This document shows, in pieces, positions 1 through 64,000 of a stretch of 64,000 bases of DNA; within the stretch, counting starts at the first letter, position 1; each line of letters begins with the position of its first letter. The DNA is from Nitrosophilus alvini (GTDB taxonomy: Bacteria > Campylobacterota > Campylobacteria > Campylobacterales > Nitratiruptoraceae). A program made the position numbers and the translations under genes. The notes under the pieces are model-generated. The model saw only the letters and a list, made by a program, of their open reading frames with translations. It searched no databases and was not told the DNA's origin. The DNA is taken from NCBI RefSeq assembly GCF_015100395.1, contig NZ_AP022847.1, positions 1,447,501 to 1,511,500 on the forward strand, given 5' to 3'.

Positions 1-378
1 ACTCCAACTTTCGCTTACGGGACTATCACCCTCTCTGGTGTGCCTTTCCAGACACTTCTGCTAGTCTTTGTGGTACCGTTATGGGAGTCCTACAACCCCG
101 GATGCAAGCATCCGGTTTGCCCTCTTCCCATTTCGCTCGCCGCTACTTTGGGAATCTCTTTTGATTTCTTCTCCTCCGGGTACTGAGATGTTTCACTTCC
201 CCGGGTTCGCCCCTCACATAAGTGAGGTGACCGGCATCTCTACCGGCCGGGTTGCCCCATTCGGAAATCTCCGGATCAAAGCTCTTTGGCAGCTCCCCGA
301 AGCTTATCGCAGCCTGACACGTCCTTCATCGCCTCCGTCAGCCAAGGCATCCGCCGTCTGCCCTTTGTAGCTTACATA
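1..378 (-). rRNA. rrl: 23S ribosomal RNA, 5' part (runs off window)
   Basis: On the minus strand this is the 5' end of 23S rRNA: the reverse complement near 330-360 reads GCGGATGCCTTGGC followed by the GAAGGACGTG segment typical of the first 60 nt of bacterial 23S. The 5' boundary near 378 is estimated by matching the GTAAGC start region and may be off by several bases. The remaining roughly 2.5 kb lies left of the window. It is the last visible gene of the 16S-Ile-Ala-23S operon. Translated ORFs here are meaningless. Confidence 0.95.
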
Positions 379-632
379 TTCTACTCTAGGCGCTGCCGCC
401 TTACTCAGTCACTTTTTCAACCAAGTATTGCAGCAACTTATGAAATTGCATTTACCTCTTTACTTTAGACTGTTAACAATGAGTTTTCAAATATCATCTT
501 AGACTCTGAAGTCTAAAATAAACTCTCCTCATAGAAAGCTTATTTTAAACCTCTCTCGCTCCGTGATTCGTGATGATTGGTGTTTGGCATCCACTCACAC
601 TCACACCAACACCCACACTTACACTCACCAAC
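379..632 (-). other. 23S/tRNA-Ala internal transcribed spacer
   Basis: Spacer of about 250 nt between tRNA-Ala and 23S. It holds a short low-complexity stretch at 590-630 with repeated ACACTCACA-like words. I see no further gene. It is probably processed out during rRNA maturation. Confidence 0.7.
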
Positions 633-708
633 TGGTGGAGAATAGCGGGATCGAACCGCTGACCTCCTGCGTGCAAAGCAGGCGCTCTCCCAGCTGAGCT
701 AATTCCCC
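633..708 (-). tRNA. tRNA-Ala (anticodon TGC)
   Basis: The minus strand gives a 76-nt cloverleaf starting GGGGAATTAGCTCAG and ending ATTCTCCACCA, with the anticodon loop CTTTGCACG. The 3' CCA is encoded. It lies in the 16S-23S spacer after tRNA-Ile, the usual order in bacterial rRNA operons. Confidence 0.97.
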
Positions 709-767
709 GTCTTTAATGATGAATGTTGAATTGTGAATTCATCATTATTCATTATTCATTTCCCAAA

Positions 768-844
<77 letters not shown>

Positions 845-1123
845 TTATTTCAAGTTGAAGTGTTGAAGGTTGAAGGTTGAAGTAGATTAATCTTCCTCTT
901 CTCTTTTCCTTCACCCTTCAGCCTTCCGCCTTCTACCTCTTTCAAACCCACCCCTGACAAGGGTTTATGAAAATCAGCTCACGCTACTCTCTTTAATATG
1001 TTAAAGAACTCCCAATCTCTCAAAACTAAACAAACCGACCTTCACCTTTGAGCTTCCGGCCTCTGTCGTGAAACAGAGACCCCTCTCTATCCAAACAATT
1101 TAATGTTCGGATCATCACTCTAG
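845..1123 (-). other. 16S/tRNA-Ile spacer with GAAGG-type repeats
   Basis: Spacer of about 280 nt. At 855-945 it contains short tandem words of the type GTTGAAGG and, a few tens of bases later, the complementary CCTTCAGCCTTCCGCCTTC, so the RNA can fold into a long imperfect hairpin. A similar GAAGG-rich inverted array follows hemB at about 62090-62170. No gene is visible. Confidence 0.6.
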
Positions 1124-2657
<1,534 letters not shown>

Positions 2658-2832
2658 ATAATTTATGAATCAGTTAATCCATTTACTTTAAACTTCTCGC
2701 TCAAAGGTTTTAGTCGGTTTGTTTAGTTTTCAAAGATCGTTTTTCCCATTCTATAATCGGAAAAGAACTCTCAAACTCATTAAACTCTAATGAGTCAGTC
2801 AAACCCTCTTCCCTTCTTTTTAAAGGGGTGAA

Positions 2833-2861
2833 ATTATACCTAATCTTTCCATCTATGTCAA
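2833..2861 (-). promoter_or_regulatory. rRNA operon promoter (TTGACA-17-TATAAT)
   Basis: On the minus strand, TTGACA (2856-2861) and TATAAT (2833-2838) are separated by exactly 17 bp, a perfect sigma-70 consensus about 175 bp upstream of mature 16S. Promoters in this phylum usually lack a clear -35 box, so the full consensus fits a strong rRNA promoter. The leader at 2658-2832 holds no gene. Confidence 0.85.
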
Positions 2862-2914
2862 GAGCCTATCCACAACCACGACCCCGCCGTACTCGCTCTT
2901 GTCTCGCTCCCCTC

Positions 2915-2949
2915 TTAAGCAGGCGGAATTATATACCGCCTTCGCTTAA
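2915..2949 (-). terminator. stem-loop after fabH
   Basis: Inverted repeat TTAAGC-A-GGCGG / CCGCC-TTC-GCTTAA around an AT-rich loop, 22 nt downstream of the fabH stop and just before the rRNA promoter. There is no U-tract, so it is a hairpin terminator candidate or a 3' stability element rather than a canonical intrinsic terminator. Confidence 0.5.
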
Positions 2950-2971
2950 ATGCAGATAAAATTGACCGGAT

Positions 2972-3967
2972 TTAATGAAGCGGTGAAAAAGGAACAAGGG
3001 CACTTCCCCATGTAAAACCGCCACCGAAAGCATCAAGAAGCATCAAATCGCCCTTTTTTAACTTTCCTTCTTTATATATATCGCTCATTGCCATAGGAAT
3101 AGAAGCAGAAGATGTATTGCCATATTTTGAAACTGTAAGAACAATTTTTTCATCGGCAATATTTAATGTATCGGCAACTGCCTTCAATATTCTATAATTA
3201 GCCTGGTGCGGAATAAAATGGTCTATTTTGCTGCTGTCGATACTGTTCTTTTTCATAATCTCTATAACATCGTTGCTTAAAGTCCTGACAGCAACTTTAA
3301 AAGTCTCGTTCCCTTTCATTTTGATAAAATTAAGCCTCTTTTTTATCGTCTCTTCATTGCAAGGATTTTTTGTTCCGCATCCGGGAGTTATAAGAAAATC
3401 ATAATATTTACCATCGGAAGATATGTTTATATCAATAATAGCTTCTTCTTTGTTTTCTGTTGCACTGATAATTGCAGCACCTGCCCCGTCTCCAAAGAGG
3501 ACACAAGTCGTTCTATCAGTATAGTCAACGATTGAGCTAAGTTTTTCAGCACCTACGATAAGTATATTTTTTGCCATACCTGATTCTATAAAAGATTTTG
3601 CCGTGGCAAGAGCATAAATAAATCCGCTGCATGCAGCGCTCACATCAAATGCTGGTATATCTGCAATCTCGAGTTTTTTTGCAATCATGCATGCAGTAGA
3701 AGGCATACATAAATAATCAGGCGAAATAGTGGCACAAATTATCATATCTATATCACTTTTTTCGATTCGGGCTCTTTCAAGTGCATTTATAGCTGCTTTT
3801 ACACCCAGATCACTTGTAGTCTCATTTTCATCAGCTATGTGTCTAGTTTTAATACCTGTTCTTTTTGTTATCCATTCATCTGAAGTATCGACCATTTTTT
3901 CAAGATCTTTGTTTGTAAGGGTTTTTTCGGGTACATAAGAGCCTACAGATCTGAATGCAGCATACAC
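2972..3967 (-). CDS. fabH: beta-ketoacyl-ACP synthase III
   Basis: FabH condenses acetyl-CoA with malonyl-ACP to start type II fatty-acid synthesis in the cytoplasm. The 331-aa protein shows the full Cys-His-Asn triad: C113 in AACSGF, H254 in IPHQAN and N284 in YGNTSS. The length is normal for the family. It is the last gene of the co-directional set rpmF-plsX-fabH, a conserved bacterial grouping that links ribosome and lipid synthesis; 11 nt separate it from plsX. Confidence 0.97.
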
Positions 3968-3978
3968 TATCTATCCTT

Positions 3979-4971
3979 TTATTTTGTAACTACTTCCTTG
4001 AGTCTTTCTTCTATGTTTTTGTTCACTTCCGATTCAACATAGTTTATAGCCTGAAAAATAGCGTTTTTTATCGCAATCGGGGTACTTTTTCCGTGACTTA
4101 TGATAGCACACCCTTTCACACCTATCAAAGGAGCACCACCATATTCACTATAGTCTATCTCTTTTTTCAGAAGTCTGAATACTTTTTTCATTAGCATCGC
4201 ACCGGCAATTCTGACAGGAGATTTTTTTATGTGGTCTTTCATGAAATGGCTTATGGCATCAGCTACGCCTTCTGCTGTTTTCAAAACAATATTGCCCGTA
4301 AACCCATCACAGACAACTACATCTACACTTCCATCAAAAATGTTGTTTCCTTCAACATTTCCTACAAATGAAGGCAGTTTTTTCAAAAGCTTGAAAGCCT
4401 CTTTTGTCAGTTCATTCCCCTTAGTTTCCTCTTCACCGTTTGAAAGAAGACCTACTTTTGGATTTTCAACTTTCAAAAGAGATTTGGCATATGCTTCACC
4501 CATAACTCCAAACTCAAAAAGATGCTCAGGCTTACAGTCCACATTTGCACCAACATCTAGTACAAGGCTTTTTTTATATTTGGAAGTAGGCATCAATGTA
4601 GCAATCGCCGGTCTGCTAAGATATTTGAGCCTTCCTATACGAAGTGTCGCAAGACTCATAGTAGCACCGCTATGTCCTGCTGAAACAACCGCATCAGCCT
4701 CTTTGTTTCTGACAAGCTCCACTGCTTTGTATATAGAACTCTCTTTTCTTTTAAGAGCCTCCGTAGCAGCGTCATTCATATCTATAACATCATCTGCATC
4801 AATTATTTTTACTCTGTTTTGCAAAGTTTCCGGGAGAAGAGATTTTATCTTTTTCTCATCCCCCACCAATATAGGTTCAAACTTTCTCTCTTTCAGAGCC
4901 AGAATAACGCCTTCTACAATTGGATAGGGTCCGAAATCCCCACCCATTGCATCAATAGCAACTTTTACCAT
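3979..4971 (-). CDS. plsX: phosphate acyltransferase PlsX
   Basis: PlsX converts acyl-ACP and phosphate to acyl-phosphate, the acyl donor for PlsY in phospholipid synthesis. The 330-aa sequence starts with the family signature [11 protein letters not shown] and contains [11 protein letters not shown] (about 95-105) and [14 protein letters not shown] (about 138-151). It lies between rpmF and fabH, and its start is 2 nt after the restored rpmF stop, consistent with coupled translation. Confidence 0.97.
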
Positions 4972-4973
4972 TT

Positions 4974-5127
4974 TTAGCTTTTATATTCTCCGGTAAATTT
5001 ATTCACATGATGAGGCATTCTCCATGTACCGTCTTTGTCTTTTACGGGTCTTGGAAGAGTAAGTTTTGTAGTGAGTTCTTCTTTTTGCGGCTCTCGTTTT
5101 ACTCACACGTCTTTTAGGTACTGCCAT
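4974..5127 (-). pseudogene. rpmF: 50S ribosomal protein L32, apparent +1 frameshift
   Basis: The ATG at 5127 opens [20 protein letters not shown], the unmistakable L32 N-terminus. After codon 21 the frame breaks: the rest of L32 ([14 protein letters not shown], then [14 protein letters not shown] up to a TAA at 4974-4976) is in the next frame. Removing one A from the AAAA run at 5064-5067 restores an uninterrupted 50-aa protein. As written, the frame gives a 42-codon aberrant product ending at 4999. L32 is a core 50S protein, so a homopolymer sequencing or assembly error is the likeliest cause; real slippage or loss is possible. The position between yceD and plsX is the conserved one. Confidence 0.85.
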
Positions 5128-5156
5128 TTTTGTCTCCTTCTTTATATTTGATTAAA

Positions 5157-5555
5157 CTACAACTCTTTTTCGAAATCTTCTATACATTTACAATCTTCAC
5201 ACAGATGATAATCGAGTTTTATTGATTCTATTTCACTTTCTAAAATATAATCAAAATCGATTTTATTATCTAAAAATTCAATAACATCTGCTTCCTCACA
5301 ATTGCCTTTAAAAATACCGTCACTGGCTTTTATGTGAAGACTCTCTTCTAATTTTATCATAAACTCCTTTGAACACCTTCTACAGGTAACCAAAATTGAG
5401 TTTTTTATATTTCCCTTTATATCAACTGTTTTTACATTCTCTTTTTTATATATACCGCTAAAAACGACTCCCTCTTTTTCAACGGAAAATTCTCTAGGAT
5501 GAGCAGTTGCTTTCTTGAAATCTATTTTCAATTTAGAGGATTTCCCTTTCCGCAA
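5157..5555 (-). CDS. YceD/DUF177-family protein
   Basis: About 132 aa, with two Cys pairs (CRRC in the middle and CEDCKC near the C-terminus) typical of DUF177/YceD proteins encoded directly upstream of rpmF. The family is linked to rRNA accumulation or ribosome assembly in other bacteria; the exact function is unclear. The start is uncertain: the reported frame opens with TTG at 5555, overlapping the ndk end by 23 nt, and a second TTG at 5531 lies just after the ndk stop. Neither has a strong ribosome-binding site. Confidence 0.85.
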
Positions 5556-5946
5556 AGAAAAATCTTATCTCTTTTTGTGCATTTTCCAAAGAGTCGCTTC
5601 CATGTACGGCATTTGCCTCAATACTTTCGGCAAAGTCGGCTCTTATCGTTCCTGGAGCTGCTTCTTTAGGATTGGTCGCACCCATAAGCTCTCTGTTTTT
5701 TGCAACGGCGTTTTCACCTTCAAGCACCATAACAACTACCGGTCCACTTGTCATATATTCAACCAAATCATTAAAAAAAGGTCTCTCTTTGTGAACTTCA
5801 TAAAACTTTGCCGCATCCTCTTTTGTCAATGCAATTTTTTTCATTGCAGCAATCCTAAGCCCATTAGTTTCAAATCTGTCGATTATCTTTCCGATTACAC
5901 CCTTATTTACAGCGTCCGGCTTGATAATAGAAAGTGTTCTTTCCAT
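5533..5946 (-). CDS. ndk: nucleoside diphosphate kinase
   Basis: Transfers the gamma-phosphate of ATP to NDPs through a phosphohistidine. The 137-aa protein begins [12 protein letters not shown] and carries the catalytic H115 in the signature AVHGSDS. The length is normal. It heads the ndk-yceD-rpmF-plsX-fabH run. Confidence 0.97.
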
Positions 5947-6042
5947 CTGTTTTTTTCTCCTAAAATTAAAGTCTGATTATAAAAATAGTGCGCAATTATA
6001 TAAAAAAAAGCCCTAAAGGAAGATTAAATTTTTTGAATAAAA

Positions 6043-6074
6043 CAAAAAAGGCAAGAGAGAGTCTCTTGCCTTTT
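6043..6074 (-). terminator. intrinsic terminator after the ferredoxin gene
   Basis: Perfect stem GGCAAGAGA / TCTCTTGCC flanked by A/T runs. Read on the minus strand the hairpin is followed by TTTTTTG, a canonical Rho-independent structure, 19 nt after the ferredoxin stop. Confidence 0.85.
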
Positions 6075-6092
6075 AGAAGAAATAATTGAAGA

Positions 6093-6365
6093 TTATTCGA
6101 TTACAGGAGTTCCGGGCTCGCCTCTGTCATCTTTGCAAGTTTGTCCCTCTTTGCACTCATCCCAGACTATACATCCTTCAGTAGGGCATGCTTCTGCACA
6201 GGCTGGAGTATCATGATATCCAACACACTCTACACATTTATCAGGATATACATAATAGATCTCTTCGCCAGTTGGATTATCCTCATCATCAACAATCGCT
6301 TCAACAGGACATTCATCAATACAAGCACCGCAATTGATGCAAATATCTGTAATTTTTACCGCCAT
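6093..6365 (-). CDS. 2[4Fe-4S] ferredoxin (YfhL-like)
   Basis: A 90-aa electron carrier. Cluster 1 ligands are C9, C12, C15 and C19 (CxxCxxCxxxCP). Cluster 2 is C44, C47, C56 and C60 with the longer CVECVGY insert typical of the YfhL/Allochromatium-type ferredoxins. Three more Cys (65, 71, 77) lie in an acidic C-terminal tail. It is monocistronic, between metK and ndk, with its own terminator. The redox partner cannot be told from context. Confidence 0.93.
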   Translation of the reverse strand: MAVKITDICINCGACIDECPVEAIVDDEDNPTGEEIYYVYPDKCVECVGYHDTPACAEACPTEGCIVWDECKEGQTCKDDRGEPGTPVIE

Positions 6366-6445
6366 AATTGTCTCCTTTTTTTAGATTAACATTCAGCCGA
6401 AGTAACTATATCAAAAAAATTTTAAAATTTTCTTGAAAATTTTTA

Positions 6446-7600
6446 TTAAGATAGATAATCTTTTATCTCATCCGCTTTATCAGTCTTTTCCCAACCAAAC
6501 TCTGGTAATTCTCTTCCAAAGTGCCCATAAGCAGCCGTTTTTCGATATATTGGGCGCAATAGATTCAGAGTCTCGATTATACCCTTTGGGGTAAGGTCAA
6601 ACAGTTCTTTTACACAGGCTTCTATCTTTTTTTCATCTACTTTTGCCGTTCCATGAGTTTCAACCATAACAGATACCGGTTCAACTACTCCTATAGCATA
6701 TGCTATCTGTATAGTCGCTTTGTCACATACACCGCTGGCAACCAGATTTTTAGCCACATATCTTGCTGCATAAGCCCCGCTTCTGTCAACCTTTGTAGGA
6801 TCTTTGCCGCTGAATGCACCTCCTCCATGAGGACAGCTACCTCCATACGTATCTACTATAATCTTTCTACCAGTAAGCCCTGCATCACCCTGCGGCCCGC
6901 CGATAACAAATCTTCCTGTGGGATTTATATGATATTTGATGTCATCTGCTATCAGGTCGGCAGGAATTGCATCATATATTATCTCTTCTATTACTGCATC
7001 TTTGAGTCTGTTATAACTTACATCCGGATCATGCTGGGTAGATACAACAATGGTTTTTACCTCTTTTGGTTTTCCATTTTCATAAAGCACTGTTACCTGT
7101 GCTTTACCGTCAGGTCTCAAAAATGGAAGAGTTCCTTCTTTTCTGGCTTTTGCGAGTCCGTAAGTAAGTTTGTGGGCAAGATATATAGGAAGAGGCATCA
7201 GTGTCGGTGTCTCTTTGCAAGCATATCCAAACATAAGCCCCTGATCACCCGCACCTATTTCGCCGCTCTCTTTGTCTACACCTATATTGATGTCCAAAGA
7301 CTGTTCTCCCACAGCATTCAGTACTCCGGCACTTCTGTAATCAAATCCGAAAAGTGCATCAGTATAGCCTATCTCTCTGATAACTTCTCTTGTAATCTCC
7401 TGCATAGGAGCGTATATTTCAGTTTTAAGTTCACCGGCAATTATACAGAAACCGTTTGAAAGTAGAGTCTCACAGGCAACTCTAGCGTTTTTATCTCTTT
7501 CAATTATATAATCAAGTATCGCATCGCTTATCTGATCTGCCATTTTATCAGGGTGTCCTTCCGTAACGGACTCTGATGTAAAAAGATACTCTTTTGACAT
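6446..7600 (-). CDS. metK: S-adenosylmethionine synthetase
   Basis: Makes SAM from methionine and ATP. The 384-aa protein has the N-terminal GHPDK motif (H16) that binds ATP, the GAGDQG signature of the family near residue 120, and the [16 protein letters not shown] phosphate-binding loop in the C-terminal half. The length is normal. It is transcribed away from the peroxiredoxin gene; the shared 133-bp gap holds both promoters. Confidence 0.98.
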
Positions 7601-7733
7601 ATCTATCCTTTTAAATATTCTTTGATTTTCAAAAGAATTATATCCAAAATCTTCTTTAACAGAAAAATTTTATATTTTTTTTGGTAGAATTGAAATGTTT
7701 TGAAAAGAAAAAAATTTTCCTAAAGGAGTTGAG

Positions 7734-8333
7734 ATGCTTGTTACTAAAAAAGCACCAGATTTTACTGCGCCAGCTGTAATGCCGGATAACACTATTTGCG
7801 ACAATTTTAACCTGTATGAAAATATAGGTGAAAAAGGGGCGGTTCTTTTTTTCTATCCATTGGATTTCACATTTGTCTGCCCTACTGAATTGCTTGCATT
7901 CGACCACAGACTAGAAGAGTTCAAAAAAAGAGGAATCAATGTTATAGGATGTTCTGTTGATTCACAGTTTTCACACCTTGCATGGAAAAACACACCTGTC
8001 GAAAAAGGCGGAATTGGCAATGTACAATATCCGATAGTAGCTGATCTTACAAAAAAAATAGCAAAAGATTATGATGTTCTTTTGGAAGATGCAGGTGTAG
8101 CTCTGAGAGGATCTTTCCTTATAGATAAGGACGGAACTGTAAGACATGCGGTTATTAACGATCTTCCTTTGGGAAGAAATATCGATGAAATGATAAGAAT
8201 GGTTGACGCTATGGAGTTTGCCAATGAATACGGCGAAGTCTGTCCTGCTGACTGGGAAAAAGGGAAAGAGGCTATGAAACCTACACCGGAAGGCGTAGCT
8301 GAATTTCTTGCAAAACATGCAGACGAGTTATAA
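7734..8333 (+). CDS. 2-Cys peroxiredoxin (AhpC/Prx1 type)
   Basis: Thiol peroxidase for H2O2 and organic peroxides. The 199-aa sequence has the peroxidatic C49 in DFTFVCPTE and the resolving C170 in EVCPADW, so it is a typical 2-Cys enzyme. The start follows an excellent ribosome-binding site (TAAAGGAGTTGAG), and a TAGAAT -10 box lies at 7685-7690. It faces a Fur/PerR-type gene, which suggests peroxide-responsive control, although I did not identify a clear operator. Confidence 0.96.
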   Translation: MLVTKKAPDFTAPAVMPDNTICDNFNLYENIGEKGAVLFFYPLDFTFVCPTELLAFDHRLEEFKKRGINVIGCSVDSQFSHLAWKNTPVEKGGIGNVQYPIVADLTKKIAKDYDVLLEDAGVALRGSFLIDKDGTVRHAVINDLPLGRNIDEMIRMVDAMEFANEYGEVCPADWEKGKEAMKPTPEGVAEFLAKHADEL

Positions 8334-8335
8334 TT

Positions 8336-8363
8336 AAAATACGGCGCAAAAGCGCCGTATTTT
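8336..8363. terminator. bidirectional terminator, peroxiredoxin/perR
   Basis: Perfect inverted repeat AAAATACGGCGC - AAAA - GCGCCGTATTTT between two convergent genes. It has A- and U-rich flanks on both sides, so it can end transcription from either. Confidence 0.88.
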
Positions 8364-8376
8364 AAACGAATCATTT

Positions 8377-8790
8377 TTAACTTTTACATGAATGGCATAT
8401 TATAGTTATCATAATATCTGTTTTTACGGTTTCTCCATGTTTGATAGAAGAAGATATTCTTTGGCTACACTCTTTTAATAGCTTTTCATCAAAATAATCA
8501 AATATCTCTCCACAAACTTCACATACTGCATGCAAATGAGGCGTTTTATTTATATCATATCGAAGTTTCCCACCTGGATTTAGTTCGTTTATGAGACCAG
8601 CCTCTTTGAGCATATTTACATTTTTATAAACCGTTGCAAGAGATATGGAAGGAAACTCTTTTTTTACAGACTCATACATCTCATCAATTGTCGGATGAGT
8701 CCTCTTCTCAAGAAACTTCAATATTGCCAGTCTTTGAGGAGTAGCTTTTAGATTCTTCTCTTTTAGCTGACCCAATACTTCAGTCATCAC
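8377..8790 (-). CDS. perR: Fur-family regulator, probably PerR
   Basis: A 137-aa metalloregulator: N-terminal winged helix (KATPQRLAILKFLE, then SLATVYKNVNML as recognition helix) and a C-terminal metal-binding dimerisation domain with HLHAVC. Structural zinc ligands are two CxxC pairs, C90/C93 and C132/C135. The PerR assignment rests on the neighbouring peroxiredoxin gene and the two-CxxC arrangement; Fur or Zur cannot be excluded from sequence alone. Confidence 0.87.
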   Translation of the reverse strand: MMTEVLGQLKEKNLKATPQRLAILKFLEKRTHPTIDEMYESVKKEFPSISLATVYKNVNMLKEAGLINELNPGGKLRYDINKTPHLHAVCEVCGEIFDYFDEKLLKECSQRISSSIKHGETVKTDIMITIICHSCKS

Positions 8791-8861
8791 AATCCTTTGG
8801 ATAATAATTGATTTTTCTTATTCTATCCAAATACAATTTCATTTTTTTTTATAGATTAAAT

Positions 8862-10682
8862 CTATATTAAATCTTTTAATTTTTCTGCCAGATTACGAGG
8901 TGTGATTCCTAAATAAGCTTCAACATCTTCCGTTTTACCATGAGGTATAAACAGATCTTCAAACTCAAAACTCTTTATATAAATATCATTTATAGAGTTT
9001 TGCGCAAAAAACTCCAGCAGAGCTCCTCCTACTCCACCCAGTTTTGCACTATCACTGAAAACAAACCATTTTTTATATTTTCTTGAGAGTTTTTTTAGCA
9101 TCTCCTTATCAAGAGGTTTTACAAATCTCAAATCCAAAAGTGCAATCTCTTTTCCAAGAAGTTTCATCGTTTGATGTGCCCTACCTACTCCGTTTCCGTA
9201 TCCAACAAACAAAATATCGCTATCTGCCTCTTTCAGAAGTTGTGATTTTCCCAGTTCAAAGGGTAGACTTTCATACTCCTCGTCTATTTTCTTAAATGCT
9301 CCTCTGGGATATCTGAATGCGCACGGCTTATCCAGTTTATGAGCAAATTTTACAGCTTCTCTCAGACTTTTTTCATCTCTGGGTGCAAACAAAACAAGGT
9401 TTGGAATAGGTCTTAGATAGCTTATATCAAAAGCCCCCTGATGGGTCTCCCCATCCTCGCCTACTATTCCCGCTCTATCTATGGCAAAAGCTACAGGTAC
9501 ATCCATCAGAGCTATATCATGAATAACCTGATCATACCCTCTTTGCAAAAATGTAGAATAGATAGCCACATAAGGTTTAAAACCCTCTTTTGCCAAAGGC
9601 CCCATTGACGTTACGGCATGCTGTTCGGCAATTGCCACGTCCCAAAATCTTTCAGGATACTTTTCAATAAGAGACTTAAGTCCCGTCCCGCTCGGCATAG
9701 CTGCTGTTACACCCACAACTTTCTCATCTTTTTGGGCTATTTCCATCAGTGCTTCGCTAAAAATCTGTGTTGCACTTTTTTGATCGCTATTTTTTAAAAT
9801 TTCACCGCTTTCTAGATCAAATGGTCCTACTCCATGCCAATGTTCAAAGTATCCTTCTGCTATTTTATAACCTTTGCCTTTCAATGTTTGTGTATGTATC
9901 AAAACCGGCTTTTCAAGCTCTTTCGCTATTTTATAAGACTCTATAAGCGCCTCTAAATCATGCCCGTCTATAGGTCCAATATACTCTATCCCCAACTCTT
10001 CAAAAAGTATTCCCGGAGTTATAAGTCTTAAAGACTCTTCAAATCTTTTTGCTAGATATGTTGCGCTTTCGGGTAAATGAGAAAGAATCTGTTCGGTTTT
10101 TTTCTTAATATGCTGATAAAACGGTCCCGCCATTTTCTGGCTCAGATATTTGCTTATTGCACCAATTGGTTTTGAGATACTCATCTCATTATCATTGAGA
10201 ATTATAACCACAGGATATTTTCTATCACCCAATTCGTTAAGAGCTTCATACACCATACCTGCACTCATGGAACCGTCGCCTATTAGAACTACAGGTGTTC
10301 TTTGCTCTTTTTTCAGCTGAATAGCTTTTGCTGCTCCCACTGCTAGGGATATGGATGTTGAACTATGACCCGCAACATAATAGTCATATTTGGACTCGCT
10401 AGGTTTTGTATATCCGCTGATGCCTCCAAACTGTCTGAGTGTATCAAAACTCTCCCATCTGTCTGTTAGCAGTTTGTGAGCATATGCCTGATGGCTGACA
10501 TCAAACAAAAAAGGGTCTTTTTGGGCATCAAAAACGTAATGCATAGCGACAATAAGCTCAACGGCTCCTAGGGTACTACTCAGATGTCCTCCGTTTTTAC
10601 TTACAGTTTCGAGTATCTTTTTCCTTATATCGGAACATAATTTTTCAAGCTCTTCAATAGTATAATTTTTTATATTCATCAC
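8862..10682 (-). CDS. dxs: 1-deoxy-D-xylulose-5-phosphate synthase
   Basis: First step of the MEP isoprenoid pathway, condensing pyruvate and glyceraldehyde-3-phosphate with thiamine diphosphate. At 606 aa it has the ThDP site [15 protein letters not shown] near residue 136 and the transketolase pyrimidine domain ([21 protein letters not shown]). The start overlaps the hisC stop by 4 nt, indicating coupling in the hisC-dxs order. An MM doublet leaves the start uncertain by one codon. Confidence 0.97.
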
Positions 10683-11773
10683 AAAACCTCATCCAAAGCA
10701 TAAAAGAGTCTGTCATTTTGTTCAGGTGTTCCTATGGTTATCCTTATGGCATTTAAGGAATATCCTGTCAAATCTCTGACAATCACCCCTTTTTCAAGAA
10801 GCTTTTGGGATATCTTTTTTGAATTTCTCTCCTCATCAAAAATAAAAGTTATAAAATTTGTGTAACTTGGAATATACTCTATTTTTCTTTTTAGGGCATA
10901 ATCGATGTATCTTTGCATCTGTTCAAAATTTTTTCTTACACTTTCATCTACAAAACTCTTATCTTTCAAAGATTCTATAGCCGCTATGAGGCTTAGTATA
11001 GTTATATTGAAGGGCGGTCTCATTTTGTAAAGTGCTTTTATAATCTCTTCGCCGGCGACTCCGTATCCTACTCTCATACCGCCGAGTCCGTACGCTTTTG
11101 AAAAAGTTCCGAGATAAAGAGCGTTTGGAAATTTTTCAATCAGCTCTTTTGGCTCAATATTTTTGGACTCATCTTTGAATGCAGCATACTCCATATACGC
11201 ACCGTCTACTATAACTAGCGTATCTTCATCTATCTCTTGCAAAAAATCAAAAAGTATAGCTCTGTCAACCGCATCTCCAGTGGGATTATTTGGTGTACAT
11301 ACAAATATAATATCCGGATTTTCTTTTTTGTAAAGCTTCAGCAATTCATCAAAATCGTGTCGGTATGTAGAACTTTTTATAATACCCGCACCCATCTGCT
11401 TTGCATATATCTCATACATGGCAAAAGTTATCTTCGTCATAAGAACTTTCGAGCCGTTTTTCAGTTTTGCTCTGCAGGCAAATTCAAGGACCTGGTCGCT
11501 TCCGGCGCCTATGATAATATTTTCCCTTTTTACGCCAAATTTTTTTTGCAGCCCCGATTTGAGCTCATACATACTGTCATCGGGATACATAAACATTTTA
11601 TAGGCATCTCTTTTTACAGCTTCAACCGCCCTGGGACTTGAGCCGTACGGGTTTTCATTGGATGCAAGCTTTACTATATCTTTTTCGTCTATTCCGTACT
11701 CTCTCACAACAAGTTCTATAGGTTTTCCGGCCTCATAAACTTTTATATCGTCCAAAACATCGTTGAAAGTCAT
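10679..11773 (-). CDS. hisC: histidinol-phosphate aminotransferase
   Basis: PLP enzyme of histidine synthesis; in this phylum it may also serve aromatic amino acids, fitting its place right after pheA. The PLP lysine lies in [15 protein letters not shown], and the fold-type I motif [10 protein letters not shown] is present. I chose the ATG at 11773 (364 aa) because it overlaps the pheA stop as TGATG and gives the normal N-terminus (MTFNDVLDD). An upstream in-frame ATG at 11803 would add 10 residues inside pheA. Confidence 0.93.
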
Positions 11774-12831
11774 CAGTTTCCTTTTGCGTAGCTGCCCAGC
11801 CATTTTATTTTGGATTTGTGTTTTTCAAAAACTTTTTTTACATTTTCATCATCTATATGGCCCTCAAAATCTATATAAAACCAATAGTTGAATTCGATAT
11901 CTTTTGAAGGTCTGCTCTCTATTTTTGTCAGATTGATATTTGCATTGTTAAAATCTTCCAAAAACTCTACAAGAGCTCCGGGCTTGTCATCAAGTTTTGC
12001 AAGGATGGAGGTTTTGTCGTTTCCGCTTTTTTGATTTTTGAAGTCACTTATAACGATAAATCGTGTTTTATTTGTATGGATATCCTCTATATTTTCAAAC
12101 ATGATCGGCAGATTGTAGAGTTTTGCCGCAATATGAGAACAGATTGCCGCACTGCCTGGTGTTTTTGATGCAAGTTTTGCCGCTTTTGCAGTTGATTCCA
12201 CAGGGATAAGTTCAACATCTTCTAGCCCGTGTTCGCTTAAAAAATTCCTACACTGTCCGAAAGCTATATCTTTTGAGTATATCTTTTTTATTTTTTTGAT
12301 ATCCTCTTCTAAACTGGCAAATGTATGATGTATAGGCATAAAAATCTCTGCAACAATAAGAATGTCGCTCTGTCCCAGAAGATCAAGTGTTTCGCCAACT
12401 ACACCGTCTATGCTGTTTTCTATAGGAACAACCGCATATTTAGCCCTTTTGGCTTCAACTGCTTTGAATACGGCAGTAATGGAAGTCATTGGAAGATAGT
12501 CGCTCATTGCACCGAATCTGCTCTCTGCGGCCTGGTGCGTAAAGCTGCCCTCGGGACCAAGATAAGCAACACGCTCCGGCCTTTCAAGATTTCTCGCAAC
12601 AGCAAAAATTTCAAGAAAAATAGCTTCTATTGCAGCATCGTTCAGAGGACCTCGATTTAGTTTTTTGAGTCTGCTTAAAATCTCAAGCTCACGTTCTGGC
12701 CTATATATAGGAGCGGAAGTTTTGTTTTTAAGCTCGCCCACTTTCTTGACCACTTCCATTCTTCTGTTTAAAAGCTCAAGTATCTTATTGTCTATAGAGT
12801 CTATCTCTTGTCTTAATTTTTTTAGATTCAT
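11773..12831 (-). CDS. pheA: chorismate mutase / prephenate dehydratase (P-protein)
   Basis: Bifunctional enzyme from chorismate to phenylpyruvate. Domains of the 352-aa protein: AroQ chorismate mutase (about 1-85, [19 protein letters not shown]), prephenate dehydratase (about 90-270, with [25 protein letters not shown] and the NKTRF motif) and a C-terminal ACT domain for phenylalanine feedback ([17 protein letters not shown]). It overlaps the HAD gene upstream by 4 nt and is coupled to hisC downstream. Confidence 0.97.
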
Positions 12832-13619
12832 AATACCCCCGATTTTTCAGCAGCTTCTTCTATATCCTTGCATATTAGATCAGGTTTTTCATTCTCATCC
12901 AAAAAAGGAACAATCTCATCTGCTTTTTTGTATTTTCCGCTAAGAACAAAAACTGTTTTCATTCCCACTCTTTTCGCCCCCGTCAAGTCTCCTTTAACAT
13001 CATCGCTGATTATTGTTATCTCTTTGAAATCGATTCTTTTTGAACAAAAACGAGATATTTTTTCTAATGCTTTTTCATAAAATCTGACACTCGGTTTTCC
13101 AACCACATCATACTCTTTTCCCGTAGCAAACCTAAGCATCTCCAAAATGGCTCCGACTCCGGGGTATCTTTTGCCATCTTTTGCATAAAGTGTTGTTGCA
13201 TGCATTCCCGTCAAAGTTGCTCCCTGAAGCAAAAATTCAATCATTTGGGCATATTCATCAGGTAAAAAATCTTTTTTTATACCCAAAAGAACGCTATTTG
13301 GATTTTCATAATCAAGAATGTATCCCATTTTTTTCAATACTTCAATAAAAGGGCTGCTTCCGTATGCCGCAATATTTTTCTCTTTGAGCACATCTTTGAG
13401 GACCATCAGAGGATCCAGATAGTGCTCTTTGTCTATATAAAGACCAACGGAGTTTAGATACTCTAAAAAATCATCGCTGCTGTTTTTTGTATTGTTGGTT
13501 ATAACGATATAAGGGATCTCTTTTTCATTCAATCTGTTTATAAAATCAACTGAACCCTTTATGGGCAGTCTTTTGTCATCATCAATAAGTGTTCCCTGAA
13601 CATCGATAAAAAACATCAT
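12828..13619 (-). CDS. HAD-IIA family hydrolase (NagD-like)
   Basis: A 263-aa HAD-superfamily protein with the C2-cap NagD-type layout: motif I at the N-terminus, VITNNTKNSSDDF (motif II), VVGKPSVRFYEKAL, and the ISDDVKGDLTGAKRVGMKT acidic motif. Motif I reads DVQGT rather than DxDGT, so the usual acid/base aspartate is Gln (residue 8), and phosphatase activity may be changed or lost. It sits between lysA and pheA with 4-nt overlaps on both sides. The substrate is unknown. Confidence 0.88.
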   Translation of the reverse strand: MMFFIDVQGTLIDDDKRLPIKGSVDFINRLNEKEIPYIVITNNTKNSSDDFLEYLNSVGLYIDKEHYLDPLMVLKDVLKEKNIAAYGSSPFIEVLKKMGYILDYENPNSVLLGIKKDFLPDEYAQMIEFLLQGATLTGMHATTLYAKDGKRYPGVGAILEMLRFATGKEYDVVGKPSVRFYEKALEKISRFCSKRIDFKEITIISDDVKGDLTGAKRVGMKTVFVLSGKYKKADEIVPFLDENEKPDLICKDIEEAAEKSGVL

Positions 13620-14824
13620 TCGTCCATAAGTTCAATTTCGTTTTTTATGATATCTTCAAAAGTTTCTCTTTTTCTTATCAATCTGTCACTCCCTTTAAAC
13701 AGTGCAACCTCAGCAGGTCTCGGTCTGGTGTTATAATTGCTACTCATAACAAAACCGTATGCGCCGGCCGAATATACAACTATAATATCACCTGGACTGG
13801 TCGAAGGCAAAGGTCTGTTTTTTGCAAAAAAATCCCCGCTTTCGCATACGGGCCCTACTACATCGGCAGGAGTCTCATCACCTGTTTTTCCTATAACTTC
13901 CACTTTATGGTACGCATTGTAAAGACTTGGCCTTAAAAGATCGTTCATTCCTCCGTCAACAATAATAAACCTCTTATCTCCGCTTTTTTTCTCATATAAA
14001 ACTTTTGTTAGAAAGTATCCTGCATCCCCTACTATATATCTCCCTGGTTCACAGACGATTGTCAAATCCAGCCCTTTGAGAGTCGCAAGGATTGCCTGCG
14101 CATAATCATAGGGTTTTATAGTCTCTTCGTTATCATATTTAATCCCAAGGCCTCCGCCTATATCGAAAAATTTTATCTCTATGTCAATTTTATGCAGACT
14201 TCTGACTAGGTCAGCAACAATAGCGGAAGCCTCTTTTATAGGCTCCAGTTCTGTCAGCTGCGAACCTATATGAAAATGGATACCGACAGGATCGAGAAAA
14301 TTCGACTTTTTTGCCGCCAAATACATTTTTTTTGCCGTATCTATTTCCACTCCGAATTTGTTTTCATGAAGACCTGTGGAGATATAAGGGTGGGTTTTCG
14401 GATCGATGTTTGGATTTACTCTTATACTGACTCTTGCCTTTTTCCCCAATTGTGCTGCAATATCCTCAACTCTTTGCAACTCGGCTTCACTCTCTAAATT
14501 GATATAAAGAATATCAAGTTTCAGTGCTTCTTCTATCTCCTCATCTCTTTTTCCTACTCCGCTAAAAACAATTTTATAGCTTGGGATACCGGCTAAAAGA
14601 GCTCTTTTTACTTCTCCTATCGAAACGCAATCGGCTCCGGTACCAAGAGATGCAAGATGTTTTAAAACAGAAAGATTGGAATTTGCCTTTACTGCATATG
14701 CTATGAGAGATTTTCTTCCTTTGAAAGCATTTTTCAGACTTAAAAAGCTGTTTTCTATCTTCTCAAAATCGTATAAATAAAGAGGTGTATCATATTTTTG
14801 CGCAAGATATTTATAATCAATCAC
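13616..14824 (-). CDS. lysA: diaminopimelate decarboxylase
   Basis: Last step of lysine synthesis, decarboxylating meso-DAP. The 402-aa fold-type III PLP enzyme has the PLP lysine K46 in AYAVKANSN, the HFHIGSQ motif, GGGLG phosphate loop and EPGRY. Downstream come HAD, pheA and hisC with 4-nt overlaps, forming an amino-acid synthesis operon. Confidence 0.97.
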   Translation of the reverse strand: MIDYKYLAQKYDTPLYLYDFEKIENSFLSLKNAFKGRKSLIAYAVKANSNLSVLKHLASLGTGADCVSIGEVKRALLAGIPSYKIVFSGVGKRDEEIEEALKLDILYINLESEAELQRVEDIAAQLGKKARVSIRVNPNIDPKTHPYISTGLHENKFGVEIDTAKKMYLAAKKSNFLDPVGIHFHIGSQLTELEPIKEASAIVADLVRSLHKIDIEIKFFDIGGGLGIKYDNEETIKPYDYAQAILATLKGLDLTIVCEPGRYIVGDAGYFLTKVLYEKKSGDKRFIIVDGGMNDLLRPSLYNAYHKVEVIGKTGDETPADVVGPVCESGDFFAKNRPLPSTSPGDIIVVYSAGAYGFVMSSNYNTRPRPAEVALFKGSDRLIRKRETFEDIIKNEIELMDE

Positions 14825-14928
14825 TTTATGTCCTTCCGGTTTTTCTTTAAAAGCAGCCTTTATAAATTGGGCTTTATTTTACCAAAACAAGGCAAAATAA
14901 AGAATAAATTCCAAAATGCCGTTCTATT

Positions 14929-15978
14929 TTAGAAACGGCTGTAGAGATAAAATGCTCCTGCACCCAAAAGTGATACTGGGAAAAGTACTGCAAGCTCGGG
15001 AGGCAAAACTCCTGTAAGAGAGAGTTTGGATAATGCAAACAGAAGTCCCCACACTATAAGTGTTGTCAGAATCGCCATAAAACCGAAAAGAGTAATGCTT
15101 GCAAATCTTCTGCTGATAGGTACAAAATAGAAAAGTATTACTAACAAAAATGGGGCGAAAAAGGGATATACAAGCTGAGAATAGAGTATACTTTTTATTT
15201 TATCTGTATTGACATTCTGTTTGCTTAGAAGTATTATGGCCTCTATGGCATCTATAATACTGAAACTGGTTTTACCTTCATATATGGTATCCAGAATTTT
15301 GGGCCTGAAACCTTCAAGAAGTTTCAACTCACTTTTTTGTGATACTTCTATATTGCTACCATCTTGATTTTTTTTATAATTGACTACTGTTGCGTTTCTT
15401 ATCTTCCAGAGGTTTTGGTCAAAAAATGCCTCTTTTGCTTTTATTATCTCTTTTAAAACATCATTTTCAACTTTGAATATCCTGATATTCTCTGCTCTTT
15501 TCTGCAAGGGGTAGAGCTTTTCAAAATAGATATAGTTGTCGTAATATTTAAAAAAAAGATTTGTCGTCGAGTCTGTAAAATAGCTGTTTTTTTTGATACT
15601 GTCTGCATATTCGGAAGAGTAGGCAAAGGGGGTTGCATGCAAAACAATGTAGAAAAACAGCAATATCACTGACGATATAAAAAAAGGCTTTATAACTCTT
15701 TTTCTGTCGTATCCGACCGAATAGAAAGCTACAAGTTCATTTGACCGTATAAGATAAACTTTGGCGGAAATCATACCAAAAATCAAAGAAATGGGCAAAA
15801 GCATATCTGCACCGTAAAACGCCTTATACATAACATAAAGAACCTGCAGGTTAGCAGAGTCGGGAAGAGATTTGAAAGATTGCAGAAAATCGAGCCCTAC
15901 AAAAAAAAGTGTCAGAGCCAGAAAAATAACAGCAAAATATTTTAAATAGAGTCTTCCCAGGTATCTATAATATATCAT
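14929..15978 (-). CDS. LptF/LptG-family LPS export permease
   Basis: Inner-membrane permease of the LptB2FG transporter that extracts LPS toward the Lpt bridge. The 349 aa show the family pattern: three hydrophobic segments before about residue 120 (first at 12-33), a periplasmic beta-jellyroll (about 125-260), then three more segments at the C-terminus. It resembles the YjgP/YjgQ family; F versus G cannot be decided by eye. No second permease or lptB is in the window. Confidence 0.9.
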   Translation of the reverse strand: MIYYRYLGRLYLKYFAVIFLALTLFFVGLDFLQSFKSLPDSANLQVLYVMYKAFYGADMLLPISLIFGMISAKVYLIRSNELVAFYSVGYDRKRVIKPFFISSVILLFFYIVLHATPFAYSSEYADSIKKNSYFTDSTTNLFFKYYDNYIYFEKLYPLQKRAENIRIFKVENDVLKEIIKAKEAFFDQNLWKIRNATVVNYKKNQDGSNIEVSQKSELKLLEGFRPKILDTIYEGKTSFSIIDAIEAIILLSKQNVNTDKIKSILYSQLVYPFFAPFLLVILFYFVPISRRFASITLFGFMAILTTLIVWGLLFALSKLSLTGVLPPELAVLFPVSLLGAGAFYLYSRF

Positions 15979-16063
15979 CAGGCCTCTTTAAAGATAATGT
16001 TAAGCGTTGCTTGCCCGCAAAATTTTATCAGATATTGCTTTAAAAGGGGATAACGGAGGGTTT

Positions 16064-16630
16064 TTAGCCTGTAATAGCACCTTTTTTCGTATATTTGGAA
16101 CGAACCTCATCCAGAGATTTTTTTGTCAACGCCACTGCAGCTTCTGCAGCATTTTTGATAATCTCTTCTAGATGTTCACTCTGTGCCAAATCAAAATCAC
16201 TCAATACATATGAAACAACTTTTGCTTTTTCCTTAGGTCTGCCTACGCCTATCCTAACTCTTATATAATCATTTCCTATAAAAGAGTCCAAAGATTTCAA
16301 ACCGTTATGTCCCCCACTGCTTCCTCCAACTTTTATCCTTATGGCTCCGAACGGAAGGTCTATATCGTCGTGACAGACAATAATATTTGAATTTTCAATT
16401 TTATAAAAATTTTTCACTGCAGATACGCTCTGGCCTGAGAGATTCATAAAAGTCATAGGTTTTAGCAGAAGGGTGGAATCTGTTTTGTAGAGCTCTCCCT
16501 TAAAAGAGCTTTTATTGATCGGTGTTGCTTTATAGTGAGAGACTAGATAGTCTATCACCATAAAGCCTATATTGTGTCTGTTTTTTTCGTATTTGGGACC
16601 TGGATTTCCCAGACCTACGATAAGAAACAT
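16064..16630 (-). CDS. pth: peptidyl-tRNA hydrolase
   Basis: Recycles peptidyl-tRNA released from stalled ribosomes. The 188-aa protein begins FLIVGLGNPGPKYEKNRHN, giving the substrate-binding N9 and catalytic H19, and has CHDDIDLPFG and GSSGGHNGLKS motifs. It directly follows the L25/Ctc gene (2-nt gap), the common rplY-pth pairing. Confidence 0.97.
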   Translation of the reverse strand: MFLIVGLGNPGPKYEKNRHNIGFMVIDYLVSHYKATPINKSSFKGELYKTDSTLLLKPMTFMNLSGQSVSAVKNFYKIENSNIIVCHDDIDLPFGAIRIKVGGSSGGHNGLKSLDSFIGNDYIRVRIGVGRPKEKAKVVSYVLSDFDLAQSEHLEEIIKNAAEAAVALTKKSLDEVRSKYTKKGAITG

Positions 16631-16632
16631 TT

Positions 16633-17169
16633 TTATTTGGCTTTTATAACGCCTACTACCGCTACTCTGTCTGCAACCATATGCTGAACGCCTTCAGGAA
16701 GCTCTATATCTCTGATAAGTATCGCGTCACCCACGTCAAGATCGGTTACATCAAGAGTTATGCTGTTTGGAACATTCTCAATGGCACCTTTTACTTTGAT
16801 TCTCCTTTTTGAAATGACCAAAACACCTTTGTTTTTAAGTCCCTTTGGAGTCCCTACAGTTTTAATAGGCACCATATAGTAAGTAACAACACCAGGTTGT
16901 GCCACCATAAGGTCCACATGAAGCAGATCGCTTGTTACAGGGTCTTTTTGGTACTCCTGAACAACCACATTTATCTCTTTATCACCCACTTTTACCGGAA
17001 AAGCCAAGTTTTCTTTGCTTTTTACAGCTCTTATAAATTCGCCTTTTTTGAAAGCGGCATGAATATTTTCAAGGCCTTTTCCGTAAATGTTGGCAATTAG
17101 ATAACCATCTCGGCGTAATGCTTTGGCACTCTTTTTGCCGATACTCTCTCTAATTACACCTTCTAGCAT
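16633..17169 (-). CDS. rplY: 50S ribosomal protein L25/Ctc
   Basis: The 178-aa long (CTC) form of L25: an N-terminal 5S-rRNA-binding domain (about 1-90) plus a C-terminal beta-rich TL5/CTC domain ending [14 protein letters not shown]. Co-transcribed with pth. Confidence 0.95.
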
Positions 17170-17227
17170 TTTGTGTCCTTTGTTTTAAATTGAACTGCGA
17201 TAATACCCAAAAAACAATTAAAAAAAG

Positions 17228-18394
17228 TTAAATTTTTAAATCAAATACATCGTCATCTTTTGCAGATCCCGCTCCTGCCTGTCCCGCTTTGGTCTCGTTT
17301 GTAAAGCCATCGATTTTAAGTTTCATATCTGCTTTTGACGTTGCATTGCTTAGAGCCTCTTCATGATCTATTAGACCTTTTTGATAAAGTTTGAGCAGTG
17401 CCTGATCGAATGTTTGCATTCCGTATATAGCACCCTCTTCTATAGCATCTGCGATTTCCATTTCACGTCCATTCTCTATAAGCGTCTCTATTCTTTTTGT
17501 TTTGAACATTATTTCCACTGCCGCTATTCTTCCTCCCTCTTTTTTCTTGACAAGCCTTTGCGACACAACACCTTGAAGAACGGAAGCAAGAATGATTCTT
17601 ATTCTGTTTTGTTCTCCGGGAGGAAACATACTTATAATTCTATTAACGGTCTCTTTTACATCGAGAGTATGCAGTGTTGAAAAGACCAGATGCCCTGTTT
17701 CTGCCGCATGAAGCGCCATCTCTATAGTTTCAAGGTCTCTCATCTCTCCTACAAGTATGATATCGGGGTCTTCCCGCAGAGCAGCTCTTAGAGCTCTTGA
17801 AAAACTCAGGGTATCCTGCCCTATGCTTCTTTGGTTTATAATGCATTTTTTGTCTTTATGAACAAATTCTATAGGGTCTTCAATAGTGATAATATGCTCT
17901 TTTCGTGTATTGTTTATCTCATCTATCAAAGCTGCAAGCGTTGTTGACTTACCGCTTCCTGTAACCCCGGTAACCAGAACCATGCCTCTTGGGATTTTTG
18001 CAAAATTATAAATTGCATCGGGCAATTGCAACTCTCTTATCCCTTTTATCTCTACAGGAATTGTTCTGAACACCGCAGAAACCCCGTCCATCTGAAAAAA
18101 GAGATTGACACGAAATCTTGTATTTTCATCAAATACATATACCAGGTCCACATCTTTTTTTTCGACAAGTTCATGAAATCTCGTTCTAAGAAGTTCTTTG
18201 GCAAGAGTTAGAGCGTCTTCTTTTGATATGATTTCTCCCGAAAAGGGAATAATATCTCCGTTAACTCTCGCTCTGATCAAAGAATTTGCTTTTACATGAA
18301 GGTCGCTTCCCCCTACCTGCAACAACTTTTGAAGATAGCCTCTTATTTTTTTTGTTACCTCGAAAGTGAGTTTGCTGACATCTATCTCATACAT
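17228..18394 (-). CDS. pilT: PilT-type pilus retraction ATPase
   Basis: Hexameric secretion/retraction ATPase of the PilT family, 388 aa. It shows an N-terminal PAS-like domain (GGSDLHVKANS), Walker A GVTGSGKSTTLAALI, the Asp box with EDPIEFVHKDK, Walker B DIILVGEMRD and the His box TGHLVFSTLHT. No other type IV pilus gene is in the window, so the retraction role is from family only. It is 2 nt downstream of tal. The C-terminus carries a Gly/Ala-rich acidic tail. Confidence 0.9.
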   Translation of the reverse strand: MYEIDVSKLTFEVTKKIRGYLQKLLQVGGSDLHVKANSLIRARVNGDIIPFSGEIISKEDALTLAKELLRTRFHELVEKKDVDLVYVFDENTRFRVNLFFQMDGVSAVFRTIPVEIKGIRELQLPDAIYNFAKIPRGMVLVTGVTGSGKSTTLAALIDEINNTRKEHIITIEDPIEFVHKDKKCIINQRSIGQDTLSFSRALRAALREDPDIILVGEMRDLETIEMALHAAETGHLVFSTLHTLDVKETVNRIISMFPPGEQNRIRIILASVLQGVVSQRLVKKKEGGRIAAVEIMFKTKRIETLIENGREMEIADAIEEGAIYGMQTFDQALLKLYQKGLIDHEEALSNATSKADMKLKIDGFTNETKAGQAGAGSAKDDDVFDLKI

Positions 18395-18396
18395 AT

Positions 18397-19383
18397 CTAC
18401 TCCAATTCAGCCAGTATCTCTTTGAATGCTACTTTAAAAGCTTCAAGTCCTTCATCCATAAGCTCTTGGCTTACTTTTTCCACATCGATTCCGTTTCTTT
18501 TCAGGTTTTCGAAAAACTCTTCGATTTTTTCACGTTCAATCGGAAGTTTTGCTTCTTTTTTCCCCGAATCTAAAAAATATTCTATCGTCTCAACAGGAGC
18601 GGTATTTATACTCATGGGTGCGAGAAGTTCGCTTATGTAATACTCCGGAGGATAGCTTTTATCTTTTACCCCTGTACTTGCGAAAAGGGCTCTTACATCC
18701 GGAAGAGCCCTGTCGGTTATATCATTATATATATTCGCTGCATTCATAATGCCTACTCGTCCCGGTTCAAGCCCTTTTTCTTTCAAAACAGGATCAAGTT
18801 TTCTGTCAAATCTGCTTACAAATATGCTTAAAACGGAAGATGGAGTCTCTTTTTCGCATCTGCGAAGTCCTCTTTCTATCGCATCAAGACACTCTTTGGC
18901 CTGATTTTTGGAAAAAATGAGTGTTGCATTTATATTTATACCCTCACTTATAAGCTCTTCTATAGCTTCACATCCAGCTTTAGTCACAGGCACTTTTATC
19001 ATAACATTGGGTCTGTCTATCTCATCATACAACCTTTTTGCTTCTTCGACAGTTGCTTTGGCATCATCACATAAAAAAGGGTCAACCTCTAAACTTACAA
19101 ATCCGTCATCTTTTCTCTCATAAAGACCTGCCAGTTTGTCTGCAGCTTTTTGTATATCGTAGATTGCGACAGCTTCGTATATCTCTTTTGGTTTTTTCCC
19201 CGATAGTGACTCTATCTGTTTTTTGTATGCCCTGGAAGTGAGAATTGCATTCTTGAAAATTGCAGGATTGCTTGTAGCTCCGTTTATTATATTTTTCTCT
19301 ATAAGCTCTTCAAATTTATTATCCAGAAAATCTCTTTCAATAAAATCGGCCCACAATGAAAATTTTATATCTTTTAGATACAT
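18397..19383 (-). CDS. tal: transaldolase
   Basis: Pentose-phosphate transaldolase of about 328 aa. The Schiff-base lysine lies in VMIKVPVT, and SLEVDPFLCDDA and the C-terminal PPEYYISELLAP region match the longer bacterial class. It may share a transcript with pilT. Confidence 0.93.
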   Translation of the reverse strand: MYLKDIKFSLWADFIERDFLDNKFEELIEKNIINGATSNPAIFKNAILTSRAYKKQIESLSGKKPKEIYEAVAIYDIQKAADKLAGLYERKDDGFVSLEVDPFLCDDAKATVEEAKRLYDEIDRPNVMIKVPVTKAGCEAIEELISEGININATLIFSKNQAKECLDAIERGLRRCEKETPSSVLSIFVSRFDRKLDPVLKEKGLEPGRVGIMNAANIYNDITDRALPDVRALFASTGVKDKSYPPEYYISELLAPMSINTAPVETIEYFLDSGKKEAKLPIEREKIEEFFENLKRNGIDVEKVSQELMDEGLEAFKVAFKEILAELE

Positions 19384-19413
19384 TAATACCCCTTAATTAA
19401 AATAATTAAAGAG

Positions 19414-20118
19414 TTATTTTATCATATCGTTCCAGTTACCTATCTTGCCAGGCTTATTAAGGGCTATTTCAAGCTCATCCAAAAACCTGTCGCGGCTTAT
19501 TTCAACTGCTCCCATACGTTTTAGATGATCGCTTGGAATCTGACAGTCGATAAAATCAAATTTCCATTTTTTTGCAAGAAGACAAAGATGTACAAGAGCT
19601 GTTTTGGATGCATCACTCATTTTTGAAAACATCGACTCTCCAAAAAATGCAGCTCCCATACTGACACCGTAAAGACCTCCCACAAGTCTGTCTTCAAAAT
19701 ATATTTCAACAGAGTGGGCAAATCCCATATCAAAAAGCTTGCAGTAGGCATCAACCACTTCCGGAAGTATCCAGCTGCCGCTTTGATCTTTTCTTTTTAT
19801 TTTGCCGCAGTTTTCAATAACCTCTTTAAAATTTGTGTCGACTCTGATTTCAAAAATATTTTTTTTAAGTCTCTTTTTTAGCGATTTGGAAATTTTCAGA
19901 TCATTAGGATAGAGTACAAGTCTCGGATTGGGAGACCACCAGAGAATGGGGTCTCCTTCACTATACCAGGGAAATATGCCGTGTTTATATGCAGCCAAAA
20001 GACGATTTTCACTCAAATCTCCGCCAAAAGCAACAAGTCCTTCATCGCAGGCATATCTAGGATCAGGGAAAATATAGTCGTAGCGACTGAGCTTTGGTAT
20101 CAGTATCTCTCTGCTCAA
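19414..20118 (-). CDS. aat: leucyl/phenylalanyl-tRNA-protein transferase
   Basis: Adds Leu or Phe to N-terminal Arg/Lys of substrates, creating N-degrons. The 234-aa protein has the family hallmarks YKHGIFPWYSEGDPILWWSPNPR, GSWILPEVVDAY and FFGESMFSKMSDASK. It follows clpA and clpS on the same strand, so substrate tagging, adaptor and unfoldase are encoded together. Confidence 0.97.
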   Translation of the reverse strand: MSREILIPKLSRYDYIFPDPRYACDEGLVAFGGDLSENRLLAAYKHGIFPWYSEGDPILWWSPNPRLVLYPNDLKISKSLKKRLKKNIFEIRVDTNFKEVIENCGKIKRKDQSGSWILPEVVDAYCKLFDMGFAHSVEIYFEDRLVGGLYGVSMGAAFFGESMFSKMSDASKTALVHLCLLAKKWKFDFIDCQIPSDHLKRMGAVEISRDRFLDELEIALNKPGKIGNWNDMIK

Positions 20119-20125
20119 AAGAACC

Positions 20126-22321
20126 TCACTCTCTTATATCAAAGCCGAGGCCGCTTTTTTTGGTATACCTGACTGTAACACGCCCTCCTTTTTTGAGTTT
20201 TCCGAAAAGTATCTCGTTTGTTAGCGGTGTTTTTATCTCTTCGCTGATAACTCTGCCAAGAGGCCTTGCACCCAATTCTTCGCTATAGCCTTTTTCGGCC
20301 AGATATTTTCTTGCCTCTTTTGTCAATGTAACTTTTATATTTTTTGATTTTAAAAGATCATTAAGTTCGTCTATAAACTTGTCTACTATTTTCTCCATTA
20401 TGTTCATGGTCAGAGCTCTGAATCTTATCACAGCATCTAGTCTGTTTCTAAACTCTGGTGTAAAATAGTTTTTCAAAGCTTCATCAAATTTTGATACGCT
20501 CTCTTGCTTGAACCCCATAACATTTGCTTCAGTTGCTCCCACATTTGATGTCATGATGATGATAACGTGCTTGAAATCGGCAACATTTCCATAGTTGTCG
20601 GTCAACGTGGCATTATCCATAACCTGAAGCAGTATATTTACCAGGTCCGGATGCGCTTTTTCTATCTCGTCAAGAAGCAGCACTGTATGAGGATGCTTCC
20701 TTATAGTCTCCGTCAAAAGTCCTCCCTCTTCATATCCAACATATCCCGGAGGTGCACCTATAAGTCTGCTTACCGCATGTTTTTCCATATATTCGCTCAT
20801 ATCAAATCTCTCAAAATGTACGCCAAGAGCAGCCGCAAGCTCTTTGGCAAGAGCTGTTTTTCCTACTCCAGTAGGACCTACGAAAAGGAAAGATCCGATA
20901 GGCTTATCCGGCGGATTGAGTCCTGCACGCGAACGCTTAATTGCCATCGAAATCTGCTCTACAGCCTCATCCTGCCCTAGCACTCTTGCTTTTAGCGTCT
21001 CCTCCAGTTTTTCAAGAACAGCAACATCGTCATGTGTAACTTTTGCAGGAGGAAGGTTGAGCATATTGGAAATTACATGTTCTATGTCATTTACAGTTAC
21101 CAAAGACCTTCTCTTTTTCGCAAGATGAAATGATGCACCAACCTCATCGATAATATCTATCGCTTTATCCGGAAGCTGCCTGTCATTTATGTATCTGTCG
21201 GAGAGGTCTATTGCACTTTTCAATGCACTGTTGGTGTATCTTACTTTGTGATGACTTTCATATTTTGACTTCAGTCCTCTTAAAATCTTGAATGTGGTCT
21301 CAAGATCGGGCTCTTTGATATCTACTTTGGCAAATCTACGGCTCAAAGCCCTATCTTTTTCCAAAAAGTTTCTAAATTCACTGTAGGTAGTCGCACCTAT
21401 ACACTTGATAGCCCCCGATGCGAGAGCAGGCTTTAAAAGATTTGAAGCATCCATACTGCCGCCCTGTGTTGCACCTGCACCTACAAGTGTATGAATTTCG
21501 TCTATAAACATAATGGCATTCGGTTTTGCTTTCAGTTCTTCGATAACGCCCTTGAGCCTTTTTTCAAAATCACCTCTGTATTTTGTTCCCGCAAGCAAAG
21601 AACCAAGGTCAAGCGCATACAAAACTGCACCTTTCAAAACATCGGGTATTTCGCCTTCGGCAATTTTTATAGCTATACCTTCTGCAACGGCAGTCTTTCC
21701 GACTCCGGGTTCTCCTACCAGGATAGGATTATTCTTCTTTCTTCTGCAAAGAATCTGCATTACCCTTTCTATCTCTTTGTCTCTGCCGATAACAGGATCG
21801 ATTTTTCCTTTTTTGGCTTCATTGACAAGGTTGACTGTATATTTTGATAGATATGTCTGTTTCTCTTCCTCATCCTCTTCCTGAGAGACTATATCAGTAT
21901 CAGGATGGGATATCGCTTCGAGAATATCAAGTCTGGTAATACCCTGCTCTTTCAAAAGATAGACACTGTATGAGTGCTCTTCATCAAAAAGTGCAGCGAG
22001 CAGATCACCTACTCCCGCCTCTTTTTTATCGGCATTTTGTATATGTCTTATCATATTTTCTATAACTCTGGAGAGCGCTACTGTCTCAAATGGCTCTCTT
22101 ATCATATTTTCAGGCAGAGGTTTTAGGGTATTTGCCAGATGCTGCTGCAGTTTTTGTCTGAGCAGATCAATATCGGCACCGGCCTGTATCAATATTCTTT
22201 TGCCCTCCTGATTCGAAAGAAGTGCAAGAAAAATATGTTCGACAGTCAAATATTCGTGTCTGTTTCTTTTGGCTAGTTTTACCGCCTCTTTGAAAATTGT
22301 ATTCAATTCGTTGCTTATCAT
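20126..22321 (-). CDS. clpA: ClpA, AAA+ unfoldase of the ClpAP protease
   Basis: A 731-aa two-AAA-domain unfoldase. It has an N-domain (about 1-140, binding site for ClpS), D1 Walker A GEPGVGKTAVAEG with IDEIHTLVGAG, and D2 Walker A GPTGVGKTALAKEL with LLDEIEKAHPD. The absence of the long middle coiled coil separates it from ClpB. The start overlaps the clpS stop at a single base. clpP is not in the window. Confidence 0.97.
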   Translation of the reverse strand: MISNELNTIFKEAVKLAKRNRHEYLTVEHIFLALLSNQEGKRILIQAGADIDLLRQKLQQHLANTLKPLPENMIREPFETVALSRVIENMIRHIQNADKKEAGVGDLLAALFDEEHSYSVYLLKEQGITRLDILEAISHPDTDIVSQEEDEEEKQTYLSKYTVNLVNEAKKGKIDPVIGRDKEIERVMQILCRRKKNNPILVGEPGVGKTAVAEGIAIKIAEGEIPDVLKGAVLYALDLGSLLAGTKYRGDFEKRLKGVIEELKAKPNAIMFIDEIHTLVGAGATQGGSMDASNLLKPALASGAIKCIGATTYSEFRNFLEKDRALSRRFAKVDIKEPDLETTFKILRGLKSKYESHHKVRYTNSALKSAIDLSDRYINDRQLPDKAIDIIDEVGASFHLAKKRRSLVTVNDIEHVISNMLNLPPAKVTHDDVAVLEKLEETLKARVLGQDEAVEQISMAIKRSRAGLNPPDKPIGSFLFVGPTGVGKTALAKELAAALGVHFERFDMSEYMEKHAVSRLIGAPPGYVGYEEGGLLTETIRKHPHTVLLLDEIEKAHPDLVNILLQVMDNATLTDNYGNVADFKHVIIIMTSNVGATEANVMGFKQESVSKFDEALKNYFTPEFRNRLDAVIRFRALTMNIMEKIVDKFIDELNDLLKSKNIKVTLTKEARKYLAEKGYSEELGARPLGRVISEEIKTPLTNEILFGKLKKGGRVTVRYTKKSGLGFDIRE

Positions 22322-22620
22322 TATATTTCCTCCATTACGGCTCTCAAGGGAAATTCATTCACCTTGGCTCTTCTATGGACTTCGTCTATCTTCGTCTCAG
22401 CTATTTCGTAAGTATATATTCCGCATAGTCCTTTGCCGTTTTTGTGAACAATCAGCATAATTTCTATCGCCTCTTCATAGCTTTTATGGAAAATATCGCA
22501 TAATATTTCTACGACGAAATCCATAGTGGTATAGTCGTCGTTAAGTAAAAACACTTTAAAGAGTTTCGGTTCTTTTACTTGAACTTCTGATTTCTCTTTA
22601 ATCTCTCTTTTGACAGCCAA
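22321..22620 (-). CDS. clpS: ClpS adaptor protein
   Basis: A 99-aa N-degron adaptor delivering substrates to ClpA. The core motif FLLNDDYTTMDFVVEILCDIFHKS and the C-terminal VHKNGKGLCGIYTYEIAETK are family hallmarks. The N-terminal 18 residues are charged and disordered-looking, as usual. Confidence 0.96.
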   Translation of the reverse strand: MAVKREIKEKSEVQVKEPKLFKVFLLNDDYTTMDFVVEILCDIFHKSYEEAIEIMLIVHKNGKGLCGIYTYEIAETKIDEVHRRAKVNEFPLRAVMEEI

Positions 22621-22733
22621 CTCTATACCTTATCTATATATATAAACTATAATACCATATATGTCAAGTATGTCAAGATTCAGTATAATTTTATATATTA
22701 TACAACTATTACACTATCTTTTTAAGGGCTATT

Positions 22734-23381
22734 ATGTGCATAAAAATTTTTGTTACAGCAACCGATACGGGAGTTGGTAAAACATACACCACACTAAAAC
22801 TGCTTGAAGCTTTCTCCTCCATGGGTTTAAAGGCAGGGGCATTCAAACCTATAGAGACAGGTGTGGAAAACCTGCCCCAGGACGGTATTAAACTTTTTGA
22901 AAAGTCAAAAGAGATAAATAAAGAGTTTGAAAAACTCTCCCTTGATGACATTGTTCCATACAGTTTCACTCTCCCGGCAGCTCCGTATGTTGCCAAAAAC
23001 TGTACCATCGATATCGGATTTTTAAAATCAAAGATAAAAAAGCTGGAAAAATTTTGCGATGTTTTGCTTATAGAAGGGGCCGGAGGGCTTTTGGTCCCGG
23101 TTGAACAAAATATTTTTATGATTGATTTGATAGATATTTTTGATGCAAAGGCCTTTTTGGTAACTCCAAGCCGACTCGGTTGCATAAATGCAACCCTGCT
23201 CTCTCAGAATATTCTTGAAAGCAGAGGCATAGAGTATGAATGGTGCGTAAATCTATACGAAGAAAAAGAGACGTTCTTTGAAACCACACACCCTTTTTAC
23301 AAAGAGTATTTCAAAAAGTTTTTTATCTTTCCCGCTCACATTGAAAATATTGCAGCCGCACTGGCTGCAAATAAGGAATAA
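22734..23381 (+). CDS. bioD: dethiobiotin synthetase
   Basis: ATP-dependent ring closure of DAPA to dethiobiotin. The 215-aa P-loop protein has VTATDTGVGKTYTTLKLLEA (modified Walker A), FKPIETG and the LLIEGAGGLLVPV motif. Other bio genes are not nearby. It starts 113 bp from the divergent clpS. Confidence 0.95.
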   Translation: MCIKIFVTATDTGVGKTYTTLKLLEAFSSMGLKAGAFKPIETGVENLPQDGIKLFEKSKEINKEFEKLSLDDIVPYSFTLPAAPYVAKNCTIDIGFLKSKIKKLEKFCDVLLIEGAGGLLVPVEQNIFMIDLIDIFDAKAFLVTPSRLGCINATLLSQNILESRGIEYEWCVNLYEEKETFFETTHPFYKEYFKKFFIFPAHIENIAAALAANKE

Positions 23382-23873
23382 TCAATATGTTACCGTAACC
23401 GTTACGGGTATCTGTTTTAGAGGCTGATTGCTGAATTTGATTATTTGATGACCGTTAAAATTTGCATAATTTTTATATTCCAAAATTCTTTCCTGAGTCT
23501 CTTGATATTTTGTTCTGCATCTTTTCACAATCTGATATCCAGGTGCAGGTTGCTGTTTTTCCGCGAGACTTTTGCCTACAAGAGTACCTATAACTGCTCC
23601 GCCGATAGTTGCTGCGGTTTTGCCTGACCCTTCACCCACCTGATGGCCCAATATTCCGCCTGCAGCTCCTCCGATAACAGCACCAAGTGTCCCGTCACTA
23701 CTTGAACTCGATACAGGAACCTGTTCATCCCAACACTCCTGATACGGAACCCTTTTTGTGACTATTCTATAGTTTGGCTCGCTTTTTGTAACAGGAAGAT
23801 ATTCAGTATATGTAAATGTCTCCCCAAAAAGTGCAGAAACAAGGAATATAGAACCGACTATCAGTTTTTTCAT
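23382..23873 (-). CDS. glycine-zipper surface-antigen-like protein
   Basis: A 163-aa envelope protein with a Sec signal peptide (MKKLIVGSIFLVSALFG) and a glycine-zipper pair at about 60-105 (GAVIGGAAGGILGHQVG, then ATIGGAVIGTLVG) of the Rick_17kDa_Anti/2TM type. The beta-strand-like flanks contain Cys in ECWDE and RCRTK. The family is associated with outer-membrane integrity or stress; the specific role is unknown. It ends one base after the bioD stop. Confidence 0.85.
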   Translation of the reverse strand: MKKLIVGSIFLVSALFGETFTYTEYLPVTKSEPNYRIVTKRVPYQECWDEQVPVSSSSSDGTLGAVIGGAAGGILGHQVGEGSGKTAATIGGAVIGTLVGKSLAEKQQPAPGYQIVKRCRTKYQETQERILEYKNYANFNGHQIIKFSNQPLKQIPVTVTVTY

Positions 23874-23973
23874 CTCTTTCCTCCTTTTTTATTTTATTAT
23901 ACCATCTATTGTTACACTAATCTTACTTTCACCTATTTTAGTATACAATTGTAAAAAAATTGTGGAGCAATAA

Positions 23974-24852
23974 GTGAGACATTTGATAGAGACTTCAGAC
24001 CTCACTATAGAACAGATAGAAGATATCTTCGATAATGCGGAAAGCTTTTTGGAAGAGAGCCCTAAAAATCTTCTCAGAGATAAACTGATAATCACAATAT
24101 TCTTTGAAAGTTCAACCAGAACAAGAAGCTCTTTTGAAGTGGCTGCAAAAAGACTCGGAGCCGAAGTGGTAAGCCTCGACGTATCCAAAAGTTCGACAAA
24201 AAAAGGCGAAACACTTTACGATACAGCTGCAAATCTAGATGCCATGGGTCCCAATGCAATCATTGTAAGACATATGCATGCCGGAGTTCCCAAAATTTTG
24301 TCAAATCATATCAACTGTTCTTTGATTAACGGCGGTGACGGCGCACATGCACATCCCACACAGGCTCTTCTGGATCTTTTTACTATAAGAAGATATATAA
24401 AAGATGTAAAAGGAAAAAAGATAGCCATTGTAGGAGATATCAAGAACTCCAGGGTTGCAAACAGTAATATAGAACTTCTAACCAGATACGGTATGGAAGT
24501 CATCCTTGTTGCACCTCCTCACTTTCTTCCAAAACGAAACATGCAATATACCCACAATATAAGAGACGTTATCGACGATGTCGACGTTATTATGAGCCTT
24601 AGAACCCAGACAGAAAGGCACCTGCATCCTATATACGCATCTTTGAAAGATTATGCAAGCGATTTTTGTATAACAAAAAAACTTATTGGTAACAGAGATA
24701 TCATCCTGCTTCATCCCGGACCTGTTCATAGAAATATCGATATAGACGATGAGATGCTTAAAGATCCCAGATGCAAAGTTTTGGAACAGGTCAAAAATGG
24801 CGTAGCTGTCAGAATGGCTGTTTTGAAAAAACTCATCGTGCAAAATGGATAA
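23974..24852 (+). CDS. pyrB: aspartate carbamoyltransferase, catalytic chain
   Basis: Pyrimidine synthesis enzyme of 292 aa. Carbamoyl-phosphate site [25 protein letters not shown] aspartate-domain motif and the C-terminal [13 protein letters not shown] characteristic of ATCase. No pyrI lies next to it, so it is probably an unregulated trimer. It overlaps pabB by 8 nt. Confidence 0.96.
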
Positions 24853-25792
24853 GATAAGTTTTCTCGCCAAAAACGGCATCCCCTTTCTTTTTGTTATAGA
24901 TTTTGATACAAAAAACATTTTTGTACAAAATCTTGAAAATCTTGAAAATATCTATTTTCAGATAGAAGAGTACAAAAACTACAAACAAGAGGAAAAAAGT
25001 TGCAAAAAAGCCCTGATAAAGCGAAAATTTCCTGTTTCATTCAAAAAGTACAAAAAAGCTTTTTTTGAAGTTCAAGAAGAGATCAAAAAAGGAAATACCT
25101 ATCTGCTAAATCTCACATTTCCTACAAAAATCGAAACAGACCTCTCTTTGAAGGATATTTTTTTCTGTTCAAAAGCAAAATTCAAACTCTTTTTTAAAGA
25201 TCAGTTTGTCTGCTTCTCGCCTGAGAGGTTTATAAAAATAGAAGAGAATATTATAAAAACATATCCTATGAAAGGAACCATAGACGCATCACTGCCGAAT
25301 GCCGCAAACTTGATTTTATCCAACGAAAAAGAGATGGCGGAACATGTAATGGTAGTCGATCTTTTAAGAAACGATCTTGGAATGGTAGCAAGAAAAATCA
25401 GAGTAAAGAGGTTCAGATATATAGACAAGATAGAAGCGGGAGGGAAAAAACTTCTTCAGGTAAGCTCTGAAATTGAGGGAAAACTACCCAAAAACTGGAG
25501 AGAAAATCTGGGAGAGATACTTCTGAAACTCTTGCCTGCGGGAAGTATCAGCGGAACTCCGAAAAAAAAGAGTGTAGAGATAATAAAAAGAGTCGAAAAC
25601 TACGATAGAGGTTTCTTTACCGGAATATTCGGTATATTTGACGGAAAAAATCTGGATAGCGCGGTCATCATAAGATATATCGAAAAATCTCATTCAGGTC
25701 TTGTCTATAAAAGCGGTGGAGGAATCACGATACAGAGCAGTGTGGAGGATGAATACAAGGAGATGATTGAAAAGGTCTATATTCCTGTTTAA
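24845..25792 (+). CDS. pabB: aminodeoxychorismate synthase component I
   Basis: Chorismate-utilising enzyme for p-aminobenzoate and folate. The 315-aa protein retains only the chorismate-binding core: [43 protein letters not shown] and [11 protein letters not shown]. It is shorter than E. coli PabB, with a reduced N-terminal region. No fused pabC lyase domain is present. Confidence 0.93.
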
Positions 25793-25807
25793 GCCGGCAA
25801 AGCCGGC
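25793..25807. terminator. GC stem-loop between convergent genes
   Basis: Inverted repeat GCCGGC-AAA-GCCGGC directly abutting the pabB stop and 5 nt beyond the fapF-like stop. It lacks a U-tract on either strand, so termination is plausible but weak. Confidence 0.5.
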
Positions 25808-25812
25808 TCTGT

Positions 25813-26868
25813 CTAAAACCGTATAGGGAAACGCACTTCAAACACATAATCCGGTGAGTCTGAAGTAAGCCCCATTCCCAGTCCAAAGTTTATCGATTTT
25901 TTATCAGAAATCGCCCATCCTGCAGTAAGCTTGAATTGAGCCGAGTTAAGAGTGGAGTTTGCAACGGTAACTTTTTGTGCCGTAGAAGAACCATCATATT
26001 TCCACACCTCTGTAGAAAGTGTATAGTCATCAACAAACTGAAAACCGAGAGAAAAGTTATACGAAACTGCATATCCAAGACCGATATTTATACTTATCGT
26101 ATCGCCCGGATCTATTTTAGACAAACCACTAACAATGGATCCATTTTCATCCAATACCACATAATTTACATCCTCTTCTATGTTATACGAATAGGAGATC
26201 CCTCCGAAAACTACAACGGGATCTATAGTTTTTACAAGATTGATACCCGCTTTTACCGAATAGTAGCCACTTCCCAGCGGCAGATCGTCACTATACTGAT
26301 CTATGTCGAAAGGACTTTTTCCATTTTTGAATTTGAAACTAAGATTTGTAATCATAGCAGGAGTTGTATCGGTCTCTCTTATCGGCTGATAGCTCAAAGA
26401 CACGCTCACATCACCTATACCTCCGGCTTCGGAATGGCTATCACCCTCTCCTTCGCCTGTTCCCACTTTTGAATATCTGTCATATCTGTAGAGAATAGGT
26501 ACCCCTATTTCTGCCTGGATATTGTCACGAAGACCGTATCTAAAAGAGATAGTATCACTAAATGTGTGTCTTTTGATATTTTCTATACCAAATTGCCCAA
26601 GTGTCAAAAATACCGGGTCGAGAATCGCAAAACTTTCAAGATATATCTGTTTTGCCGATGAATAGGAAAAAGAGAATGCGTTTTCAAACTCTTTTTGTCC
26701 CTTTTTGAGTAGAACATAGTCTCTCTCAAACTGTGTCAGTACCGCTTTTGGCTGAGACTCTTTCTTTATAGCTTTTTCGAGATCTTCATTCTGAGTAGCG
26801 GCAGACAGTGAAGTTCCAAATGCAATAATAGTACTAAAAAGTACTATTTTCTTTAAATACTTTTTCAT
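25813..26868 (-). CDS. FapF-like outer-membrane beta-barrel, putative amyloid exporter
   Basis: About 351 aa from the ATG at 26868, chosen for its AGGAG site and the clean Sec signal peptide that follows (MKKYLKKIVLFSTIIAFGTSLSA); an upstream in-frame ATG adds 16 unlikely residues. After a charged helical segment (about 26-65, possible coiled coil) come alternating amphipathic strands (RYGLRDNIQAEIGVPILYRY, INIGLGYAVSYNFSLGFQF) and a terminal Phe, as in outer-membrane barrels. In Pseudomonas, FapF is a barrel with an N-terminal coiled coil that secretes FapB/FapC and sits by a C39-type FapD. The gene order here, next to a C39 gene and downstream of huge repeat proteins, supports that role. 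Sequence identity to FapF was not measured; another barrel transporter is possible. Confidence 0.7.
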   Translation of the reverse strand: MKKYLKKIVLFSTIIAFGTSLSAATQNEDLEKAIKKESQPKAVLTQFERDYVLLKKGQKEFENAFSFSYSSAKQIYLESFAILDPVFLTLGQFGIENIKRHTFSDTISFRYGLRDNIQAEIGVPILYRYDRYSKVGTGEGEGDSHSEAGGIGDVSVSLSYQPIRETDTTPAMITNLSFKFKNGKSPFDIDQYSDDLPLGSGYYSVKAGINLVKTIDPVVVFGGISYSYNIEEDVNYVVLDENGSIVSGLSKIDPGDTISINIGLGYAVSYNFSLGFQFVDDYTLSTEVWKYDGSSTAQKVTVANSTLNSAQFKLTAGWAISDKKSINFGLGMGLTSDSPDYVFEVRFPIRF

Positions 26869-26946
26869 GCAGGCTCCTGTTATTAGGACTTTATAGAAAT
26901 CAATTATATCAGCCATAAACTTAAAAAATATTGTTATTGGATAATT

Positions 26947-27669
26947 TTAAAACTCTGTGTTACTTTTAAATGACTGAATTTGCTGAAGAAAAAGAGAGTT
27001 TCTAATAGCATCTGATCTAACCCACACCAGATCTTCATCACTTATCGCGAGTTTATCAAGTTTTCTGTTCCCTTTTGGCTCGATAATAAGAGCGATATTT
27101 TTATACCACATCTTTTCAAATTTTTTAACAGAAACTATAGTATTGCCCAAAGCCGGATCTGCCAGAAAAACCCTGTTTTTATGTACACCTCTGAAAACAA
27201 CAAAGTGTTTGTAATTTCCTATAACAATTGTTACAATTGCCGGTTTTCCCAATGTGACCAGACCCTCGACATCGGTTTTATATCCTCCTACTTTATATCC
27301 TAAAGCATTTGCAAGTTTTTTGATATCAAGAAGAGAAAAACCCCTGTTTTCTATTATCTTTTTTTTGTTACCGAAATGGAAAAGTCCTTTTATTACCTGC
27401 TCTTCCGTTACAGGATCGTTCAGATAATATTTAAAAAGCGTAGCAACGGCAGCAGATCCGCAGCTAAAATCGTGTTTCTGTTTTACTATATTTTTAGTTT
27501 TGAGTTCCGTAGCTGATTTTACCTTCGGACGTACGACGATAGTACCGAATTTACCGCTGATATAGATAGGCACACTATTTGGTCTGCTTTCTTCGGCTAT
27601 AACAGATGAAGAAAAGAGGAGTATCAGTCCGGCCACTGCGACTTTTTTTATATCGGCAAACTTTTTCAT
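26947..27669 (-). CDS. C39-family cysteine peptidase, FapD-like
   Basis: A 240-aa secreted protein: signal peptide (about 1-25, SSVIAEES) then a C39 fold with complete catalytic residues Q64, C70 (QKHDFSCGSAAVATLF), H155 (GNYKHFVVFRG) and D171 (FLADPALG). C39 peptidases cut after double-glycine-type leaders, and FapD of Pseudomonas is such a protein inside the fap operon. Here it lies between a small accessory gene (23-nt gap) and the barrel gene. The likely substrates are the three nearby proteins that carry an LSDxxLxExSAQG-type motif just after their signal peptides. Confidence 0.82.
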   Translation of the reverse strand: MKKFADIKKVAVAGLILLFSSSVIAEESRPNSVPIYISGKFGTIVVRPKVKSATELKTKNIVKQKHDFSCGSAAVATLFKYYLNDPVTEEQVIKGLFHFGNKKKIIENRGFSLLDIKKLANALGYKVGGYKTDVEGLVTLGKPAIVTIVIGNYKHFVVFRGVHKNRVFLADPALGNTIVSVKKFEKMWYKNIALIIEPKGNRKLDKLAISDEDLVWVRSDAIRNSLFLQQIQSFKSNTEF

Positions 27670-27692
27670 GATATACCCCTTTTCTTTTATTG

Positions 27693-27977
27693 TTATTCTG
27701 TTTTTTCTATAATATCGCCGAAAATCTGAAAAATTATGCTATCTTTAAATGCACTCCACTGAACTTTTATATTTACAAATCCGTCTGCTTTGTCTCTGTA
27801 ACTGTTTTTTACTTTAACAAGTGCGTTACTAAGTACGTTGTTAAACAGATCAGGAACCTCTTTTATATCTTTTGGAGTAAGTGTAAAAACATAACTCACA
27901 TTGTCAACCACTTTATACTCTCTTATCCCACCATCTCCGAAAGATAAAACAAAATTCTCTTTTTTCGCTTCCGCCAT
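27693..27977 (-). CDS. small accessory protein of the amyloid locus (no signal peptide)
   Basis: 94 aa, unrecognised. It is clearly paralogous to the 114-aa protein at 31191-31535: both share FGDGG, a KY/YxVVDN-like segment, YVFTL-P and the block ADGFVNIKV. The alpha/beta pattern ending in ADGFVNIKV faintly recalls YbjQ-type folds, which is a guess. Unlike its paralogue it has no signal peptide, so it probably stays in the cytoplasm; a chaperone role for the repeat proteins would fit but is unproven. First gene of the operon 94-aa/C39/barrel, with its own promoter. Confidence 0.75.
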   Translation of the reverse strand: MAEAKKENFVLSFGDGGIREYKVVDNVSYVFTLTPKDIKEVPDLFNNVLSNALVKVKNSYRDKADGFVNIKVQWSAFKDSIIFQIFGDIIEKTE

Positions 27978-28010
27978 ATTAATCCTTTAACATTTTGTTT
28001 TCATATATTA

Positions 28011-28045
28011 ATTATTACGTAGTAGATTGCAGAAAAATTGCAAAA
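28011..28045 (-). promoter_or_regulatory. operator-promoter C: tandem 11-bp boxes, -10 AATAAT
   Basis: On the plus strand the boxes read AGATTGCAGAA (28024-28034) and AAATTGCAAAA (28035-28045). On the minus strand they are followed by 7 bp and an AATAAT -10 box (28011-28016). It drives the 94-aa/C39/barrel operon. The architecture is identical to three other promoters in the window. The boxes occupy the -35 zone with one-helical-turn spacing, as with OmpR/PhoB-type activators. Confidence 0.8.
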
Positions 28046-28073
28046 ATTTGAAGCAGGAAACCCTGCTTCAAAT
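28046..28073 (-). terminator. intrinsic terminator after the 886-aa repeat protein
   Basis: Perfect 12-bp stem ATTTGAAGCAGG / CCTGCTTCAAAT with a 4-nt loop; on the minus strand it is followed by TTTTTG, which already belongs to operator box C. Five nt after the stop codon. It separates the two halves of the amyloid locus. Confidence 0.88.
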
Positions 28074-28078
28074 ATAAA

Positions 28079-30739
28079 CTATCTATTGATAGCGGTTTGA
28101 GAAGCGATCTGATTGACGGTCCAACCACTGGCACCTGTAAGATTTGCGATATTGTTTCCATAGTTGTGAGCTGCTGCAGCAGTATTGCTCAAATCTATAG
28201 CAGTTGAAGCAACCTGACTGTCATTTAGCTGAACTGAACTGTTATTGTTGTTCTGTCCATCTATATCTACATAATTTTCAATCACCTGATCACTTTCGAG
28301 ACTATTTTCAGTATAAACATCGGTGATCTGTTCGAGAACAGTGCCGAGTGGTACACTGCCTACGACGTTGGAAACGCTTATATCACTACTTACTGCCGCA
28401 CCTACGCTATTAAGCACAACTAAAGAAGAAACGTTGTTCTGAGAATCGTTCAATTGAGTTCCGCCGTTGTTATTATTTTGCGAAACTGCAAAGTCGTTGA
28501 TTACACTCTGACTGAACGTCGCCTCATTATATGCAGTCTGGATATTATCCTGCTGCAGAGTACTAAGACCAAGTGGATTGTTTATATCCGCAATATTCTG
28601 ACCTATGTTTACAGCAGACATAACACTGTTTGAAAGAGCAAACCCATCAAAATCGTTCTGTGCATTAGTCAGTTGAACTGCTCCGTTGTTGTTATTTTGC
28701 GAAACGGCCCATGAAGAACCAAGGACACCGTCGTTTGTAACTATCTGTTCGGCATAAGCATAGGCTGTAGTATCTTGTATGTTTAACTGGTCTGCGTTAT
28801 CGGTTCCCTGAGTATCACTGATAACAAGGATATTTTGTCCGATATTGACAGCACTCATAGCACTGTTGGCAAAACTTGCAACGTTTTCATTATTTTGAGT
28901 ACCAAGAATCTGTACAGCGGCATTGTTGTTCTGTTGATAACCGTTATTGTCGTTGTTTTGCGCAACATTTGAAATATCCTGATACGCATAGGTATCAGAC
29001 AAAGCACTCTGCCTGTTTAGCTGCTCGATACTGCTGACATTTGAAAAACTTTCATAGTATGCCACATTTTGTGCAATATTCTGAGCAGAACCTGCAGCAT
29101 TGCTGACACTCAAAGCGTTTATCTCATTTTGTCCGCCTGTTGCCTGAACGGAACCGTTGTCATTATACTGTCCCCATGTATCCTGCGAACCTAGAGAGTT
29201 ATTTCCTATGTACTGCTCGCTATAAACAGCAGAACTTGCATCCTGGCTGTTTTCCTGCATACCTATATTGACTCCGTCCCAGTTTTTACCTGAGGCAAAA
29301 TTCTGTGCTATATTGGATGCAGACATGACCGTATTGGCCAAAGCCATTCCTTCAAATCTGTTCTGCCCTTCCAGAATTTCAACTGATCCGTTTATATTAT
29401 CCTGAGCACTGTTTGCAACTGCGGCACCCTCATTCGATATCGCCTGCACATTCCAACCCCAGTTATCCGCACTCTGAATATTTAGTTGGTCAAAGGAGTT
29501 GCCATCGCTCACATTTTCTGCACCGGCAACGTTTTGTGCAATATTCGATGCGGAATGCGCCGTATTTGCAAGAGCAAAAGCTTTCACATCATTTTGTGCA
29601 GTTGTATAGTCATTAAGCTGAACTGCAGCATTTAGATTGTCCTGATAAAAAAGAGAGGTCGTAGATGAAGAAAGATCGTTATTGTTTATATTTTGAAAGG
29701 ACCAATTTTCCCAACCTGTTCCATTATACGCATTCTGAGTGTTGCTCTGCGTTATATCATTGAATCCGGAAGCTGCTACACTACTCCCAAAGTTTTGCGC
29801 TATATTTGAGGCTGAAGCCGCACTGTTGCTTAAAACAAGAGCCTCTACGGAGTTTTGTGCATTATCGTTAAGCTGTACGGAGTTTATGTTGTTTTTCTGA
29901 TAATCGCTACTAAAACTTCCAATATTTTGCTCTGTATAGTCTCTCGTGTAGTTTGTAGCACTCTGCTCATTTGAAGAGGCTATAGTATTAAACGAATCTG
30001 TGCCTGAAACACTTACGATATTTTGTCCGATATTCTCGGCAGAGTTCGCACTGTTTGTTACAACTGCTCCGCTTACATCAATCTGAGCGTTCTCATTTAA
30101 CTGGACTGAAGATACATTGTTATTCTGATTTGATGTATCGCTGCTGTATATGTTTTGTGTCAATACTTCAAAATCCATTTCGCCGTTAAATGCATGCTGT
30201 ATATTTTCCTGAGTGATAGTATTGACACTCTCCAGATTATCTGCACTCAATACATTCTGTCCTATATTTTCAGCTGAACCGGCAGCATTTGATATGATAA
30301 ATGCAGATGTATTTGACTGAGCATCACTGTTTATCTGGACAGAACGGTTATTATTGTTTTGATCAGTCGCATCAGCATCGTTGGATATAGATTGATTTGA
30401 ATATGTACTGTTTTCGGCGAATTGATCATTTGACTGGTACAGTGCTATATCTGAACTGTTATCAGCACTTGCACTGTTTTGGTGTACGTTTAATGCAGAT
30501 GCAGAACTGTTTACAATCTCAATAGAACTCGAAACAGATTGTGTTTCGCCGTTTAACTGGACACTGTCATTATTGTTTTGCTGGTCAGATATATCTGTAG
30601 GATTTGTTACAGTCTGCAAACCTTGCGCACTTATTTCTCCAAGATCACTATCGGAAAGTGCATTCACTTCGGCATATAGCGGAGCAGAACATGTCATTGC
30701 TGCAAGTAGCGCCGATACCATCCATTTTCTACCTTTCAT
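28079..30739 (-). CDS. large Asn/Gln-rich repeat protein, putative amyloid subunit B
   Basis: 886 aa. Sec signal peptide (MKGRKWMVSALLAAMTCSAPLYA), then NALSDSDLGEISAQG, then 11 imperfect repeats of about 70-85 residues. Each has a core such as QNNNN-x-SVQLNDNAQ, then a strand-like SNSAASAxNIxQN, then a variable linker. The end is GASGWTVNQIASQTAINR. The mature chain has no Cys. Repeated Gln/Asn ladders with alternating hydrophobics are typical of functional amyloids (FapB/FapC, CsgA). It begins after a clear GGAGG site. Paralogous throughout to the 1267-aa protein. An adhesin of another type is the main alternative. Confidence 0.72.
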   Translation of the reverse strand: MKGRKWMVSALLAAMTCSAPLYAEVNALSDSDLGEISAQGLQTVTNPTDISDQQNNNDSVQLNGETQSVSSSIEIVNSSASALNVHQNSASADNSSDIALYQSNDQFAENSTYSNQSISNDADATDQNNNNRSVQINSDAQSNTSAFIISNAAGSAENIGQNVLSADNLESVNTITQENIQHAFNGEMDFEVLTQNIYSSDTSNQNNNVSSVQLNENAQIDVSGAVVTNSANSAENIGQNIVSVSGTDSFNTIASSNEQSATNYTRDYTEQNIGSFSSDYQKNNINSVQLNDNAQNSVEALVLSNSAASASNIAQNFGSSVAASGFNDITQSNTQNAYNGTGWENWSFQNINNNDLSSSTTSLFYQDNLNAAVQLNDYTTAQNDVKAFALANTAHSASNIAQNVAGAENVSDGNSFDQLNIQSADNWGWNVQAISNEGAAVANSAQDNINGSVEILEGQNRFEGMALANTVMSASNIAQNFASGKNWDGVNIGMQENSQDASSAVYSEQYIGNNSLGSQDTWGQYNDNGSVQATGGQNEINALSVSNAAGSAQNIAQNVAYYESFSNVSSIEQLNRQSALSDTYAYQDISNVAQNNDNNGYQQNNNAAVQILGTQNNENVASFANSAMSAVNIGQNILVISDTQGTDNADQLNIQDTTAYAYAEQIVTNDGVLGSSWAVSQNNNNGAVQLTNAQNDFDGFALSNSVMSAVNIGQNIADINNPLGLSTLQQDNIQTAYNEATFSQSVINDFAVSQNNNNGGTQLNDSQNNVSSLVVLNSVGAAVSSDISVSNVVGSVPLGTVLEQITDVYTENSLESDQVIENYVDIDGQNNNNSSVQLNDSQVASTAIDLSNTAAAAHNYGNNIANLTGASGWTVNQIASQTAINR

Positions 30740-30791
30740 ATTTTCCTCCTATTCGGGGAGACATAAACCTGCCGGATCTACTTACATAAGC

Positions 30792-30813
30792 AAGAAGGAG
30801 ATTACTCCTTCTT
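30792..30813 (-). other. intercistronic hairpin before the 886-aa gene
   Basis: Stem AAGAAGGAG / CTCCTTCTT (extendable with GTAAGC/GCTTATGTAAG) just after the stop of the 125-aa gene and about 53 nt before the next start. No U-tract follows on the minus strand, so it may limit or stabilise the mRNA and set the ratio between the small and large proteins. Confidence 0.55.
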
Positions 30814-30816
30814 CGC

Positions 30817-31194
30817 TTACGGGAGATTGGTTGTGGCGTCTAGCACATTGCTTATGTTTATTCCGCCGCTTATCATTGAATCCATGACAATAACTATATT
30901 GATAGGGACATTAACTGCCGAATTCACTGCATTTACGGGAACAAAAGCGTTTTGTTGCGATGCACCACTTATCATTAGCGAATCTACCATATTAAGCGTA
31001 GATGGCAGATGTGTCGTTATATTAAATGTATTTCCGGAGTTTATTACACTATCCATCGTCTGAAAATTTATACTGAATCCCTGAGCAGAAATCTCTTCAA
31101 GCTCACTATCGCTGACCCTTTGAATATCGGCAGCCATTGAAGGTAGTGCTAATATCAAAGCAGTTAGCAATCCGGCTATTGTCCTTTTCATCAT
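30817..31194 (-). CDS. small secreted protein with amyloid N-terminal motif, putative minor subunit
   Basis: 125 aa. Signal peptide (TIAGLLTALILALPSMAA) followed by RVSDSELEEISAQGF, the same motif carried by both giant repeat proteins. The rest is strand-rich with a loose internal repeat (TMDSVINSG, MVDSLMISG, VMDSMISGG) and Asn/Ser/Val richness, but lacks the QNNN repeats. By analogy with FapB or CsgB it could be a minor or nucleating subunit; that is inference. It overlaps the 114-aa gene upstream by 4 nt (ATGA). Confidence 0.7.
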   Translation of the reverse strand: MMKRTIAGLLTALILALPSMAADIQRVSDSELEEISAQGFSINFQTMDSVINSGNTFNITTHLPSTLNMVDSLMISGASQQNAFVPVNAVNSAVNVPINIVIVMDSMISGGINISNVLDATTNLP

Positions 31195-31535
31195 TTCCTC
31201 CTTTTAGAGGTCTTAACCACATCGCCGCATACCTGATATATGATGGCATTTTTATATGGTGTTAGATGGACTTTGATGTTTACAAATCCATCGGCTTTTT
31301 TCGCATACTGCTTCTTTACATTTACCAGCGATGCAGTCAAAGCGCTGTTTAAAGTTTTGGGCGCATCTTTTAAGCTTTTGGGATTTAGCGTATAGACATA
31401 GCAACTATTGTCAACTATCTCATATTTACCCATTCCACCATCTCCGAACGAGATAGTAAAGCTCTTTTTAGATTTTGCATCTGCTGCTGAAAGAAGCAGA
31501 GCTATTGCGAAAATTGCGATGAATAACTTTTTCAT
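31191..31535 (-). CDS. small secreted paralogue of the 94-aa accessory protein
   Basis: 114 aa with a Sec signal peptide (MKKLFIAIFAIALLLSAADA). The mature part aligns with the 94-aa protein at 27693: SFGDGGMGKYEIVDN, YVYTLNPKSLKD and KADGFVNIKVHL. A single Cys in SCYVY and one in QVCGDV distinguish it. The pair, one exported and one cytoplasmic, suggests a chaperone or fibre-associated factor acting on both sides of the membrane. Function unknown. It lies 41 nt after the giant repeat gene with a hairpin in between. Confidence 0.75.
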   Translation of the reverse strand: MKKLFIAIFAIALLLSAADAKSKKSFTISFGDGGMGKYEIVDNSCYVYTLNPKSLKDAPKTLNSALTASLVNVKKQYAKKADGFVNIKVHLTPYKNAIIYQVCGDVVKTSKRRK

Positions 31536-31553
31536 TCTTTTCTCCCTTTTTAT

Positions 31554-31576
31554 GATAGAGGGGTGATCCCTCTATC
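31554..31576 (-). other. intercistronic hairpin after the 1267-aa gene
   Basis: Stem GATAGAGGG / CCCTCTATC abutting the stop codon of the giant repeat gene. On the minus strand it is followed by ATAAAAAGG, not by U residues. It is probably a partial attenuator or 3' stabiliser rather than a full stop, because the small downstream gene has no separate promoter that I can see. Confidence 0.55.
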
Positions 31577-34500
31577 TTAGTGATTGATTGCTGTTTGAGT
31601 AGCAACCTGATTGATAGTCCATCCGCTTGCACCGCTTACGCTAGCCATGTTAAGTCCATAGTTAGCAGCGCTTCCGGCAGTGTTTGCAAGAACAAGGGCA
31701 CTTGTTCCAACCTGAGCGTTGTTTAGCTGAACTGAACCGTTGTTGTTGTTTTGTCCCCCAACAACTATAGTATTGTCTATAGTTTGCAATATGTGCGCAC
31801 TGTTTTCTGCATATTGATCGTTTGTTTGATTCAATACTGTTCCGTAAGGCGCACTTCCGTTTACAGCAGCTATATTCATAGCGTTGTTGACAGCAGACAT
31901 AGTGCTGTTTAGAACAGACATAGCGCTCACATTGTTTTGAGCGTTGTTAACTTGTACAGCACCATTGTTGTTATTTTGTGCAATAGCCTCTTCGTTATAT
32001 ACATATTGATGAGCATCAGTATCACTGAGAGCAACCTGAGTATTTGTCTGATCTACCGCACTAAATCCAAGAGGATTGTCAAGATAGAGCAGATTTTGTC
32101 CAACGTTTACTGCAGACAATGCGCTGTTAGCCAAAGAGATACCTGTTACATCGTTTTGAGCACCATTTAGCTGTACTGCACCGTTGTTGTTGTTTTGTAA
32201 TGCATCAAATGCATCACCTATGCCTTCTATATTATAAACATCTTGCCAGCTTCCTGCATAAGTTTCGGCAAATTGATCATTGTTTTGATAAACAAAATCA
32301 AGTCCTGCAATATCAGCCATATATCCGGCATTCTGTCCTACGTTAACAGCACTTTCTGCACTGTTTGCAAGACTTCCAGCATTTACATTGCTTTGTGCTC
32401 CGTTGACTTGAACCGCACCGTTATTGTTTTGTTGAGCAAGTGAAAATTCAGTATCTCCACCATAGTTCCAGACTACCTGACCGCTACCATCATACACAGC
32501 AGTAGCAGACTGAATATTTTCTTGACCTATAGCGCCTATCTGAACTAGTGAACTGATATATGCGGCATTTTGAGCAACATTGACTGCGCTTGCAGAACTG
32601 TTTGCAATACTCATAGCCTGAGCACCATCCTGAGCTCCTCCATTTGCCTGAACAGCGGCATTGTTGTTGCTTTGAGCAAGTGTAACAGCATCACCCAGTG
32701 AGCCGTTTATAACAGTCTGACCTTCACCGTTGAAGACTGTTGTTGCTGTTTGATCGTTGGATTGAACAGCAATATTGACACCAATCCAGTCGCTCATATA
32801 TGCGAGATTTTGTCCTACGTTTACAGCGCTCTGTGCACTGTTGGCAAGACTCATGCCTTCAAAGTCTCTTTGTCCTTCGTTTAGCTGAACCGCACCGTTG
32901 TTATTGTTTTGAAGAGCGGTAAGAGCCAGACCAAAGAATCCAACATTTTCAACATATTGCCATGAACCTGTATCCCAAGCTTCCGCAACCTGAGTGTTGT
33001 CCTGAGCAACAATACCTATTTGTGCAAAAGAAGCATATCCACCAACATTTTGGGCAACGTTTACAGCACTTGTAGCGCTGTTGGCAAGACTCATAGCCGC
33101 TACATTGTTTTGTCCGTCATTTGCCTGAACAGAACCGCTGTTGTTGTTCTGAATGGCGGTAACTTCAAATAGCCAAGAATCGTTATAAACATCTTGCCAG
33201 CTGTCATTCCAGTAAGAAACTGCTGTCTGATCATTAGACTGTCCAACGCCTCCTATCTGTCCCAGAGCCGCGTGTCCACCAACATTTTGTCCTACGTTTA
33301 CAGCACTTGCAGCACTGTTAGCAAGACTCATTCCTACAAAATCGTTTTGACCCGCATTGACTTGAACTGCGGCATTGTTGTTTTGCTGATCGATTGTCAA
33401 GTTGAATATAAGTCCGTAATTGTCGATCAACTGACCTGACCAGGCAGAGTTTGCTGCAACTTGTGTATTGTCTTGTAAGATTGTATTAAGACCTAACAAA
33501 TCCGCACCCGCAGCTACGTTTTGTCCTACGTTAGAAGCACTAGCAGCTGTATTGGAGAGACTCATAGCAGCCACTCTGTTCTGACCGTTTTCTATCTGTA
33601 CACCTGCATTCACGTTGTCCTGACCTACAGTTACAGCTATAAGACCATTATTACCTACAAACTGATAGTTATCAACAAAGTTGTTGGCATACTGATCGTT
33701 AGACTGAGCTATAAAGTTTCCGATTTCAAGATTAGCAGCAGCCGCAGCGTTTTGTCCTACGTTTGATGCTGAAGAGGCGGTGTTTGCAACAGCCATAGCT
33801 ACAACATCATCCTGTGCGGTAGCACCGTAGTTGAGCTGTACGCTTCCATTTAGATTATCCTGAATCGCTGTAATTTGCAGAAAACTTACATTGCTTATAA
33901 CCTGATCAGAAATACCGTAGTTTGAAGCAGACTGAGTATTTGACTGTTCAATATAGTTAAACCCTATCCACTCAGCAGATAGTCCAGCATTTTGACCTAC
34001 GTTCGCCGCACTTGAAGCGGTATTTGTAAGAGCCAAAGCCTGTACACCGTTTTGGGCATTAGCATTGAGCTGAACAGAGTTAGAGTTGTTGCGCTGCAAT
34101 ATATTTGAACTGGTCTCTACATCTTGATCGATATTCCACCAAGAGTAATTAACAGCAGTCTGATCGTTGCTGGAGCTTATAACGTTTACCGCAACATCCC
34201 CAGTTATAGAGAAGAGGTTTTGTCCAACGTTTTCAGCACTGTCGGCACTATTTGAAACAACCATTCCTGCAATTCCTGCTTGAGCGTTGTCATTTAGCTG
34301 TACTGAAGCTTCGTTGTTATTTTGAAGAGCTGCGAGAGTATTGGAGACACTCTGTCTGTCTTCATTGAAGAGATCTTCTCCGTTTACCGCAACCTGAGTA
34401 TTTGTCTGAGTGATAATATTCAAGCCGTTTACATTTGAAGCTTCGATCATATTTTGAGCAACGTTTTTAGCAGAATCTGCAGTATTGCTTATAACAAGTC

Positions 34501-35380
34501 CATTGGAATTGGCCTGAGCGTTGTCGTTCAGCTGAGTAGAACCGCTGTTGTTGTTCTGAAGCTCTACATAATCTCCATTTGTTATTGTCTGATCTGTAGC
34601 TTTTTCATTTTGAGCAAACTGATCGTTTGTCTGGGTAATAATAGAGTCAGTCAGACCATCTACAAAAAGAATATTTTGTGCAACGTTTTCAGCAGATGCA
34701 GCACTGTTGCTCAAAACCATCGTAGATGAAGGTGATTGAGCATTATCATTTAACTGTACCGCTCCGTTGTTGTTCTCTTGTGCGGAAGTTTCACCCGCAT
34801 TGTCAATAGTCTGAGTATCTTCACCGCTATTTAACGCAACTTGAGTATTTGTTTGCGAAATTGCTATAGCGGAAGAGTCAGTAATAGAGGCGATATTTTG
34901 CCCTACGTTTTTTGCAGAATTGGCTGCATTAGATACAACATCTGCAGTTATCAGAGTTTGAGAGTCATCATTTAACTGTACCGCACTGTTGTTATTGTTT
35001 TGATCAGTAACTGTAGCCTGATTATCTATAGTTTGATCTGATCCATCAACATTATCTGCATATTGATCGTTAGCTTGTGCAACGCTCATAGCAGAACTTG
35101 CATCAACAGCTACAAGGTTTTGATGCGTATTCGATGCGGAGTTGACGTGATTTATCACTTCCATTCCGCTTGCACCGCTTTGACTTATACCGTTTAGCTG
35201 TACAGCGTCATTGTTATTTTGCTGATCGCTTATATCAGTCGGATTTGTTATCGTTTGAATACCCTGTGCACTCACTTCTCCCAGATCCGCGTCGCTTAAA
35301 GCGCTCACTTCTGCAAAAGCTGCCGGTGACATTACCATACCGGCTAGCAAAGCCGAAGCTAACCATTTTCTTCCAACCAT
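31577..35380 (-). CDS. giant Asn/Gln-rich repeat protein, putative major amyloid subunit A
   Basis: 1267 aa from the ATG at 35380, selected for the GGAGG site just upstream and the signal peptide MVGRKWLASALLAGMVMSPAAFA; an upstream frame adds 12 residues. Mature N-terminus: VSALSDADLGEVSAQG. Then come 16 imperfect repeats of about 70-80 aa with core QNNNNGAVQLN-x-AQ followed by SLANSAxSAVNVGQN and a linker often holding SNDQTA or TNTQVA. The C-terminus GASGWTINQVATQTAINH matches the 886-aa paralogue. No Cys in the mature chain. Pseudomonas FapC has about three repeats, so this is several times larger. Predicted role: main fibre of an extracellular matrix. Confidence 0.72.
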   Translation of the reverse strand: MVGRKWLASALLAGMVMSPAAFAEVSALSDADLGEVSAQGIQTITNPTDISDQQNNNDAVQLNGISQSGASGMEVINHVNSASNTHQNLVAVDASSAMSVAQANDQYADNVDGSDQTIDNQATVTDQNNNNSAVQLNDDSQTLITADVVSNAANSAKNVGQNIASITDSSAIAISQTNTQVALNSGEDTQTIDNAGETSAQENNNGAVQLNDNAQSPSSTMVLSNSAASAENVAQNILFVDGLTDSIITQTNDQFAQNEKATDQTITNGDYVELQNNNSGSTQLNDNAQANSNGLVISNTADSAKNVAQNMIEASNVNGLNIITQTNTQVAVNGEDLFNEDRQSVSNTLAALQNNNEASVQLNDNAQAGIAGMVVSNSADSAENVGQNLFSITGDVAVNVISSSNDQTAVNYSWWNIDQDVETSSNILQRNNSNSVQLNANAQNGVQALALTNTASSAANVGQNAGLSAEWIGFNYIEQSNTQSASNYGISDQVISNVSFLQITAIQDNLNGSVQLNYGATAQDDVVAMAVANTASSASNVGQNAAAAANLEIGNFIAQSNDQYANNFVDNYQFVGNNGLIAVTVGQDNVNAGVQIENGQNRVAAMSLSNTAASASNVGQNVAAGADLLGLNTILQDNTQVAANSAWSGQLIDNYGLIFNLTIDQQNNNAAVQVNAGQNDFVGMSLANSAASAVNVGQNVGGHAALGQIGGVGQSNDQTAVSYWNDSWQDVYNDSWLFEVTAIQNNNSGSVQANDGQNNVAAMSLANSATSAVNVAQNVGGYASFAQIGIVAQDNTQVAEAWDTGSWQYVENVGFFGLALTALQNNNNGAVQLNEGQRDFEGMSLANSAQSAVNVGQNLAYMSDWIGVNIAVQSNDQTATTVFNGEGQTVINGSLGDAVTLAQSNNNAAVQANGGAQDGAQAMSIANSSASAVNVAQNAAYISSLVQIGAIGQENIQSATAVYDGSGQVVWNYGGDTEFSLAQQNNNGAVQVNGAQSNVNAGSLANSAESAVNVGQNAGYMADIAGLDFVYQNNDQFAETYAGSWQDVYNIEGIGDAFDALQNNNNGAVQLNGAQNDVTGISLANSALSAVNVGQNLLYLDNPLGFSAVDQTNTQVALSDTDAHQYVYNEEAIAQNNNNGAVQVNNAQNNVSAMSVLNSTMSAVNNAMNIAAVNGSAPYGTVLNQTNDQYAENSAHILQTIDNTIVVGGQNNNNGSVQLNNAQVGTSALVLANTAGSAANYGLNMASVSGASGWTINQVATQTAINH

Positions 35381-35420
35381 TTTATCCTCCTTCAAAGGTT
35401 TTTTTCTTATCCACATTCAA

Positions 35421-35455
35421 ATTATCGCAAACTAAATTGCAGAAAAATTGCAGAA
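35421..35455 (-). promoter_or_regulatory. operator-promoter A: perfect tandem 11-bp boxes, -10 GATAAT
   Basis: On the plus strand AAATTGCAGAA occurs twice head to tail with no gap (35434-35444 and 35445-35455). On the minus strand the boxes precede, by exactly 7 bp, an extended -10 TGCGATAAT (hexamer 35421-35426). It drives the giant amyloid gene. It is the most perfect of the four sites. Confidence 0.85.
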
Positions 35456-35565
35456 TAAACTTTCCAAAATATTGTTTTTTACCATAAGCTTATACATTAA
35501 TATATATATTTTCAAAAATTTTTGATATAATTTTTAATGAGTCATCATTTAACTGTATCACATCG

Positions 35566-35595
35566 GTCTCAAAGCAGATTTATCTGCCTTGAGAC
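35566..35595. other. 13-bp inverted repeat between divergent promoters
   Basis: GTCTCAA-A-GCAGA / TCTGC-C-TTGAGAC around a TTTA loop (one mismatch). It lies midway between the divergent promoters A and B, 16 bp from the first box of site B. No gene ends here, so a terminator role is unlikely; a binding site for a dimeric regulator or a remnant structure is possible. Confidence 0.5.
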
Positions 35596-35611
35596 ATACT
35601 CTTTTATTATT

Positions 35612-35646
35612 CCCTGCAATCTTTCTGCAATCTTCTCGAGTAAAAT
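35612..35646 (+). promoter_or_regulatory. operator-promoter B: tandem 11-bp boxes, -10 TAAAAT
   Basis: On the plus strand CCCTGCAATCT (35612-35622) and TTCTGCAATCT (35623-35633) are the complement-oriented form of the same box, then 7 bp, then TAAAAT (35641-35646). The GTG start of the diguanylate cyclase gene is 30 bp further. Same orientation and spacing relative to the -10 as sites A, C and D. Confidence 0.8.
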
Positions 35647-35676
35647 CTAAATACACAGTTTTATTAAGGAGCGGTT

Positions 35677-36741
35677 GTGGAAAAGGCTGCCAGACTCTCA
35701 TTTTTTAAATTTCTTCAATCCGGTAAAAGGTCAAAGAGCCGGTTCTCTTCGTCCGCATTGGCTGGACTTCTCGAAAATGTGCTCTACTTCAAAAACAACC
35801 CCTCGGCAAAATCAAAAAGCAGACTTTTCCAGTCAATTTCCGCTCCAAACAGAAAAAAAGAGGACGATTTTTTTTTGAAACAGATTTTTGATCATCTTGA
35901 AGAAGCCGTTTATTATAAAAACAGAAATTTCAGATATATAAATATCAATACAGCATTTGCAGCTCTTGTAAAAAAAGAAAAAGATTCTATCATAGGCTTT
36001 AGTGATTTTGAAATTTTCAAAGAGAGTTTCGCATTAAAACTCAGAGAGATGGAAAAAAAGGTTTTTGACAAGAATAAGAGTTTAAAAAAATTTTTTTTAT
36101 TTGACGGCAAATATCTCGAAATAATACTTCACCCGCTCAAAGACAGTTTTGGAAAAACTGTCGCTATAGCAGGCATCGTAAAAGATAAAACGGAAGAAAA
36201 GGCATTCGTTAAAAAGACAAATGCCATGAAAAGATATTTCAAAAGCAGGTGCAAAAAGCTCGAACTTCTCTCTATGTGTGATTCTTTGACAAATATCTAC
36301 AATAGATATAAGTTCGATATAGCCCTTGAACAGGAAACTAAGCGTTCAAAAAGATACGGACTGCCACTCTCTCTTATACTTTTTGATATAGATGATTTTA
36401 AAAATATAAACGATGAATTCGGGCATATTGAGGGTGATAAAATTTTGAAAAAAATAGCTAAAACCGTCAAACAAAATATAAGAGATATTGACATTTTTGC
36501 AAGAATCGGCGGAGACGAATTTGCGATACTAGTTCCCAACACATCGCTTAAAGAGATAGAAAAAATAACTGACAAACTTAAAAAGTCCATAGAAAATATG
36601 AAAACTGCAAAAATAAAAACAACCTGCAGTTTCGGTATTGCAGAGTACAAAAAAGGAGAAACAAAAGAGGATTTTTTTAAAAGAACAGATGTTGCTCTTT
36701 ACAGAGCCAAAAGGATGGGAAAAAACAGAGTATCCGAATAA
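35677..36741 (+). CDS. PAS-GGDEF diguanylate cyclase
   Basis: 354 aa, GTG start after an AAGGAG site. A basic N-terminal segment (1-60) is followed by a PAS domain (about 66-180, FDHLEEAVYYKNRNFRYININTAF) and a GGDEF domain (about 195-350). The active-site motif is intact (GGDEF 278-282), and an inhibitory RxxD site is present five residues upstream (RDID, 269-272). It should make c-di-GMP, subject to product inhibition. No transmembrane segment is obvious. It is divergent from the giant amyloid gene and shares its operator type, linking c-di-GMP to fibre production. Confidence 0.92.
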   Translation: MEKAARLSFFKFLQSGKRSKSRFSSSALAGLLENVLYFKNNPSAKSKSRLFQSISAPNRKKEDDFFLKQIFDHLEEAVYYKNRNFRYININTAFAALVKKEKDSIIGFSDFEIFKESFALKLREMEKKVFDKNKSLKKFFLFDGKYLEIILHPLKDSFGKTVAIAGIVKDKTEEKAFVKKTNAMKRYFKSRCKKLELLSMCDSLTNIYNRYKFDIALEQETKRSKRYGLPLSLILFDIDDFKNINDEFGHIEGDKILKKIAKTVKQNIRDIDIFARIGGDEFAILVPNTSLKEIEKITDKLKKSIENMKTAKIKTTCSFGIAEYKKGETKEDFFKRTDVALYRAKRMGKNRVSE

Positions 36742-36753
36742 AAAGAGGCAAAA

Positions 36754-38937
36754 ATGAAATGGTTGAAAGAAGAGAATATCTCTCTTCTTAGCCTTCTTGG
36801 TACAGTATTTATTATATTTTTACTGATGATATCGATAGGGTATATTGTTATACTTAAAGAATATAGAGATTTTGAAAAAGAGTCTAAACAGATAGAAAAA
36901 AAATATATAGAAAACCAGAAACTTAAACTTAAAACAGAAGTCAACAGAGTTATAGACTATATAAACTATTACAAATCCCAAACAGAACAGAGACTCAAGA
37001 ACGATATAAGACATAGAGTATTTCAAGCCTACTGGATTGCCGAGTATATCTACAACAAATATAAAGACAAAGAGTCGGTTGAAGAGATTAAAGCAAGAAT
37101 AAAAGATGCACTCAAGCCTTTAAGATGGCGCGAGGGCTATAGCTATATGTGGATAATTGACTATAACGGCACCGCTGTTTTATATCCTGTAAATCCTAAA
37201 ATAGAAGGGACAAACGTCATTAGTTTTCATGACGCATCAGGAAGATATATATTAAAAGAGGCTATAGATCTTTCCAAACAGTATAATGAAGGTTTTATAA
37301 AAAACATATCTGTTGCCGCTGCAAATAATCCAAATAAAATATACAAACAGATAGCCTTTGTAAAAGAGTTCGAACCTTTTAACTGGGTAATAGGAACCGG
37401 TGAAACCATAGACGATGTTGAAAGCAATATAAAAAGAGAGATACTAAAAAGAATTTCTCAGATGAGATACAATAAAGAGGGCTATTTCGGTGTTGTAGAT
37501 TTTGACGGTACGGTTCTTTCACATCCTTTCCTGAAACCGGGTACAAGCATAAAAAACATAAAAGACAGCAATCAAAAACCGGTTATGCAAAGACTTGCCG
37601 AGGCTGCTTTCAATGATACTTTTCTTACTTACAAATTCAGGAAACTCACCACTCCTGAAGAGAGTGATAAGATAACATATGTAAAACCCATTAAAGAGTG
37701 GGGATGGCTTGTCTTTTCGGGTGTTTATCTTGATGAAATAAAAGATGCAATCGAAATAAAAAGAACGGCACTAAATAAAGAGCTTATAGAACGGATTAGC
37801 AATATTGTAATTGTTTTTGGAGTATTCACTCTCATAGCAATAGCACTTTCTCTGTTTTTTTCGAAACATATTGAAGACATTTTCAAAAAATATAAAAAAA
37901 GAATAGAGTTAAGAACAAAACGGCTTGAAGAACTAAACAAGATACTTAAACAGAAAGAACAGCAAGCTCTTGCGGCAAACAGAGCAAAAACACTTTTTAT
38001 ATCAAATATCTCTCATGATATAAGAACTCCTTTAAATGCGATACTTGGCTATGCACAGATTCTTTCAAAAGATAACGGATTAAGCGTTGTTCAAAAAGAG
38101 AAAATAGATAAAATTTTAAAATCCGGAAATTATCTTCTTGAAATTCTTGATGATGTGATAGAAATTTCTAAAATAGAGACGGGAAATATAAAAATAAACA
38201 AAGAGTATTTCGATTTAAAGAGTTTTCTTGAAAACATCAAGGAACTTTTTGAAGAAAGAGCTGCAGCAAAAGGACTGGGCTGGGAGGTCAAAGGCATTCC
38301 GGAAAGTGAAACCTATGTATACGGTGACAAGAAAAAACTATTTAGAATACTCATCAATCTTATCAGCAATGCTTTTAAGTTTACAGATTTTGGCAACGTT
38401 ACTTTAGAAGTTAAAAAAGTATCACACAATAGATATAGATTTATTGTAAAAGATACCGGAATCGGAATCAAAAAAAGAGATCAAGAAGATATCTATCAAA
38501 TATTTACGCAAGCCGAAGCTGGAATGGAAAGAGGCGGAAAAGGACTGGGCCTTTCAATCGCATATAAATATGTTTCTTTGCTAGGCGGAGAATTAAAACT
38601 TAAATCTGAACCGGGTAAAGGGAGTTGCTTCTATTTCGATTTGGAACTTGAATCATCTCTTTCACATAAACAAGTAAAAAAAGATATTCCGGAACAAAAA
38701 AACGAACCTAGATCCGATTATAAAGATGATTTGGCACTCCATATCCCTAATAAAATAAAAAAAGATATATTGACACACGCGAAACTCGGCCATATATCCT
38801 CATTAAAACTTGCAATATCTTCTATTGAAGAGAGTGAAATTAAAAACTTATTGATGCAATATGTGAATACGTATGATATGGACGGATTGATAAAACTCCT
38901 GCAAAATAATAGTAAAAAGGGAAAAAATGGAGTTTAA
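36754..38937 (+). CDS. Cache-domain sensor histidine kinase
   Basis: 727 aa. TM1 about 12-32; periplasmic sensor with two sCache_2-like units (REGYSYMWIIDYNGTAVLYPVNP and NKEGYFGVVDFDGTVLSHPF); TM2 about 345-370; coiled coil; HisKA with phospho-H421 in SNISHDIRTPLNAILGYAQ; HATPase with NLISNAFKFTD and GKGLGLSI. A C-terminal tail (about 665-720) resembles the tail of the hybrid kinase at 41003. No receiver domain is fused. Cache domains bind small organic ligands. It follows the cyclase by 12 nt. Confidence 0.92.
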   Translation: MKWLKEENISLLSLLGTVFIIFLLMISIGYIVILKEYRDFEKESKQIEKKYIENQKLKLKTEVNRVIDYINYYKSQTEQRLKNDIRHRVFQAYWIAEYIYNKYKDKESVEEIKARIKDALKPLRWREGYSYMWIIDYNGTAVLYPVNPKIEGTNVISFHDASGRYILKEAIDLSKQYNEGFIKNISVAAANNPNKIYKQIAFVKEFEPFNWVIGTGETIDDVESNIKREILKRISQMRYNKEGYFGVVDFDGTVLSHPFLKPGTSIKNIKDSNQKPVMQRLAEAAFNDTFLTYKFRKLTTPEESDKITYVKPIKEWGWLVFSGVYLDEIKDAIEIKRTALNKELIERISNIVIVFGVFTLIAIALSLFFSKHIEDIFKKYKKRIELRTKRLEELNKILKQKEQQALAANRAKTLFISNISHDIRTPLNAILGYAQILSKDNGLSVVQKEKIDKILKSGNYLLEILDDVIEISKIETGNIKINKEYFDLKSFLENIKELFEERAAAKGLGWEVKGIPESETYVYGDKKKLFRILINLISNAFKFTDFGNVTLEVKKVSHNRYRFIVKDTGIGIKKRDQEDIYQIFTQAEAGMERGGKGLGLSIAYKYVSLLGGELKLKSEPGKGSCFYFDLELESSLSHKQVKKDIPEQKNEPRSDYKDDLALHIPNKIKKDILTHAKLGHISSLKLAISSIEESEIKNLLMQYVNTYDMDGLIKLLQNNSKKGKNGV

Positions 38938-39340
38938 AAAACATAAAATTATCTCTACTCCAAAACTTAAATATGAAATATTGGAAGAGATATATGCTTA
39001 TAAAAGATACGGCATCCATTTTTGTCTTGCAATATTCGAATCAAAAAACGGTAATCTTTATAAAAAAATAAAAGAAAATATAAGAATAACCGATAGAGTT
39101 GTAAGACTTGACAAAAATATTACCGCTGTATTATATAAATATACAGATATAAAAGCAGGTATAAAAGCGGCAGAAAATCTTCTTTACAAACTGGAAAAAG
39201 AGACAAGATCAAAAGTTTCATGCGGTATAGTATCTTTTGAAAATAGTGAAGACAGTTTAGTTAACAGAGCCTTTTATGCACTCGAAAAGGCCAGAAAAGA
39301 CCCCTTTTCAAAAATCGAAGACGACTACTTTATAATATAA
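38927..39340 (+). CDS. degenerate GGDEF-like domain protein
   Basis: 137 aa. The layout follows a GGDEF domain (YKRYGIHFCLAIFES as the first strand region, IRITDRVVRLDKNITAVLY where the signature should be, KVSCGIVSF and a final NRAFYALEKARKD helix), but GGDEF is replaced by LDKNI, so it cannot make c-di-GMP. Possible roles are c-di-GMP/GTP binding or protein interaction; this is a fold guess. It overlaps the kinase gene by 11 nt and the convergent regulator gene by 16 nt. Confidence 0.65.
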   Translation: MEFKKHKIISTPKLKYEILEEIYAYKRYGIHFCLAIFESKNGNLYKKIKENIRITDRVVRLDKNITAVLYKYTDIKAGIKAAENLLYKLEKETRSKVSCGIVSFENSEDSLVNRAFYALEKARKDPFSKIEDDYFII

Positions 39341-39972
39341 CCTACACCCCTTACATTTTTGACAACATCTGAACCTATCTGTTTTCTAATATCTCTGAGA
39401 TGACTTGATATTGTCCTATAGTCTATCGACGTATCACCCCATACATAATCAGCAATTGTTTCAAAAGGAACAACTTTGCCTCTGTTTTTCAACAAAATAT
39501 TCATTATATCGTTCTGTTTTTTTGACAAAATTATCTCTTTACCGTTTTTATAAAGGATTTTATTGTCAAAATCATACTCCAGATTATCCGCAAATTTTAT
39601 TCTATTTTCTCTATGAAATTTAGACAATATATTTTCCATTCTAATTTCCAGTTCCGCAAGCTCAAAAGGTTTTTTTAGATAATCGCTACATCCGAGTTTA
39701 AAAGCTTTTTTGATATCATCAATTCCCACCAGAGCGCTTATGAAAATTACAGGCGTGTCCAGATGCTTACCTTTTATATACTCCAAAATATCAAAGCCGC
39801 TAAAGTTTGGAACATTTATATCCAAAATAAAAAAATCGTAATCATATAGATTTGCATTCTCCAAAAGCTCTTCGCCGTCTGCAAAGGAATCGACTTTGTG
39901 TCCTTTGAGTTCAAGATATTTGCTTATGTGTTTTCTTAAAAGATGGTCATCTTCAAGAAGCAGAATTTTCAT
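39325..39972 (-). CDS. OmpR/PhoB-family response regulator
   Basis: 215 aa: receiver domain (phospho-D51 in FFILDINVPNFSG, K101 in YLKKPF) and a C-terminal winged helix (KKQNDIMNILLKNRGKVVPFETIADYVW, then DYRTISSHLRDIRKQIG and VRGVGYII). Members bind tandem direct repeats spaced about 11 bp. It is the only DNA-binding regulator encoded in the cluster, so it is the leading candidate for the four tandem-box promoters. It overlaps the REC-kinase gene by 4 nt. Confidence 0.95.
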   Translation of the reverse strand: MKILLLEDDHLLRKHISKYLELKGHKVDSFADGEELLENANLYDYDFFILDINVPNFSGFDILEYIKGKHLDTPVIFISALVGIDDIKKAFKLGCSDYLKKPFELAELEIRMENILSKFHRENRIKFADNLEYDFDNKILYKNGKEIILSKKQNDIMNILLKNRGKVVPFETIADYVWGDTSIDYRTISSHLRDIRKQIGSDVVKNVRGVGYIIK

Positions 39973-41006
39973 TTTTCCTCTTTGAAGCAGTATGTAAATG
40001 TTGTTACATTGTCTTTCGAATCTACCTTTATATCGATATTATATTTTTTACATATCATTCTTACAATATCAAGTCCAAGCCCCAGTCCCATACTGTCTTC
40101 CTCTTCTCTATACAGCTGCAGAAATATCTTATGCTTATCCTTTATAGTTTTTCCTCTATTTTGAATATATAAGCCGATTTTGCCATTAATTTTTTTTGTC
40201 CCTATTTTTATTTTTGTATTTTCGTATCCATACTTGATCGCATTTGATATGGTATTGTCTATAACTCTTTGAAGTTCGGCAGGATTGATAAAAACTGAAG
40301 AAACAGTCGAATTAAACTCTGTTTCAAAAGACATGTTTTTTGTTTTCGCTATAACCGAAAAATATTTTATTCTAGATTTTATAAACCCTTCAAGCTCTAC
40401 GGGCTCCGGTTCAAATTTAGATATCTCTTTTTTCAAAGAGTAGTAGATATCTTCATATATCATATGAAGCGACCTGGAGGCTGCTTTAATGCTTTCAAGA
40501 TATTCGGTATCACCATATTCAAGTATCTGCATCTCTACACCCGTATCAATAATACCAAGTGGCGTATAGATCTCATGAAAAGCTTTCTTTATAAGATGGT
40601 TCATGCTTTTGATCATTTCACTTGTTGTCAGATGCGCTTTAACCCGGGCCAAAACTTCCATATGATTGAAAGGTTTACTTATATAATCGACTCCGCCTGT
40701 TTCAAAGGCTTTTACCTTATCTTCGGGACTATTAAGAGCAGAGAGAAAGATAACAGGTATATCTTTAAGTTCTCTGTCTTTTTTCAGTTTTTTGCAAGTT
40801 TCATATCCGTTGATACCTGGCATCATAATATCGAGTAAAATAATATCAGGCTTGATAATAGAAGCTATTTCAAGGGCTTTCTCCCCTGTTGTCGCAATAA
40901 AAAGTTCATATCCTGCCGGCTCCAAAGTCTCTTGTAAAAGTGCAAGATTCTCCGGTGTATCGTCGACAAGAAGAATTTTAGGGCGAAGAATTTCGCTTTG
41001 GGTCAT
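39969..41006 (-). CDS. receiver-histidine kinase fusion
   Basis: 345 aa, soluble. N-terminal receiver domain with D59 (IILLDIMMPGINGY) and KPF, then an unusual dimerisation helix with H144 in AFHEIYTPLGII, then HATPase (DNTISNAIKYGYE, GLGLGLDIVRMI). It sits between the hybrid kinase and the regulator with 4-nt overlaps on each side, so the three proteins likely form one phosphorelay: hybrid kinase to REC-kinase to OmpR-type regulator. The direction of transfer is inferred. Confidence 0.92.
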   Translation of the reverse strand: MTQSEILRPKILLVDDTPENLALLQETLEPAGYELFIATTGEKALEIASIIKPDIILLDIMMPGINGYETCKKLKKDRELKDIPVIFLSALNSPEDKVKAFETGGVDYISKPFNHMEVLARVKAHLTTSEMIKSMNHLIKKAFHEIYTPLGIIDTGVEMQILEYGDTEYLESIKAASRSLHMIYEDIYYSLKKEISKFEPEPVELEGFIKSRIKYFSVIAKTKNMSFETEFNSTVSSVFINPAELQRVIDNTISNAIKYGYENTKIKIGTKKINGKIGLYIQNRGKTIKDKHKIFLQLYREEEDSMGLGLGLDIVRMICKKYNIDIKVDSKDNVTTFTYCFKEEK

Positions 41007-43216
41007 TGACTATCCTTTTTTTCCAACTCTTTAATAATCGCATCAAAATTGAAGTTTTTTAAATAGAAATTCAGCTTCTCTTTTGCGGCCTCATTTTGTA
41101 AGCTTTGGGTTATTTTCTTAAGCTCGGTAATTTGTCCCAGTTTTGCAAGAACAATCATCTGTTTTTTTACACTTTCATCCAATTTTGAAAGATCAGCTTT
41201 CATTTTTGGTTTTTCCGACTCTTTTGGAGTTCTTGCTTTTTCAAATCTCTCTGAAAAAAACTTTATCAATATCTCGTTTACACTTTTTATACTAAAAGGT
41301 TTTATTAAAATCTCGTCAAAAATATCTTCTGTATCTTTTCTGTTTTCAGTAATTTGCGAAGCGGTAATTGCAACAATTTTTACATTATTATCTATCTTTT
41401 TTATTCTTTTTGCAGCTTCTATTCCATCAATTTTCGGCATTCTTACATCCATAAATACTATATCTGGTGAATTTTTTATAAATTTGCTTACAGCCTCTTC
41501 TCCATCCTTGGCAGATATAATACTCACGCCTTCGGGTTCAAGAAAACTTTTCATAACTTTTACGTTTTCTTCAGTATCATCTGCAATCAAAGCTGTAATA
41601 CTACTCCCTTTTTTAACCGATATAGAAGAGTGATGCATAGTCTCTTTTACAACTTTTTTCTTCGTAACTGTCCCACATGGAATCTCAAAATAAAATCTTG
41701 TTCCACGTCCCGGTTTAGATTCCAGTTTGAGTTCTCCTCCTAAAATTTCTATATTGTTCTTTGCTATAGCCAGCCCCAGTCCTGTCCCTCCTCTTTGATA
41801 TCCTTCACTGTGCTGGACAAACGGTTCGAAAATTTTTGCCTGAAGCTCTTTTTCTATACCTATTCCTGTATCTTTTACCTCAAAATAGCATTTACCATTT
41901 TTTCTGATCTTAAATATCAGCTGAACGCTTCCTTTTTCTGTAAACTTGATTGCGTTTCCAACAAGATTCAGCAAAATGTGAAAGAGTTTGCTTTTATCAC
42001 TATGGATAAAAAGATCTTCTTTCGGCATCCCTTTGATACTCCATCGTATATTCTTAGCCGCGGCTCTTACAAGAAATATCTGGTATATACTTTTGAACAT
42101 ATTTGTAAGATTAAACTCGGAGATATTGGGTCTGTTTTTCCCCACTTCTATTCGTGTTATTTCAAGAATATCATTGATAAGATCCAGAAGATGTCCGCTT
42201 GCCACTATTATAGAGCCTATCATCTCTTTCTGTTTTTCGTTAAGCTCCCTATCCTGTGAGAGAATCTGAGCATACCCCAAAATTGCATTAAGAAGAGTTC
42301 TGATCTCATGCGATATATTTGATAAAAATATACTTTTTGCACGGTTGGCCTGTTCGGCCTCTTTTTTTGCCTTTATCGCCTCCAGACGCATTCTTTGCGC
42401 CATTCTTGTCTGCTCAAGAAGTTTCTTCTGATAAAGTTCCCTGTCTGTTACATCTATATCAAAACCCATTAGATGGGGATCAACATCTTTATCAAGACAG
42501 ACGGCCTGTTCGTCAACATAACGTATCTCGCCATTCGGTCTTCTAATCCTGTATGTTATTTTGTAGTCAGAAAAATTTTTGACTGCACGATCAAATATAT
42601 TTTTTACAAACTCTTTATCATTAGGATGTATCAAGCCGGAATCAATAATACTTCTAGGTTTATCTTTTGTTTTATCCAGACCCAGAATATTATACATCTC
42701 ATCACTCCAGTAGTATCTGTTGTCTTTGAAATGTATCTCCCAAACACCGATATGGGCCATCTTCTGAACAAAATCAAAATGTCTTTTTATACTCTCAATA
42801 AAACCTTCGAATTCATTTATACATTCATTTTTGAAAGACTCTTTTATAAGTTCTTTTATATTCTCTTTTTCGTTCTTTATTATCAAAAAAGCGACTCTGT
42901 TATCTCCTGAACCACAAACAGCACCTTCAAACACAACATCAATTTTGGTAGAATTTGCAAGCCTGAGCGATGAATGAAACTCGTAAGTTCCTTTTGTAGA
43001 AAAAATATTTTTTATATGTTCTTTTATTCTATTTTGCTCTTTTTCGCTGAAAAAGGATGTAAAATCTTTTCCAATAACCTCTTCCGGATCATATCCTATA
43101 AGATTTTTTGCCTGATCGTTAAATGCAATTACTTTTCCATTCTTATCGATAGCAAAAACATGCGCGGTAGAATCTTTTAGAAGATTTAAAATCTGTGTTA
43201 TTGATGAAATACTCAT
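41003..43216 (-). CDS. hybrid sensor histidine kinase (PAS-PAS-HK-REC)
   Basis: 737 aa, no transmembrane segment. PAS1 (about 8-125), PAS2 with a PAC-like end (about 150-260, MAHIGVWEIHFKDNRYYWSDEMYNILG), HisKA with H303 in SHEIRTLLNAILGYAQ, HATPase (NLVGNAIKFTE, GGTGLGLAI), receiver with D590 (IVFMDVRMPKIDG) and a helical tail. The H-box has Leu where Pro is usual (RTPLN to RTLLN), which could alter kinase/phosphatase balance. The PAS domains suggest intracellular sensing, possibly of redox state. Confidence 0.93.
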   Translation of the reverse strand: MSISSITQILNLLKDSTAHVFAIDKNGKVIAFNDQAKNLIGYDPEEVIGKDFTSFFSEKEQNRIKEHIKNIFSTKGTYEFHSSLRLANSTKIDVVFEGAVCGSGDNRVAFLIIKNEKENIKELIKESFKNECINEFEGFIESIKRHFDFVQKMAHIGVWEIHFKDNRYYWSDEMYNILGLDKTKDKPRSIIDSGLIHPNDKEFVKNIFDRAVKNFSDYKITYRIRRPNGEIRYVDEQAVCLDKDVDPHLMGFDIDVTDRELYQKKLLEQTRMAQRMRLEAIKAKKEAEQANRAKSIFLSNISHEIRTLLNAILGYAQILSQDRELNEKQKEMIGSIIVASGHLLDLINDILEITRIEVGKNRPNISEFNLTNMFKSIYQIFLVRAAAKNIRWSIKGMPKEDLFIHSDKSKLFHILLNLVGNAIKFTEKGSVQLIFKIRKNGKCYFEVKDTGIGIEKELQAKIFEPFVQHSEGYQRGGTGLGLAIAKNNIEILGGELKLESKPGRGTRFYFEIPCGTVTKKKVVKETMHHSSISVKKGSSITALIADDTEENVKVMKSFLEPEGVSIISAKDGEEAVSKFIKNSPDIVFMDVRMPKIDGIEAAKRIKKIDNNVKIVAITASQITENRKDTEDIFDEILIKPFSIKSVNEILIKFFSERFEKARTPKESEKPKMKADLSKLDESVKKQMIVLAKLGQITELKKITQSLQNEAAKEKLNFYLKNFNFDAIIKELEKKDSQ

Positions 43217-43270
43217 ATTTTAAAAATCTGCCTTCATCTCTTTTGTATTAGAGTATCATTAAACATATTC

Positions 43271-43279
43271 ATTATATCA
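43271..43279 (-). promoter_or_regulatory. possible extended -10 promoter for the hybrid kinase gene
   Basis: The minus strand reads TGATATAAT about 55 nt upstream of the kinase start, an extended -10 without a clear -35. It may provide basal expression in addition to promoter D further upstream. Confidence 0.4.
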
Positions 43280-43304
43280 AAATCAAAATTAAAGTATAAT
43301 TTTG

Positions 43305-43415
43305 CTAAAAATGAGACAAAAAAGAGGATAAAAATTTTAGAATACCCAAAATTCCGCTAAGCGCAATACCGGTAAAAACCGCCATTACACTTATAAGAAA
43401 AATCTCTTCTTTCAT
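43305..43415 (-). CDS. 36-aa putative small membrane protein
   Basis: Short frame of 36 codons starting MKEEIFLISVMAVF and ending LKFLSSFLSHF. The middle is a single hydrophobic helix of about 22 residues (IFLISVMAVFTGIALSGILGI). The ATG at 43415 has an AAAGGA site at a good distance; another ATG two codons upstream is too close to it. It is the first ORF after operator-promoter D and precedes the kinase/regulator operon on the same strand. Not recognised; it could be a signalling peptide acting on a kinase, or part of the matrix system. Short length leaves doubt. Confidence 0.55.
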   Translation of the reverse strand: MKEEIFLISVMAVFTGIALSGILGILKFLSSFLSHF

Positions 43416-43429
43416 TATCATTTCCTTTC

Positions 43430-43447
43430 GGCGGCCCAAAGGCCGCC
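43430..43447 (-). other. GC-rich hairpin in the leader of the 36-aa ORF
   Basis: Perfect stem GGCGGCC - CAAA - GGCCGCC in an otherwise A/T-rich leader, ending a few bases before the ribosome-binding site of the 36-aa ORF. It is not followed by U residues, so a leader stabiliser or translational control element is more likely than a terminator. Confidence 0.55.
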
Positions 43448-43480
43448 TTTGGGCTACGAATAAACTACAACTCACTTTAA

Positions 43481-43515
43481 ATTATAAAAAAGAAGATTGC
43501 AAAAAAATTGCAGAA
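43481..43515 (-). promoter_or_regulatory. operator-promoter D: tandem 11-bp boxes, -10 TATAAT
   Basis: On the plus strand AGATTGCAAAA (43494-43504) and AAATTGCAGAA (43505-43515). On the minus strand they lie 7 bp upstream of a perfect TATAAT (43481-43486). It is directed away from upp toward the 36-aa ORF and the kinase/regulator operon, which suggests positive autoregulation if the encoded regulator binds here. Confidence 0.8.
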
Positions 43516-43517
43516 TT

Positions 43518-44144
43518 TTATAGCGTATTGTAGGCTCTGTCGCCGGCATCTCCTATACCGGGAATGATATATTTTTTGTCATTTAGTCTTTCATCAATCT
43601 GAGCGATATATATTTCTACATCAGGATGGGCACTGACAACTCTGGAAAGCCCCTCTTTTACACCTACTATATTGAAACTAATCACTCTATCAGGCCCTTT
43701 TTTTTTGACTACATCTATTGCATATTCAAGTGTACCTCCTGTCGCCACCATAGGATCGAGGATTACTGCTGTTTTGCCACTTATATCCGGTACTCTGTCA
43801 TAATAAAGCTTACTTTCAAAAGTTTTCTCATCTCTTTTTAAAGCTAAAAATCCCGCTTTTGCATTTGGAAGTATCTCTATTATACCGTCAAGCATAGGAA
43901 GAGCAGCTCTGAGTATTGGAATAAAAACATAATCCTCTTCCAATAAAAACTCGAACTCATTTTCACCCTGCCAGGTTTTTATTCTTTTTGAAACCATTTT
44001 TTCATTTTTGAATGCTTCAAACATCAAAATCTTGGTAATCGCTCCTATATATTTTCTAAAGAGGTTACTCTGTATATCCACATCTCTTATACTGTTTACT
44101 AGATTTTTTAAAAGCGAGTGTTTCACCTCAATTACGTTTTTCAT
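43518..44144 (-). CDS. upp: uracil phosphoribosyltransferase
   Basis: Salvages uracil to UMP with PRPP. From the ATG at 44144 (AGGAG site, N-terminus MKNVIEVKHSLLKNL) it is 208 aa, the family's normal length; the frame extends 38 residues further upstream, but that part is hydrophobic and not conserved-looking. PRPP loop LDPMVATGGT and C-terminal PGIGDAGDRAYNT are present. Confidence 0.96.
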   Translation of the reverse strand: MKNVIEVKHSLLKNLVNSIRDVDIQSNLFRKYIGAITKILMFEAFKNEKMVSKRIKTWQGENEFEFLLEEDYVFIPILRAALPMLDGIIEILPNAKAGFLALKRDEKTFESKLYYDRVPDISGKTAVILDPMVATGGTLEYAIDVVKKKGPDRVISFNIVGVKEGLSRVVSAHPDVEIYIAQIDERLNDKKYIIPGIGDAGDRAYNTL

Positions 44145-44224
44145 AAAATCTCCTTCTCTCTGTTTTAAATAACTTTCAAACCAATATATGATAACATTTC
44201 CTATATTAAGTACAGGAGTGAGAA

Positions 44225-44632
44225 ATGAAAAGAGAAAGAAAAGCAAAATTATTAGCAAAAACAGCCATTTGTGCTATTTTGGGGGCATCGGTTTTCACCA
44301 ATACAACATACGCATCCCTGATATCCACACAGTCTGTAGTCCTCGAACAGACACAGCAAAAAGTCGATAAAAGAGCAGAAGTTTTAAAATTTATGCAAAG
44401 AGAAGATGTTGTCAAAAAATTTGAAAGCCTCGGTGTAAATATAGAAGATGCGAAAAAAAGAGTTTCTGTCCTCAGTGACGAAGAGGTAGAAAAACTTTAC
44501 AAAAATATAGAAACTCTTCCGGCAGGCGGAAATTCGGTCATAGGAGCTTTGATACTGGTTTTCGTCATACTTCTAATAACAGATATTCTGGGATATACCA
44601 AAGTCTTTACATTTACACGCACTATTCAATAA
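44225..44632 (+). CDS. PA2779-family membrane protein
   Basis: 135 aa: signal-peptide-like or membrane N-terminus (about 8-30), a helical middle with QREDVVKKFESLGVNIEDAKKRVSVLSDEEVEKL, and a C-terminal transmembrane helix (about 102-120, GALILVFVILLITDILG). This matches the small PA2779-type proteins that sit next to PA2778-type peptidases. Function unknown. It is 5 nt upstream of the peptidase gene. Confidence 0.82.
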   Translation: MKRERKAKLLAKTAICAILGASVFTNTTYASLISTQSVVLEQTQQKVDKRAEVLKFMQREDVVKKFESLGVNIEDAKKRVSVLSDEEVEKLYKNIETLPAGGNSVIGALILVFVILLITDILGYTKVFTFTRTIQ

Positions 44633-44637
44633 TTTTT

Positions 44638-45579
44638 ATGAAGCATCTGCTTAAAACAGCTCTCTTTGCAATATTGCTGTTTGCTGTTTCGGGATGTTCT
44701 CTCAAAAAGGCGCAAATTCCGGAAAAACCATCCGGATGCAGCGTCCATATACTGCAAAATATTCCTTACTATCCGCAGAAAGATTATTTTTGCGGACCAT
44801 CTTCTTTGATGATGGTTATGAAATATAACGAAATAGAAAAAAATATCAAAGCGCCTTCCTTCGAAGAGATAAAAAGAGCCGTTTACACTCCGGCAAAAAA
44901 AGGGGCATTCAGAACAGAGATGGTATCGGCTGCAAGAAGATACGGTTACATCTCTTTTGCACAGAAACTGTCACTAAAAGAGATAATAAAAGAGATAGAT
45001 TCAAATTACCCCGTAATCGTCTTTCTAAATCTTGGGCCATCCTTCTATCCTGTATGGCACTATGCAGTTGTGATAGGATATGACTGCAAAAAAGGTGTTT
45101 TGATACTTCGTTCAAGAAAAAAAAGAGAGGTTATCGGCTTCAATACTTTTCAAAAGCTTCATGAAAGAGGAGAAAACTGGTCTTTGATAGTGGTAAGTCA
45201 GGGGGAAATACCGGCAAATGCAACTGCAAAAACATATCTCAAAAGCGTTCTTCTGCTTGAAAACGCAGGATTTGAAAAAGAAGCGAACATCTCTTACAAA
45301 AAAGCGTATGAAAAATGGCCCAAAGATTTTGAAACGGCATTTGCATACGCAAACAGCTGCTACAATCTGGCACTGTATGAAAAAGCAAAAAAATTATATC
45401 TGAAAATTTTGAAAACATATCCCCAAAAAGCAGTGGTCTGGAATAATCTTGCAATGACTTATCTAAAAACCAAAGAGTATAACAAGGCTTTGGAAGCAGC
45501 GAAAAAAGCTGTAAATATAGGAGGTAAATTTAAAAAGGTTTACATAAAAACTCTTGAAGAGATAAAAAGCAGTTACTGA
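44638..45579 (+). CDS. PA2778-family C39-like lipoprotein with TPR repeats
   Basis: 313 aa. Lipobox AVSGC (C20), then a C39-like domain with Q47, C52 (YPQKDYFCGPSSLMMVM) and H141 (VWHYAVVIGYD), then the linker SQGEIPANATAKTYL and about three TPR-like helical repeats to the end. The position of the usual third catalytic residue reads LRSRKKREV, so the Asp/Asn is not evident. Role unknown; envelope peptidase or peptide-binding protein. It is the second C39 domain within 20 kb but has no tandem-box promoter. Confidence 0.85.
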   Translation: MKHLLKTALFAILLFAVSGCSLKKAQIPEKPSGCSVHILQNIPYYPQKDYFCGPSSLMMVMKYNEIEKNIKAPSFEEIKRAVYTPAKKGAFRTEMVSAARRYGYISFAQKLSLKEIIKEIDSNYPVIVFLNLGPSFYPVWHYAVVIGYDCKKGVLILRSRKKREVIGFNTFQKLHERGENWSLIVVSQGEIPANATAKTYLKSVLLLENAGFEKEANISYKKAYEKWPKDFETAFAYANSCYNLALYEKAKKLYLKILKTYPQKAVVWNNLAMTYLKTKEYNKALEAAKKAVNIGGKFKKVYIKTLEEIKSSY

Positions 45580-45582
45580 TAT

Positions 45583-45957
45583 TGGTGGACCTGGCGGGAA
45601 TCGAACCCGCGTCCAGAAACAACCGACGGCAGGCTTCTACGTGCGTAGCAGCGTTGAATATTCTCGGCTTTTTGCAGCTCAACGCCCAAAGCTGACAAAA
45701 AGCCCAGTCCTTTGTGTCGACACAGAGTCGGACGGCTCTGTGTCCAAGCTGCTTATTTTATGACACCGTAAAACCACGGACTAAGCAGCCAATCCGTGTA
45801 CGGCGGACCAAATATAAGTTAAACTTACGCAGCTACAGCGTAAGCTGGTCTATAATCTGTATTGTTTGCGTCTATTTGTTTGAGGAGTTTTTACGGCGTT
45901 CCTCAAGCCGACACGCAACCTGCAGCCGACTGCTCCTGTCGAAGCCAGGTCAGGCCC
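45583..45957 (-). ncRNA. ssrA: tmRNA
   Basis: The minus strand starts GGGCCTGACCTGGCTTCGAC and ends GGTTCGATTCCCGCCAGGTCCACCA; GGGCCTG pairs with CAGGTCC as acceptor stem, and CCA is encoded. The tag reading frame is GCA AAC AAT ACA ... GCT GCG TAA, giving ANNTDYRPAYAVAA, close to the ANNxxxxPAYAxAA tags of this phylum. About 375 nt. It begins 11 nt after the trpA stop, and its 3' end is 3 nt from the convergent lipoprotein gene, leaving little room for a terminator. Confidence 0.96.
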
Positions 45958-45967
45958 ATAGCTTTAC

Positions 45968-46708
45968 CTAAGAGTTGATACTCTCTTTTATCTCTTTGGC
46001 AAGTGCATTTATTTTATTGATTTTTTCACTGCTTGTCAAGTCGTCTCTTAAAAGAACCTTAACAAAGGCACTTCCGACGATCACTCCGTCAACCCCTCTG
46101 GACTTCTCTTTTGCCGTTTTTTCATTTACACCGAAACCTATATAAAGAGGGGTATCGGTAGTCTGCCTGACCCATTCTATCAAAGAGGCGAGATCTTCAC
46201 TTTTGCCTGCTCCCGTTATACCTGTATAAGCCACCATATAGATAAACTTTTTGGAATCTTTCAAAATAGTCCTTACCCGCTCTTCAGAGTCAGTAGGCGC
46301 TACAAAATCTATAAGAGCGATATCGTTTTTATCAAATAGCGGACGATATGTTATAGCTTCCTCAAACGGTAGATCAGGAATTATAAATCCGCTCACGCCC
46401 ATTCTTTTGGCTTCATCTATGAAATATTCAACACCTTTATGGTAAAACGGGTTGAAATATCCCATCCACAGGGTATCTATCTCTTTTGCTATTTTCTCTG
46501 AAATATAGAGTGTATCCGAAACTCTGAATCCCTTTTTGAGTGCTCTTACATTTGCTTCTTCTATAACAGGACCGTCTGCTACCGGGTCTGAAAAGGGGAT
46601 ACCCAACTCTATGCTGTCTGCTCCGGCCTCTTTCAATGAGAGTGCCAAATCTACGGTAAATTCTCTATCCGGATAGGCTGAAGTGATATACGCTACCAAC
46701 TTTTTCAA
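45968..46708 (-). CDS. trpA: tryptophan synthase alpha chain
   Basis: Cleaves indole-3-glycerol phosphate. 246 aa with the family signature LELGIPFSDPVADGPVIEEAN (catalytic Glu and Asp visible as SIELGIPFSDP and IDFVAPTDS regions) and the phosphate loop YIGFGVNEK, VDGVIVGSAFV. No trpB next to it; the other trp genes lie elsewhere. Confidence 0.96.
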   Translation of the reverse strand: MKKLVAYITSAYPDREFTVDLALSLKEAGADSIELGIPFSDPVADGPVIEEANVRALKKGFRVSDTLYISEKIAKEIDTLWMGYFNPFYHKGVEYFIDEAKRMGVSGFIIPDLPFEEAITYRPLFDKNDIALIDFVAPTDSEERVRTILKDSKKFIYMVAYTGITGAGKSEDLASLIEWVRQTTDTPLYIGFGVNEKTAKEKSRGVDGVIVGSAFVKVLLRDDLTSSEKINKINALAKEIKESINS

Positions 46709-46868
46709 AAAAGTTCCTTAAATTTTTAATAGTCAATCAATCGGCAAAAGGCCAAAAATAGAACTTTTCAACCTCTTTGCCCCTTTTCTCGTTCGCTTTT
46801 ATAATTGTAATTATACCGTTTTTTTGATAAAATGAATCTGCTTCTAAATATCTTTTTCTGGGGATTTT

Positions 46869-47660
46869 ATGAATAAAAAACATACTGTCGCATCTATAAA
46901 AGCATCCAAAAACAAAACTGTTTTATCAATGATAACGGCTTATGATGCGCTTTTTGCAAAACTTTTCGATCCCATTGTGGATATGATACTTGTAGGCGAC
47001 AGCCTCAATATGACCTTTTACGGAAAAAATGACACTCTATCAGCTACTCTTGAGCAGATGATATATCACACTCAGGCAGTTTGCAACGGTGCCAAAAACA
47101 GCTTTATCATATGCGATATGCCCTTCGGAACTTATACAACAAAAGAAGAGGCACTGGAAAACTGCATAAAAGTATATAAAGAGACTACAGCAGATGCGGT
47201 CAAGATAGAAGGAGGGGCCGAAAAAGCGGAAATTATAAAACATTTGACCGATAACGCCATTGCCGTTATGGGCCATATAGGACTTATGCCGCAATATGTA
47301 AGATTTGAAGGCGGCTATAAAGTAAAAGGGAAAGAGGAAAAAGAGATAGAAAAACTTATATGCGATGCCAAAGCCGTTGAAGATGCCGGAGCATTTTGCC
47401 TTGTCATAGAAGGGGTTAAACCAGTAGCGGCACAGGAGGTGGCAAAATCGCTGCATATTCCGGTCATCGGTATAGGAGCAGGAGCGGGTGTAGACGGACA
47501 GGTGCTTGTCTGGTCGGATATGCTCGGATTTTTCGAAGATTTCAAGCCAAAATTCGTAAAACGCTATCTAAACGGAGCCGAACTTGTAAAAAATGCGGTC
47601 AAAAAATATGACGAAGAGGTAAAATCCGGCTCTTTTCCAAATTCTGAGCACAGCTATTAA
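46869..47660 (+). CDS. panB: 3-methyl-2-oxobutanoate hydroxymethyltransferase
   Basis: First committed step of pantothenate synthesis. 263 aa with MITAYDALFAKLFD, ILVGDSLNMTFYG (metal-binding Asp), VKIEGGAE, GHIGLMPQ and IPVIGIGAGAGVDGQVLVWSDMLGF, all typical. 9 nt upstream of ruvB. Confidence 0.97.
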   Translation: MNKKHTVASIKASKNKTVLSMITAYDALFAKLFDPIVDMILVGDSLNMTFYGKNDTLSATLEQMIYHTQAVCNGAKNSFIICDMPFGTYTTKEEALENCIKVYKETTADAVKIEGGAEKAEIIKHLTDNAIAVMGHIGLMPQYVRFEGGYKVKGKEEKEIEKLICDAKAVEDAGAFCLVIEGVKPVAAQEVAKSLHIPVIGIGAGAGVDGQVLVWSDMLGFFEDFKPKFVKRYLNGAELVKNAVKKYDEEVKSGSFPNSEHSY

Positions 47661-47669
47661 GAGAGAGTC

Positions 47670-48677
47670 ATGGAAAGAATAGTAGAGATAGAAAAATTTA
47701 GCGACGAAGGAAGCTTCGAAAACTCCATCAGACCCTCAAAATGGGATGAATACATAGGACAAGAGAAGATAAAAAAAAATCTGAAAGTTTTTATAAAAGC
47801 AAGTAAAAAAAGAGACGAAGCACTCGATCACATTCTCTTTTTCGGACCTCCCGGCCTTGGAAAAACTACACTTGCCCATCTCATCAGCTTCGAAATGGAA
47901 GCAAATATCAAAGTAACGGCTGCTCCTATGATAGAAAAAAGCGGAGACCTTGCAGCAATACTCACCAATCTTGAAGAGGGGGATATTCTTTTTATAGATG
48001 AAATTCACAGGCTCTCACCCGCTATAGAAGAGATACTCTATTCGGCTATGGAGGATTTCAGGCTTGATATCATTATAGGCAGTGGGCCGGCAGCCCAAAC
48101 TATCAAAATAGACCTGCCCCGCTTCACTCTTATAGGCGCAACAACTAGAGCCGGTATGATAAGCAATCCTTTAAGAGAACGGTTCGGAATGCATTTTCGT
48201 ATGCAGTTTTACAATCCTGAAGAGCTTGGCAGAATTGTCCGAAATGCAGCCTTGAGACTGGGCAAAAACATAGCCGAAGATGCATCACTCGAAATTGCAA
48301 AAAGAAGCAGAGGAACACCAAGGGTTGCCCTGAGGCTTCTTAAACGGGTCCGTGATTTCGCAGAAGTGGAAAATGAAAAGAGCATATCGCTTGAACGTAC
48401 CAGATATGCTCTGGAAGAACTGGGTGTAAATGATAAAGGTTTTGACGAACTAGATCTAAAGCTTTTAAACCTGTTGGCAGATGCAAAAGGAAGACCTCTG
48501 GGACTGAGTACGATAGCAGCGGCCCTCAGCGAAGACGAAGGAACAATAGAAGATGTAATAGAGCCTTTTTTGCTTGCAAACGGTTATATAGAAAGAACCG
48601 CTAGAGGCAGGATAGCTACACCCAAAACATATGAATTGCTGAAACTCTCCCCAAAAATGCAGGGAAATCTGTTTTGA
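47670..48677 (+). CDS. ruvB: Holliday junction helicase RuvB
   Basis: AAA+ branch-migration motor, 335 aa. [19 protein letters not shown]-terminus, Walker [13 protein letters not shown], Walker [10 protein letters not shown], sensor ATTRAG, arginine finger region NPLRERFGM and C-terminal winged helix. Confidence 0.98.
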
Positions 48678-48699
48678 GAAATTTTCAAAGGCTTGCCAG

Positions 48700-49746
48700 T
48701 TGAAACCGATACATTTTTTGGGAGTTTTATTTGTAATTACTCTTTATTTTGCATACAAAGTATACTACTCGTTTCTTGAAACCATGATAATCGCTATTCT
48801 TCTTGCAATCGCAACTTCAAAAATAAATAATTATTTCCTTGCAAGATATTCAAAACTTACATCTGCCACATTGACAACATTAGTACTTGCTATACTCTTT
48901 TTCTCGCCTATAATATATTTTATAACTTCTATTGCCGCAAATGCAACTCATATTGAAGAAGGAACAATTGTAAAACTTACAGAGGCCGTAAAAATATGGG
49001 TCAATGAGTTCTCGGCCAATCTGGGATTTGTCAAACCTTATATAGAGAAAATTACAACTTCCTTTGATACTGGTGCAGTTTTTGAGAAAATCGTAGCCGT
49101 CGCCACCTATATAGGTGCTAAAAGTGCAAAGTTTCTGAAAGATTCGATTTTGATTCTTGTATTTTATTTTTTCGCAAATCTCTACGGAAGAGAGATTTTT
49201 GAGTTTTTAAAGAACATTCTGCCGTTACGAAAAGATGAAAGCATGAAGCTCTTCGATAATCTGTCTGGTGTTATGGGTGTTGTATTTTATTCTATACTTG
49301 CAACTGCAATTTTTGAAGGCGTATTGTTTGCAATTATCGCCTATATATACGGATATGACCCCCTTCTTTTCGGTATTATGTATGGATTTGCTTCTCTTAT
49401 ACCTGTTATCGGCGGGGCTCTTATGTGGGTGCCGCTGGCACTTCATCAATATGCAATGGGAAACGCAACAGGCGCTATTGTTATAGCCCTTTACTCTTTG
49501 ATTGTCATCTCTTTGATTGCAGACACATTTATAAAACCTGTAATCATAAAATATATCGACCAGATTGTTATCAAAAAAGAACTAAAAATAAACGAACTGC
49601 TAATTTTCTTCTCTATAGTAGCAGGGCTCAGTAGTTTCGGATTTTGGGGAATGATCATAGGACCTGCGGTTACCTCTTTGCTAATCTCTATTTTAAATAT
49701 TTATCCTGAAATAAGCAAAAACGGACAGGATGATACTACTCTATAA
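48700..49746 (+). CDS. AI-2E family transporter
   Basis: 348-aa polytopic membrane protein with about seven to eight hydrophobic segments and the family motif MYGFASLIPVIGGALMWVPLA near residue 227. A TTG start at 48700 is used. Despite the name, the family includes Na+/H+ antiporters and peptidoglycan-linked transporters, and the substrate is unknown. It overlaps the convergent GspS-like gene by 11 nt. Confidence 0.9.
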   Translation: MKPIHFLGVLFVITLYFAYKVYYSFLETMIIAILLAIATSKINNYFLARYSKLTSATLTTLVLAILFFSPIIYFITSIAANATHIEEGTIVKLTEAVKIWVNEFSANLGFVKPYIEKITTSFDTGAVFEKIVAVATYIGAKSAKFLKDSILILVFYFFANLYGREIFEFLKNILPLRKDESMKLFDNLSGVMGVVFYSILATAIFEGVLFAIIAYIYGYDPLLFGIMYGFASLIPVIGGALMWVPLALHQYAMGNATGAIVIALYSLIVISLIADTFIKPVIIKYIDQIVIKKELKINELLIFFSIVAGLSSFGFWGMIIGPAVTSLLISILNIYPEISKNGQDDTTL

Positions 49747-50911
49747 TATGTCCCACAAACTTGCTCATATTGTCTATAATTAATCCGCCTTTTCTAAAAC
49801 CGAGACCGCATCCTTCGTACGCAAAAAAAACACCTGCCTGATAATAAAACCCTTTATCATCCACAGGAAGTTCTACAAACTCCTGATAGATTGATTTGAA
49901 ATTTTCATATTCACCCTCTTTTTTTGCCGAAATATTTCTGTTTTGATCATATATTACGGTGTTTTCACCTTCTCTTCCAAATGTTTTCTTTTCAACATAG
50001 GGTCTACCTTCCAAAGGCTCAAAAGATGTTTCAAGAAGCAGCGGATGACCCGGATACATATCCCAGAGTATCTTCATCATCGCTTTTGATTGAAAAAGCA
50101 GAGTATATGCCGGATTTAGAATAATGGCTTTTTGGTTTTCTATAATTTTTGTCAAAATTATGGCAAGTTCAGGCTCTTCTATGGCTATCGTCTCCCATGG
50201 TATCAGTTTAAACCAAAATTCAAAGCTGTTTTTATCGTAAAATATCCCCTCATCTGAAAACTCCACATCTTCGGCGAATGCAAAATCAGTCTCAAAGCCC
50301 GCTTCAGAAGCCGCTACCTGCAAAAGTCTTGTTGTGTTTTCATCCTCTATGCTGCCTTTTATGGAAGAAAAAAGCATCTTCCATCCTTCGTACCATTCGC
50401 TAAATTTCGATGTATCCTCTTCAAGTGTAACAAGCCTTTTAAAATTCTCTTTTATCGCTTCATATGTATTGTTAAACTGCTTCATCTCATCAAGAGAGTT
50501 GTATTTTAAAATAGCCCACTGAATTATGGCGGTCTCGAATAAAGATGTGGGAGTATCAGCATTGAACTCCAGAAGTTTTATAGGTTTGCCGTCAATTCCG
50601 CCGGCAAAATCGAATCTGCCGTAGATATGCCAATGAACATCGTTTTCCCAGCTCATTTTTATGATATCAACAAGATTGAAAGGAATATTGAGTTCATGAA
50701 AAAGATTCTTTTCTATAACATACTCTGCAGCTTCTATATACATATCGTACAGTTCATTTGCTGCATCGTAGTAAGCTTGCGCTTCATCTTGCATAACTAC
50801 TACAAGCTCGTCGCTTATATAGGGTGTCTCGTCACTGTCTGTATGCCAGTAAAAACCGATCTTTTCTAAAAAATCTGTATTTAAAGGTTCTACTTTCTTT
50901 ACTCTTACCAT
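49736..50911 (-). CDS. glutathionylspermidine synthase-like ATP-grasp protein
   Basis: 391 aa, ATP-grasp ligase of the GSP-synthase C-terminal family (YgiC/YjfC-like): YGRFDFAGGIDGKPIKLLEFNADTPTSLFE, HPLLLETSFEP and VEKKTFGREGENT. No amidase domain is fused. The homologues form peptide-type bonds, but the substrate of this stand-alone type is not known. It follows a 34-aa membrane peptide and a UPF0323 lipoprotein gene, recalling the enterobacterial ygiB-ygiC pairing of a lipoprotein with this ligase. Confidence 0.88.
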   Translation of the reverse strand: MVRVKKVEPLNTDFLEKIGFYWHTDSDETPYISDELVVVMQDEAQAYYDAANELYDMYIEAAEYVIEKNLFHELNIPFNLVDIIKMSWENDVHWHIYGRFDFAGGIDGKPIKLLEFNADTPTSLFETAIIQWAILKYNSLDEMKQFNNTYEAIKENFKRLVTLEEDTSKFSEWYEGWKMLFSSIKGSIEDENTTRLLQVAASEAGFETDFAFAEDVEFSDEGIFYDKNSFEFWFKLIPWETIAIEEPELAIILTKIIENQKAIILNPAYTLLFQSKAMMKILWDMYPGHPLLLETSFEPLEGRPYVEKKTFGREGENTVIYDQNRNISAKKEGEYENFKSIYQEFVELPVDDKGFYYQAGVFFAYEGCGLGFRKGGLIIDNMSKFVGHIIE

Positions 50912-50912
50912 C

Positions 50913-51017
50913 CTATTTATCTCTTTTCTTTTTCATAAAACGGACAATCGCAAAAGGCATTATCAACAAAATAACCATAAAAACAACAGTAACGTAAAGC
51001 CCTATCATATGAGTCAT
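50913..51017 (-). CDS. 34-aa putative small membrane protein
   Basis: 34 codons starting MTHMIGLYVTVV and ending RFMKKKRDK, after a GGAGGATAAAT site. One hydrophobic helix of about 22 residues is followed by a positively charged tail, so it should be an inner-membrane peptide with the C-terminus inside. It fills the gap between UPF0323 (3 nt upstream) and the GspS-like gene (its stop is 2 nt from that start), which supports real translation. Confidence 0.75.
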   Translation of the reverse strand: MTHMIGLYVTVVFMVILLIMPFAIVRFMKKKRDK

Positions 51018-51019
51018 AT

Positions 51020-51628
51020 TTATCCTCCAAAACTAAATTTTGAACCGGAAGTCCTGCTGCTACCGCTACCAAAAAATCCGGATTTACCACTGCTTTTTTT
51101 GGCACTCTTTTTTGCTTCTGCTTTTCTTTTAAAAGACTCTACACTTCTTTGGTATGTTGAAGGAGATTTATAGCTTCTTTGTCTTTGCTGCTGATATGCA
51201 GGGTTGTTAAAAAGCTTGTTACCTATCCAGCTTCCCAAAATCGCTCCAGCCGCTGAAGCCAGAATAATACCTCCAAGCCCCATTCCCTGATTTTGTATCT
51301 GAGGATTTGTCAAAGGTGACTGACCGGCCTCTATCCTGGCAGCCTCCTCTCTTATAAGAACATCAAGCTCTTCTTGAGACAATACCTTTTCAGTACCGTT
51401 TATATCTTTTAAGATCACTCTGGTCTCACTGCTGGGATATTCATCAACTATGATATATCTTCCCGGAGCCGTCTCTTCTATAACAACAAACGCACCCTGT
51501 TTTTGGGCCGCATTTTCGAAAACATTTGAGTTATTGTCTTTTTGTTCACATCCTGCAAGTCCCGCTGCAAGTATGGCACCAAGGCCGCCTATTACTGCAT
51601 ATTCGGAAATTTTCCTAATGTGTTTCAA
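51020..51628 (-). CDS. UPF0323-family lipoprotein
   Basis: 202 aa. Lipobox AGLAGC (C27) after a hydrophobic signal, middle part with [27 protein letters not shown], a glycine-rich membrane-like helix (about 115-135, [18 protein letters not shown]) and a Ser/Gly/Lys-rich low-complexity tail ending SKFSFGG. This matches the UPF0323 lipoproteins of Helicobacter and Campylobacter. Function unknown. It overlaps lgt by 14 nt, neatly pairing a lipoprotein with the enzyme that lipidates it. Confidence 0.88.
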
Positions 51629-52430
51629 CTCTTCTTCTCCTTAATATAAAATACAAAATCAGTGATACAGCCAACATTGCGAGTGAGAGTAGCTGTCCCA
51701 TTGTCATCCATCCGCAGCATATATATCCCAACTGGATATCGGGCTCTCTGAAAAACTCTCCGATAAATCTGAACAGACCATATAAAAATCCGTACATCAC
51801 CATAAGTTCGCCGTCAAATTTTTTTCTTTTTCTATACCAAAAAAGTATAACAAATATCAAAAATCCTTCCAAAAAAGCTTCATAAAGCTGTGAGGGATGG
51901 CGCAATACTCCATTTACATATATGCCCCATGAAACATCAGTGGCTCTACCTATAAGCTCTTGATTTAAAAAGTTGCCAATTCTACCGAATACATAACCTA
52001 AAGGAACAGAAACTGCTACAAGATCCATCAAAAACCAGAAATTTTTTTTATACAGCTTTGCATATAGATAAGAAGCTATCAAAAATCCTATAAGCGCACC
52101 GTGATAGCTCATCCCTCTTATACCTACAAATGTACCGTCCAAAAACGGATTGAATATTTGCCAGGGATGTGTAAGATAATACTCTGTATGAGTATCGTAA
52201 AATATCACATATCCTAAACGTGCACCCAGTATTACACCTATCTCTACCCATATAAAATAGCTCTCCAGCTCACTCTTGGATATAGGCAATCTATCATGCT
52301 TTACCAGCCAAGATGCAAAAAAGAGTGCTACAAGAAGCGCCAAAACATACATTATCCCGTACCAATGAACAGGAAAATCGAAAATATAAAAAGCTACCGG
52401 GTCAAAATGTTCATATATGTGTGACCACAA
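51615..52430 (-). CDS. lgt: prolipoprotein diacylglyceryl transferase
   Basis: Inner-membrane enzyme attaching diacylglycerol to the lipobox Cys. 271 aa, about seven membrane helices, with [18 protein letters not shown] (essential His-Gly region) and the Lgt signature [16 protein letters not shown]. Confidence 0.97.
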
Positions 52431-52495
52431 ACCGATTCCTTAAAATTGTCATATTATTTTTAAACGATAGTATAGCAGATTATGGAGAAGAAAAA

Positions 52496-52521
52496 GGAAG
52501 CTTCTTTTTTTAGAAGCTTCC
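52496..52521 (-). terminator. intrinsic terminator after carbonic anhydrase
   Basis: Perfect 10-bp stem GGAAGCTTCT / AGAAGCTTCC. On the minus strand it is followed by TTTTTC. It is 8 nt after the stop. Confidence 0.88.
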
Positions 52522-52529
52522 GTATAAAA

Positions 52530-53273
52530 TTACTTAAGAATAACTCTTGCGTTGATTGGCTGAAGAGGTCTGTTGTTTTTACCCATCACTTTTTCAAAAG
52601 CTTTTAGCTGCTCTTTTGATGCCTCTACCGGCTCTTTCATCACAAGCCATCTTACACCCTCACTACAAGGAGGTGTAGTCAAAGAACCGTTAAATCTGTA
52701 GTAATCCTTGTTTGCCGGAAGAAGATCCGCAGCGTTAAGTTTATATTTTTTAAGACTGTTCTTATCTCCCGTATGGGCAGGCATATTGTCAACTATTGCC
52801 TGCAGGCTTGGATTTGCTTTACCCTCTTTGATCATTACAGATATAACTGCAAGCTCACCTTTGTCACTTGCATGAACAAAGTGCGCTTCCATAGGATAAT
52901 ATTTGCCCTCAATCGTGTTTTCGCTGGGCGTATGGAAGTGATACTGCTTAAGCTCAAACTCTTTACCATCTACTTTAAGCTCACTTCCTTCACCGAAATT
53001 CACTTTTACTGTATGTCCGTTATTTACAACAGTTGTAGCAACTGCTTCATATTCAAGTTTCAAAGGCGGAAGCTCAGCTTCTATAAATCCTGTCAAATCA
53101 ACGGGAGACTGATTTTTACCATCTTTACAAATTCTATAATCAGGACTTAAATCTCCCCAATGTTCAGGACCTTCATGGCCGCTGTAACCCCAGTGTGCAC
53201 TACCATGAGAGCCTGCAAACAGTGCTCCAGCAGCTATAATACCTCCTGCCAATACTGAAACGACTTTTCTCAT
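52530..53273 (-). CDS. alpha-class carbonic anhydrase, periplasmic
   Basis: 247 aa with a Sec signal peptide (MRKVVSVLAGGIIAAGALFAG). Zinc ligands H112, H114 (QYHFHTPSENT) and H131 (EAHFVHA), the NQSPVDL start motif and SLTTPPCSEGVRW; the two mature Cys (about C49 and the PPC Cys) can form the conserved disulfide. It hydrates CO2 in the periplasm and resembles the alpha enzymes of thermophilic vent bacteria. Single gene with its own terminator. Confidence 0.95.
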   Translation of the reverse strand: MRKVVSVLAGGIIAAGALFAGSHGSAHWGYSGHEGPEHWGDLSPDYRICKDGKNQSPVDLTGFIEAELPPLKLEYEAVATTVVNNGHTVKVNFGEGSELKVDGKEFELKQYHFHTPSENTIEGKYYPMEAHFVHASDKGELAVISVMIKEGKANPSLQAIVDNMPAHTGDKNSLKKYKLNAADLLPANKDYYRFNGSLTTPPCSEGVRWLVMKEPVEASKEQLKAFEKVMGKNNRPLQPINARVILK

Positions 53274-53521
53274 TTTCCTTCCTTTTTCATTAAGATTAGA
53301 TTTTCATTATATAGAAATAAATATTCAATAATAATTAATGAGATGATATATACAATTTAATGTTACTTTTCTTAACACTTTTGCATACTTTTTACACAGT
53401 TAATCAACTTTTATAAAAAATATCAAAAAATATTATATCTAAAATTGTTACGAATTTACCACACTGTTTGACAGTGCGGCAATAAGAAGTTAAAAAGAAG
53501 TCTGTTTTTTGGCTTCTAGCT
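53274..53521 (-). other. A/T-rich intergenic region with a weak terminator
   Basis: About 250 bp between the carbonic anhydrase start and the stop of the Fe-S protein. Near 53496-53517 an imperfect stem AGAAGCC / GACTTCT read on the minus strand is followed by TTTTT and may end the hemN-Fe-S transcript. The rest is A/T-rich promoter-like sequence; I see no gene. Confidence 0.5.
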
Positions 53522-54805
53522 CTACTCTAACGCTTCGGCAATAAGTTCTATGGGATTTTTGAAGATGGTTTCAACACCATTTTGATATAAGGAGTTACTC
53601 AGTTGTACACGGCAGGCGCTGCATTCAGCAGAAACTATATCAGCTTTTGTCTCTTTTATCATCGCTGCTTTTGGCAGTCCGGCCGCCTGAGCAAGATGAA
53701 ATTTTTCGCTCTGTATAGTTACACCGCCAAAACCGCAGCATCTGTTTGGATCACTCATCTCTTTGAGTCTGTAGTTTTTAGATAACAATTCTCTTGGCTC
53801 TTTCCAAATACCCTGCACTTTTCTAGCATGGCACGGGTCATGATAAGTGACCGATATATCCAAAGATTTGCCTCTGGCTTTGAGAAGTTTTTCAAGATCA
53901 CTGTTTTTATAAAGCCATTCGGTTGCCATAAATATCTTTTCATTTAGTTTTGAAGATCTCCTGGCCCAATCCATCATCCCTCTATTTTTAAAAAAGATTT
54001 CCCAGTCGTGTTTTACCATTGCGCTGCAGGTAGCTTCCGGAATGATAATGGCATCCACATCATCTATAAAACTTTCAAAATACTCTATATTCTCTTTTGC
54101 CAAAGCCTCTACCGTATCGAAATCTCCCGTAAAGTATGCCGGAGCAGCACAGCATTTCTGTTTTTTCGGTATCAGTATATCGATCTCCAAAGCTTTCAAA
54201 ATTTTAACTAAAGAATCACCGATACCGGTATAGTTATAGTTTGCAAGACATCCTATAAATATTGCAACTCTTTGTCGTTTTTCTTTGTCTGCAGTTTCTG
54301 CTTCTATTCTTTCAGGATAGCTGTTTAAAAAACTTCTGCTTGCAATAGAAGGAAGCAGTCTCTCTTTTTTTACCATAGGCAGATCAAACCTGGGTATAAG
54401 ACCGCCTCTTTTTCTCTCTTCTTTAACAGCACAGCTTTTAAAAACATATCCTAGTTTGCTCGCAATATCCATCGCCCATCTATGTCTGAGTAACCAGAAA
54501 AATGCCTTTTTATACCAGGCAATTCCATACTTTTTGGCAATATCGGCTCTAACCTCTTCTATAATCATATCCGTAGGAAGCGAGTTGGGACAGACATCAA
54601 CACAGTTTGTGCATAAAAAACAGCTTTCAAAAATATCTTTTGCCGTTTTGTCAAGAGGAAGATTCCCCTTCTCATACGCACCTAGAAGTTCTATAAAACC
54701 TCTTGGACTGGTGGTTTCGTCAGGATTCACACTATGGATTGTACATACGGGTATGCACTTTCCGCATTTGATACAGTCATTGCTTATTTTACTGAAGTTA
54801 AACAT
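53522..54805 (-). CDS. (Fe-S)-binding oxidoreductase, GlcF/HdrD-like
   Basis: 427 aa. Two N-terminal 4Fe-4S motifs (C11, C14, C17, C21 and C62, C65, C68, C72) and two CCG-type domains (KCCAAPAYFTGD and RCCGFGGVTIQ) that in relatives bind a non-cubane cluster or FAD partner. Similar proteins are glycolate/lactate oxidase subunits or heterodisulfide-reductase-like. The partner flavoprotein is not adjacent, so the substrate is open. It follows hemN by 15 nt. Confidence 0.88.
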   Translation of the reverse strand: MFNFSKISNDCIKCGKCIPVCTIHSVNPDETTSPRGFIELLGAYEKGNLPLDKTAKDIFESCFLCTNCVDVCPNSLPTDMIIEEVRADIAKKYGIAWYKKAFFWLLRHRWAMDIASKLGYVFKSCAVKEERKRGGLIPRFDLPMVKKERLLPSIASRSFLNSYPERIEAETADKEKRQRVAIFIGCLANYNYTGIGDSLVKILKALEIDILIPKKQKCCAAPAYFTGDFDTVEALAKENIEYFESFIDDVDAIIIPEATCSAMVKHDWEIFFKNRGMMDWARRSSKLNEKIFMATEWLYKNSDLEKLLKARGKSLDISVTYHDPCHARKVQGIWKEPRELLSKNYRLKEMSDPNRCCGFGGVTIQSEKFHLAQAAGLPKAAMIKETKADIVSAECSACRVQLSNSLYQNGVETIFKNPIELIAEALE

Positions 54806-54820
54806 TGCCGTCCTGCCGAA

Positions 54821-56188
54821 TCAAACAGTTTTACTGAATACCCGTTTTTTCTCGGGAATTTTTTTAAGATAGGCATCAAACGGCATACAGATATTTCTGA
54901 TAAGAAGAGTTCCTGTAGGACTGACTTCTATTTTTTGATCGTCTATATATACTAGTCCCTCTTTTACAAACTCCTGCAACTCTTCGATGGCATCTGCAAA
55001 ATATTTTTTAAAATCTATGGAAAACTCTTTTTCGATTCTTGGGATATTGAGCTTGAAGTTGCTCATAAGCTCCATTATTACAGCTTTTCTTATTTTGTCA
55101 TCAAGACTAAGTTCAACGCCTCTGTGAAACGGAAGTTTCCCTTCATCAATAGCTTTTTCATAAAAGTTCATCTCTTTGTAGTTCTGGGCATAATAGTCGT
55201 CACCTTCTCCTATACTTGTAAGCCCTATACCTATAAGATGAGAACCTCCTTTTGTAGTATACCCCTGGAAGTTTCTATGTAGCTCTCCCTTTTCTATCGC
55301 TTTGAAAAGTTCATCATCAGGCTTTGCAAAGTGGTCCATTCCTATCATTTTGTAACCGTTTGAAGTAAAAAAATCTATAGTATATTTGAGAATTTTAAGT
55401 TTTTCACTCGGATGCGGGAGCGTAGTTTCATCTATCTTTCTCATAGTCTTTTTCATCCACGGCACGTGCGCATAGTTAAATACTGCAATTCTGTCCGGAT
55501 CAAGCTTTATAGTCATATCCAGCGTTCTTTTGAAGCTTTCGAACGTCTGATATGGAAGTCCGTAGATCAGGTCTATATTTACGCTTTTCATGCCTGCTTC
55601 TCTGGCAATGTCCACCGCCCTTTTTGTCTCTTCGAAACTCTGCAGCCTGTGAACGGCCTCCTGGACTTTTGGCTCGAAATCCTGAACACCGAAACTGACC
55701 CTGTTGAAGCCCCCTTTTTTAAGGATATCCATCTGCTTTTTTGTCAAAAATCTAGGATCTATCTCACAGCTTACTTCTGCATCATTCGAGAAATTGGGAA
55801 ACATCTTATGAATTGCCTCGATCACTCTCTCAAGCTGGGCATCGCTGAAAAATGTAGGCGTTCCGCCGCCGAAATGAAGCTGTGTCACCTCTTTTTTTGT
55901 ATCTATAAATTGTGAAAGTATCTCCATCTCTTTTGTGAGATAATCAATATACCTATCTTTTTTCTCCTCTTTGCTAGTATAGACAACATTGCAACCGCAA
56001 AAATAGCAGGCACTCCTGCAAAAGGGAAGATGAAAATAGAGCGATAGAGGCTTTGACTCATCCTGACTCTGAAGTTTTTCTATATATCTGTCATATGTGA
56101 ATTTTTCACTAAACTCTACAGCCGTGGGATAACTCGTATATCTTGGCCCCGGCTTTGAATATTTTGAGAATTTTTCAAAATCTATCAT
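54821..56188 (-). CDS. hemN: oxygen-independent coproporphyrinogen III oxidase
   Basis: Radical-SAM enzyme of anaerobic haem synthesis. 455 aa with the HemN motif CxxxCxxCxC (C57, C61, C64, C66), GGGTP SAM motif, SFGVQDFEPKVQEAVHR and a C-terminal HemN domain. The full Cys set and N-terminal YTSYPTA separate it from the HemW look-alikes. hemB is also in this window. Confidence 0.95.
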   Translation of the reverse strand: MIDFEKFSKYSKPGPRYTSYPTAVEFSEKFTYDRYIEKLQSQDESKPLSLYFHLPFCRSACYFCGCNVVYTSKEEKKDRYIDYLTKEMEILSQFIDTKKEVTQLHFGGGTPTFFSDAQLERVIEAIHKMFPNFSNDAEVSCEIDPRFLTKKQMDILKKGGFNRVSFGVQDFEPKVQEAVHRLQSFEETKRAVDIAREAGMKSVNIDLIYGLPYQTFESFKRTLDMTIKLDPDRIAVFNYAHVPWMKKTMRKIDETTLPHPSEKLKILKYTIDFFTSNGYKMIGMDHFAKPDDELFKAIEKGELHRNFQGYTTKGGSHLIGIGLTSIGEGDDYYAQNYKEMNFYEKAIDEGKLPFHRGVELSLDDKIRKAVIMELMSNFKLNIPRIEKEFSIDFKKYFADAIEELQEFVKEGLVYIDDQKIEVSPTGTLLIRNICMPFDAYLKKIPEKKRVFSKTV

Positions 56189-56290
56189 TTAGACACCTTT
56201 GGAATTGTTATCGCCATTTTCTCTAAAAATCTATAAAGAAGCGATAAAAGTATATATTAATATAAGCATAAAAGAGAAAAGTTGTCAAAT

Positions 56291-56620
56291 CTACAGAGGA
56301 TGGATATCTGTCTCTTTCATAAAACTCTCGCCTCTGTTGTTTTCCCATACGATTTTAAGTTTTCCTTTCTTTGTAACTCTTAAAGGAAATATTACAACAG
56401 GATTTTCACTGGCCGCAACACCGAAATCAAATGATGCCACCTCTTTCTCCTCATAAAAAAGCCGAGCTTTTTTTATATAAAATCTCGGTTTGACTTTTCC
56501 TGAGTATTTGTCTTTGTAAAACCCTGTGTCCATCGGGTGAATTATGATAGCTTTTACTTTTACGATATCGCCTATTTTATACCTTTTATCCAATATTTTA
56601 AGTGCAGCCCTTACTCTCAT
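56291..56620 (-). CDS. soxZ: thiosulfate-oxidation carrier subunit SoxZ
   Basis: Partner of SoxY in the carrier that holds sulfur intermediates. I chose the ATG at 56620 (109 aa) because a GGAG site made from the soxY end precedes it; a GTG at 56635 would add five residues. It shows the SoxZ pattern KAIIIHPMDTGFYKD, PRFYIKKARLFYEEKEVASFDFG and a final DNRGxxF-like NNRGESFMKETDIHP. Confidence 0.93.
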   Translation of the reverse strand: MRVRAALKILDKRYKIGDIVKVKAIIIHPMDTGFYKDKYSGKVKPRFYIKKARLFYEEKEVASFDFGVAASENPVVIFPLRVTKKGKLKIVWENNRGESFMKETDIHPL

Positions 56621-56627
56621 AACTCTC

Positions 56628-57104
56628 CTATGCACAGCCGCCGATAGCTGTTTTTACAAATTTTCTTTTTTCAAAAACTCTTCCGCCGTTTGTTTCACAC
56701 AAAACAACAATCTCCTGTGATTCTTTAAGTTTGACTTTTGTAAAAAGATACCCCGTTCCGGTATCAGGGGTAAAATTAGCTGAAACTACAAGATTTGAAA
56801 GATTTTTTGTCGTCAAAACGGTAATTTTTGAAATATATTTTTTTTCATCAGCAGGATAATCAACATCTATTTCCACAGGAACTTCTCTGCCATTTGCAAC
56901 CTCATCGGGAATTTTCAAAAAAAGTTCTTTTGCATCTTTTACCACCTTTTTATCTTTTGTAATTTCGGCATAAATTTTTTCGAAAGGAAGCTCAAGCTCT
57001 TCTTTTTTTGCAGCAAAAAGCAGTCCGTCCCATAATTTGGGAACAGCAGTAAAAATAAAACCCAAAACCAACGGTACTTTCAAAAAGTCTCTTCTTCTCA
57101 TCAA
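56628..57104 (-). CDS. soxY: thiosulfate-oxidation carrier protein SoxY
   Basis: 158 aa, periplasmic carrier. Twin-arginine-type start MMRRRDFLKVPLVLGF, SoxY fold, and the substrate Cys C157 near the end. The C-terminus reads IGGCA instead of the usual GGCGG swinging arm, so the arm is one residue short and lacks the last glycines. It sits between the Rieske-like gene and soxZ. soxAX, soxB and soxCD are not in the window. Confidence 0.92.
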   Translation of the reverse strand: MMRRRDFLKVPLVLGFIFTAVPKLWDGLLFAAKKEELELPFEKIYAEITKDKKVVKDAKELFLKIPDEVANGREVPVEIDVDYPADEKKYISKITVLTTKNLSNLVVSANFTPDTGTGYLFTKVKLKESQEIVVLCETNGGRVFEKRKFVKTAIGGCA

Positions 57105-57110
57105 ATGCCT

Positions 57111-57842
57111 TTATACCTTTATTATATCTTTTGAATACTCGCTCAAAGTCACCACAGGAGCATAAATTTTGACCAGTTTTTTAGCTTTTACGCTACTTCC
57201 AAACTGCTTTCTCAACTCCGGTCTGAATGCCCTGAAAAAAGAGTGAAATTTCTGTGGACCCAAAACGCCTACTGCCCATATAGAACCGTCATCTCTTATC
57301 TCTAGCACTATGGAGGCAAGAGGTTCACAGGCTTCACCTTTTAAAACTTTTGCACCTTTTGAAGGGTCGAAAACGCTCATATGGGAAGAACATACTATAA
57401 CCCCTCCTCTCTCATAGGCAGATGTTTTTTCCGAAGAAGGCACATAAGCGATAAAACTCTGCTCACGTGTCGGATAGGTCATCTGATGAGGACATATCGC
57501 ACTGAAAGCTACTATATTTCTATTTTCGCCAACACCACCTTTCCAGATATACTCTTTGCCGTCAGCGCTCTTTAGTTTGACCTCTTTTTCACAGGGAGAG
57601 GAGAGTTTTATCAAAAACGAAGGAGTTGAAACATATGGGTAATTAAACAGATAGGCCGTTTCCGTTTTCAATGAATCAACTGTAACTGGTCTGCCCTCTT
57701 TGTCAACAAGTTTGACGCTCTCATATCTTTTGTACAATCCTCCCTCATCTGCGTATAAAAAAGCTATTTTTGAAGGAGCGATGTAGAACGCAGCAGCAGA
57801 AGCTGCCGCTTTTATCAAGAATCCTCGTCTATCCATCCACAC
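57111..57842 (-). CDS. Rieske [2Fe-2S] protein of the sox block
   Basis: 243 aa with a twin-arginine-type leader (MDRRGFLIKAAASAAAFY). Rieske ligands C117-P-H119 and C151-S-S-H154 are present; the spacing between the two motifs is long and the disulfide Cys of bc1-type proteins are not obvious. It is probably a periplasmic electron carrier between the sulfide/thiosulfate oxidising proteins and the chain. It lies between the flavoprotein and soxY with gaps of 3 and 6 nt. Confidence 0.87.
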   Translation of the reverse strand: MWMDRRGFLIKAAASAAAFYIAPSKIAFLYADEGGLYKRYESVKLVDKEGRPVTVDSLKTETAYLFNYPYVSTPSFLIKLSSPCEKEVKLKSADGKEYIWKGGVGENRNIVAFSAICPHQMTYPTREQSFIAYVPSSEKTSAYERGGVIVCSSHMSVFDPSKGAKVLKGEACEPLASIVLEIRDDGSIWAVGVLGPQKFHSFFRAFRPELRKQFGSSVKAKKLVKIYAPVVTLSEYSKDIIKV

Positions 57843-57845
57843 TCC

Positions 57846-59183
57846 TTACAAAAACATATCTCTGTACATACCTTTGGCCCATTCAAACATTCTCTTTCCT
57901 GCCTGCAGGCCATCTTTAGTATTCCATCTTTCCATAGTAGAAGCGTTATGGAAAGAGAAAGTTTTTTTCTTTTTATCGTATGTATATCCAGCATTTACTG
58001 AAATCGCTCTGATAGGGTCAACAGTTATTGCAGAGTAGCATACTGTCATAGGTGACTGCCATTTTACATCTTTTCCCTCAATTCTGGATGCAATGACCTT
58101 CGCAACGTATCTACCTTCCGAATTTGCCGTATTTCCGCTTTTGCTAAATCCCATCGGCCTTACATCGCCGGCACAGAATACATACGGATCTCCTTTTACC
58201 TGATAGGTGAATGGATCGATATCGGCTTCCGCCCTGTTAAAGAGACTGTCTTTTGCCACGCCTGCAATTTCAAGAAGTTTTGATCCCCTGATATGAGGAT
58301 ATAAAGATGCATCTGTAAAATCAATCTCCTCGCCAAGCTCGGTTTCTATTCTTTTGTTATCTATATCTATAGAGGTTATTTTGGTTCCGGGAAGATACTC
58401 TATATAATCTTTGTAAAGCTCTTTAAAAGCGGAACCGAAACCATCTGCTTTTATCGTGAAATTCGGATTTTCATCAAGTAAAATCACTTTACCTTTTATG
58501 CCTTCATTTTTCATGAAATGGGCCATCATACAAGCTCTTTCATATGGAGCAGGAAGACATCTGTAGTTTCCGCCGGGAACTGTCATAACAAAATTTCCCT
58601 CTTCAAAATCCAAAAGTTTGGTTTTAAGACTCATATGCTCGCTTCCCGGTATAAAAGCGGCAGGATACTCCGTTCTGAGTCTGTTTTCAAGCTCTGTATC
58701 TCCTTTCGTCCATCCGCTGTAGTCGTAATCTATACCGGGTGATAGAACAAGATAGTCATAGTCAACATACCCTTCATTTGTAAAAACTTTTTTGGAAACC
58801 CTGTCAATATCATATACAGTCGCATTTAGATAGTAATATGAGTTGTTCCTTGCCGCCTGAAGATAATCATGTGTTAAAAACTCCAGATTTACCGCATCAA
58901 CAAGCCAAAGGTTACTTAAGGGACATGAGAAGAAATGAGTTCTTTTTTCTATGAGAACCACATCACTCTTAGGACTCTGTTTTTTAAGATATTTTGCGAT
59001 AGTAAGTCCCGACCAGCCACCTCCTACTATAACTACTCTCGGACCTTTTGGTTTTGAGAGAGGAGCTTTCTTTATCTTTAATCTTTCCGGGATTTTATCC
59101 TCTTTATCATCCGAAGATGCAAAAGCCGCAGATGCTGCTGCTAATGCAGATAATTTAAAAATATCTCTTCTTGAAATAGCCAT
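57846..59183 (-). CDS. FAD-dependent sulfide dehydrogenase (FccB/SoxF type)
   Basis: 445 aa. Tat-like leader (ISRRDIFKLSALAAASAAFA), FAD-binding VIVGGGWSGL (about 51-60), SCPLSNLW motif and Cys in NYRCLPAPYERACMMA, plus a C-terminal FCSD-type region (FCAGDVRPMGFSKSGNTANSEG). It should oxidise sulfide and pass electrons to a cytochrome; no cytochrome subunit gene lies immediately next to it. First gene of the flavoprotein-Rieske-soxY-soxZ operon. Confidence 0.9.
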   Translation of the reverse strand: MAISRRDIFKLSALAAASAAFASSDDKEDKIPERLKIKKAPLSKPKGPRVVIVGGGWSGLTIAKYLKKQSPKSDVVLIEKRTHFFSCPLSNLWLVDAVNLEFLTHDYLQAARNNSYYYLNATVYDIDRVSKKVFTNEGYVDYDYLVLSPGIDYDYSGWTKGDTELENRLRTEYPAAFIPGSEHMSLKTKLLDFEEGNFVMTVPGGNYRCLPAPYERACMMAHFMKNEGIKGKVILLDENPNFTIKADGFGSAFKELYKDYIEYLPGTKITSIDIDNKRIETELGEEIDFTDASLYPHIRGSKLLEIAGVAKDSLFNRAEADIDPFTYQVKGDPYVFCAGDVRPMGFSKSGNTANSEGRYVAKVIASRIEGKDVKWQSPMTVCYSAITVDPIRAISVNAGYTYDKKKKTFSFHNASTMERWNTKDGLQAGKRMFEWAKGMYRDMFL

Positions 59184-59413
59184 ACATATCCTTTTGTTTT
59201 TTTATTTGGTGCCGCTAAATATATTCATTAAAAATAATAATATTCATCAACTGAATTTATGGTAAACGGGTATAAATACCTCTTATTTTTTCTTAAATTG
59301 TTAACTATAAGTTTTGGTTATCAGTTTAGATGTAGAAAATATTTCAGGAGTTGTTTTAGGTGTATTTGAGACTCAAATTTTGAAAAATTTGAGAGGAAGT
59401 ATGGAAAAGAGTT

Positions 59414-59923
59414 TTACATTGGTCTCTCCATTCCTAAATCTTTCAATCTCAAAAAGAGATTTGGATGATTCTTCTTAATATCTTTTATAAGCTTCTTTAT
59501 ATCTATATCGAGCAGATTCTTGTCTTTGGACTCTGCCAGTTTTTTTTTGATTTCTTGCATGGCAACAACCCAAACATCATTGAAATCAACCGGTAGATTT
59601 TCCAAAATCGCCTTTTCTAGTTTTAGATTGAAATTTTCATACTTTGCTTCTCTAATTGAATTCAAAAGTTCGATAAAAGATTCCATGGAAGAGAGTACGA
59701 AAACTTTTCCCTCTTCTCCTACTACGAACCATGGGGCGGTATCATCCCATCTACCCTGTAAAAGCTCTAGAGTCTTTCTATTCGGGTCATCGGTACCGTT
59801 TATTTTTACTACCGTAACGTTTTCTGGTTTTTCTACTCCCAGTTCGTGTGCAAGTTCACTAATACTTCGTAAAACTGCCAGATTGTTGTCTGCTTTTTTG
59901 ATCTCCACCGATTCTCCTCTCAA
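59414..59923 (-). CDS. DUF2603/UPF0763-family protein
   Basis: 169 aa, matching the Campylobacterota-specific UPF0763 family: APWFVVGEEGKVFVLSSMESF, NFNLKLEKAILENLPVDFNDVWVVAMQEIKKK and IKKNHPNLFLRLKDL. Function unknown, soluble. The frame opens at 59923 with a 4-nt overlap with the cytochrome gene; a GTG five codons later has an AGAGGAG site and is an alternative start. Confidence 0.9.
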   Translation of the reverse strand: MRGESVEIKKADNNLAVLRSISELAHELGVEKPENVTVVKINGTDDPNRKTLELLQGRWDDTAPWFVVGEEGKVFVLSSMESFIELLNSIREAKYENFNLKLEKAILENLPVDFNDVWVVAMQEIKKKLAESKDKNLLDIDIKKLIKDIKKNHPNLFLRLKDLGMERPM

Positions 59924-61104
59924 AACTTCATTTCTGCACTGAATATATTATATCTTTTTAAAAATATCTCTTCATTAAGTTCAAGTTTTTTTGCAAGTTT
60001 TTCTCCGATTAGCTTGTAATAAAGATTTATTTTGACACTCTCGGAACCAGCCGGAATCTTTAAAGAAAATTTTCTTGTCTCATAAGGATTTAGTCTGCTG
60101 TCGTCTTCTATTTTCACTGCAAGATGAGGAATTGTCTCTCTGTCTCTTTTATCTCTGTATTCAACTCCAAAGATTTCGGAAACACTCTTTTTTAAACCGT
60201 TTTCAAGCAAAAAAACAGCTTCAAGAACCACTTCTCTTGATCCAAATCCCGTAGGTACTTTATGCGGAGTCAGATTTTGCAATGTTATAAAAATCAAATC
60301 TTCTTTTTTTTCCGTGCCTACTTTTAATGCATTATTCAAAATATCACCGTTTCTGGCCCCCATAAAGAGATGGCTTCTGATTTTCCTTATATTTATATCA
60401 TATCCATCGAACTTTTTCTCCGTCAGCCTGCCATCATGTTTTTCGCTCATATGACAATCAACACATTTCTTTTTACTACCTGACTCTTCATATTCCATAC
60501 CGGTAGAATATATTATCTTGCCGTAAATGTTTCTGCCGTTATAGTGACATACAAAACAGAGTCTGTTCGGATTTAAGAAATGTTCACCCTGTTTTGTTTT
60601 ATGATAGGGAGATCTGGCATCGGCAAAAGGACCCACCATGGTATCGCTTGGTCCCCAGACTATGGCTTTATATCCTCTTTGAGCAGGGTCTTGGCTCTCT
60701 TTGATCTTTTCTATGTTATGGCATACTATACAGTTTACCCCATCTTTGACAAAACCCTGTTCGAAACTCTTTTTTATATCTTTTGCCTCTATACCAAATC
60801 CCGTAACAAACATGTCGCTTACATCGATTTTTTTCTCTCCTACCCTGGGATTGTGACACTGTGCACACTTCACTTCAAGTTCAATTACATTTTTATGAAG
60901 TTTTTTACTCATATAGACAAGCGTTTTTTTATACAGTTCATCTTTCGAGAAATGGGATTTGGAATGCCAGGAGGTTTTCCACTCACTGACTATTTTTTCA
61001 TGACAGGTTCTGCACTTTTCGCTGACCGCAAATCTTGGATCAACATCCGCATATAAAAAAAATACAAAAAGAAAAAAGAGAACTGTGGCCAGTCTCATCA
61101 TCAC
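59920..61104 (-). CDS. pentaheme c-type cytochrome
   Basis: 394 aa, exported (signal [14 protein letters not shown]). Five CxxCH haem sites begin at C31, C80, C125, C183 and C214, with further His for bis-His ligation ([17 protein letters not shown]). The last 150 residues are a haem-free beta-rich domain. It resembles cytochrome c554/NrfB-like multihaem carriers. It is wedged between argF and DUF2603 with 4-nt overlaps on both sides. The electron donor is unknown. Confidence 0.9.
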
Positions 61105-62042
61105 TCCTGGATGCTCTTATTTCTTTGTCTGTCAAGCCAAACCATGATTCCTTTTTGGGCATGAAGTCTGTTTTCCGCCTCTTCAAATACAACACTCTGC
61201 GGCCCTTCAAGAACCTCTTCGCTCACCTCTTCTCCTCTGTGTGCAGGAAGACAGTGTAAAAATATGGCATCTTTTTTTGCAAGCTGCATAAGAGTTGAAT
61301 CCACCATAAAACCTGCAAAATCTTTCAACCTTTTTTCATACTCATCTTCCTGTCCCATAGATGCCCATACATCTGTAGTAACCACATCAGCATCCCTGAC
61401 CGCTTCTTTAGGATCATTTGTAAGCAAAATTTCGGCACCACTCTTTTTTGCAAAAGTAAATGCATCTTCGACTATTTTGCTATCCGGTTCGTATCCTTTG
61501 GGAGTAGCGATTCTGAGCTCAAAACCCAGTTTTGAAGCCAGCATCAGCCAGCTATGAGCCATATTGTTTCCGTCACCGATATATGCCACAACCGGATTGT
61601 TCTCTTTTCTATGTTCAATCATTGTCATATAGTCTGCCATTAACTGAACAGGATGGTATTCATCAGTAAGGCCGTTAATAACGGGTACTTTTGAAAATTT
61701 TGCAAACTCTTCCAGTTTAGCTTGCGAATAGGTTCTTATCATCACCATATCCACCATTCTTGATATTACTCTGGCAGTATCTTTCATAGGCTCTCCACGG
61801 CCAAGCTGAAGATCGTTTTTAGAAAGAAAAAGGCCTATTCCGCCTAACTGATAAATACCAACTTCAAAACTGACCCTTGTTCTTGTACTGCTTTTCTCAA
61901 ATATCATTGCAAGAGTCTGGCCTTCAAGATAGGGAACAAATTCTCCCTTTTTGGCCTCTTTTTTTATGGATATCGCCAAATCTATAATTTCCAATATCTC
62001 TTCTTTGCTGAAATCTCTCAGCGTCAAAAAGTGTTTCAACAC
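61101..62042 (-). CDS. argF: ornithine carbamoyltransferase
   Basis: Arginine synthesis enzyme, 313 aa. Carbamoyl-phosphate loop [13 protein letters not shown], ornithine-specific region DVWASMGQE and the [15 protein letters not shown] motif that separates it from ATCase. Confidence 0.97.
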
Positions 62043-62084
62043 ATATCCTTTGCAAAAAATAAAAGGTAATTATATCAAAACGTA

Positions 62085-62160
62085 GAATAAGGTAGAAGGT
62101 TGGGAGATAAAGGCAGAAGGTAGGATTTAACTTATCTTTTTATCCTTCTGCCCTGACCCT
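62085..62160 (-). repeat. GAAGG-rich inverted array after hemB
   Basis: Short words AGAAGG recur on one arm (62092-62134) and CCTTCT on the other (62146-62169), allowing an imperfect long hairpin that reaches the hemB stop. A similar design is seen in the 16S-23S spacer at 855-945. It may act as a hemB terminator. Confidence 0.5.
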
Positions 62161-62161
62161 T

Positions 62162-63145
62162 CTATCCTTCTGACAAAATCTTGGCAACCTCTTTTGCGTG
62201 ATAGCTGATGATAATATCGGCTCCAGCTCTTTTGAAACTGATCATTGTCTCCATCATAACTTTGTCATAATCGATAACACCTGCTTTTGCAGCCATTTTA
62301 AGCATTGAGTATTCGCCGCTCACATTATATACGGCAAGTGGAAGAAGGGTATTCTCTTTTATCGTCTTTACAATATCCAGATACGCAAGAGCCGGTTTGA
62401 CCATAAGGATATCTGCGCCTTCTCTTTCATCTTCTAGGCTCTCCAGCAGAGCTTCTCTTGAGTTTGCAGGGTTCATCTGATAACTTCTTCTGTCACCGAA
62501 GCTGGGAGCAGACTCTGCAACGTCCCTGAATGGACCGTAATAACTGCTTGCAAATTTGGTCGAATAACTCATAATAGGAATATTGATAAATCCGTTACTA
62601 TCTAACGCTTCCCTGATAGCTGTTATCATTCCGTCCATCATACCACTGGGCGCTATCATATCCGCACCGGCTTTGGCGTGTATAACCGCCTGTTCGCCAA
62701 GGATCTCCAGAGTAGCATCATTATCCACAGTCTGACTTTTCGGATCGAGTATACCGCAATGTCCATGATCTGTATATTCACAGAAACAGAGATCCGTCAC
62801 TACACACATATCGGGATGCTCCTCTTTTACAGCTCTTATAGCTTTGGCGATAATGCCGTGTTCACAAAGAGCATCGCTGCCTATACTATCTTTTACATCG
62901 GGAATACCGAAAAGTATTATTGAGTTTATTCCAAGAGCTTTAAGCTCTTCGCACTCTTTTAAAACTTCGTCGATACTCAGCTGAAAAACTCCCGGCATAG
63001 ATTCTATCTCTTTTTTTATTCCGTTCCCGCTTCTTACAAAAAGAGGATATATGAAATCATTCATATCAAGCTTTGTCTCTTCTACAAGTTTTCTTAAAGC
63101 AGGATTAATTCTGAGTCTTCTAAATCTCTTAAAATACATTTGCAC
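62162..63145 (-). CDS. hemB: delta-aminolevulinic acid dehydratase (porphobilinogen synthase)
   Basis: Joins two ALA into porphobilinogen. 327 aa with the zinc-binding [34 protein letters not shown] (first Schiff-base Lys) and [10 protein letters not shown] motifs. Normal length. Confidence 0.97.
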
Positions 63146-63271
63146 TTCCTTTTTGATATAATCACTGTAAAAGTTTTAAAACATAAGTGCCGTTTATTAC
63201 ATAGATAATCGCGCACTATCGCTAGAAGCGAGAGATGTTTTTCTTTCACATTTTACCAAAAGAAGAGAAAA

Positions 63272-63835
63272 ATGAAGGTAAAAATTTCACAAATCGCAAA
63301 TCTTCCGACAAAATTCGGTAATTTTAAAATACAGGCTTTCAAAGAGGGACATAAAGAACATCTGGTCATCTTTACCGATCCTATGCCAGACATACCTACT
63401 GTACGCGTTCATTCGGAATGCTTGACAGGAGATACTCTTGGCAGCAAAAAATGCGACTGCGGAGAACAGCTGAAATTTGCTCTGGACACTATATCAAATA
63501 GCGGCGGAATGGTAATTTATCTCAGACAGGAAGGCAGAAACATAGGACTGCTTAACAAAGTAAACGCATATGCTCTTCAAGACAGCGGTTATGACACAAT
63601 AACTGCAAATCATCAGCTGGGCTTTTCGGCAGATGAGAGAACTTATGAGATAGTAGAATTTATACTAGAACATTTCGGAATAAAAAAGATAAAGCTTCTT
63701 ACAAACAATCCCAAAAAGATAGAGAGTCTTAAAAATGTTGAAATTGTACAAAGACTTCCGGTAAAAGTCGAACCAAACCCATATAATGAAGAGTATCTAA
63801 AAATTAAAAGAGAAAAACTGGGACATCTGTTATAA
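63272..63835 (+). CDS. ribA: GTP cyclohydrolase II
   Basis: First step of riboflavin synthesis, stand-alone 187-aa form. Zinc site DTLGSKKCDCGEQL, the catalytic RQEGRNIGL loop and DTITANHQLGF. It is followed by rsmG. No fused DHBP synthase domain. Confidence 0.97.
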   Translation: MKVKISQIANLPTKFGNFKIQAFKEGHKEHLVIFTDPMPDIPTVRVHSECLTGDTLGSKKCDCGEQLKFALDTISNSGGMVIYLRQEGRNIGLLNKVNAYALQDSGYDTITANHQLGFSADERTYEIVEFILEHFGIKKIKLLTNNPKKIESLKNVEIVQRLPVKVEPNPYNEEYLKIKREKLGHLL

Positions 63836-63866
63836 AAATCAAAAAGTTGCGACTTAAGGAAAAATT

Positions 63867-64000
63867 TTGACCAAAACCAAAATAGATGATCTGAATCTGC
63901 CGGAAGATTTCTTTAAAAAGGCTGATGAGTTTGCCGATATTCTTCTTGAATGGAACAAAATACACAATCTAACAGGCGCGAAAGATATCAAGGAGATAGA
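63867..64000 (+). CDS. rsmG: 16S rRNA methyltransferase RsmG (partial, 5' end)
   Basis: TTG start after a AAGGA site; the first 44 codons encode MTKTKIDDLNLPEDFFKKAD and then FADILLEWNKIHNLTGAKD, the N-terminal helix of GidB/RsmG (LLxWNxxxNLT). The gene continues beyond the right edge. It methylates N7 of G527 in 16S rRNA. Confidence 0.88.
   Translation, partial: MTKTKIDDLNLPEDFFKKADEFADILLEWNKIHNLTGAKDIKEI

Follow-up and report, generated by a model that had tools for sequence, protein, structure and literature searches.

A tandem-box promoter element that recurs near one OmpR-type regulator and probably serves a biofilm-matrix regulon in Nitrosophilus alvini

Four promoters in a 64,000-nucleotide stretch of the Nitrosophilus alvini genome (the window, in its whole length) share an unusual paired box, and the question that they raise is whether the pair is an operator and, if so, which protein reads it. 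An earlier note on this DNA had described tandem 11-bp boxes lying exactly 7 bp from the −10 hexamer, and inspection of the sequence bore this out at all four sites and at the positions that it had given. Read along the direction of transcription, the consensus box is TTYTGCAATYT (11 bp), present as two head-to-tail copies per site, and each of the four sites faces a gene start, with predicted leaders of approximately 24–60 nt. The sites are as follows.

Site 1, 28045 to 28011, minus strand: TTTTGCAATTT TTCTGCAATCT ACTACGT AATAAT; boxes 28045–28024, spacer 28023–28017, −10 AATAAT 28016–28011, predicted +1 near 28004; target, the operon of a 94-aa accessory protein, a C39 peptidase and a barrel.
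Site 2, 35455 to 35421, minus strand: TTCTGCAATTT TTCTGCAATTT AGTTTGC GATAAT; boxes 35455–35434, spacer 35433–35427, −10 GATAAT 35426–35421, predicted +1 near 35414; target, the operon of a giant amyloid-like gene.
Site 3, 35612 to 35646, plus strand: CCCTGCAATCT TTCTGCAATCT TCTCGAG TAAAAT; boxes 35612–35633, spacer 35634–35640, −10 TAAAAT 35641–35646, predicted +1 near 35653; target, the GGDEF/dCache-kinase operon.
Site 4, 43515 to 43481, minus strand: TTCTGCAATTT TTTTGCAATCT TCTTTTT TATAAT; boxes 43515–43494, spacer 43493–43487, −10 TATAAT 43486–43481, predicted +1 near 43474; target, a 36-aa ORF followed by the HK737/REC-HK345/RR215 operon.

The pattern YTGCAATYTTTYTGCAATYT has four perfect matches in the 1.81-Mb genome, which are these four sites, no match with one mismatch, two with two and 28 with three; its reversed control gave five matches in total, genome-wide, at up to three mismatches. 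All four perfect copies are confined to one 15.5-kb cluster, which encodes the response regulator RR215, and in the window three 22-mers were found within three mismatches, against 0.01 expected. The tandem boxes are as described and exceed chance expectation by a very wide margin. The TTGCA-N6-TTGCA pair alone is common, with 110 matches at up to two mismatches compared with 99 ± 10 expected, which is not significant; specificity resides in the extended box and the spacing. A loose pattern, allowing three mismatches in the −10, produced background matches everywhere, and a tighter pattern was used instead. Two further matches were set aside, namely a two-mismatch site at 172907, which has no −10 at 7 bp, and a match in the window at 21759 (minus strand), which falls within a coding gene. 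The scatter over unrelated promoters that the earlier note had named as a refuting outcome was not seen in the genome-wide scans.

The genes of the regulator operon and of the remainder of the cluster are listed below.

39325..39972, minus strand: RR215, a 215-aa OmpR/PhoB-type response regulator and the proposed box binder (Pfam Response_reg 5.5e-25, Trans_reg_C 1.5e-14)
39969..41006, minus strand: REC-histidine-kinase protein, 345 aa, adjoining RR215 in most orthologous loci
41003..43216, minus strand: hybrid histidine kinase, 737 aa, PAS-PAS-HisKA-HATPase-REC (Pfam)
43305..43415, minus strand: 36-aa ORF behind site 4
35677..36741, plus strand: PAS-GGDEF diguanylate cyclase (Pfam GGDEF 2e-42; GGDEF and RxxD motifs intact in translation)
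36754..38937, plus strand: dCache histidine kinase, 727 aa (Pfam)
38927..39340, plus strand: 137-aa protein, no Pfam match
31577..35380, minus strand: giant repeat protein, amyloid-like subunit, with a signal peptide and an ATG at 35380 behind AAGGAGG
31191..31535, minus strand: small secreted accessory protein, paralogue of the 94-aa protein, both cross-matching the same loci
30817..31194, minus strand: 125-aa secreted protein with the N-terminal motif of the two amyloid-like proteins listed here
28079..30739, minus strand: second amyloid-like repeat protein, 886 aa
27693..27977, minus strand: 94-aa accessory protein, first gene behind site 1
26947..27669, minus strand: C39 peptidase, FilB/FapD-like (NCBIfam FilB 1e-52, FapD 1.2e-35)
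25813..26916, minus strand: outer-membrane barrel, FapF-like (NCBIfam FapF 5.9e-50)

The 36-aa ORF has no relative in sister loci and may not be a gene, and the 137-aa protein appears, from its sequence, to resemble a degenerate GGDEF domain. With its FapF-like barrel, FapD/FilB-like C39 peptidase and repeat-rich secreted subunits, the cluster resembles the Fap system of Pseudomonas; it differs in that its scores lie below the curated cut-offs, its subunits are without a match and its genes occupy several operons rather than the single fapABCDEF. The barrel scored 170 bits against a FapF cut-off of 700, and is homologous to FapF while lying outside the curated family; the peptidase scored 179 bits for FilB (cut-off 475) and 123 for FapD (cut-off 330). 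The candidate FapB/FapC-like subunits, repeat-rich secreted proteins at the expected place, have no Pfam, NCBIfam or PDB match, and the giant repeat protein has no family match in Pfam or NCBIfam. As of 2013, Fap had been reported from Beta-, Gamma- and Deltaproteobacteria only (PMC3792158).

Reduced to its minimal form, TGCA-N7-TGCA-N11-(−10), the element is also found in distant relatives within the order. It matched 32 times in 404 kb of loci around RR215 orthologues and not at all in 230 kb of control loci from the same order, a comparison in which the element was partly derived from the same loci in which it was counted; the sole informative fresh locus, in genome G450, has two weaker sites. 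Among minimal-motif matches with at least five of six −10 positions, 26 have the −10 at the observed distance and at most four at any other, and 26 have the 11-bp period and at most one any other period. Counting as a −10 any hexamer that keeps the required A and T and matches at 4/6 or more positions, 17 of 20 sites outside the window have one exactly 7 bp away, compared with a background of 3.6% (P = 2.6e-22), and two of the three remaining sites are upstream units of a four-box array. Equivalents of the individual sites, by genome and locus, are as follows.

Site 1, before the C39 gene: G017 (L093 10606), G019 (L095 1469)
Site 2: G006 (L092 6881), G017 (L093 15356 and 13105), G019 (L096 6509), G057 (L126 6716)
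Site 3: G017 (L093 15444), G019 (L096 6581, with extra boxes upstream)
Site 4, before the kinase/regulator operon: G006 (L092 459), G171 (L174 8856), G044 (L177 11873)

In the family to which the window belongs (22 genomes), the 32-nt pattern at zero to one mismatch is restricted to the four genomes whose RR215 orthologue is at least 70% identical (Fisher P = 1.4e-4), and genomes of the family that have other OmpR regulators and lack RR215 contain no such elements. Four genomes of other families (G397, G162, G171 and G043), whose RR215 orthologues are 60–61% identical, have the element nearby and lack the amyloid cluster of the window; five of six genome-wide matches in G162, and five of 11 in G397, are no more than about 30 kb away from RR215. 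Among the relatives, the element stands upstream of Fap/Fil-like amyloid operons, one Pel operon (PelD/PelF) and other exopolysaccharide operons. G057, considered as a case of amyloid genes without the motif, was ruled out as such, TGCACATTTTTTGCACTTA-N7-GATAAT preceding its amyloid gene; its regulator is 39% identical to RR215 and has the same recognition helix. No site was found within 10.4 kb in G025 (regulator 49% identical) or in the 6.5-kb contig of G445, which ends inside the operon, and no box lies upstream of the kinase operon in G017 and G019. The literature searched, with partial coverage, held no description of the motif.

In RR215 a receiver domain precedes a Trans_reg_C winged helix, both matched as whole domains in Pfam, and the nearest folds to its structure model (pLDDT 89) are PrrA, VanR, DrrD, KdpE and PhoP, all OmpR/PhoB regulators. 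Asp8, Asp51 and Lys101 are invariant in 13 of 13 proteins, such that the phospho-acceptor Asp and the catalytic Asp and Lys are present. Across the same 13 proteins, at 39–74% identity, Thr187, His191, Arg193, Asp194 and Lys197 are also invariant, and these recognition residues fall on helix 185–199 of the model. At the sites themselves, a purine occupies the predicted +1 in 26 of 31. One dedicated biofilm regulator very probably docks at the double tag, and we consider it likely that a dedicated biofilm-matrix regulon has this element as its operator-promoter, bound and activated by RR215. The kinases encoded alongside would phosphorylate RR215, which would bind as a head-to-tail dimer on two TGCA half-sites 11 bp apart, from −38 to −24, adjoining σ70 RNA polymerase at a promoter with a −10 and no −35, and would activate transcription. 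Its four predicted targets here would be the accessory/C39/barrel export operon, the amyloid-like subunit operon, the cyclase-kinase operon, whose cyclase would raise c-di-GMP, and its own kinase/regulator operon, the last constituting positive feedback. The dedicated regulon and autoregulation proposed in the earlier note are well supported at the level of sequence, by the confinement of the perfect copies to the cluster and recurrence around RR215 orthologues in other families, and by the element before the kinase/regulator operon in this genome, G006, G171 and G044. That note's theme of c-di-GMP signalling and fibres was too narrow; the regulon would be better described as one of biofilm matrix (amyloid, Pel and other exopolysaccharide, plus one diguanylate cyclase).

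The −35 consensus is absent from the sites (best match 2/6), but this is no evidence of activator dependence, because Campylobacterota σ70 promoters are normally without a −35 (PMC3656092). A σ54 (−24/−12) promoter was rejected, since TTGCA-N6-TTGCA resembles one only backwards, pointing away from the genes, and the reversed pair resembles TGGCA-N6-TTGCA, yet the GG is missing. Could the repeats be no operator at all, and simply the periodic A/T pattern that Campylobacterota σ70 promoters have in general? The sites fit the known pattern of T at −7, −17, −27 and −38 (PMC3847290), found in 31, 25, 31 and 31 of 31 sites, respectively, the Ts at −7, −27 and −38 being fixed by the search pattern itself; the half-site Ts, at −38 and −27, are in register with it. 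However, a generic signal would be expected at very many promoters, whereas the TGCA-bearing element occurs four times in the genome, only near RR215; the G and C at box positions are foreign to an A/T signal, and the control loci have no match, so that we regard this reading as extremely improbable.

A reading in which RR215 occupies the boxes as a repressor that blocks polymerase at −38 to −20, or changes its sign on phosphorylation, seems unlikely, although a blocking protein would be expected at the same place and the promoters, whose −10 elements are good and whose periodic T signal is the ordinary one, might fire unaided. More than 25 sites have head-to-tail tandem boxes over the −35 zone at one fixed distance from the −10, which is the arrangement used by OmpR/PhoB activators, and a repressor would not need base-exact spacing. 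The genome also holds at least four further RR215-like regulators, one of them approximately 43% identical, any of which might bind the boxes, leaving the link to RR215 as coincidental clustering; this is very unlikely, given that the elements cluster near RR215 orthologues in several families with differing target genes, and are missing, at zero to one mismatch, from those genomes of the family that have other OmpR regulators but not RR215.

One regulator–operator pair may have been kept across several Campylobacterota families while its output was swapped between amyloid, Pel and other exopolysaccharide, with the operator built into the periodic promoter, a suggestion that we advance only tentatively. 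The base-exact spacing would then be explained because the Ts of the TGCA half-sites double as the promoter Ts at −27 and −38. The element defines, in sequence, a directly testable biofilm-matrix regulon, a form of control little known in this bacterial group, with a likely regulator named and start sites predicted at single-base precision. Its relatives form a natural series, in which a transcription factor would retain its DNA site while the material that it controls changes, and the sites provide an example of how activators may fit onto promoters without a −35.

The half-site of PhoB is TGTCA. The half-site here is instead TGCAA, and the gap to the −10 is fixed at 7 bp; the targets also differ from those of PhoB in being biofilm-matrix operons, and the promoters are of the periodic-T type found in Campylobacterota. 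The layout is nevertheless PhoB-like, with tandem sites of 11-bp period over the −35 zone and no −35 consensus. As at the Pho box of Escherichia coli, where PhoB sites overlap the −35 region, a winged-helix response regulator is predicted to bind head to tail on direct repeats over the −35 region of a σ70 promoter (PMC3348028), and the 11-bp period matches that of PhoP of Mycobacterium tuberculosis, which has a 7-bp motif and a 4-bp spacer (PMC4832192). In Pseudomonas fluorescens, fapA is under BrfA, a c-di-GMP-sensing enhancer-binding protein (PMC13101488), whereas control here is apparently by a two-component system. In this the locus resembles curli, an amyloid controlled via csgD by the OmpR-family two-component system EnvZ/OmpR (PMC8072697), the likeness being predicted here; however, OmpR is one input among several at csgD, whereas the regulator of this cluster appears to be local, with few sites, and to act directly at the amyloid promoter.

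Reading the sequence at each position, we found all four tandem-box sites exactly as the earlier note had claimed. Read in the sense of transcription, every site has the 11-bp unit TTYTGCAATYT twice, then 7 bp of spacer and a -10 hexamer, and all four face a gene start:

28011-28045, minus strand: site 1, before the accessory/C39 peptidase/barrel operon
35421-35455, minus strand: site 2, before the operon of the giant amyloid-like gene
35612-35646, plus strand: site 3, before the cyclase-kinase operon
43481-43515, minus strand: site 4, before a 36-aa ORF and the kinase/regulator operon
39325-39972, minus strand: RR215, the 215-aa OmpR/PhoB-type regulator proposed to bind the boxes

A genome-wide scan, also suggested in that note, returned perfect matches to the 20-mer YTGCAATYTTTYTGCAATYT at these four sites only (1.81-Mb single-contig genome), with none at one mismatch and two at two mismatches; the shorter TTGCA-N6-TTGCA is frequent and uninformative on its own.

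The distance to the -10 was measured at 20 sites that lie beyond the window, carry no more than one core mismatch and were chosen regardless of the -10. A hexamer matching at least 4/6 lay at exactly 7 bp in 17 of them, where the background rate per position is 3.6% (P = 2.6e-22); of the remaining three, two are upstream units of a four-unit array. When the minimal motif was combined with a -10 of at least 5/6, 26 instances fell at the observed distance and no other distance between 4 and 20 had more than four; likewise, 26 had a period of 11 bp and no other period had more than one.

Within the family, the C39 gene and an RR215 orthologue of at least 70% identity occur together in 4 of 22 genomes, and TGCAATNTTNYTGCA-N11-TANRAT, with 0-1 mismatch, is present in those four and in 0 of the 18 others (Fisher P = 1.4e-4). 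A site precedes the amyloid operon in all four RR215-bearing genomes, and both the C39-barrel and the cyclase-kinase operons in the window's own genome, G017 and G019. A tandem duplication in G017 (L093 11400-15360) has copied the amyloid gene and its small partner along with the box-bearing promoter; in G019, a row of four 11-bp units (L096 6556-6612) precedes the cyclase operon, with a -10 at 7 bp for the last pair only. A further, unlinked site in G019 (L097 9826) lies ahead of an operon that encodes PelD (Pfam 1.8e-15) and PelF-type (DUF3492) proteins, whereas the same Pel-type operon in the window's genome (L193, C1:408000-425000) has no tandem box; regulon membership therefore changes.

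Several relatives' genomes are fragmented MAGs, and G445 was left unjudged because its contig is cut. RR215 orthologues of 60-61% identity in three other families adjoin the REC-kinase, not this amyloid cluster. In G397 and G162 it is STAS, WecG/sugar-transferase, glycosyltransferase and other exopolysaccharide genes that follow the element, and in one such cluster of G162 about nine promoters carry it; G450 has two weaker sites. The element lies directly ahead of the REC-kinase/RR215 operon in G171 and G044, and before the hybrid kinase HK737 in G006, so that, with site 4, the autoregulation proposed in the earlier note has a matching arrangement in four genomes.

In sigma-70 promoters of Campylobacterota a clear -35 is absent, but T's are conserved at -7, -17, -27 and -38 (PMC3847290, PMC3656092). 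Counting the last T of the -10 as -7, the half-sites occupy -38 to -35 and -27 to -24, and the T's of both TGCA fall on -38 and -27. Although the search left -17 free, 25/31 sites have T there in the spacer, and +1 is a purine in 26/31. The operator thus appears to overlie the promoter that is normal for the lineage, and the fixed spacing would follow from this. A generic periodic promoter would share this register; set against that reading is the minimal motif with a -10 of at least 4/6, counted 32 times in 404 kb and not once in 230 kb of control loci (same order, lacking RR215), an enrichment biased because some loci were fetched for having matches, a choice that little touches the spacing comparison.

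Most likely, a kinase signal would yield RR215-P, whose tandem binding at -38 to -24 would activate the operons for matrix, export and the cyclase as well as RR215's own, with a presumed rise in c-di-GMP; the element, its geometry, its restriction and its association with RR215 are observed directly. Less probably, RR215 might repress these promoters. Among the matches listed, sites 1-4 had no ordinary -35/-10 promoter call, and across all sites no hexamer at 16-18 bp matched the -35 at more than 2/6 positions; since the lineage's normal promoter lacks a -35, this is no proof of activator dependence. That another regulator acts on the boxes, with the co-occurrence of RR215 a coincidence, is improbable. 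In RR215 the recognition helix spans 185-199; its T187, H191, R193, D194 and K197 are kept in 13 proteins sharing 39-74% identity with RR215, whereas OmpR-type regulators further off in the order differ there (e.g. TIRAEISRLKK). In G057, of another family, the amyloid cluster is present with a regulator only 39% identical but with the same helix, TISSHIRDI, and TGCA-N7-TGCA-N11-GATAAT precedes the amyloid gene; in G025 (49% regulator), a site was not found in 10.4 kb. RR215 itself retains the residues needed for phosphorylation, and its winged helix is complete; its structure model (mean pLDDT 89) is nearest to solved OmpR/PhoB regulators, with a whole-chain TM of about 0.5 and an uncertain domain arrangement. 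We found no published account of the motif, a weak negative given partial literature coverage.

The cluster encodes a FapF-like barrel, a C39 peptidase nearest FilB and FapD, a pair of large repeat proteins that carry signal peptides, and small accessory proteins, together with a PAS-GGDEF protein whose GGDEF and RxxD motifs are intact, a dCache histidine kinase, the hybrid kinase, the REC-kinase and RR215. Because Fap/Fil profile scores fall below curated cut-offs and the large repeat subunits matched no known family, the system is Fap/Fil-like, not a proven member.

Between the predicted +1 of site 4 and the Shine-Dalgarno sequence ahead of the 36-aa ORF, the predicted leader holds a strong GC hairpin, GGCGGCC-TTTG-GGCCGCC (43418-43460, minus strand; 70-nt fold -22.7 kcal/mol, z = -3.4). 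The ORF (43305-43415, minus strand) may not be a gene, because no convincing relative was found in sister loci. In G006, an apparent tmRNA gene (L092 1-420) stands directly ahead of the kinase/regulator operon. Between the two kinase operons, a 137-aa protein (38927-39340, plus strand) resembles a degenerate GGDEF domain in which the motif is missing, and the two large histidine kinases (36754-38937 and 41003-43216) share a C-terminal extension of about 60 aa (AKLGxIxxLKxxI...) that has no Pfam name.
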